Shown one piece after another: positions 1-33,310 of a stretch of DNA of 33,310 nt. Origin of the DNA: Cafeteria roenbergensis (Eukaryota; Sar; Bigyra; Bicosoecida; Cafeteriaceae); the NCBI GenBank assembly GCA_008330645.1, contig VLTN01000112.1:1-33310 (forward strand). The letters are read 5' to 3'. The notes beneath the pieces were generated by a model. The model was not told the DNA's origin. It made no database searches and saw only the letters and a list, made by a program, of their open reading frames with translations. The translations under genes were made by a program, and so were the position numbers. Each line of letters starts with the position of its first letter. The first letter of the stretch is position 1.

Positions 1-1227
1 GAACCGTCGAAAGCTGAAACACGACAACGTCGGCGACGCGAGAGGCGCGAATCGGCTGTTTCGACGGCCGCCTTGGGCAGCCTTCAAACGAGCCGTGGTG
101 GTCTTGCCGGAGACCCCTTGGGTCGCGGACAGGAACTTGACCATTCGTAGGTGGTTTAATCTTCGCTCTCGAAAAGGCGAGGTCAAAGACGCCCTCGAAC
201 CACGGCCGGACACAAGCTCGGTGCGCTTGCTGCGTTCCAAGGAACAAGGACAGCCTCCGGTAGACTGCGCGTGCGGAGCGACTTCCACGCAAGCTTGGAA
301 AGCCTGTAGCTCGTCGTAGTCTGCAAAGCTCAACCAGACTGGCGAAGCTCGATGAGTACTTGACCAATGCGTTTCATGGCCGTACAACGAGTCTCGCTTG
401 ACCCTTCTCCGCTCGGCCTCGCGCTCCTCGGGCCTTCTTCTCGGCCTCCTCCTCGGCCTCGCGCTTGGCCTTCTCGGGCCTTCTCCTCGGCCTCGCGCTT
501 GGCCTTCTCGGCCTGCTTCTCGGCCTGCTCCTCAGCCTCCAAAGCAGCTTCCTGGCGTGATCCTGCACTGTGGCGATGGTGGACGGCTTGGCCATGACCT
601 CCGCGAAGCCTCCGGCCACGGACTGCAGGTGGCCCAGCCGGTGCCACTTGGCCAGCTGTGGCCTCAACGCCGGCATGGCCAGAGTCCCCTGGCACGCTGA
701 AGCACGGCGTCGATGTCGGTGCAGTGGGCGAGCTCGATGCTGGCGGTTGCCGAGCCTTCCAAGCAGCTCGACGATGTTCTCGTTGTCGTCAGAGCGTAGC
801 CCCTTGGCCGCAGCCATCTCCACAATGAACTGGAAATGGTCTTGCCCAAGCTCCACCCGGGCGCGGGCGACTTCCGGCGAGACGGAGGAAAGAGAGAGCG
901 TTCCAAGGGCCAGCCCCACGGCGTCGCGCCTTGCAGATTCTCTGGGCAGGTGGCCGGCAGCCCCTGCTTGGCGTCAGTCGAAAACGGGTGGGAGTCCGTC
1001 TCCGACGCCGCGGAGCTCAGAGAGCGCACCACGACGGACCGCGCGCCGCCCGTGCTGTCGTGAAGCACCATGGAACCTGCGCTCCAAAGCGTGCGGCACA
1101 GGGGCTCGCCTGCGCCGCCCAGGACGGCGACCGGCTGGAGGAAGGCAGCCAAACCGTCGAACGCGCCCATTGCGGGCAGCGCAGCCCGCCACGCCAGCCC
1201 TGCGCCCCGTGAGCCCCGCGCCAGCAT
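1..1227 (-). pseudogene. P-loop ATPase gene, left copy: N-terminal part, frame-broken, cut by window edge
   Basis: The ATG at 1225-1227 and the first residues match the intact gene at 7051-10323. Reading leftward, the frame is lost several times, so the protein appears as pieces in all three minus frames (for example 664-1227 and 330-695). The lysine, glutamate and alanine repeat region is still recognisable near 405-540. The window edge removes everything beyond the Walker A region. Relative to the right copy the changes are one-base insertions and losses, many in short homopolymers. This suits either a decaying duplicate or an uncorrected contig end; the clustering at the window edge favours sequence error. 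Confidence 0.8.
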
Positions 1228-2983
1228 GGCAAGATCGGCACAAAGCGAGGAAGGTCGCCCTCTGTGGGCCTTTCGGCGTCGCGGGCGGCCTCCTGGGAGC
1301 CCACTGGCGCAGCAAAGGCGAGTGCGCTTGGCAAGTTCGCCCTCGTCACGTTTTATTGCTGGTCTGCAGCTCTGCCCGATTCAGTCGAGAGCAGAGCCAG
1401 CCTTGCCAGCAGAACCGCGAGCAAACCAACAACGCACGGCCGGCCGAACAGGGCCGCGCCTGCCGCCCGGCCATCGCCCAGTCGACCCGCAGATCCGGCC
1501 ATGCTTGTTGTTCCCGCGTGTGGCGCGTGTGGTGCGTGGTGTGGTCGTGCTCGAGCGTGGCTTGCGCGCTCGGCGGGCTTTGCGAAGCACCGGCGCTGCT
1601 TGCGGCCGCTGTCGCGCAGGCTCTCCAACCGCCCCAGGACCGCGCAAGCCCCACACCTCCATCGCACACCTTCTCATCTGCGGGACTTGTGTATTCCCAA
1701 AGCAGGTGCCGGGGGCCAGGGCCCTGAAATCGAAATGGCTGGGGTAGCGGCCCTGCCGTCGGCGCCGCGTTCGCAGCCCTCAGCACTGCGCAAGGGAGTC
1801 GCGGCAAGGAGTTTCGGGTGGGAAATCCACACATTGCTACGAGCTCGTGCAGTCTATGCCCATCGCTCGGGTTGCGGTGCTTGCCTACCGCCCCGTGGAG
1901 CAGACGAGAAGCCAACGAGAGGGTGGTGCTGCGTCTCCGCAGCGTTGCTCCGGGGCTCACCCCAGCCGCAGCTGTTTCCGAGGAAGGTGGAAACAACAAC
2001 GTCTGGAGGGAGGCACCCGAAAAATGAGATTGGCTGGGGGAGGCTCACGGATTCAGTTGGCTGGAGGCGACGACTCGGCGCGCTGCCAAGACCCCTGCCA
2101 TTGGAAGTCATCGAAATCTGGGCCTGCTGTTTCACCAGGTTGGCGTCGAAACGCTTTTGCAGAAAGCTCGCGAGCGCATGTGGCTCTGCTTTCTATGCAC
2201 CTCGCCGATCGTCAATCGTTGCGGCCTTCAAGAAGCGAGCGAACCCCATGCTCAAGCCCACGGGGGCTTCCCGGGCGCACCCCCCGAACCGTCTCTCTCG
2301 CGCACCCGGTGCGGTGTGTGCACATACTCGCGTGACTCACCCTCCCGTCCCTCGGGCGACCCTGACGGTCCCCGCCGAGCCGAATCTTTAGCCCTTTAGG
2401 TTATGTGCGGTAGTGCCTCCGATTCGTCCTGGTGCGCGTGTGATCGTAGGGAACGGCGATCACGCATCCAGCAGTGGCCAAAAGGGCACCTGCTCGGTGT
2501 CCGGCGCCAGCGGGCTGGGAGTGGCAGTGCCTTGCTCGGAGACTGCACCCGCAGGGGCACTGAAACCTCGCAAGCCACCTCCCAGCCTGCCGCGGGATGG
2601 GCGGGCGGGTCTCGAATGCGGCTTTGCCCTCACACAACCTCAAAGCCGACCGTAACTGGCCCTGGAGTGCTGTGCGAACGTTCGCACGGCACGGCGGGCA
2701 GAGCGAAGCGCACGCTGCGCGCGCCTTGCCGGCGAGCTGCTTGTCTTGGCCGCCAACGCAGGCGGGTAGACTTGAGCTCGAGACCCTGAAAGACACGCGG
2801 GGGGCACCCCCAGCACGCTGTGGGGGAGCCGCGTAGCCCAAGAGAGTGTCGGGACGATGCCAGATGGCTCGCTGCCGGCCATGTCACTGCCCCCCCTCCG
2901 GCGCGTCATTTTCGCCCGCGGCCGACTCACACTGCCGCCCCTCCACGCGTCCCGTTCGCCCTGCCCGGAACCCGCTGGCTGCC
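1228..2983. other. Spacer between divergent host genes, left copy
   Basis: About 1.75 kb of GC-rich DNA separates the divergent starts of the P-loop ATPase and DGAT2. Long open frames exist on both strands (the longest 1264-2391, plus strand), as expected by chance at this GC content. None shows a recognisable domain, so I call no gene. Both upstream regions and 5' untranslated regions must lie here. The same spacer recurs at 10324-12078 with very few changes. Confidence 0.6.
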
Positions 2984-4255
2984 ATGCCCCGGTGCAAAAC
3001 GGTGGTGCCAAGTGAGGAGCGGCGCCCTGCCGTCGTGAAGCGAACCGAGTGGGCGTCTCCCGAGGAGGAGGCGGTGATGGTGAGCCGCGTGGAGGAGCCC
3101 GCGTGCGGCCTCCTCCGCTTCTGGATCATCCTGATCACCGGCGGCACGTTCCACGTGTTCCTTGCTTACTCGCTCATCGGCTGCCTCTTCAGCGAGTTTG
3201 TGCTCGGCTGGCCCTGGTACATGTCGCTCGGGGCCTTCCTCGCCGCATACATCACATGCGTATCCATCGCCGCAACGGAGCGCGTTGGCGCGCCCGACCC
3301 GCACATTCGCGGCCAGCAGGCCATGGCCACGCTGCGAGACTACCTGTCCCTCAAGTGCGTGATTCCTGACGACGTGGACCTGGACCCCAAGCCCGAGCAG
3401 CAGCCCCCCAGCTACATCTTCGGCTCGCACCCGCACGGCATCCACGCCTTCGGCTGCTCCGCCCTGAACTTCGCGGGCAACGACATGGCCCGGTACTTCC
3501 CGCGCGTGTGGCACAGGCTGACGGGCGCGATCGCGTCGGTGATTTTTCGCGGCCCAATCGTCCGCGAGGTGATGCTTGCGCACGGCTACAGGGACGCCTC
3601 CCGCGCCGTCTGCGAGAAGATCCTCCGCGAGGGCCGCAGCGTCGTGCTCGTGCTCGGGGCGAGCAGGAGTCCATCCGCACCCGCGGTGGCGAGGACGCCG
3701 TGTGGCTGAAGAACCGCAAGGGCTTCGTCCGGCTGGCCATGCGCGAGGGGGCCTCCCTTGTCCCGACCTACTCGTTCGGCCTGGTGGACATCTACGACTA
3801 CGCCCTTCCCCTGCAGGCGCTGCGCATGTGGATGGTCAACACGCTCCGCGTGTGCGTGCCAATCTTCTGGGGAGTCGCAGGCACGCCCCTGCCCCTACGA
3901 GCGGCCCGTGACCACCGTGGTCGGCGCTCCCATCCACGTCGAGTGGACCCTGCACCCCCACCCCGCCCTCGTCGAGGACGCCTACTGCCGCTACGTCGAC
4001 GCCCTCGAGCGCCTCTACGAGACGCACAAGGCTGCCGCCGGGTACCCCGCGGACCGCAACTTGCACGTCACGCGCGACCCCCCCGCGAGCAAAGAGACCC
4101 TCGCCAATGAGGCTGCCGCCTTCCGCGCCCGCCTCATCCACAAGCTCGGCCCCGAGGACGGAAGGATCACCTTTGCCGACGCGGAGCAGCGCGCCCGCGA
4201 CGCGCTCGGCGAGGACGCCGTCCCGGCCCCGGCAGAGCCCAAGAAGGAGCGCTGA
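2984..4255 (+). CDS. DGAT2-family acyltransferase, left copy (complete 3' end, two compensating frameshifts)
   Basis: Probable diacylglycerol or monoacylglycerol O-acyltransferase of the DGAT2 family, a membrane enzyme of the endoplasmic reticulum that transfers an acyl group from acyl-CoA to make storage lipid. Visible are an N-terminal hydrophobic region (about residues 48-100), the family HPHG motif near residue 149 and, beyond it, the conserved block with RKGFVRLAMREGA and VPTYSFG. The ATG at 2984 is chosen because it starts the stretch conserved with the right copy; the longer frame from 2846 uses GTG. The G run at 3656-3659 is one shorter than in the right copy and the C run at 3886-3889 one longer, so about 75 codons lie in another frame before the original frame returns. 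Total length is about 423 codons, ending at TGA 4253-4255. Either sequence error or a recently damaged gene. Confidence 0.85.
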
Positions 4256-4376
4256 TGCGCTGTCTGCCTGCCGCTCGCAGCCTGCCGGCACCTGAACCAT
4301 CCCCAGCGCCAGCGCCAGCGCCAGCATCAGCACCAGCACCAGCGCCAGCGCCAGCGCAGCTGTGTGAGCTAGGGCC
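4256..4376. repeat. GC-rich hexanucleotide microsatellite downstream of DGAT2
   Basis: Roughly 4299-4361 consists of tandem copies of a six-base unit of the type CCAGCG, with a few CCAGCA variants. It follows the DGAT2 stop codon directly and is non-coding as far as can be seen. Such tracts are prone to length change. Confidence 0.8.
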
Positions 4377-5543
4377 TTGCTGCGATTTGTGTGGGTCAAG
4401 ACGTGTGTCCGAACTGCAGGCTCTGCGCCGGGAGTGACGAGGCGATCCAGCCCACCGTCAGACAGCGCGCTGCCGTTGTGGCTGGCGCCGCCGCAAGCAC
4501 AGCTCCGAGCACGCGCTCGACTGCGGTCCTCCGTCTTTTCCGTGGCCTCCGCAAGTGCCTCTGGCGCCGCCCCGGCTCCAACGGCGCTGCCATCCGGCTT
4601 CCCGCCCGGCGTGTGGGAGCGGCCTTCGCCCCTAGACGGCATGTGGGCGTCTGCGGCGGCGTCATCGGCCGCACATGTTCGCCGCGGCCTTTCGCCCACC
4701 GGTTCTCCGCTGCCGCCAGCCTTAGCGAGTTGGCTCCGCCGCGCGCCCGGCCTCGACGCGCTCGAAGGTGGCGGGGGAGTGGACCCGGGCACCTGGCTTT
4801 CCCGTTGGTCGGCGGAAGTGGTCGCTGAGGCCGCACTCCCGGCCCCGGATCCGACGCCGCGGTTGCACTCGGCTGTGGCGCCCAGTTCTCCTTCTTTTCG
4901 GCGGCGACCGGGCACACACGCTGCTCTCGGCGGTTTCGGCTGCAGCAACAGCTGCCCCCAGGTCGGCCCTCTTCGACGGGCGGCTGGCCCTCCGGCTTTC
5001 GGTCCTCGCGTGGTCCTCGGTTGTGCCCGTGCCGCAGTCGCTGCTTCGCGGCGTGAGCGACGAGGTTCCGGGGTGGCGTGCCCCGCCGTGCCTCTCGGGG
5101 ACCCGGCCACCTCCTGCGCCCAAAGCGACCTGATCTTCATCTGGGGACTGGTTAAAGGGGACCCAACGCCTTCGGCGATGCCAGCCCACCCACGTTCCTC
5201 GAAGGGCTCGTCTCCCAAGCCGGCTCGCGCGGCAGCTTCCGGCGGCGGGTCCGGCAAGGCGCTGTCCAGGCAGTTGATGGCGCTCGTCGGTCTCTCCCCA
5301 GCGGAGGCCTCCCGGGCGGTGTCGGGCGGGGTCTCGGACGCGGTCTTCTGGAAGGACATCGCCTCTCTGACTCCCCCTCGCCGCATGGCGGAGCTGCGGC
5401 GCCTGGTAGCGGCGGCCGGCGGAGACCCCGCCGCGGCGGCTATGTGGCAGGACCTGGTGGACGCTGGCGCCTCCGGGTCGGCCACGTCCCTGGATGCCCT
5501 CCTGCGTGGTCTCTCTCCCGCTCGCGTGAAGTCTCGTCGCTGA
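4377..5543 (+). CDS. Ngaro-type ORF1 (Gag-position) protein, relic copy
   Basis: An open frame of up to 388 codons; the true start is unclear. The N-terminal two thirds are rich in Ala, Pro and Ser and not recognisable. The last 90 or so residues align with the end of ORF1 of the intact Ngaro. Shared features are a LSPAEAS-like motif, a conserved Trp a dozen residues on, an arginine-rich helix, a second Trp and the near-identical end AGASGSATSLDALLRGL. The function of this domain is unknown to me; by position it replaces Gag. The conserved end argues that this frame is a real, formerly coding sequence. Confidence 0.65.
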   Translation: MLRFVWVKTCVRTAGSAPGVTRRSSPPSDSALPLWLAPPQAQLRARARLRSSVFSVASASASGAAPAPTALPSGFPPGVWERPSPLDGMWASAAASSAAHVRRGLSPTGSPLPPALASWLRRAPGLDALEGGGGVDPGTWLSRWSAEVVAEAALPAPDPTPRLHSAVAPSSPSFRRRPGTHAALGGFGCSNSCPQVGPLRRAAGPPAFGPRVVLGCARAAVAASRRERRGSGVACPAVPLGDPATSCAQSDLIFIWGLVKGDPTPSAMPAHPRSSKGSSPKPARAAASGGGSGKALSRQLMALVGLSPAEASRAVSGGVSDAVFWKDIASLTPPRRMAELRRLVAAAGGDPAAAAMWQDLVDAGASGSATSLDALLRGLSPARVKSRR

Positions 5544-5599
5544 TCTCCGGGCGTGTCAAGCAGCGACATTTTTCGGAGCAACCGCGGGGTTGCGTGCGC

Positions 5600-6690
5600 G
5601 CTAATCACGTTCTCCCCAGATGGCGGCCATTGGGTCAGTCCATGCCCCGCTTGGCGGCCCTGCCCCCTCGGCCCCCTCGGGCACCGAGGCCCCGACATGT
5701 TCACCGGGCTCGAACGCCTTCGCCCACCGCCGCGCCCAGGACTGGCCCCGACCCCTCCGCAAACGCGTCGTCCGAGCGGCTCGCTGCCCCCACCGCGGCC
5801 TGTACGGTCGGCGCGCATGGCGCCCCCGTCTGTGCCCATGGCGCCGGGCGGGCAGCTCCTTACCCCCCGTTTGCGCACTCGCGGACGACGCTGCGGGCTG
5901 GATGGCCCATCTCGTCGTGAGGCGCCCCATGCCCCTGGCACCGGCCTCGGTTCGGTCGTGCATGGGGAAGTATCGTCTCCTTCGCAGGACACTTCATGGG
6001 CGAGTCCGACGACCGCTCGTTACGGGCCTGGAAGCTGGTGCATGCGCGCATCTCGGCTTGGATGCCTCAGTCAGTCGCCTCGCGCCCGGCCCTGAGCCGG
6101 GAGGTCTTCACGGCGGCCCTCGGGGACAGGCGGGCCCCGGACACAGTGCGCCTGGTGCTGGGCTTCTGCGTTGATACGGCGTCTAGGGCAGGCGATTTCC
6201 TGACCGAGCGCCGTCCACAATCGGCTGCCGCCGTTCCTCATAGCCCTCTCCCACATGCGGGTGGGCACCGGCCTGGACGGAGCCCCGTGGGCGGAACGCA
6301 TGACCACTGTGAAGGACGACCGAACGGGCGAAGTGATGCGCATCCGCGCGACCGATTCCCCTTCGTCGCCGGCCAACCACCCCTGCGGCTTCGGCTCCGG
6401 CCGCGCCATCCGAGCGCGGCTCACGCGCCGCCGCGAGCGTGGTGCTTGGGACGGCGAGCCGCTGTGGCGCCTTCCCGGTGGAGACACGGTGACCGCGCAG
6501 CACGTGGTCGCCCTCCTGGGCCGCCACTCGGACAAGCCGGTGTCGTGCCACGCGGTGCGGATCAGCAGCGCCTCGACCGCGGTGGCGTCGGGCGGCATGT
6601 CGCCCGCGGCTCTTGCGGACCTGGGCGGATGGAAGACCCGGGGGCCTGCAAGCGGTGCGTCCGCGCCCAGGGGGCGGTTGACGGTTGACC
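5600..6690 (+). pseudogene. Tyrosine recombinase of Ngaro type, relic with frame breaks
   Basis: Three frames together align with the intact recombinase at 21991-23196. First comes an ADDAA-containing helix-rich piece (frame of 5620), then 5996 onward with the WKLVHARISAWMP and CVDTASRAGDFLTE blocks including the first catalytic Arg. From about 6255 the third frame carries the TTVKDDR block and the HAVRISSAS motif that holds the catalytic His and second Arg. It ends near LADLGGWKT; the region of the final Tyr is lost or altered. Frame changes lie near 5990 and near 6230. The protein is not readable as one frame, so it is called a pseudogene. Confidence 0.72.
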
Positions 6691-7050
6691 CGGCGCGCTC
6701 CGCCGCTCTGCCGCGCAGCGGGCGTCCCGGGTCCGTTTTGGCTGGTTCGCAGCGCCCCATCATCTTCGCGTGTGGCCATGGGAGGCACCGAGGGCAGAGC
6801 CGCTTTGGCTCTGTTCGCCGTGCTGTGGGTCTCAAAGCGAGCCCCGCCTGCCCACTGACATACGCAGATGAGGTCAATCTTAGGTGAGTCTGTGATTCGA
6901 GTGTGTGACATGGTGACGCGAGTTTTCCGCCCCCCCCCCCGACGATGTTCATTCAACTTCGCAGTGTCACTCATTCGCGGCATGCAAACTTGGGCAAGGC
7001 CAGACAGCATGCAGCTTCCTTCCATTCTGACAAGTGAACTCGTCAAAGCT
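6691..7050. other. Element tail and spacer before the P-loop ATPase gene
   Basis: The left part contains the B-repeat-like sequence of the relic (around 6770-6815). From about 6850 base composition becomes less GC-rich, with a C run at 6930-6940. I see no gene. The stop codon of the minus-strand P-loop ATPase lies at the right edge. Confidence 0.6.
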
Positions 7051-10000
7051 CTACGGCCTGGGCTTGCTGTAGTTCCTGATGCCCGTTGCTGACGCGAACT
7101 GCTTCACGCGCGCTGGCCACATGTCCAGCATCACCTCATGGTCGGCGACAACCGGGACAACGTAAACAGGAACGCCGTTCGCTTCGGACTTGAACGGGTG
7201 AAGACCGCCAAGCAAGCTCTTGCTTTCGTCGGCCTTGAGACCAGTTGCGCGGTCGGCACGTGCTGTCCTGCTGAGCGCATCGGCCGTAGGAGGCTGCCAC
7301 ACGTCCTTTGACGCAGATCGGAGCGCCTTGAGCCAGTTCGAAGAGTCGCGCGCGAGACTAGTCTTCTTGCAAGTGACCAGGCAGTTCCAGACCACGATGC
7401 AAGCCAAGCCTTCCGTCTGGCTGGTCAGCACGCTCTGGAGGAGCGAAGTCTTCGGTTCACTGGAGCCATCGTCTCGGAAGCTGTCGTTCATCTGCTGCAG
7501 AATCGTCGCCACGCCGCCTGTAGACAGCGCTTTTTGCTCATCCGTGTCGCTCGACACCTTCACCTGCACGCGAATGATGTGGCGAGTCTTGGGGCCATCC
7601 TTTTCGCCCAGCTCAACCACAGCGATGGCGTCGGCACCAAACCTGTCTGGCTTCTCCTTGAAGAACTTGTCCAAGGGGAGGGGCTGTCCGCCGTCAGACG
7701 CCTTGAGATCGAGCGACGGAAGGAGTTGCACTGCGATCGACTTGGCGGCCTCAGACGGGCCAACCGCGGAATCGGCGGAGGTTTCGCTGGCCGGACGAGC
7801 ATCCTGCCCCTTTGCAGTGACAGTGGCTGACTTCAGGTCATTGAGCCAGCCAGAGATGGACGAGCTGGCGTCTTCGGCAGCTTGGTAAGTCGGCAGGTGA
7901 GGCTGCGAATCCATGCATTGCCTCAGGAAGGCCCCTGGCCCAGTCTCACAAATGCCCTTGGCTGCGAGCAGTTCCATGGCTTCACCGGACGCACCCGTGG
8001 CATCTAGCATGGCCAGAACCTGGCGAGGATGCAGCCCACAGGACCCCGTCTCGTCCAGCACTCTCAGCGAGAGCAGCCGCATGAAGTTTGAGCTCAGCCC
8101 GAACTTGTCATCCAGGGATTGGCGGAGGACGCCTTGGTCGACAAGGGCGTCAGCTGCGACCCTGGCATCATCGACAACGCCCCGTTGCTGAGAGAGCTCC
8201 TTGAAGTCAGTGTTCAAAAGTGGCAGCATCGACGCGCCCAGCGCCCAAGAGACCGATTGTGGAGCTGTTCCAACGGGAACGGTTGCGAACCCGGTGACAA
8301 GCAGCTTCGCCACGGGTTGCGCCACCGCTTGCCAGAAAGCGATGGCCTCGGCTTGCTCCATCTTCGCTATCGGATCCCATGTTGCATCGCTTCGTTCCGT
8401 ATGGACAAAGGACTCCACCAGCCGCCTCGCGGTGGGCTGTAGCCCATCAAACACCGAGGTCAGACGCTTCCACGCTGGGCATTGGCGCAGTTTGTCCAGC
8501 TGCTCGGCAATCGCAGGCGGCTCGGCATGCAGCTTTCCACGAAGCTCGTTCACGATGCCAGGAATGTCGCTCAGCGTGCTCTCCTGCTGCTCTGGGAGGC
8601 ACGAGAGCACAAAGCGAACGGCCTCGTCGCCGCTGAAGCGATTCAGTCTGGCTGGTTGGCTGATCTTGGTGATGTTGACGCTGTCAACTTGGCCCTTGAG
8701 ACCTGGGAACACTTTGATGGAGGCATCGTCCTGCATCGCCCTAGGGTTAAGGAGCACCTGCCGCCCGACTGTTGGCGACCCCATGACAAAGGTCTCAAAG
8801 TCCTCAAGACCGTTCATGAGAGCGGTCAGCTGGGTCCGGAACCTACGGCCCAGCGGGGCAAACCTGAACAACTCCTGAAACTCGTCCACAATCAGGAAGA
8901 CGCGGACTTTGCGACCAGGCGTGGAGGAAGCCGGTTGGATAGTCCCTCCGAAAACATCCTCCCAGCATAGTGGATCCCAGGGGTTGCTCTCCATTTTGCG
9001 CTCCAGCTCAGTGTCACGCAGCAGTCCTGCCTGCCACAGTGCGAATTGAACGCACGCAACAGGATGCGGCACGAAAGCTGCTGTAGCATGCCTGGCATCA
9101 AACACCGATTGAAGAGACGAACCGTCGAGCTTGACCACGACAACGTCGGCGACGCGAGAGCGCGGAATCGCTTCGACGGCCGCCTTGGCAGCCTTCCAAA
9201 CGAGCGTGGTCTTGCCGGAGCCCTTGGGTCCGGACAGGAACTTGACATTCGTGGCCGTCATTCGCTGCTCTCGAAAGGCGAGGTCAAAGACGCCCTCGAA
9301 CACGGCGGACACAAGCTCGGTGCGCTGCTGCGTTCCAAGGAACAAGGACAGCCTCCGGTCAGACTGCGCGGTGCGGAGCGACTTCCACGCAAGCTTGGAA
9401 GCCTGTAGCTCGTCGTAGTCTGCAAGCTCACCAGACTGGCGATAGCTCGATGAGTACTTGACCAATGCGTTCATGGCCGCTACGAACGAGTCTCGCTTGC
9501 CCTTCTCCTCGGCCTCGCGCTTGGCCTTCTCGGCCTTCTCCTCGGCCTCGCGCTTGGCCTTCTCGGCCTTCTCCTCGGCCTCGCGCTTGGCCTTCTCGGC
9601 CTGCTTCTCGGCCTGCTCCTCAGCCTCCAAAAGCAGCTTCCTGGCGTGATCCTGCACTGTGGCGATGGTGGACGGCTTGGCCATGACCTCCGCGAAGCCT
9701 CCGGCCACGGACTGCAGGTGGCCCAGCCGGTGCCACTTGGCCAGCTGTGCCTCAACGCCGGGCATGGCCAGAGTCACCCTGGCACGCTGAAGCACGGCGT
9801 CGATGTCGGTGCAGTGGGCGAGCTCGATGCTGGCGGTGCCGAGCCTTCCAAGCAGCTCGACGATGTTCTCGTTGTCGTCAGAGCGTAGCCCCTTGGCGGC
9901 AGCCATCTCCACAATGAACTGGAAATGGTCTTGCCCAAGCTCCACCCGGGCGCGGGCGACTTCCGGCGAGACGGAGGAAAGAGAGAGCGTTCCAAGGGCC

Positions 10001-10323
10001 AGCCCCACGGCGTCGCGCCTTGCAGATTCTCTGGGCAGGTGGCCGGCAGCCCCCTGCTTGGCGTCAGTCGAAAACGGGTGGGAGTCCGTCTCCGACGCCG
10101 CGGAGCTCAGAGGGCGCACCGGGACGGACCGCGCGCCGCCCGTGCTGTCGTGAAGCACCATGGAACCTGCGCTCCAAAGCGTGCGGCACAGGGGCTCGCC
10201 TGCGCCGCCCAGGACGGCGACCGGCTGGGTCAAAGGCAGCCGCGCCGAAACCGCAGAACGTGCGCTTGCGGGCAGCGCAGCCCGCCACGCCAGCCCTGCG
10301 CCCCGTGAGCCCCGCGCCAGCAT
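7051..10323 (-). CDS. Large P-loop ATPase with coiled-coil repeats and possible C-terminal nuclease-like region
   Basis: A 1090-residue host protein of unknown role. Residues about 235-276 hold three near-perfect 11-residue repeats of the type AKREAEEKAEK, predicted to form a coiled coil. A P-loop NTPase follows: Walker A GPKGSGKTT at residues 365-373 and Walker B VFLIVDEF ending near 482. After a long helical region, residues about 893-925 read like the core of a restriction-endonuclease fold: an acidic strand, then IIRVQVKV with the Q-x-K pattern. P-loop plus nuclease-like architecture is known in RHS (retrotransposon hot spot) and Crinkler-type proteins of protists; that assignment is inference. 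The start is the ATG at 10321-10323; an in-frame start further upstream is not supported. An N-terminal organelle signal is possible because residues 1-30 are Arg- and Ala-rich. A damaged second copy lies at 1-1227. Confidence 0.82.
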   Translation of the reverse strand: MLARGSRGAGLAWRAALPASARSAVSARLPLTQPVAVLGGAGEPLCRTLWSAGSMVLHDSTGGARSVPVRPLSSAASETDSHPFSTDAKQGAAGHLPRESARRDAVGLALGTLSLSSVSPEVARARVELGQDHFQFIVEMAAAKGLRSDDNENIVELLGRLGTASIELAHCTDIDAVLQRARVTLAMPGVEAQLAKWHRLGHLQSVAGGFAEVMAKPSTIATVQDHARKLLLEAEEQAEKQAEKAKREAEEKAEKAKREAEEKAEKAKREAEEKGKRDSFVAAMNALVKYSSSYRQSGELADYDELQASKLAWKSLRTAQSDRRLSLFLGTQQRTELVSAVFEGVFDLAFREQRMTATNVKFLSGPKGSGKTTLVWKAAKAAVEAIPRSRVADVVVVKLDGSSLQSVFDARHATAAFVPHPVACVQFALWQAGLLRDTELERKMESNPWDPLCWEDVFGGTIQPASSTPGRKVRVFLIVDEFQELFRFAPLGRRFRTQLTALMNGLEDFETFVMGSPTVGRQVLLNPRAMQDDASIKVFPGLKGQVDSVNITKISQPARLNRFSGDEAVRFVLSCLPEQQESTLSDIPGIVNELRGKLHAEPPAIAEQLDKLRQCPAWKRLTSVFDGLQPTARRLVESFVHTERSDATWDPIAKMEQAEAIAFWQAVAQPVAKLLVTGFATVPVGTAPQSVSWALGASMLPLLNTDFKELSQQRGVVDDARVAADALVDQGVLRQSLDDKFGLSSNFMRLLSLRVLDETGSCGLHPRQVLAMLDATGASGEAMELLAAKGICETGPGAFLRQCMDSQPHLPTYQAAEDASSSISGWLNDLKSATVTAKGQDARPASETSADSAVGPSEAAKSIAVQLLPSLDLKASDGGQPLPLDKFFKEKPDRFGADAIAVVELGEKDGPKTRHIIRVQVKVSSDTDEQKALSTGGVATILQQMNDSFRDDGSSEPKTSLLQSVLTSQTEGLACIVVWNCLVTCKKTSLARDSSNWLKALRSASKDVWQPPTADALSRTARADRATGLKADESKSLLGGLHPFKSEANGVPVYVVPVVADHEVMLDMWPARVKQFASATGIRNYSKPRP
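9495..9620 (-). repeat. 33-bp tandem repeats encoding 11-residue coiled-coil units
   Basis: On the plus strand a unit containing CTCGGCCTCGCGCTTGGCCT recurs about every 33 bases, roughly three times, followed by a shortened variant. It encodes the lysine, glutamate and alanine repeats of the P-loop ATPase. The left gene copy has the same repeats around 405-540, with indels. Confidence 0.85.
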
Positions 10324-12078
10324 GGCAAGATCGGCACAAAGCGAGGAAGGTCGCCCTCTGTGGGCCTTTCGGCGTCGCGGGCGGCCTCCTGGGAGCCCAC
10401 TGGCGCAGCAAAGGCGAGTGCGCTTGGCAAGTTCGCCCTCGTCACGTTTTATTGCTGGTCTGCAGCTCTGCCCGATTCAGTCGAGAGCAGAGCCAGCCTT
10501 GCCAGCAGAACCGCGAGCAAACCAACAACGCACGGCCGGCCGAACAGGGCCGCGCCTGCCGCCCGGCCATCGCCCAGTCGACCCGCAGATCCGGCCATGC
10601 TTGTTGTTCCCGCGTGTGGCGCGTGTGGTGCGTGGTGTGGTCGTGCTCGAGCGTGGCTTGCGCGCTCGGCGGGCTTTGCGAAGCACCGGCGCTGCTTGCG
10701 GCCGCTGTCGCGCAGGCTCTCCAACCGCCCCAGGACCGCGCAAGCCCCACACCTCCATCGCACACCTTCTCATCTGCGGGACTTGTGTATTCCCAAAGCA
10801 GGTGCCGGGGGCCAGGGCCCTGAAATCGAAATGGCTGGGGTAGCGGCCCTGCCGTCGGCGCCGCGTTCGCAGCCCTCAGCACTGCGCAAGGGAGTCGCGG
10901 CAAGGAGTTTCGGGTGGGAAATCCACACATTGCTACAAGTTCGTGCAGTCTATGCCCATCGCTCGGGTTGCGGTGCTTGCCTACCGCCCCGTGGAGCAGA
11001 CGAGAAGCCAACGAGAGGGTGGTGCTGCGTCTCCGCAGCGTTGCTCCGGGGCTCACCCCAGCCGCAGCTGTTTCCGAGGAAGGTGGAAACAACAACGTCT
11101 GGAGGGAGACACCCGAAAAATGAGATTGGCTGGGGGAGGCTCACGGATTCAGTTGGCTGGAGGCGACGACTCGGCGCGCTGCCAAGACCCCTGCCATTGG
11201 AAGTCATCGAAATCTGGGCCTGCTGTTTCACCAGGTTGGCGTCGAAACGCTTTTGCAGAAAGCTCGCGAGCGCATGTGGCTCTGCTTTCTATGCACCTCG
11301 CCGATCGTCAATCGTTGCGGCCTTCAAGAAGCGAGCGAACCCCATGCTCAAGCCCACGGGGGCTTCCCGGGCGCACCCCCCGAACCGTCTCTCTCGCGCA
11401 CCCGGTGCGGTGTGTGCACATACTCGCGTGACTCACCCTCCCGTCCCTCGGGCGACCCTGACGGTCCCCGCCGAGCCGAATCTTTAGCCCTTTAGGTTAT
11501 GTGCGGTAGTGCCTCCGATTCGTCCTGGTGCGTGTGATCGTAGGGAACGGCGATCACGCATCCAGCAGTGGCCAAAAGGGCACCTGCTCGGTGTCCGGCG
11601 CCAGCGGGCTGGGAGTGGCAGTGCCTTGCTCGGAGACTGCACCCGCAGGGGCACTGAAACCTCGCAAGCCACCTCCCAGCCTGCCGCGGGATGGGCGGGC
11701 GGGTCTCGAATGCGGCTTTGCCCTCACACAACCTCAAAGCCGACCGTAACTGGCCCTGGAGTGCTGTGCGAACGTTCGCACGGCACGGCGGGCAGAGCGA
11801 AGCGCACGCTGCGCGCGCCTTGCCGGCGAGCTGCTTGTCTTGGCCGCCAACGCAGGCGGGTAGACTTGAGCTCGAGACCCTGAAAGACACGCGGGGGGCA
11901 CCCCCAGCACGCTGTGGGGGAGCCGCGTAGCCCAAGAGAGTGTCGGGGCGATGCCAGATGGCTCGCTGCCGGCCCCGTCACTGCCCCCCCTCCGGCGCGT
12001 CATTTTCGCCCGCGGCCGACTCACACTGCCGCCCCATCCACGCGTCCCGTTCGCCCTGCCCGGAACTCGCAGGCTGCC
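10324..12078. other. Spacer between divergent host genes, right copy
   Basis: Equivalent to 1228-2983 and nearly identical to it. It separates the divergent P-loop ATPase and DGAT2 starts. The 375-codon open frame 10360-11487 is kept in both copies, but the copies are too alike for conservation to mean selection, and the frame has no recognisable domain. No gene is called. Confidence 0.6.
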
Positions 12079-13086
12079 ATGCCCCGGTGCAAGGTGGTGG
12101 TGCCAAATGAGGAGCGGCGCCCTGCCGTCGTGAAGCGAACCGAGTGGGCGTCTCCCGAGGAGGAGGCGGTGATGGTGAGCCGCGTGGAGAAGCCCGCGCG
12201 CGGCCTCCACCGCTTCTGGATCATCCTGATCACCGGCGGCATGTTCCACGTGTTCCTTGCTTACTCGCTCATCGGCTGCCTCTTCAGCGAGTTTGTGCTC
12301 GGCTGGCCCTGGTACATGTCGCTCGGGGCCTTCCTCGCCGCTTACATCACATACGTATCCATCGCCGCAACGGAGCGCGTTGGCGCGCCCGACCCGCACA
12401 TTCGCGGCCAGCAGGCCATGGCCACGCTGCGAGACTACCTGTCCCTCAAGTGCGTGATTCCTGACGACGTGGACCTGGACCCCAAGCCCGAGCAGCAGCC
12501 CCCCAGCTACATCTTCGGCTCGCACCCGCACGGCATCCACGCCTTCGGCTGCTCCGCCCTGAACTTCGCGGGCAACGACATGGCCCGGTACTTCCCGCGC
12601 GTGTGGCACAGGCTGACGGGCGCGATCGCGTCGGTGATTTTTCGCGTCCCAATCGTCCGCGAGGTGATGCTTGCGCACGGCTACAGGGACGCCTCCCGCG
12701 CCGTCTGCGAGAAGATCCTCCGCGAGGGCCGCAGCGTCGTGCTCGTGCTCGGGGGCGAGCAGGAGTCCATCCGCACCCGCGGCGGCGAGGACGCCGTGTG
12801 GCTGAAGAACCGCAAGGGCTTCGTCCGGCTGGCCATGCGCGAGGGGGCCTCCCTTGTCCCGACCTACTCGTTCGGCCTCGTGGACATCTACGACTACGCC
12901 TTTCCCCTGCAGGCGCTGCGCATGTGGATGGTCAACACGCTCCGCGTGTGCGTGCCAATCTTCTGGGGAGTCGCAGGCACGCCCTGCCCCTACGAGCGGC
13001 CCGTGACCACCGTGGTCGGCGCTCCCATCCACGTCGAGTGGCCCCCCCGAAGAATGAAAATTCCAAAATTTTCACTTCTTCTATAA
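12079..13086 (+). pseudogene. DGAT2-family acyltransferase, right copy, truncated by the EMALE
   Basis: The frame is intact from ATG 12079-12081 through the HPHG motif (residues 149-152) and the GGEQESIRTRGGEDAVWL and RKGFVRLAMREGA blocks. At residue 321 host sequence ends (13041) and 14 residues read from the EMALE end follow, up to TAA at 13084-13086. About 100 C-terminal residues present in the left copy are missing. The catalytic motifs are upstream of the break, but loss of the C-terminal part of a DGAT2 usually disturbs folding, so the product is probably not functional. It keeps the five-G and three-C runs that are altered in the left copy and so shows the likely original reading frame. 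Confidence 0.88.
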
Positions 13087-13104
13087 CCGCCAGCGGCGGT
13101 TATA
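13082..13104. repeat. Perfect 10-bp hairpin near the EMALE left end
   Basis: The arm TATAACCGCC (13082-13091) is followed by the loop AGC and the exact reverse complement GGCGGTTATA (13095-13104). It lies 40 bases inside the element end. Confidence 0.85.
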
Positions 13105-13511
13105 TCCACCCTACGGGACACACCTAGGGGTTTTATCTTACGGGTTATCTTATAGTTCCATCTTAATATATGCCATGTCACTGCCCTAGGTATAATCTTA
13201 TATATTTCCATCTTTTGGCAGCTAAAAATGAAAGAGTATAATAAAATACCCTAGTGCCCTAGGATACCCCCCTTTTTTCAAGAAAAATAATAGATATATT
13301 TATAGAGTAATATCAGCGGTTTTATCGGGCCATACTAGGGCAGCCCATATTTTAAAAGGAAATCATTCGGGGGAAAATTTAATTTTCCATTTTTGAGAAG
13401 GAAAACAAAAGGAAACCGCCTGCCCCGGTGTGCCACCTTAATTTTAATCTTCTGTTTGGTCCCCATTAATGGGTATATTCAACGGGCCCATCACGTAGTG
13501 GATAATAATAA

Positions 13512-13531
13512 AATTTCAATTTATTGAAATT
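13512..13531. repeat. 8-bp hairpin in the EMALE terminal region
   Basis: The arm AATTTCAA (13512-13519) is followed by the loop TTTA and TTGAAATT (13524-13531). Confidence 0.6.
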
Positions 13532-13606
13532 TATCCTTTTCAACACTGTACGGTTCTTAAAGTTATGGCTCCACAAATCTTACCACAATAATTACAAATT
13601 TTAATT

Positions 13607-13666
13607 AAATCTCTAGGACAAAATTAAAAAATGGGTTAAAGAAAAAAAAAACTATAGTATTATATA
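13607..13666 (+). promoter_or_regulatory. Helicase promoter/leader with conserved CTCTAGGACAAA block
   Basis: The order of blocks is CTCTAGGACAAA (13611-13622), ATGGGTTAAAG (13631-13641), ACTATAGTA (13651-13659) and TATATAATG into the start codon. The same blocks in the same order precede PolB at 16755-16814. The two replication genes thus share a promoter layout that other genes of the element lack; they have only TCTA. Confidence 0.75.
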
Positions 13667-15574
13667 ATGTCTAATCAAAATATTAATAACATTGTTTTCA
13701 GTTTAAACCATCTTAAAAGTTTAGTATCACAAAATCAAGAGGAAGAAGCTAAAGCTTATATAGAAAAATTCTTCTTTCATACAACAGTCGGTACATTTTT
13801 TAAGGATGCTCTTCATAATCAATGGACCCTTATACATGAAAAAAATTTAAAAAATTTTATATCATCCGATATTGATAATGATAAAAAAGGAACAAAAAAT
13901 TTTAATGCTAGAAAATATTTAAACCAGAGCGAATTTATGGGCAAAACTTATTATTTGGATGTAATCCCTAATAGTCCCGATCAAGTATTAGAAAAGGAGG
14001 TGACAGTAAAAGGTATTCAATATAATCAAAAGGTTTTAAATATGATGTGTGAGCATCTTCATGATGTTGAAAAAATCCCAAAATTTGAAGAGTTTGAAGA
14101 CTCTACCAAAGCACAGTGCAAGCTCATGTTAGACCATATAAAAACAGTATGGGCAAATAATGATGATGATATGTTTAAATATATCATTCAATGGCTCTCA
14201 CATTCATTCCTAGGGCATAAATTAGAGACCTTTTTATATCTCCACTCCACTGAAGGAACCGGGAAAAGTATTGTGTTTACATTTATAAGCCAGTTTGTGC
14301 TAGGTCATATGAGGGCGATTATGACCTCAACCCCTGCTCATATAACAAAATGGACAAAGATTTTAGAAGGTACCTCCCTTGTTAATCTAAACGAGATGCC
14401 CGTGTCTAGTGATTATAAAGGATTTAACGAAGCTTTAAAAAATTTAACAACCGAGCCGATGTTTTTTCCTGAAGACAAGGGTGATAAATTCTACCGTCAA
14501 AAAAACACTTTTAATTTTATTATCAACTCAAATAAAGAAGCTATCCAACTTAGTGCAGATAATAAAAGACGGGTGGTAAGTCTTGATATTAACGAGTGTT
14601 ATATTAATAATGTTTCATATTTTGAAAAATTAGTGGGTCAATGTTATAATAAAGAGTGCGGAAAATGTTTTTATGCTTTTATGAGAGACTCATACGACCC
14701 CAAATTTAAAGCAAATGTTAAGCCTTTAACAAAATCTTATGCGGAAGGATTACAAAAACGGCAACCACTACATATTAAATATTTAAAAGAAGTAATAAGA
14801 AAAGGTACCGACTTACAATTAACATGTGACGGTTTTTATGCTGATTATTCTTCATGGTGTAAAGAAAACAAACGGAACCCAAGCGATAAATTAGCTTTAG
14901 GTAAATCACTTGAACAAATAGAAGGAATTAAACGGGTCCGTAAATCATCAAAAGGAGTACGAAATTATGTTTACGAAATAAATATCCAAGTAATGTACGA
15001 TTATTTTAAAACTCAAGATTATATAAACGAGTACGATAATATTATAGTAGAAGATGGAAAAGTCCAAACTATTAAACATAAAGACACATGCGACTTTATT
15101 GATGAGGATGATGACCCAGACGACCATAAAAGAAGCATAGCCGACTGCGAAAAGATAATCAAACAACAAGCCGAAGAAATTGAAAAGCTTAAAAAACTAC
15201 TTGAACAACATCAATTAAATAAATTATCCATAACTCAAGAAATTAAAAAGGAAGTAGAACAAAAAGCACCAGTAGAACCCGAAGAAATTGAAAGCGACAG
15301 TGATGATGAAGAAGAACCGCCAAAAGTCAAACAAGTACCAAAAATTAAACCAGTAAAAACTAAAAAAATATCAATGAGAGCCGCAGCTGTACCTGTCAAA
15401 GAAGAGAAAGAAAATAAAAACATAACATCAACCACTGTTCAAGCTTCTAAAATAATCAATCCTGAATTAAAAGAAAAGAAAACAAGAAAACCAAGAGCCA
15501 AAAAAGAAACCAAAGAAACCAAAAAACCCACAACAATAAAAGCCAAAACCGCAAAAATAGGTATTTCATTTTAA
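13667..15574 (+). CDS. SF3 (D5-like) replicative helicase
   Basis: A 635-residue protein for replication of the element. The SF3 ATPase core is clear: Walker A GTGKS at residues 197-201, Walker B LVNLNEMP with Glu near 243, a sensor strand ending INSN near 285 and an arginine-finger region NKRRVV near 302. The N-terminal 180 residues resemble the region before the ATPase in D5-type helicases, but no primase motif could be confirmed. Residues after about 480 form a charged Lys-, Glu- and Pro-rich tail with a probable coiled coil near 500-530. Mavirus has an equivalent helicase gene. The ATG at 13667 follows the conserved leader directly. The gene converges with the integrase, 52 bases away. 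Confidence 0.92.
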   Translation: MSNQNINNIVFSLNHLKSLVSQNQEEEAKAYIEKFFFHTTVGTFFKDALHNQWTLIHEKNLKNFISSDIDNDKKGTKNFNARKYLNQSEFMGKTYYLDVIPNSPDQVLEKEVTVKGIQYNQKVLNMMCEHLHDVEKIPKFEEFEDSTKAQCKLMLDHIKTVWANNDDDMFKYIIQWLSHSFLGHKLETFLYLHSTEGTGKSIVFTFISQFVLGHMRAIMTSTPAHITKWTKILEGTSLVNLNEMPVSSDYKGFNEALKNLTTEPMFFPEDKGDKFYRQKNTFNFIINSNKEAIQLSADNKRRVVSLDINECYINNVSYFEKLVGQCYNKECGKCFYAFMRDSYDPKFKANVKPLTKSYAEGLQKRQPLHIKYLKEVIRKGTDLQLTCDGFYADYSSWCKENKRNPSDKLALGKSLEQIEGIKRVRKSSKGVRNYVYEINIQVMYDYFKTQDYINEYDNIIVEDGKVQTIKHKDTCDFIDEDDDPDDHKRSIADCEKIIKQQAEEIEKLKKLLEQHQLNKLSITQEIKKEVEQKAPVEPEEIESDSDDEEEPPKVKQVPKIKPVKTKKISMRAAAVPVKEEKENKNITSTTVQASKIINPELKEKKTRKPRAKKETKETKKPTTIKAKTAKIGISF

Positions 15575-15587
15575 ATTATTAACTAAC

Positions 15588-15617
15588 TTTAATTATATTC
15601 AAAACAATATAATTAAA
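15588..15617. terminator. 12-bp hairpin between convergent helicase and integrase genes
   Basis: TTTAATTATATT (15588-15599), the loop CAAAAC and the exact reverse complement AATATAATTAAA (15606-15617) lie between the two stop codons. By analogy with giant-virus transcript ends it could mark the 3' ends of both messages. Confidence 0.65.
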
Positions 15618-15626
15618 TTTACTAAT

Positions 15627-16703
15627 TTATTTTTTAAAATCTCTTTCTAATTCCTTAAATTGATCCGTCCCCAACTCACTAATTAAAAAAGTTCTATCCT
15701 GCCAAAGCTGGTCCTTTTCCTCTTCAAATCCTTGATATTTTACTAAAAACTGTACCTTCCCTTTTTGTTTTCGTTTATTTAAAAACTTTTCAATTTTATA
15801 AACTCCATCTGGTAGTTCTTCTTCCTCATCCTCACTCTCACTTTCAACCTCATTATTTAAGGGTTCTATTTGTTTTTTAGTATATGCCACTCTGTCTTTT
15901 TGATTAACCATATATAAAGGGGGAGTATTAGGTTTTAAAATTACGTTCTCTATTTCATATACTTTCGGGTCATATCTTATATCGTTACTTCTAAACTTTT
16001 TAGTCGGGTAAGGTTCTCCCGTTTTAGGATGGACGGGATGCTCTAAAGGAATTCGTACCTTATCATCTACTTTTAATAATTCACAAGCATCACCCTTACA
16101 TTTAGGGTACTCCATTTTGTCAGGAGGTTTAATATTTTCTTGTGATTTGTTATAAACTCTAACAATGTCGGGCAGTAAATCAACCCATTTAAATTGCTTA
16201 TTTTTTAACATTCCTTTATTTTGATAAACACCTACTAATTTTCCAATTATAAAATTAATATTCTCTACCAGTCCATTTTGACGGCTTCTATATGGTTTAG
16301 TATATTTAATAGATGAATTTTTGGACTTGAAATAATCAACCACATTTTTATTTTTAAACTCTGGTCCGTTATCAAATTGAATAATCGCGGGAGGTGTTAA
16401 ACCATCATTTTTATAAATTTCTTTAAATGCTTTAACTATTTCTTCCCCGTTTAATGTTTTTAAGGGATAAGCTCCTATTTTTCTATTATAATCAGCCACT
16501 ACTAAAACATACTTAAAACCGTTTTTATCTGCTGGTAAATATAGGACGTCCGCCTGTTGTTGTACATTTAGTTTTAAAATAGGAACATGAACACGATTAG
16601 GTGATGAATCTTTATTAAGGTCTTTAGAAATTTTTAAAATTTTTTCTTCTTTATTAAATCCCAAATCCTGTGCTAGTTTTAACCAAAAATTATTACTACT
16701 CAT
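15627..16703 (-). CDS. Retroviral-type (rve) integrase with C-terminal chromodomain
   Basis: A 358-residue DDE integrase of the mavirus/Polinton type that would insert the element into host DNA. Catalytic residues are visible as D52 (QQADVLYL), D111 (FDNGPEF) and E147 (GLVENIN), with exactly 35 residues between the last two, giving DD35E. The TKPYRSRQNG block before the Glu is typical of the family. After an acidic linker (ESEDEEEE), residues about 293-340 form a chromodomain with FLVKYQGF and a downstream Trp, which in related integrases binds methylated histone tails. No N-terminal HHCC zinc motif is visible. It is divergent from PolB and shares a 108-bp intergenic promoter region with it. 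Confidence 0.93.
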   Translation of the reverse strand: MSSNNFWLKLAQDLGFNKEEKILKISKDLNKDSSPNRVHVPILKLNVQQQADVLYLPADKNGFKYVLVVADYNRKIGAYPLKTLNGEEIVKAFKEIYKNDGLTPPAIIQFDNGPEFKNKNVVDYFKSKNSSIKYTKPYRSRQNGLVENINFIIGKLVGVYQNKGMLKNKQFKWVDLLPDIVRVYNKSQENIKPPDKMEYPKCKGDACELLKVDDKVRIPLEHPVHPKTGEPYPTKKFRSNDIRYDPKVYEIENVILKPNTPPLYMVNQKDRVAYTKKQIEPLNNEVESESEDEEEELPDGVYKIEKFLNKRKQKGKVQFLVKYQGFEEEKDQLWQDRTFLISELGTDQFKELERDFKK

Positions 16704-16713
16704 ATAATATATA

Positions 16714-16717
16714 ATAG
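16714..16717 (-). promoter_or_regulatory. TCTA promoter motif of the integrase
   Basis: TCTA on the minus strand lies 11 bases before the integrase ATG, followed by an AT-only stretch ending in TATATAATATATG-like sequence. Confidence 0.65.
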
Positions 16718-16754
16718 AATTTAATATATAAATATTTTATAAATTTTTAAATAA

Positions 16755-16811
16755 TCTCTAGGACAAATAAATTATGGGTTAAAGGAAAATTATTTATCTA
16801 TAGTATATATA
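16755..16811 (+). promoter_or_regulatory. PolB promoter/leader with conserved CTCTAGGACAAA block
   Basis: CTCTAGGACAAA (16756-16767), ATGGGTTAAAG (16774-16784) and a TCTATAGTA block (16797-16805) precede TATATAATG, repeating the helicase leader almost block for block. TCTA occurs twice (16757-16760 and 16797-16800). Confidence 0.75.
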
Positions 16812-17398
16812 ATGAACGACGAAGAAATTGATTTATTAGAATATGTACAAAACTTAACCCGTCAAGATATAAGACCAAAAGATAAGAAGAAACAACTAAA
16901 ACTGGACGGGAAACCAGTAAAAGCTGACTATTATAAAATTATAGATGAAGAACAAGCTTATGACCATAATACCACAATAGAAATATTAAACGAACTACTT
17001 AAACAGGAAGAAGAATACCAAGATAAACTGCTTCAAATTAGTTTTACATATGATGATAAACTAAGCTTTTCAATATCTCACGGATTTTTTGAGGTTAAAC
17101 AAGATGGAAACTTATACGGCGACACTTATAGTTTCTTTGATGATTACCCCGACACAAAACACAGGGTACAAGATGTAATCACAGGGTTTGCCGTGTTCTA
17201 TGTTGATAAACCACAAAATGCGGGGGGATGTGATGGAAAATATAATAATTGTCTTTATCATTGTCTACAGGATTCAATGGGGGACCGTGTGCCATGGAAA
17301 CAAGCCCAAAACATGAAGAAATTTTTAAAATTAAAAAAGAAAGATAAGGTACCTTATGAATTATTAGACCAATTAGAAGAAAAAATAAAAGCGAATAT
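16812..17398 (+). CDS. Protein-primed DNA polymerase B, N-terminal part (interrupted by Ngaro)
   Basis: The first 195 codons of PolB, joined with 23829-25095 to 617 codons if the retrotransposon is removed. The part contains an acidic N-terminus and a Cys-rich stretch (GGCDGKYNNCLYHCLQD, about residues 137-153) as found upstream of the polymerase core in virophage and Polinton PolBs. Its exact role is unknown to me. As the sequence stands, the frame runs 10 codons into the Ngaro A1 repeat and stops at 17427-17429. The ATG is fixed by the conserved leader. Confidence 0.88.
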
Positions 17399-17657
17399 AT
17401 ATATTATGACCGTAGGGTCGTTTGGTTGAACCCACGGGGTAGGTGCGTACCCCTCGGGCGGCTCTGCCGCCCGATGACTCTGCCCAGGGAAAAGGACCTC
17501 ATGGCCTGCGCCCTGAACCGACACACTTGAGGACTCCCTCGCCGAGCACTCGCTCGCTGCCTTTTCGGCTCCCAGCAACGGGTGCGTACGCTCCACCCAA
17601 CGCAACAGGCGACGTCGTCGCCCTCCAGTCTGTGCGTGCGCGCGTGAATTCGTTTCC
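17399..17657 (+). repeat. Ngaro A1 repeat
   Basis: 259 bases identical, as far as I compared them, to 23408-23666 with a constant offset of 6009 and no indels. It contains the hairpin CGGGCGG-CTCTG-CCGCCCG at 17455-17473. It probably holds the element promoter, since it is the 5' end. Confidence 0.93.
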
Positions 17658-17667
17658 TTTCGGTACG

Positions 17668-19482
17668 ATGCCTTCGCCCCCGCGCATGAACGACGCCTTC
17701 TGGGCCGCCCTGGCCGATTCCGGACTCCCGGAATCTTGGGAAGACTGGCAAGTCCTTCCGCAGCTGAGCAGGATGGTCCGGCGGGCGCTCCCCCTGTCCC
17801 CGGGAACAGTGGCTGCGCTGCGCTGCTCCCCGTCGTCCGGCTTCCTGACGCCGTCCCAGCCCCCGCGCACTGTCATCGGGGCCATCCTGTCCCGACTGGA
17901 CACCGGCCCCCCCGAGGCAGGTGCTGCGGCCACGGACCGCCTCCCACTGGAGGCCGGAGGCATGGTTGTTCTCATCGCAACTGATCCCCGCCTCAAAGAA
18001 GCTCTGCCCGACTTATCTCCTGCTCTCGATGCCTTGTCAAGCCTCGTATCCGACGCCGAGCTCGCCCGGGCCTGGACCGGGTTTGACACCGCCCATGAGG
18101 CGGCCGTTTTCCACGCGAAGGCGCTCGCGCTGGCCCAGTTGCTTGCCGCGTCGGTGGCAGCGGCCGGCCCTGAGCGGCCGGACGGCCAGTCGTCTACCAC
18201 GCCGGGCGCGCCCGGCTCCGCCCGCGCGGCAGGCACTGCGGTCCCGGGGGAAACCCCACCGGACTGTGACCTGTCGGACTTTGCGGCGGCTTCCCGGACC
18301 GCGCCGGCTTCCGCCGGCGGTCGGCGGGTCTCGCCAGCGAACACGCTCGCCGCGGGCGAGGGCACTCGCCCCACGGACCTCCGGGCTCGACTCGTCGGTG
18401 CCGTCAGCGCGGCGGCGGCCGACGCTGCTGGCAGGGCCAGCGCGCTGGGCTTTGTCGACGTTGCTCGCGAGCACTGCGCCACGGCACTCCTGCTGGACAT
18501 GGACCCCAAGGGCCTCCGCTCCACGGGGGCTCCGGCGGACGCCGCTGCGGCAGCCTTCGTGAGGGACCTCGCTACGGGTGCCAGGCCCAGACCTATCGAC
18601 GCCGCCCGGTTCCTTCGCACCGCGGCCCTCGCGATCTCGAGGATTCGGGACCAGTCCCGCTACGCGCCTCCCGCCTTGGCGGGTGCGGCGGAGGCTGTGT
18701 CGGCCACGCTCCGCAAGGCGGCCGAGGACATCGAGACGGCCCTCCTTTCCTTCGGCGACGACGACCTGGCTCAAGACCGTGGTCCCGAGGCCAGCGAGGT
18801 CGCGTTCACCAAAGCCATGACGAGCGCCCTGGGCAAGGCGCTGCGCCCCGTGATCGCCGAGAACGCCGTGTTCCTCAGCGTGTGCTCGGTCGGCCCCGCC
18901 TTCGGCCTCAGTCTGGCCGTCCTTTCCTGGTCATCGATTTTCCCAGTCACGGACGCGGGCGTCGACGCCACCTGGAGCGAGGCCGTCTCATATCCGCGTC
19001 GGCGGGCACCGCCGGACCGCCCGGCGTTCGTCCTGCCAACCTCTCGCGACATTAGCCCGTGGCTTAGCGTCCCCTCCGAGCCCACCCAGGCGGCGACCGC
19101 CGCTGCTGCCTCGGGGCGCGGCTCGGCGGCAGCAGCGACGGCGGCGATGTCAACCAGCCGGCCCCTCAAGTCCGGCTCTACCAAGCCGAGGACTGTTACC
19201 GCCGCCGTACGGCTCCTCCTCGGCATGTCGCCTCACGAGGCCTCCACGGCGATCTCGGACGAAACCGGCGACGTCGTATGGCTCGAGGTCGGCCGGGCCG
19301 CTCCCAAGGACCGCCTTGCTACCCTGAAGCGCCTGGCGGGACGTCCCGAAGCGACGGAGGCTGACTTGTGGGCCCGGCTCGCGGCCGCCGGCGCGTCGGG
19401 TACGGCCACCTCTCTCGCCGATCTGCTAAGGGGTCTGCCTCGCGTTGGCCGGTCGGATTTTCGAGGCTCTCCGCGGCGCTGA
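17668..19482 (+). CDS. Ngaro ORF1 (Gag-position) protein
   Basis: 604 codons from the first ATG after A1 (17668); the frame is open further upstream through A1 from 17443. The protein is rich in Ala, Pro, Ser and Arg and has no zinc knuckle that I can see. Its last 90 residues (about 515-604) form a domain shared with the relic element at 4377-5543: MSPHEAS, a conserved Trp, a Lys/Arg-rich helix, LWARLAAAGASGTATSL and LLRGL. By position it should act as the structural or nucleic-acid-binding protein, but its function is not established. The stop lies inside the start of the RT frame (overlap 19368-19482). Confidence 0.85.
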   Translation: MPSPPRMNDAFWAALADSGLPESWEDWQVLPQLSRMVRRALPLSPGTVAALRCSPSSGFLTPSQPPRTVIGAILSRLDTGPPEAGAAATDRLPLEAGGMVVLIATDPRLKEALPDLSPALDALSSLVSDAELARAWTGFDTAHEAAVFHAKALALAQLLAASVAAAGPERPDGQSSTTPGAPGSARAAGTAVPGETPPDCDLSDFAAASRTAPASAGGRRVSPANTLAAGEGTRPTDLRARLVGAVSAAAADAAGRASALGFVDVAREHCATALLLDMDPKGLRSTGAPADAAAAAFVRDLATGARPRPIDAARFLRTAALAISRIRDQSRYAPPALAGAAEAVSATLRKAAEDIETALLSFGDDDLAQDRGPEASEVAFTKAMTSALGKALRPVIAENAVFLSVCSVGPAFGLSLAVLSWSSIFPVTDAGVDATWSEAVSYPRRRAPPDRPAFVLPTSRDISPWLSVPSEPTQAATAAAASGRGSAAAATAAMSTSRPLKSGSTKPRTVTAAVRLLLGMSPHEASTAISDETGDVVWLEVGRAAPKDRLATLKRLAGRPEATEADLWARLAAAGASGTATSLADLLRGLPRVGRSDFRGSPRR

Positions 19483-22082
19483 CTCGGCGCCTCCGCGGAG
19501 TATTGCGTGAGGAGCGCGCCGTCCCAGCCGACGCGCGCACTGACGCACAGCCGAGCACTAACCGCACACACGAGGAACTGTCGGCCGCGGCCACGCCAGC
19601 GCCGCGCGCCTACAACCTCGCCCCGGTGGTCGCGCGGGGACCACGGCGCCGGGACCCCGGCGGGCCCTGGCCGCGTCGGGGGCGCCCACCCGATGGGCGG
19701 ATGTGCTCCACGACGCGGGCCCGGCCCCTCCGGCGTCGCGCGGCTCCGCCCGGCGGCGCGCGGCCACTGTCCCCGGTCGTTCCGGACCCCACGCCGAAGC
19801 CCGGTGCCCTGGGTCGGCGGCGGTCCGCCCACGAGGACGGCCCGCCGGGGGCCCCGCCGGGCAGCACGCCGAACCCGGGTTCCGCGCCCGGCGGGCCCCC
19901 ACACGACGGGCCGGCGGAGGTGCCCCTGCAGCCTCCGGCCCGTCTGCCAGTCGCCACGCCGTACCGGGCCAGCCCAGCCGCCGAGCGATACCGCAGCTCG
20001 CTGACCGCGCCGGCTCCGGTTGTCCCAACGCCCCCACAACGGGTCTCGTCCTCGGGGCAGTCGTGGGCGGCCCCCGGATCCCCCTCTGTACACTTCCAAC
20101 GCGCGGCGGCCCTCCTCGCCGCTAATGACATGGACGTCCACTCCGTTCCGCCGGAGGAGCTGGGCACATGGCTCGGCGAGCTGTCCCGTTCCGGCGTCCT
20201 CGCTCCGGCCGTCGACGCGGCCGCGAACGAAGCCGCGTCGTCGGCCGGCGCCCGCCACGACGGCTCGCCCGGCACGCTGGCGGATTTCCCCGTCGTGGCT
20301 CCGCTCGCCAATCCTGACGTGCCTCGGCTCTGCCCTGTCGCGGTCCTGCGGGAGCTCCGACGCCCTGGCGATTCGTCCTGGCACCACGCCTTCGCGTGCG
20401 CGCTCCTCGGCGCCCCGGCGGAGCTTTCGCGCCCCGTCGCGGCCTTCCAGCCTCGTCCGAACCGCCTGGACAACGCCGGTACCGCGGACTCTGTCCAGTC
20501 GCTACTCCGGCGGGACGCCGACAACTGGTGGATCGTCCCCGTTCCCCCCGGGGCGCGGGCACCGCCGCCGAGCCCCCTCAGCCTTGTCGCGAAGACCAAC
20601 GGTCGGGGTCGGCTTATCTGCGACGACAGCAGCCGATCCCGCTCGGGGAAGATACGCGGGCCGAACGGCGCCTGCGACACCAGTCGCCTGCCTTTCCCGG
20701 CCACCGTGTCCATCCCGGGGGTGGCGGCTTGGCTGCGTACTGCGCCCAGCCCGGCGCCGGGCCAGTCCGTCTTCCTCATGTCGTGGGACATCACGACGGC
20801 CTTCCGCCGCATCATGCTCTCGGCCCAAGCGCGGGGGGCCGCGTCTGTGCGGTGGGCGGGCCGCACGTACCGCGTCACCACCTGCAGCATGGGGTCGCGG
20901 TGGTCGTCCAGCGCCATGAACGCCATCGTTCACGCGGTGGCTAAGAGCCTCCGCCGCGCGGATGGCCGGGCCCGCGTCGTGAGTTACTGCGACGACACGC
21001 TGGGCTACATGGTCGGCACCAGGGCGGAGGCAGACGCCTTCCGCCTGTCGGTCATCCGCAGATTCTCCGCGCTGGGGCTCCCGATGGCTGAGGCCAAGTG
21101 CCCCCCGCCGGACACCTCGATTCAGTGGATCGGCCTCTCCATCTCAACGGCCGGCCCAGAGGCCACCATCGGCTACACCCCCGCCCTGGCGGAATCCCTC
21201 GAGCAGGAGCTGGCGTCCGTCACGGTCCGCGGGGCCGTGTCGCCTCCTTCTTTGCGGCGCCTGCTGGGTCGCCTTGGCTGGTTGGCGTGCGTCGCTCCGC
21301 CGGTCGGGCTCTGGCTACGCCGGCTGCGCCAGGCCCTCTCGGGGGCCGCCTCGGGTGCCCGGTTCTCTCGGGCCGCGGCCTCGGGCGCCGACCGCTTACG
21401 CAGTCTTTTCGTACGCCGCGTCTGGCCCGTCTCCGACGTGTGCCGCAGGGCGTTCCCGGACAGGTTTCCGGCCGTCACCCTAATCACGGATGCTTCGTCC
21501 TCTCGGGGCGGCGCCGTCGCCCTCGCGGCATCGTCGGTGGTCAACGGCGTCCTGCACGACGGTACGCGGGGCCGTGGCCTCCTCCCCACGGCACTCACCG
21601 TCGAGTACGACGCCCGCGTGCCGGCGTCCACGAGGTCGGAGCTGCTCACGGTCGTGCAGGTGGTCCGTTCCAAGGCGAACGCTCTCGCCGGCAGGTCGGT
21701 GCGCCTGTTCTCGGACAACATGGCCGCTCTGGCCGCGTCCCGCGGGAAGGCCAGTTCCGTTTCGGCGCACGCCGACGACCTCGGCGAGGCCCTTGCCGCC
21801 CTGCTGCTCGACAACCGTATTTTCTTGGAGGCGTTGCACATACCAGGCGTCGAGAACGAAGCGGCCGACTTGATCAGTCGCCACGACTGCGTCTTCACCG
21901 AAGAATTTGCGGCCGGCTCTGCCACCTGGGCCACGGGCCTCCGCCACGCGTGGGAGCGCGTGGCCCCCACAATCCGGTCGGCGCGGGTCGATGGCATCAT
22001 CCTTCGCCCGCGGTGCGAGCGGATCCGAGCTGGTACCGCGTGTCCTGACAGCGGCGCAACGATCTTTTCGGCGCGTGCCTGA
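19368..22082 (+). CDS. Ngaro reverse transcriptase with RNase H
   Basis: An open frame of 904 codons; the real start is uncertain because the first codon of the frame is GTG and the first 200 residues are Pro/Arg-rich and unrecognisable. The reverse transcriptase core shows motif A MSWDITTAF, motif B TCSMGSRWSSSAMN and motif C SYCDDTLGY with YCDD at residues 540-543. RNase H follows with TDASSS (Asp near 708), the RSELL Glu, SDNMAAL Asp and HIPGVENEAADLISRH near 824-839, the ending typical of DIRS/Ngaro RNase H. The frame overlaps the end of ORF1 by 115 bases and the recombinase by 92, so translation probably uses reinitiation or frameshifting. Confidence 0.92.
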   Translation: MGPARGRRRVGYGHLSRRSAKGSASRWPVGFSRLSAALTRRLRGVLREERAVPADARTDAQPSTNRTHEELSAAATPAPRAYNLAPVVARGPRRRDPGGPWPRRGRPPDGRMCSTTRARPLRRRAAPPGGARPLSPVVPDPTPKPGALGRRRSAHEDGPPGAPPGSTPNPGSAPGGPPHDGPAEVPLQPPARLPVATPYRASPAAERYRSSLTAPAPVVPTPPQRVSSSGQSWAAPGSPSVHFQRAAALLAANDMDVHSVPPEELGTWLGELSRSGVLAPAVDAAANEAASSAGARHDGSPGTLADFPVVAPLANPDVPRLCPVAVLRELRRPGDSSWHHAFACALLGAPAELSRPVAAFQPRPNRLDNAGTADSVQSLLRRDADNWWIVPVPPGARAPPPSPLSLVAKTNGRGRLICDDSSRSRSGKIRGPNGACDTSRLPFPATVSIPGVAAWLRTAPSPAPGQSVFLMSWDITTAFRRIMLSAQARGAASVRWAGRTYRVTTCSMGSRWSSSAMNAIVHAVAKSLRRADGRARVVSYCDDTLGYMVGTRAEADAFRLSVIRRFSALGLPMAEAKCPPPDTSIQWIGLSISTAGPEATIGYTPALAESLEQELASVTVRGAVSPPSLRRLLGRLGWLACVAPPVGLWLRRLRQALSGAASGARFSRAAASGADRLRSLFVRRVWPVSDVCRRAFPDRFPAVTLITDASSSRGGAVALAASSVVNGVLHDGTRGRGLLPTALTVEYDARVPASTRSELLTVVQVVRSKANALAGRSVRLFSDNMAALAASRGKASSVSAHADDLGEALAALLLDNRIFLEALHIPGVENEAADLISRHDCVFTEEFAAGSATWATGLRHAWERVAPTIRSARVDGIILRPRCERIRAGTACPDSGATIFSARA

Positions 22083-23196
22083 AAGCTGGACGTTGGACCC
22101 CGACGCGCCCTCGCTGTGGGCGGCGACTGGGGCCGTTCCGTCGTGGGATGGCCTCCTCACATTCTGCGAGGCGGTGGCCCACGCGGCGGCGTTCCACCTC
22201 GGAGGCAGCGCACGAACCGTACCGTGCGAGCCGTTCGCAAGCCTGCCTCATCGGTACGGCCCAGGCTATGCCGCCCTGGTCGCCCTCTGCGACAAGACGT
22301 CCAAGCGCATCACGTCCGTTTCGGCCGTCCGGTGGTACGCTCACCGCAGCCGCCTCCTCGACCGCGCTTTTCCCCCGCTACGGCTGATTGCCGACGACGC
22401 CGCTGCCTTATTCGCGTTCCTCGCGGCCCGCGAGTGCTTGTACCTGAGCGCTGGGACCGTATCTAGCTACATCGGCGCCATCACCGGCTTCGCCGGCCGC
22501 ACGATGGGCGTCCGCAGCACGCCAGACGTGCTCGCCCACAAGCTGGTGGCGGTCCGGCTCGCGGCGTGGCTGCCGAAGACCGTTGACACGCGACCCCCGG
22601 TGCCTCGCCGCGCGTTCCTCGACGCCTGCAGTGACAAGTCCGCGCCCCTGGCATGCCGTCTGGCGCTGGCCTTTTGCTTCGACACGGTGAGTCGATCCTC
22701 GGACTACCTGACCGAATCCCGTGCGGACAGCTGCAAGCCTGTCCCCATGCCCCTGGGCCACGTGACCGTCGGCCTTTGCCCCAAGGGTTTCCCCGTGGTG
22801 GACCTACGCACCACGGTGAAGGGCGATCGGAAGGGCGTGGTCACCACTATCCGGGCCAGCTGCTCCCCGGGCTCGCCCGAGTGCCATCCATGCGGCCTTA
22901 ATGCGGCCAAGAACATTCGCGCGTGGGTCGTCTGGCGTCGAGAGCGCGGCGCGTCGCCAGACGAGCCGTTGTGGCGCCTCGCGGACGGCCGGGGCGCCAC
23001 GGCCAAGGACGTGCTGGACCTCCTTCGGAAGCACACGGATCTCGCCGTATCGCTCCACACGACGAGGATCTCCAGCGCCAGCGAGGCGGTCGCGCGGGGC
23101 GGCTTCACCCTGGGCCAGCTCGCCACCCTAGGCGGCTGGTCCAGCGCCGACGCCTGTCGCCGCTACGTCCGCACCATCGTTGTGGGCGCGTCCTGA
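21991..23196 (+). CDS. Ngaro tyrosine recombinase
   Basis: 401 residues from ATG 21991-21993, which lies inside the end of the RT frame; a TTG-started extension to 21907 is less likely. It integrates the circular or linear cDNA in place of an integrase. Catalytic positions are visible: the first Arg in CFDTVSRSSDYL, the H-x-x-R box HTTRISSAS (His 356, Arg 359), the GGW pair near 380 and the nucleophile Tyr 392 in RRYVRT. The N-terminal SAM-like DNA-binding half precedes it. A damaged homologue is at about 5600-6690. Confidence 0.92.
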   Translation: MASSFARGASGSELVPRVLTAAQRSFRRVPESWTLDPDAPSLWAATGAVPSWDGLLTFCEAVAHAAAFHLGGSARTVPCEPFASLPHRYGPGYAALVALCDKTSKRITSVSAVRWYAHRSRLLDRAFPPLRLIADDAAALFAFLAARECLYLSAGTVSSYIGAITGFAGRTMGVRSTPDVLAHKLVAVRLAAWLPKTVDTRPPVPRRAFLDACSDKSAPLACRLALAFCFDTVSRSSDYLTESRADSCKPVPMPLGHVTVGLCPKGFPVVDLRTTVKGDRKGVVTTIRASCSPGSPECHPCGLNAAKNIRAWVVWRRERGASPDEPLWRLADGRGATAKDVLDLLRKHTDLAVSLHTTRISSASEAVARGGFTLGQLATLGGWSSADACRRYVRTIVVGAS

Positions 23197-23262
23197 GCCC
23201 AGCCGTCGGCTGCTCTGCAGCGCCCTCCTACTACACCCGTAAGTGGCCATGGGCGGCACGGA

Positions 23263-23408
23263 GGGCAGAGCCGCTCTGGCTCTGCCCGCCGTGCTGTTGG
23301 ACTCTCCCTCCAATCGAGTCCTTTCTGCCACTCACGCGTCTGCCGGCGCCAACCTACACAGCTACTTCGGGCCGGCACTCCTCAATACCACCGATACCAC
23401 AGGGTTCA
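23263..23408 (+). repeat. Ngaro B1 repeat
   Basis: 146 bases matching 23684-23829 with a constant offset of 421. It opens with the hairpin GGGCAGAGCC-GCTCT-GGCTCTGCCC (23263-23287). It begins 67 bases after the recombinase stop and abuts A2. Confidence 0.92.
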
Positions 23409-23666
23409 TATATTATGACCGTAGGGTCGTTTGGTTGAACCCACGGGGTAGGTGCGTACCCCTCGGGCGGCTCTGCCGCCCGATGACTCTGCCCAGGGAA
23501 AAGGACCTCATGGCCTGCGCCCTGAACCGACACACTTGAGGACTCCCTCGCCGAGCACTCGCTCGCTGCCTTTTCGGCTCCCAGCAACGGGTGCGTACGC
23601 TCCACCCAACGCAACAGGCGACGTCGTCGCCCTCCAGTCTGTGCGTGCGCGCGTGAATTCGTTTCC
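23408..23666 (+). repeat. Ngaro A2 repeat
   Basis: Second copy of the 259-base A repeat, starting at the last base of B1. The 17 bases 23667-23683 between A2 and B2 are unique. Confidence 0.92.
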
Positions 23667-23683
23667 CACCTCTCCCAGCCCTC

Positions 23684-23829
23684 GGGCAGAGCCGCTCTGG
23701 CTCTGCCCGCCGTGCTGTTGGACTCTCCCTCCAATCGAGTCCTTTCTGCCACTCACGCGTCTGCCGGCGCCAACCTACACAGCTACTTCGGGCCGGCACT
23801 CCTCAATACCACCGATACCACAGGGTTCA
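23684..23829 (+). repeat. Ngaro B2 repeat
   Basis: Second copy of the 146-base B repeat; it forms the right end of the element. The shared sequence ends in CACAGGGTTCA, and the next base belongs to PolB. Confidence 0.92.
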
Positions 23830-25095
23830 ATTTTAAGCGGATCATATGTTAGAGAATCCAGTATGCAATATACCGAAACTATAAGAATTACCCTAAAAGA
23901 TGGTCATTACTCATTGACAGAAAAACGTACCAGACTTCAAAAACAGATCGAGGGAAACTGCCGCCATTACCATAACGAACCTGAAAAGAAATTATTAATT
24001 TTTCAAAATCATGAAAATAAAATAAGAGCATGGGATGGTGCGACTTTTACTTATGTAGATAAATCAAAGTATACAACCTTAGAAGGATTAAAAATTAAAT
24101 GTCCAGATGATGAAGATATTAAAGAGTTTTACAACATGACAAAAACAGATTTTAATTTATTAAAAGAATTATCTAATGGAAAATATAACCCCTTTAAATT
24201 CTATAATATTATACAATTAGCCGAAGATATATTTTTACAAAATTTTAAAGGTGTAGAACCTGAACCAATAGAACAAGAAGAAGCATTAATTTTAAATAAG
24301 GCCATGGGTGGAGGTGTTAGATATGCCAAACCGGGAACCTATAAAAATGCTTATGATTATGATATTAACAGGTTTTACCCGCATTTACAACTGACCTTAA
24401 GTGTACCAGTTTCAAAACCAACCTTTAAAACAATTGAAGAATTACCCGACATTTTAAAATATGGAATTTATAAGTGTCAAATTATAACCAAAAATAAATT
24501 ATTTAAAGCCAACCGCTATAATTTATATACTCATTACGATTTAAACGCAATAAGGGAAACCATGAAAGCAGAAATTAAATTAATAAAAAATGATGGGTGG
24601 AACCTTATGCAGTATGAAGGAAAACGGATTCAATTATCAAGACTAGGAAAAGATTATAAAAAGCTTTATGACATATCAAAAAAAGGATGCAAAGTGGCAA
24701 AAATGGCGATGAATTGTTTATGGGGTGCCATATCTAGAAGAAAATTTAAATTATTATATACTGATACTTTAAACGAACCTTTAGAGCTAAACCTTAAGGA
24801 TAAGTTAAGGAAATTAGAATATAGTGATGTTATTCAAGTAGAAAAAACCGACACTTTCAAAGCTTATGCTAATGATATAGGCGGTCGGTTTAGTGTTTTT
24901 TTAACAGCAAAAGGAAGATACAAACTAAACCAGATCATCCAGCCACATAAAAAATATATTAAGTATGTACATACTGACGGATGGATAAGCTCTAAAGAAT
25001 TAGATTTAACTTTAAGCGATGAATTTGGCGGGGTTAGACTTGATAAAAAAGGCGATGTAGAAATTATAAATAAAAACATTAAGAAATATATTTAA
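23829..25095 (+). CDS. Protein-primed DNA polymerase B, C-terminal part (catalytic core)
   Basis: Codons 196-617 of PolB after removal of the retrotransposon. Motif A is YDYDINRFYPHL (Asp 374), motif B has KMAMNCLWGA (Asn 491) and motif C is YVHTDGW (Asp 579), where the usual DTDS is HTDG as in related virophage polymerases. The protein would copy the linear element from a terminal protein primer. As it stands the frame is open backwards through B2 and A2 to 23452, giving a 547-codon chimeric frame. The catalytic core thus lacks its own promoter and N-terminus and is presumably inactive. Confidence 0.9.
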
Positions 25096-25131
25096 AACTC
25101 TAGTTAAAATAATTTTAGTTAAATAAAAAAA

Positions 25132-25135
25132 TCTA
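25132..25135 (+). promoter_or_regulatory. TCTA promoter motif of the zinc-finger gene
   Basis: TCTA, then 11 bases of pure A/T, then ATG at 25147. Confidence 0.65.
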
Positions 25136-25146
25136 TATTATTATAT

Positions 25147-25485
25147 ATGAATAAAGATTCACAACCCAAAAAAAGAGTTAATAACACCCCCGAATATAAT
25201 AGGATGTATTGGCATAAAATGAGGGTGGAAAAAGGTAAAACATACTGCGAGCACTGCGATTGTAAGGTGGATTTTTTAGGATTTAAAAAGCATTGTACGG
25301 GCTTGAAACATAGACTAAAAACCGACCCTGTATTTAAAAAGGAATATACTATTAAAAAGATTGAGCAGAAGATAGAAAAATTAAAAAATTATCTAGAACA
25401 ATCAGATCACCCCAGATCTAAAGCAACATTAAATAGACAATTAAAAGAGGCGGAAGATGAATTAGAAAGATTAAAAAATGAATAA
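25147..25485 (+). CDS. Small zinc-finger protein with coiled-coil tail
   Basis: 112 residues. One zinc finger is visible at residues 34-55: C34, C37, H49 and H55, spacing C-x2-C-x11-H-x5-H. Residues 65-112 are a Lys/Glu-rich helix, probably a coiled coil. The same finger spacing occurs at the end of the GIY-YIG protein two genes downstream, suggesting a shared or duplicated DNA- or RNA-binding module. Function unknown. It starts 51 bases after the PolB stop with its own promoter. Confidence 0.8.
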   Translation: MNKDSQPKKRVNNTPEYNRMYWHKMRVEKGKTYCEHCDCKVDFLGFKKHCTGLKHRLKTDPVFKKEYTIKKIEQKIEKLKNYLEQSDHPRSKATLNRQLKEAEDELERLKNE

Positions 25486-25525
25486 TTATTTTTAAATTCA
25501 ATTTAAGTTTAATTTAAAAATATAT

Positions 25526-25529
25526 TCTA
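25526..25529 (+). promoter_or_regulatory. TCTA promoter motif of the coiled-coil gene
   Basis: TCTA lies 13 bases before ATG 25542 in an A/T-only leader. Confidence 0.65.
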
Positions 25530-25541
25530 GTTTAATTATAT

Positions 25542-25826
25542 ATGCCCGAAGATAACACCAACCACACCGTACAAATTAAATTAAGAACTCAATCTTTTTT
25601 AAACATATTTGAAACCGCACCCGTTTCCTCTCTTGAAATCCTTAAGGAAATTACGAAACATTTAAAACAACTTCACCCACAACTTAAGCCCGAAAGACCA
25701 AAAAGGGTAAAACCTACAGCAGAGGAGGAAATAGAAAAGATTAAGGTAAAGATTGAAGAGCTAAAAGCAAAACTTAAGGAAAAACAGGAGGCTAAAAAAC
25801 AGGCTAAAAAACAGCCTAAAAATTAA
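25542..25826 (+). CDS. Small protein with basic coiled-coil tail, unknown function
   Basis: 94 residues. The first half has no recognisable motif; residues about 60-94 are a Lys- and Glu-rich helix ending in repeated KKQ units. I do not recognise the family. Own TCTA promoter and codon use like its neighbours support a real gene. Confidence 0.72.
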   Translation: MPEDNTNHTVQIKLRTQSFLNIFETAPVSSLEILKEITKHLKQLHPQLKPERPKRVKPTAEEEIEKIKVKIEELKAKLKEKQEAKKQAKKQPKN

Positions 25827-25871
25827 ATTTTATCTAGGAATTATTAATTTAACATACTTAAATAAATAATC

Positions 25872-25880
25872 TCTAGTCTA
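25872..25880 (+). promoter_or_regulatory. Double TCTA promoter motif of the GIY-YIG gene
   Basis: TCTA occurs at 25872-25875 and 25877-25880, 7-12 bases before ATG 25887. Confidence 0.65.
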
Positions 25881-25886
25881 TTATAT

Positions 25887-26384
25887 ATGGAAGGTAGAAG
25901 AATTTATAAATTACACTCAACCGATCACGAAAATGTATATTACGGAAGCACTAAACATCCATTAAACCAACGATTAAGTAAACATAAAGCCGATTATAAA
26001 CAATGGCTTGTTAAAGGCGGCACATGTACAACATCACGAGTATTATTTGAACGAGCAGCAACTCCTGAAAATGTTAAGATTGAACTGATGGAAGAAGCAA
26101 CAGAATTAAATTATTTAGAACGGGAGCGGTACTACATAGATAATTATAAATGTGTAAACAAGAATATACCATCTAGAACCGTTAAAGAATATTGTAAACA
26201 ATATTATCAAGACAACAGAGAGCAACTATTAGAAAAGATTAAAGAATACAATCAAACCAACAAAGAAAAATTAAGAAAAAAAAATATTTGTGAGTTATGT
26301 GGTGGAAGTTTTACACATGAAAATAAATCACATCATTTAAAAAGCAAAAAGCACCAATCAGTATTAAACCACGAAGTATTATAA
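25887..26384 (+). CDS. GIY-YIG endonuclease with C-terminal zinc finger
   Basis: 165 residues. The GIY-YIG signature is present in degenerate form as IYKL (6-9) and YYGST (18-22), followed by the conserved Arg in LNQRLSKH and the metal-binding Glu in YLERERYYID (about 78-80). A helical linker leads to a zinc finger with C135, C138, H150 and H156. Mavirus also carries a GIY-YIG gene. Such nucleases cut DNA one strand at a time; in virophages the role is unproven and could be processing of replication ends or homing. Confidence 0.88.
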   Translation: MEGRRIYKLHSTDHENVYYGSTKHPLNQRLSKHKADYKQWLVKGGTCTTSRVLFERAATPENVKIELMEEATELNYLERERYYIDNYKCVNKNIPSRTVKEYCKQYYQDNREQLLEKIKEYNQTNKEKLRKKNICELCGGSFTHENKSHHLKSKKHQSVLNHEVL

Positions 26385-26390
26385 ATTTAC

Positions 26391-26420
26391 TTTAAAATAA
26401 TAATAAATTATTGTTTTAAA
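26391..26420. terminator. Hairpin between convergent GIY-YIG and minus-strand genes
   Basis: TTTAAAATAATAA (26391-26403) pairs with TTATTGTTTTAAA (26408-26420) with one G-T pair. It lies just after the GIY-YIG stop and before the end of the convergent gene, like the hairpin at 15588-15617. Confidence 0.5.
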
Positions 26421-26452
26421 ATAAAATCTCTTCTAGAGTCCAGCTTGTTTAA

Positions 26453-26806
26453 TCATTTTTGAAGCTTCAGGAGTGAAACACCGTACTTTTTCATAACCTT
26501 CTTAATAAGCTCCGCCCGTTTTTTTTGTGCGGGTGAGGCCTTACGTTTGGCTTTTGGTTTGGTACCTAATCCTTTAAAAACGGTATTATCGCTCCATCTC
26601 TTACCTTCTATTCCATTTTTAATCATATTTACCCCAGTGGCCAGGAAATCAAGAAGGAATCCGCCCACTTGCCCTGTTTGTTCAAAGTTTTTGATGTCTG
26701 CTGCCAGTGTCCCTTTATGCTTTTGAGTTCTATTTAAAAGAGTTTTTGTTTTTGTTCCTGCACCCATAGGTACAAAGTTGAAATTATCGTCCAAAGTGTA
26801 GTTCAT
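26453..26806 (-). CDS. Small basic protein, unknown function
   Basis: 117 residues. It has an N-terminal acidic start with GAGTKTKT, a hydrophobic or amphipathic stretch near residues 47-66 (GGFLLDFLATGV), then a strongly basic C-terminal half (KPKAKRKA). Basic tail plus amphipathic helix would suit a minor virion or DNA-condensing protein, but this is only inference. The start is supported by TCTA 15 bases upstream. Confidence 0.72.
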   Translation of the reverse strand: MNYTLDDNFNFVPMGAGTKTKTLLNRTQKHKGTLAADIKNFEQTGQVGGFLLDFLATGVNMIKNGIEGKRWSDNTVFKGLGTKPKAKRKASPAQKKRAELIKKVMKKYGVSLLKLQK

Positions 26807-26820
26807 TATATATATACACT

Positions 26821-26824
26821 TAGA
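26821..26824 (-). promoter_or_regulatory. TCTA promoter motif of the small basic protein gene
   Basis: On the minus strand TCTAAG is followed by an AT-rich run and ATG at 26806. Confidence 0.65.
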
Positions 26825-26856
26825 TAATATTTTTTTAAGTTAATATATAATTTTTT

Positions 26857-27430
26857 TTAATCATTCCAAGATGGTCCACCTTTTTCTAAGACATCCAGCC
26901 GCTTGCTTAATGATTGAATTGATTTAATTAAAAGGGGAATAAGATTATCGCTTAAATGGTTATTTTCTTTTACAAGTTCCACATTAACACCTGCTAATTT
27001 ACTAATTTTTTCAACTTCACTTTTTACCAAACCATAATGATCATTGCCCTCATCATCTTTAAATTTTACAGCTTTAAGCTCATTAACAAACTTTAACCCT
27101 TTATCTAAAGATAATATATTATTCTGATTTAATTTTAAATCTTGTTTCACTTCTCCTGATACTTCTAAAGGTTGTACATTTGAAACTTTTGAACTTAGGG
27201 CTTTAAAATCTCTTTTTAATCTTTCCATTTCTAAGCACTTGATTTCATCACATTTTATTTTTTTACAGTTTAGATCGTGGGTTAGTAAAAAAGTTCGTAA
27301 CCTCTAAATTATTTATTTTTCCATACTCTTCCTTAAAATAAATGTTTGATTCTTCAGGGGTTAAAAGCTTTACGGCTTCAGGTTTTTCCTCTTTATTAAA
27401 TCGCCGTTGAAATTTGATATTATTAGACAT
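26857..27430 (-). CDS. S74-chaperone-like protein, one frameshift
   Basis: Two frames form one gene. 27263-27430 starts with ATG behind a promoter; its frame ends at 27263 because of an A run (plus-strand 27287-27292) one base too long. The other frame continues to 26857. Total length 574 bases equals 191 codons plus one base. The C-terminal part has the pattern of the Peptidase S74 intramolecular chaperone found on phage tail spikes and endosialidases: HYGLVKSEVEKI, then NHLSDNLIPLLIKSIQSL and a coiled coil RLDVLE. That family trimerises and often cleaves itself. Here it may belong to a virion fibre, but no receptor-binding domain precedes it. The downstream ATG (27228) has no promoter. Confidence 0.75.
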
Positions 27431-27446
27431 TATATATAATATAACT

Positions 27447-27450
27447 TAGA
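27447..27450 (-). promoter_or_regulatory. TCTA promoter motif of the S74-like gene
   Basis: TCTAAG on the minus strand, 17 bases before the ATG at 27430. It supports the longer gene start over 27228. Confidence 0.65.
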
Positions 27451-27475
27451 TTATTAATTTAAATTATTTTATATT

Positions 27476-27764
27476 TTAAAAAATGGTTTCTGATTCAATG
27501 CTGTCACTGTCGCTTTCACTTGATTCACTTGAATTATAATCATTAGTTTGAAGTATAGAAGATTTTATATAGCTCTTAAATCTTTTATAATCTTTTATTA
27601 ATTTATTTATGTCTTCGCTTTGACATTGTTTGGGTTTTTCTAGTTTTCTAAATAATGTTAGATAACCCATAAATGCGTACAGACTAAAATCCTTAATTTT
27701 ATTATTTTTTTAAAAATTCTATAAAATCTTTTAGATGTTGCGGTATATCACTATAAATTCTCAT
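27476..27764 (-). CDS. Small protein, paralogue of the upstream neighbour, one frameshift
   Basis: The reading starts at ATG 27764 with MRIYSDIPQHLKDFIEFLK and is stopped at a T run (plus 27705-27711, seven T). With six T it continues in the frame of 27476-27670. The joined product of about 95 residues aligns along its length with the 71-residue product of 27792-28007: MR-Y-D-P at the start and LIKDYKRFKSYIK against LIKSYHKYKGYIK near the end. It has an added Ser-, Asp- and Glu-rich tail. Function unknown. Length 289 equals 96 codons plus one base. Confidence 0.68.
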
Positions 27765-27797
27765 TAAAAATAATTAGAAAATTATTATTAATTAGAC
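27760..27797. repeat. 38-bp direct repeat, copy 1 (start region of a small gene)
   Basis: CTCATTAAAAATAATTAGAA and the following bases up to 27797 recur exactly at 28003-28040. The repeat includes the start codon, the leader and the TCTA box of each paralogous gene (TCTA at 27793-27796, minus strand). Confidence 0.9.
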
Positions 27798-28007
27798 ATA
27801 ATTAATCGAATCTTTTATATAACCTTTATATTTATGATAACTTTTAATTAGGAAACTTGTTTTATTCTCTTTTTCTACAAGGTACTCTCTACCCTCTATA
27901 ATAAAATAGTTTGTAAATGATATATCACTGCACTCTCTAATATTTCTTAATTTTAAAAAATTTATATAACCTTCTATATATGGGGGTACATCAAAATACT
28001 CTCTCAT
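27792..28007 (-). CDS. Small protein, paralogue of the downstream neighbour
   Basis: 71 residues, rich in Tyr, Ile and Lys; begins MREYFDVPPYIEGYINFLK. No known motif. It is related to the product of 27476-27764 and shares its leader, so the pair arose by tandem duplication. The TCTA box is at 28036-28039, 29 bases upstream. Function unknown. Confidence 0.72.
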   Translation of the reverse strand: MREYFDVPPYIEGYINFLKLRNIRECSDISFTNYFIIEGREYLVEKENKTSFLIKSYHKYKGYIKDSINYV

Positions 28008-28040
28008 TAAAAATAATTAGAAAATTATTATTAATTAGAC
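28003..28040. repeat. 38-bp direct repeat, copy 2 (start region of a small gene)
   Basis: Exact partner of 27760-27797, offset 243 bases. It contains the start codon of the 71-residue gene and a TCTA box. Confidence 0.9.
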
Positions 28041-28046
28041 TGATCT

Positions 28047-28212
28047 CTAAAAGTTTCTTCTATAATAAAGCTGTTTAAATAAATAGTTTATTTGTTTTAA
28101 ACTGTTCCATGCTTTTTTTTTATCATCATCTATAAAATAATATCTAAATTTCTCCAGCTCTCTTAGTGTTTCAAATATCATTTCACATTTTTTTTTTTTC
28201 ATCTCCGTCCAT
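28047..28212 (-). CDS. Small charged protein, frame broken in a 12-A run
   Basis: ATG 28212 follows a TCTAGA box at 28222-28227. After five codons the reading enters a run of 12 A (plus-strand T run 28188-28199). With 11 or 14 A it would continue through KCEMIFETLRELEKFRYYF to the stop at 28047; 166 bases equals 55 codons plus one. Otherwise only about nine codons are read. No known domain. Either an uncorrected homopolymer error or a slippage-controlled gene. Confidence 0.55.
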
Positions 28213-28239
28213 ATATATTAATCTAGAATATTTATTTAA

Positions 28240-28875
28240 TTATACTGCGTAACAAATATTTAAACGGTTTCTTATCATTTTTTCAAGTTCTTCGTATGAG
28301 TGATAAGTTGTACATACACTTTTAGTCGGCAAAGATTCTAAAAAGCTCTCTCTTCCTTTTCGTATGGCTTCCCGTTTTTCTGTGTCGTGATCTTCTAAAA
28401 TTTTATTAAAAAACTCGCTATCAGGGGCAGCAATGCACACCGCATCATGTGAAAAAGAGCTGGCCCATGTATAAGAAGAGGATAAAAAAAGAACTTTTAA
28501 TTTTTTATTATTTTTCATTTGAGTTTTTACAAATGTTTTTACTTTGTCCGCACAACTTGAATATAAAAGATCTAGTTCAAAAAATGAGTCGTTTTTCTTG
28601 GCATTCTTAAGTCTTTTTAATTCCTCTTCAGTGACCAGGCTTGTTAAATACTCGTCTACATCTATAACCATGTACTGCTTTTGGTTTTTTAGTTTGTTAT
28701 ATAAAAAACCCTTACCACCTTTTGGAGGGAGTAAAAGAACCTGTTTTCTTATGTTTTGTACCTTTCTAATTCTTGGGCGGATACATGACCGATAAGTATG
28801 AACCGCTAGAGGAGTTAGGATATTTAGAGCCATTGTAATTCCTGAAGTTGTTGCACTTGCACTTGATATTTCCAT
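28240..28875 (-). CDS. P-loop-like protein, unknown function
   Basis: 211 residues. A hydrophobic N-terminal stretch (ITMALNILTPLAV) is followed by a strand-loop-helix LLLPPKGGKGFLYNKL that looks like a degenerate nucleotide-binding P-loop. Then come MVIDVDEYL (a possible Walker B strand) and LKVLFLSSSYTWASSF. The order resembles a small nucleotide kinase fold, but the canonical GKT/S is missing, so ATP binding is uncertain. The start is supported by TCTA at 28896-28899, 21 bases upstream. Confidence 0.72.
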   Translation of the reverse strand: MEISSASATTSGITMALNILTPLAVHTYRSCIRPRIRKVQNIRKQVLLLPPKGGKGFLYNKLKNQKQYMVIDVDEYLTSLVTEEELKRLKNAKKNDSFFELDLLYSSCADKVKTFVKTQMKNNKKLKVLFLSSSYTWASSFSHDAVCIAAPDSEFFNKILEDHDTEKREAIRKGRESFLESLPTKSVCTTYHSYEELEKMIRNRLNICYAV

Positions 28876-28895
28876 TATATATATATATAATGCCT

Positions 28896-28899
28896 TAGA
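28896..28899 (-). promoter_or_regulatory. TCTA promoter motif of the P-loop-like gene
   Basis: TCTAAGG on the minus strand, followed by a run of alternating T and A and the ATG at 28875. Confidence 0.65.
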
Positions 28900-28927
28900 T
28901 AATATTTTTTTATCCTTAAATCAATTT

Positions 28928-29645
28928 TCATTTTTTAGTTTTACATCTACATCTGCCACCTAAAAATGTTTTTAACTCATGTGCTTTAAGATGATCGGAT
29001 GGTGTTCCCGTTAGTTTGAAAGGGAATTTATATTTTGAAACATTAGGAAGGAAAGAAGAAGTTAAAGCCAGCGGATCATGTTCTATAATATGAGTCTGTA
29101 CATTTTTTAAATTATATTTACTAGACCTTAAATTATTAAAATTAACCGCGGGATTAAATAACACCGCTTTTAACTGGGTAAAATTTAGATAATTCTATAA
29201 TCATTCCCCCGCCTAATGAGTGTCCCGTTAAAATTATATTCGCGTTTGGGTATTGTTTAATAGCGGCTTCATAAACTTTTTTAAGTTCTAAAAATCGGGG
29301 AGAGTTAGATAATGTACCTTTAACTATGGCCACATCGTCGTTTAAATCATCCTGGTTAAATTTGTCGGTTCCTCTTACTGCTATAACTATATTATTATTT
29401 TTTTTGAATACTCTAAGTCTAAGAGTTGAATATATGTTTTTCCATCCTTCTAAAGTTTTTACGGGGTTATTATAGGTAGATTGTGCTAATTTCACTATTT
29501 CTTTTAAGTTTTGGTTTATATCACTAATATTTAAGGTTGGTTTATTTATTCGTCTAAATCCTTCGGGTATATCTTTCACTAAGTTCCATAATGGTTTAAT
29601 GAATCCTGCTTTTTTTCCTTTTCCTTTTGTTCTACCTTCCCCCAC
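28928..29645 (-). pseudogene. Class 3 lipase domain, split by a frameshift; likely C-terminal part of a larger protein
   Basis: The first frame (29154-29645) holds RGTDKF and the nucleophile elbow GHSLGGG, then stops. The second (28928-29164) holds LFNPAV, EHDPLAL and a C-terminal HELKTFL. The catalytic Ser, Asp and His of a class 3 (alpha/beta-hydrolase) lipase are therefore spread over two frames. One G fewer at 29164-29165 would join them. The first frame has no ATG; 29645 is GTG, and the frame is open upstream into the end of 29762-30841 with no TCTA box. One A more at 29775-29777 would fuse it to that gene, giving 637 codons from 30841 to 28928. Either two sequence errors in one long gene or a decayed gene. 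Confidence 0.75.
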
Positions 29646-29761
29646 AATTAATTTTTCTTCTTCTTCATCTTTTTTTACTTGTGCTTTTATATGTTGCCAT
29701 AAATCATTCCATTCATCGTGTGTAAATCTAGTTCTTGACCATTTTGTTTTTAATAATTTAT

Positions 29762-30068
29762 TTAATTCTTTCGCTTTGGTTGTCTTGATGCTGTTACATT
29801 TTCTTTCATATTGAAAAATACATCCCTATCCAAACGTTTAATTTCATCATCAGATAATTCTGTTTTTAAATCTTTAATTCTTTCTTTTATTTTTGGTGTT
29901 AAGGCCGTAAACCATTTAGCAGGTCCAGCTGCGGGTGTTTCTTTTACATCTTCATCATCCGCATCTTCTGAGTCGCTTGTGATGACTTCATGAAGTCGTG
30001 CCGCATCTTCTGTGAGCATATCATTGTCCGCTGAAGATGCAGCAGCTGCAGCAGCAGCTGCGGGAGTG

Positions 30069-30108
<40 letters not shown>

Positions 30109-30841
30109 TAGCAGATTTTACGGGTATGCCTTGAATTTGTTTTATAGCATATTTATTTATGTCTTCATATGGTGATGAATTGGAAAATTTTGATGTATCA
30201 AACCCTAAGTCACCTAATAAAATTAGTTTTTTGGGTACGGAAATTCCAAGCTTTCCATTTCCATCTCTTGTGAAAATTTCAATTAATCGATCTTTTGTTT
30301 TTCTCTCCATTGCCTGGACTTCTTCGTCTAATTGTGAGTTTGGTGCATCTTTTTTACCTATTATTTTAAGTAAATCGGATACATATCCAATTAATCGTTC
30401 TTGATGCTTGTCGGAGAATTGTGGAGAAGTTCCAAAAGGTACGATCAATTTTTCTTTAAATCCTGTCATATAATTTTTTATTGCTTCTTCTGTTGCTGCT
30501 GGTAAATCTTCAGTTAAAACTATATCATTCAGCCGCTTAATTTGGCCTCTTAAAATTTCAAAGCTTGGATTAGGTTTTTTAAATTCATTAAAAGATGAAT
30601 AAATTAAACCTCTTACTTCTTGACCTTTTCGTGATTCTCTTAAAATCATATCTAAAGGTTTATATTCGTCCCGTTCAAATTTTTCAAGCACTACCTCCTG
30701 TTTTAGTTTCTCTTTTCGTAAAGATTCATCAACCCCTCTTTTAAATAATTCGTCATTGTTTGAAGCTTCCGCCCTGGCTTTGTATTGTTCGCCACGTTTG
30801 ATCGCTATGTTTAATAAAAAGTTTCTCAGTGAGTTGTCCAT
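29762..30841 (-). CDS. Large protein of unknown function, probable N-terminal part of the lipase protein
   Basis: 359 residues as read. The N-terminal 230 residues are helical and charged and I do not recognise them. Then comes a low-complexity linker of alternating Ala and Pro and a run of Ala (plus 30035-30110), an acidic patch SDSEDADDED, and a Lys/Glu-rich end. The last 15 codons overlap, in another frame, the open upstream extension of the lipase frame. The linker and overlap suggest a two-domain protein, N-terminal scaffold plus lipase. ATG 30841 has a TCTA box 14 bases upstream. Confidence 0.78.
30035..30110. repeat. Ala-Pro and poly-Ala microsatellite inside the gene
   Basis: GCAGCAGCTGCAGCAGCAGC is followed by tandem GGAGCA hexamers. 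It encodes an alternating Ala-Pro tract and a run of Ala, a likely flexible linker of variable length. Confidence 0.85.
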
Positions 30842-30854
30842 ATATATAATAAGT

Positions 30855-30858
30855 TAGA
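30855..30858 (-). promoter_or_regulatory. TCTA promoter motif of the 359-residue protein gene
   Basis: On the minus strand TCTAAC is followed by an AT-only leader ending in TATATATATGG at the start codon 30841. Confidence 0.65.
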
Positions 30859-30915
30859 TATTAAATTTTTAGATTAATATTTTTTTTGATAAACAAAAAA
30901 CCTAAATTATATTAT

Positions 30916-31677
30916 ATGAAGCTCACACAACGGAATATTAAAAAGTTTAACAAGACTAACCGATCAATTTTAAACCAGCTTAACTTCGAACATGGTAAAA
31001 CAATGCGGCTTAATGGGTCTTATCCTTTGAGTTTATGGGCGAGTGATATAGATTTATATCAAAAAATTGATTTTACGGGAAATATGATTAAATTATTAAT
31101 GGAAGCGGTATATAATATTTTAAAAATGATAAAAAAAGACCCGATTATAGAATTTTCCAAGCTTAAAATAGGAGATAAACCGATTAGAAATATAGACGAT
31201 GCTCTAAAAGTTTTAAAATCTTATACAAAAGTATTTTAATTTTACTTAATAAAACCTCTATGAAATGGTTAAAATTAGATTTATTTTTATTTTCTGGGGA
31301 ATATTTAGAGGATTTGGACTATTATCTATGATTTTTCAACATCAACAAATTTAGCGGATGAAGATTTTAAAAAATTATTTTTATGATGAGTTTAAATTAT
31401 ATGTTAAAAAGAAAAATTATGTTAAAGCATTAAAAAGATTAAATAAAATTGAAAATAAATTTGATGATATTCTAAAACGACTCATTTATTGGCTTTGGGT
31501 ATTTGACCATCTCACGGCTTAAAAGTGTTCAAGACTCTAAAATGAATAGTAAAATTAAAAAGTTTGTTTTATCAAATTTAAAAGAAGATATTTTTTATAA
31601 AATTGGCGGCATATGATGAAAGATTAAGTAACGGGAAATTAAAATATTTATCTGATATCCCTAAAAATGATAAATAA
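30916..31677 (+). pseudogene. Nucleotidyltransferase-like protein, frame-broken after 31239
   Basis: The first 108 codons (30916-31239) are open; ATG 30916 is preferred to the TTG-started extension from 30886. Residues 34-46 read GSYPLSLWASDID, the G-S then D-x-D pattern of the polymerase-beta nucleotidyltransferase fold. After the stop, another frame gives MKWLKLDLFLFSGEYLE at 31260, where L-K-L-D fits the third catalytic Asp strand. Further pieces follow: a 54-codon frame at 31358-31522, then MNSKIKKFVLSNLKED and a last piece ending at TAA 31675-31677. Together they suggest one gene of about 250 codons broken by several indels. The substrate is unknown; giant viruses carry similar uncharacterised proteins. 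Confidence 0.55.
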
Positions 31678-31935
31678 CTTAAATAAAAAAATTAAATGAT
31701 AAAATTATTTCTTTGGTGGATCTATCCAAAATATAATTAAATATATATTTTAATGCATGTAAAATTTTAAATGTTTTTTTCTTAATTTTTTTTAATAGGT
31801 GCAGAATTTTAAAAAAAAATACACATAGACTATTTTTTTAAAGCTAATTTTAAATTACCTCTTTCAATTTATTTTAAACGGCTGTCAAACTAAATTATTA
31901 TAATTTAAAAATAAAATCTATCTTTTTATATATAA
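31678..31935. other. AT-rich spacer before the packaging ATPase
   Basis: No open frame of note and no recognisable site except TCTA at 31917-31920, 16 bases before the ATPase ATG. Confidence 0.6.
31917..31920 (+). promoter_or_regulatory. TCTA promoter motif of the packaging ATPase
   Basis: AAATCTATC, then an AT-only leader TTTTTATATATAA before ATG 31936. Confidence 0.6.
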
Positions 31936-32815
31936 ATGAGTTATTAATGAGTTAAAAAAAGGTTATCCAATTGCGGAGAATAAAACTTTAGGACGGTAAC
32001 AGTAAAAGTAAATTAATTTATTTTGATCCGAGTTATGAAATGGACGATGACGAAAGGTACGGATTATTTTCATACAAATGGTAAGGATCTTTTAGAAGTT
32101 ATTCCGCCAAGTATTTCAAGATAAAGGAAATAGACAGTGATAGATATTTTATTAGCGGTCAAAGTGGTTCGGGTAAATCTACCTTTGTGGTACAATTAAT
32201 ATAGATAAATACACCAGAGCAGGAATTAAGCATTTTTTTGCCATAACAGACAAACCAGACCGCCGTTTTGGTAAAATTAATATTTAGATATTAATGATTT
32301 TGTGATTCCTTATGAAAATGAGGATGAAGAAGAAAATTAAATTATATGAAAAAAGAAAAAATTAAATTCAAACATCTTAAAAAATTTCTAGAACCTGAAG
32401 AAGTGTTAAAAGAAGAATTAAGAACTAATGATTTAAAGGTTAAATAAAGGACCAAAAAACATGGTTATGCAATTAAAGGTGTTAGTAACACGAAGATATA
32501 GCGTTGAATATTTTTATAAGATCCGTTATATTTTGTGAAAATGAATTACGAAAAAAAATAAAGATGAAATTACATTTGAAGTTACGGGATCATTTATGAA
32601 CACAAGGAAGTGCATATATAAATGTAATATGATAATAAGCCAACTAATACGAGCACACAAGGAGGCCACTCTTCGATCTTATCAAACAGAACACGACTAC
32701 ATTAGATTTATTTTAAAAAATCAACTCTTATCAACGGGACAGGACTTCTTAAAAATTATTTAGGATTAAAAAAAAGACAAAGGGACTGTAGATAAATATT
32801 ATTAAATCGGCGGTG
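31936..32815 (+). pseudogene. FtsK/HerA-type genome-packaging ATPase, heavily frame-broken
   Basis: Pieces in changing frames follow the order expected for a virophage packaging ATPase: KKGYPIAENKTLG, then FDPSYEMDDDERYGLFSYKW, then YFISGQSGSGKSTFVVQLI with Walker A GQSGSGKST at 32157-32183. Next come KYTRAGIKHFFAITDKPDRR and, much later, LLKNYLGLKKRQRD near 32747-32790, a motif typical of the C-terminal part of this family. Frame changes occur every 40-100 bases. The Walker B strand could not be placed. The ATPase pumps virophage DNA into capsids. The break density is like that of the left window edge, so sequence error is as likely as decay. The right limit is approximate. Confidence 0.72.
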
Positions 32816-33310
32816 GTTGTTATAATATAGATATAATCATTTAACCACTCACACACAAAAACGTGTTTAATACGACACTATATAGAAATAAATAATAAAA
32901 AATTATCCTCTTTGTTTATATATGTTAAAGAAGCAGATAATAAAAAATTTATTAAATTAACAGCTCTAATCCTTCAAGAATTACGGATTTATGGCACTCA
33001 ACATTACCAAATGAAACGAATTAAATGTTATAGAGATTATGACGACATTATTAATGTGTAAAATATAAAATGATTATTTATGAAATGATAACAAATTAAA
33101 TAATTTTTATCCTAATCACAGAGGGAGGTTTTTATATGGTCATTACTTGTGCTTTAAGTATGGGGTCAGATAATGACACAGTTTAATTTTTGTTGATTCC
33201 CTTACGGAGACAGACCAGATGTAAGATCCAAAAAAGGTACGCGGAACACAAAGAAAAGACCTTTATAAAAGAAGAAGAAAAAGCTTATAATTACTGTTAG
33301 AAAAGTGGGT
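32816..33310. other. Frame-broken AT-rich end of the window
   Basis: Short open pieces on the plus strand (for example around 32921-33060 and 33090-33180), none longer than about 45 codons and none recognisable. In mavirus-type elements protease and capsid genes follow the ATPase, but nothing here can be assigned to them. Confidence 0.4.

Follow-up and report, generated by a model that had tools for sequence, protein, structure and literature searches.

A putative provirophage in a host DGAT2 copy, with a Ngaro retrotransposon in its polymerase gene, in a Cafeteria assembly

The DGAT2 array and the provirophage

The window analysed here is the entire contig C112 (33,310 nucleotides), taken from an assembly of 36.3 Mb that is consistent with Cafeteria burkhardae strain BVI. 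Its GC content drops from ~0.67 to 0.30 at 13.0 kb, stands at ~0.70 for 17.4–23.8 kb and then falls again. The original prediction proposed three nested layers, a Ngaro retrotransposon within an EMALE within DGAT2, and this nesting is confirmed at the level of the assembly by the GC steps, the host/EMALE edge, the Ngaro edges and the empty sites. The identifications of DGAT2, a mavirus-type element, PolB, Ngaro and Cafeteria all hold (Table 1).

Table 1. Positions of host, EMALE and Ngaro features in the window
Feature	Position	Strand	Remarks
DGAT2 copy a	2846..4255	+	uninterrupted at EMALE target; frame broken at ~3.7 kb as assembled
DGAT2 copy b, first 376 codons of frame, EMALE-cut	11914..13041	+	3′ part on contig C122
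Target-site duplication GAGTGG (or AGTGG)	13036..13041	.	5–6 bp
Left EMALE TIR, starts CCCCCCCGAAGAATG	13042..13664	+	compared with right TIR on C122
EMALE primase/helicase	13667..15574	+	PF19263 DUF5906, E=6.8e-12
EMALE rve integrase with C-terminal chromodomain	15627..16703	-	PF00665, E=1.9e-9; public homologues
pPolB N-terminal piece, residues 1-195	16812..17399	+	192/195 identical to P0017 residues 1-195
Ngaro retrotransposon, 6,430 bp, structurally complete	17400..23829	+	no target-site duplication
Ngaro A1 repeat	17400..17657	+	100% to A2
Ngaro ORF1 frame, putative Gag	17443..19482	+	open frame
Ngaro ORF2, reverse transcriptase, SYCDD box; RNase H presumed	19368..22082	+	PF00078, E=8.1e-7
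Ngaro ORF3, tyrosine recombinase, HTTR motif, Tyr near C-terminus	21907..23196	+	motif in sequence
Ngaro B1 repeat	23263..23408	+	100% to B2
Ngaro A2 repeat	23409..23666	+	100% to A1
Ngaro B2 repeat	23684..23829	+	100% to B1
pPolB C-terminal piece, residues 197-617	23830..25095	+	419/421 identical to P0017 residues 197-617
EMALE GIY-YIG endonuclease	25887..26384	+	PF01541, E=1.2e-5
EMALE lipase-like gene	29154..29645	-	PF01764, E=2.2e-6
EMALE right part, poor-quality contig end	31250..33310	.	capsid gene and right TIR further on, C122

The two DGAT2 copies in the window are 98.05% identical. Copy a matches Pfam DAGAT over 2846–3709 (E=4e-12) and contains the empty EMALE site, where GAGTGG (3941–3946) continues into ACCCTG. 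Copy b matches DAGAT (E=5e-43, profile positions 16–254 of 297) up to the boundary between host and EMALE at 13041|13042, and on C122 its remaining half meets the other TIR. The predicted insertion into a host gene is thus supported both by an empty paralogue within the window and by the second gene half on C122. The duplication may be read as 5 or 6 bp, one base being ambiguous owing to the run of C at the tip of the TIR. A host/virophage chimera at the outer junction was considered and ruled out, since each half of one DGAT2 copy meets one TIR and the duplications match.

Across the assembly, the DGAT2 target is matched at 11 places, two of them half-copies (C112 and C122) and nine reading through the site. 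Only two of the nine, on C78 and C113, span residues 17–376 without a stop or frame break; these have equal scores and could represent a single copy that was assembled in duplicate, and many DGAT2 copies have broken frames as assembled. The expectation that host genes would go unharmed holds in part: nine other places are unsplit as DNA, but the EMALE itself splits one DGAT2 copy. Because DGAT2 is a gene family, the cost to the host is probably small.

The element at 13042 is a type-4 EMALE, a provirophage of the mavirus kind, with flanking TIRs, host DNA, a short target-site duplication, an rve integrase, a helicase, pPolB and the TCTA motif. Its left TIR and the right TIR on C122 align over 623 bp with 0 substitutions and 4 gaps. 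Open frames are present for the helicase and the integrase in the window and for the capsid gene on C122; the integrase chromodomain (PF00385, E=1.1e-4) scores under the cut-off for that family, and the integrase had no match in the phage collection. Of the 11 EMALE ORFs, 9 have TCTA in the 100 nt upstream. Shuffled upstream sequences average 4.0, and a count of 9 was attained in 1 of 2000 shuffles; random 100-mers of the element, a fraction of 0.43 of which contain the motif, give an expectation of 4.7 of 11. On C122, the capsid protein (MCP) matches PDB 6g45, which we take to be mavirus, over residues 1–600 (1103.5 bits). Neither of the 222-aa and 194-aa ORFs beside it has a Pfam match, the 194-aa ORF has none in PDB, and no ATPase was identified on C122.

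By arithmetic on the two contigs, the EMALE is about 19.4 kb long. C112 and C122 overlap over window 26156–33310 at an identity of only 94.9%, because of contig-end noise. Small indels and substitutions are abundant at 31.5–33.3 kb relative to both overlapping contigs, a pattern such as would be expected of an unpolished contig end, and the broken frames there are therefore no evidence of EMALE decay. The window stops within the EMALE, so that only three of the four junctions, all predicted to be readable to the base, can be read in it; the fourth was found on C122.

The Ngaro within pPolB

Both pPolB pieces were compared with P0017, a 617-aa uninterrupted homologue. Neither has a Pfam match; the C-terminal piece matches phrog_262 DNA polymerase (E=1.2e-5), has no match in PDB, and gave 12 stretches but no relative among viral contigs. 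Seven other pPolB copies in the assembly join the left side to the right side without a Ngaro. On C55, C96 (36 kb), C150 and C2 the site is uninterrupted, with no base gained or lost; on C96 (67 kb) it is read across, with ~150 bp missing ~34 bp further on; and on C121 and C16 it is uninterrupted with small indels near the contig starts. This comparison with other EMALE copies, proposed with the original prediction, fixes the edges of the insertion, each of which is ambiguous by 1 bp because one A is common to both. Judged against the uninterrupted pPolB on C55, C96, C150 and C2, there is no target-site duplication, as is the rule for Ngaro elements.

The Ngaro has the layout A1-ORFs-B1A2B2, with three open ORFs and identical terminal repeats. 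ORF1 has no Pfam match, the RVT_1 match of ORF2 (29.4 bits) lies 0.2 bits under the cut-off of 29.6, and RNase H has no Pfam match in the element. ORF3 matches PF00589 at only E=0.24, its HTTR motif and C-terminal Tyr having been read from the sequence, and is 99% identical over 87% to the public protein P0022. With E values of up to 1 allowed, Pfam matched no methyltransferase domain in any of the three ORFs; the lack of this domain is a difference of Ngaro from DIRS according to passages of PMC4157794, which say nothing on Ngaro integration. The ORF1 segment 18000–19000 is present at three places in the assembly (C112, C8 and C20).

The Ngaro parts residues 1–195 from the rest, so this copy is without a whole pPolB while the Ngaro stays. 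The predicted silencing of the virophage stands in that the two pieces (195 aa and 421 aa) are separated, but silencing itself is what we infer from this, and permanent silencing is doubtful because a 2024 paper reports reactivated counterparts of Ngaro-bearing EMALEs without Ngaro, for which excision was proposed (PMC10945749).

Origin of the nested arrangement

Judged from the assembled contigs, the locus very probably reflects two separate insertions, of an EMALE into DGAT2 copy b and of a Ngaro into its pPolB. In a tandem DGAT2 array, the rve integrase would have inserted the type-4 EMALE in copy b, with duplication of 5–6 bp of target. Both junctions, the duplication, the empty sites and an integrase gene document this insertion, and the agent was presumably the EMALE's own integrase. 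The tyrosine recombinase would then have put the complete Ngaro into pPolB codon 196 without duplicating or deleting a target base. This second insertion is documented by the anatomy of the element and by edges that natural uninterrupted copies define to the base, whereas the recombinase as its agent and the order of events are presumed.

Only contig C112 links the Ngaro to the DGAT2-borne element. The latter might be Ngaro-free if the contig had been extended into reads of another, Ngaro-bearing EMALE such as that on C119, which is almost identical to the window over 24.5–31 kb and whose start lies within the Ngaro, joined to pPolB at the identical base; SNPs among the window, C119 and C122 are also mixed. 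Of the 31 gap-free sites that distinguish C119 from C122, 22 have the C119 base in the window and 9 the C122 base. C121 sides with the window at 15 of the 22, which is what errors in the noisy C122 end would produce. With C121 as a fourth contig, even splits pair the window with C122 at 30440, 31068 and 31079 and with C119 at 26371, which would also be consistent with a switch between elements. The SNPs alone do not decide whether the window continues in C119 or in C122; C119 is not favoured, because its right TIR differs in kind and it is flanked by a host locus that C96 shares. Such a switch is nevertheless very improbable: no more than 4.36 kb separate the left Ngaro edge from the host junction, the closest other copies of the preceding helicase and integrase-pPolB stretches reach 98% and 99% without being identical, and the assemblers broke contigs where coverage drops (PMC6972860).

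It is unlikely that the Ngaro-bearing pPolB is older than the DGAT2 insertion, the EMALE having arrived with its Ngaro or gained the segment by recombination. Two observations speak for this. C119, whose EMALE occupies another host locus and has a different right TIR, opens with the same Ngaro end (96%, in poor-quality sequence), joined to pPolB at the identical base. The window EMALE is also a mosaic, its left end being near C55/C96 (36 kb) and its integrase-pPolB part nearer C150. However, C119 has seven substitutions between the Ngaro and window 26222 that no other copy shares, and this part may therefore be a noisy borrowed end; no reads from reactivated virophages mapped to full Ngaros (PMC10945749); and EMALE plus Ngaro would measure ~26 kb. 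A pre-existing Ngaro is compatible with the anatomy described above. That EMALEs at two host loci (C112/C122 and C119) carry one and the same pPolB insertion is decidedly unlikely, and the Ngaro start of C119 may be an assembly artefact. If it is real, copying or recombination has brought a virophage with a broken polymerase, and its Ngaro with it, to a second locus, intact pPolB from other copies or another polymerase acting in trans. The Ngaro could then travel with its virophage, and the C119 copy would be evidence for retrotransposons riding on virophages. It is possible, if rather doubtful, that the Ngaro is a reversible resident, removed at EMALE reactivation, and that pPolB is only conditionally broken. 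The published Ngaro-free reactivated forms, the base-precise insertion without duplication and the open recombinase frame point in this direction; against it, no excision product of the C112 copy is seen in the assembly, the solo AB repeats of C38 and C6 are evidence of imprecise outcomes as well, and unseen Ngaro-free alleles would equally explain the published case (PMC10945749). Reversible residence is compatible both with two separate insertions and with an older Ngaro.

Because the interruption should leave no pPolB product in cis, the value of the locus is as a test bed for whether the Ngaro kills the virophage or leaves on cue.

Relation to known elements

The nesting pattern itself is already published for Cafeteria burkhardae, and the locus is a base-resolved example of this nested parasitism of host gene, provirophage and retrotransposon. 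EMALEs with Ngaro insertions, predicted to be known from Cafeteria, were indeed described in 2021, one with a Ngaro in pPolB, and house 91% of type-1 Ngaros and 82% of full-length type-2a Ngaros (PMC8547959). The view of the EMALE as a safe harbour and of the Ngaro as a parasite of a parasite is in substance the reading given there. New here are the two half-copies with matching duplication, the tandem DGAT2 setting and the Ngaro at the equal pPolB base on C119; the main text of PMC8547959 does not name a DGAT2 array as an EMALE target, and a literature search pairing virophage with DGAT2 found no paper.

EMALE type, Ngaro structure and duplication size agree with PMC8547959. EMALE04 of C. burkhardae shares with the window element low GC, TIRs, helicase, chromodomain rve integrase, pPolB, GIY-YIG and lipase-like genes, TCTA, a mavirus-kind capsid protein, a 5–6-bp duplication and insertion in a host gene, and we found no difference beyond published variation (PMC8547959, PMC10945749). 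The C. burkhardae Ngaros likewise show A1-ORFs-B1A2B2, three ORFs and ~6.4 kb, with ORF1-less relatives, and the window Ngaro would belong to their type 2 (PMC8547959). Only 1 of the 20 analysable insertions in that set lies in pPolB, and is possibly the window insertion itself. Nested mobile elements including an EMALE also occur in strain Cflag, where an EMALE03 with two Ngaro1 lies inside a Ngaro4 (PMC8547959); there the EMALE sits within a retrotransposon, whereas in the window it sits within a host gene copy.

Division of a DGAT2 copy by the EMALE

A host DGAT2 cut by a mavirus-type element had been proposed, and this is borne out by both halves of the gene on C112 (the window) and C122, another contig of the assembly, by a duplication at the target site and by empty sites. 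After GTC-GAGTGG, DGAT2 copy b gives way to the TIR tip of the EMALE, CCCCCCCGAAGAATG. In copy a, which also lies within the window and is 98% identical to copy b, the site is empty and GAGTGG continues directly as ACCCTGCACC, while on C122 the TIR of the window EMALE, in reverse orientation, is followed by GAGTGGACCCTGCACC. Searched against the assembly (167 contigs, 36,303,456 bases, the window being the complete contig C112), the empty-site query matched 11 places; nine, including copy a, read through and two are half-matches (C112:12796-13045 and C122:12987-13286), so a single DGAT2 copy was split and both halves are located. The target-site duplication is 6 bp, or 5 bp if the seven-base C/G run is entirely TIR, and a length of 5-6 bp is reported for mavirus (PMC8547959). 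Furthermore, the left TIR in the window and the right TIR on C122 show no substitutions over 623 bp.

The argument for pairing C112 with C122 rests on the target-site duplication, not on SNPs. Over window positions 26156-33310, the window agrees with C119 (a contig with a similar EMALE) at 22 of the 31 gap-free sites at which C119 and C122 differ, and with C122 at nine; C121 likewise agrees with the window at 15 of those 22 sites. Sites near gaps split 12 against 14. Where the four contigs divide two against two, the window pairs with C122 at three sites and with C119 at one, and in a separate comparison of eight window/C119 substitution sites (26222-31304) C122 sides with the window at seven. 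The window alone differs at 20 gap-free sites, 19 of which lie beyond 31500.

The window up to 13041 is part of a tandem array whose units recur every ~9.1 kb, each containing a DGAT2 and a large AAA-type gene. With introns ignored, DGAT2 residues 17-376 are free of stops and frame breaks only on C78 and at C113:10769, which may be a single copy assembled twice, and the remaining copies carry stops or split frames as assembled. With so few unbroken frames, DGAT2 redundancy is not to be assumed lightly. Between DGAT2 and the AAA gene lies a relic of a different Ngaro (ORF1-like identity 40%, recombinase 38-51%), which gave no match to the RT ORF; the same stretch is found again on C122. The AAA-type gene contains a 33-bp repeat of variable copy number and belongs to a large family, with 51 matches (some being pieces of one gene) from the 42 of 78 candidates scored; more than 12 are limited to the first ~240-295 residues (69-81%), inside long frames.

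Features of the window
Feature	Position	Strand	Remark
DGAT2 copy a	2846-4255
Ngaro relic	5238-5513, 5857-6638
AAA-type gene	7051-10323	-	1,090 aa
DGAT2 copy b	11914-13041		DAGAT, E=5e-43 (Pfam)
Ngaro	17400-23829		6,430 bp
Repeat A1	17400-17657		A1=A2, 100% over 258 bp
Repeat B1	23263-23408		B1=B2, 100% over 146 bp
Repeat A2	23409-23666
Repeat B2	23684-23829
Chance open frame	23452-25095		547 codons, A2-B2 and pPolB C-terminal piece

The Ngaro within pPolB

The original prediction of a virophage PolB cut by a complete Ngaro is likewise upheld, by the edges set against uninterrupted copies, the identical repeats and three open frames, listed at 679, 904 and 429 codons. SYCDD is present in the RT, and the recombinase contains HTTR as well as a C-terminal Tyr; in Pfam, RVT_1 falls slightly below cut-off and the recombinase scores E=0.24. 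The pPolB C part is present at ten places in the assembly, and at seven of them it is joined to the left side: C55, C96 (36 kb), C150 and C2, with zero bases gained or lost; a second C96 copy, joined at the site and missing ~150 bp beyond it; and, with small indels, C121 and C16. On C112 and C119 the Ngaro end stands at the site, and C102 lacks ~0.2 kb around it. Both pieces align to one 617-aa public homologue (N piece, residues 1-195; C piece, 197-617), indicating that intact pPolB copies exist.

C119 starts within A2 and, after B2, enters pPolB at the base where the window does (C119:1-383), and its match extends to the window end at 97.6%. Compared with the window EMALE, it has a different right TIR (84% across the outermost 109 bp), and C96 shares its host flank (97%); the EMALE of C119 thus occupies another host locus. 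In the stretch from the Ngaro to window position 26222, C119 has seven substitutions against the window, found in none of the other copies compared; these are typical of a noisy contig start, and C119's own Ngaro is therefore not proven.

Composition of the EMALE

The gene order is helicase (PF19263), rve integrase, whose chromodomain scores sub-threshold in Pfam, pPolB, GIY-YIG, several unknowns and a lipase-like gene; the capsid gene, on C122, matches PDB 6g45 over its full length. TCTA, reported as a mark of type 4 EMALEs (PMC8547959), occurs ≤100 nt upstream of nine of 11 ORFs, against a mean of 4.0 in shuffled upstreams (nine reached in 1/2000 shuffles) and a rate of 0.43 in random element 100-mers. 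Without the Ngaro, the EMALE part of the window is 13,839 bp and C122 contributes ~5.55 kb, giving a total of ~19.4 kb by arithmetic. TIR matches on C55 (198127 and 217971) form a pair spanning 19,845 bp, consistent with the published element name EMALE04 BVI_055B (PMC8547959). The element is a mosaic, near C55 and C96 (36 kb) at 13.0-15 kb and nearer C150 in the integrase and pPolB-N. In the mosaic region (13042-17399), TIR and helicase versions co-vary among copies, a joint change also noted in PMC10945749. On C53 (1-9757), which begins within the integrase of another EMALE, the left part from TIR to integrase exceeds that of the window by ~6 kb, which would fit a Ngaro-sized insert.

Consequences and comparison with known elements

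As read from the sequence, the Ngaro should abolish production in cis of whole pPolB from the C112 copy; the helicase and integrase frames remain. Silencing of the virophage may not be permanent: EMALEs matching BV2, BV8 and EV2 hold Ngaros and the reactivated forms do not, excision having been suggested (PMC10945749).

The C112 locus is probably already catalogued in the supplement of PMC8547959, whose main text contains neither 'diacylglycerol' nor 'acyltransferase'; none of the papers searched combines 'virophage' with 'DGAT2'. Across four assemblies, that study counted 138 EMALEs and 80 Ngaros, with one of 20 analysable Ngaro-in-EMALE sites lying in pPolB, and described a preference of Ngaro types 1 and 2a for EMALEs (PMC8547959). 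Here, the ORF1 stretch of the window Ngaro occurs at at least three places (C112, C8, C20) and the ORF2 stretch at at least five (these plus C133 and C7), with solo AB repeats on C38 and C6. The C8 copy adjoins capsid-like genes of another EMALE (MCP 25% identity; both flanks GC 0.37), the C20 and C7 copies lie in DNA of GC ~0.7, and the C133 flanks have GC 0.59 and 0.55. Low-GC EMALEs thus hold two of three ORF1-bearing and neither of two ORF1-less copies, numbers too small for a test that nevertheless point in the same direction as those of PMC8547959.
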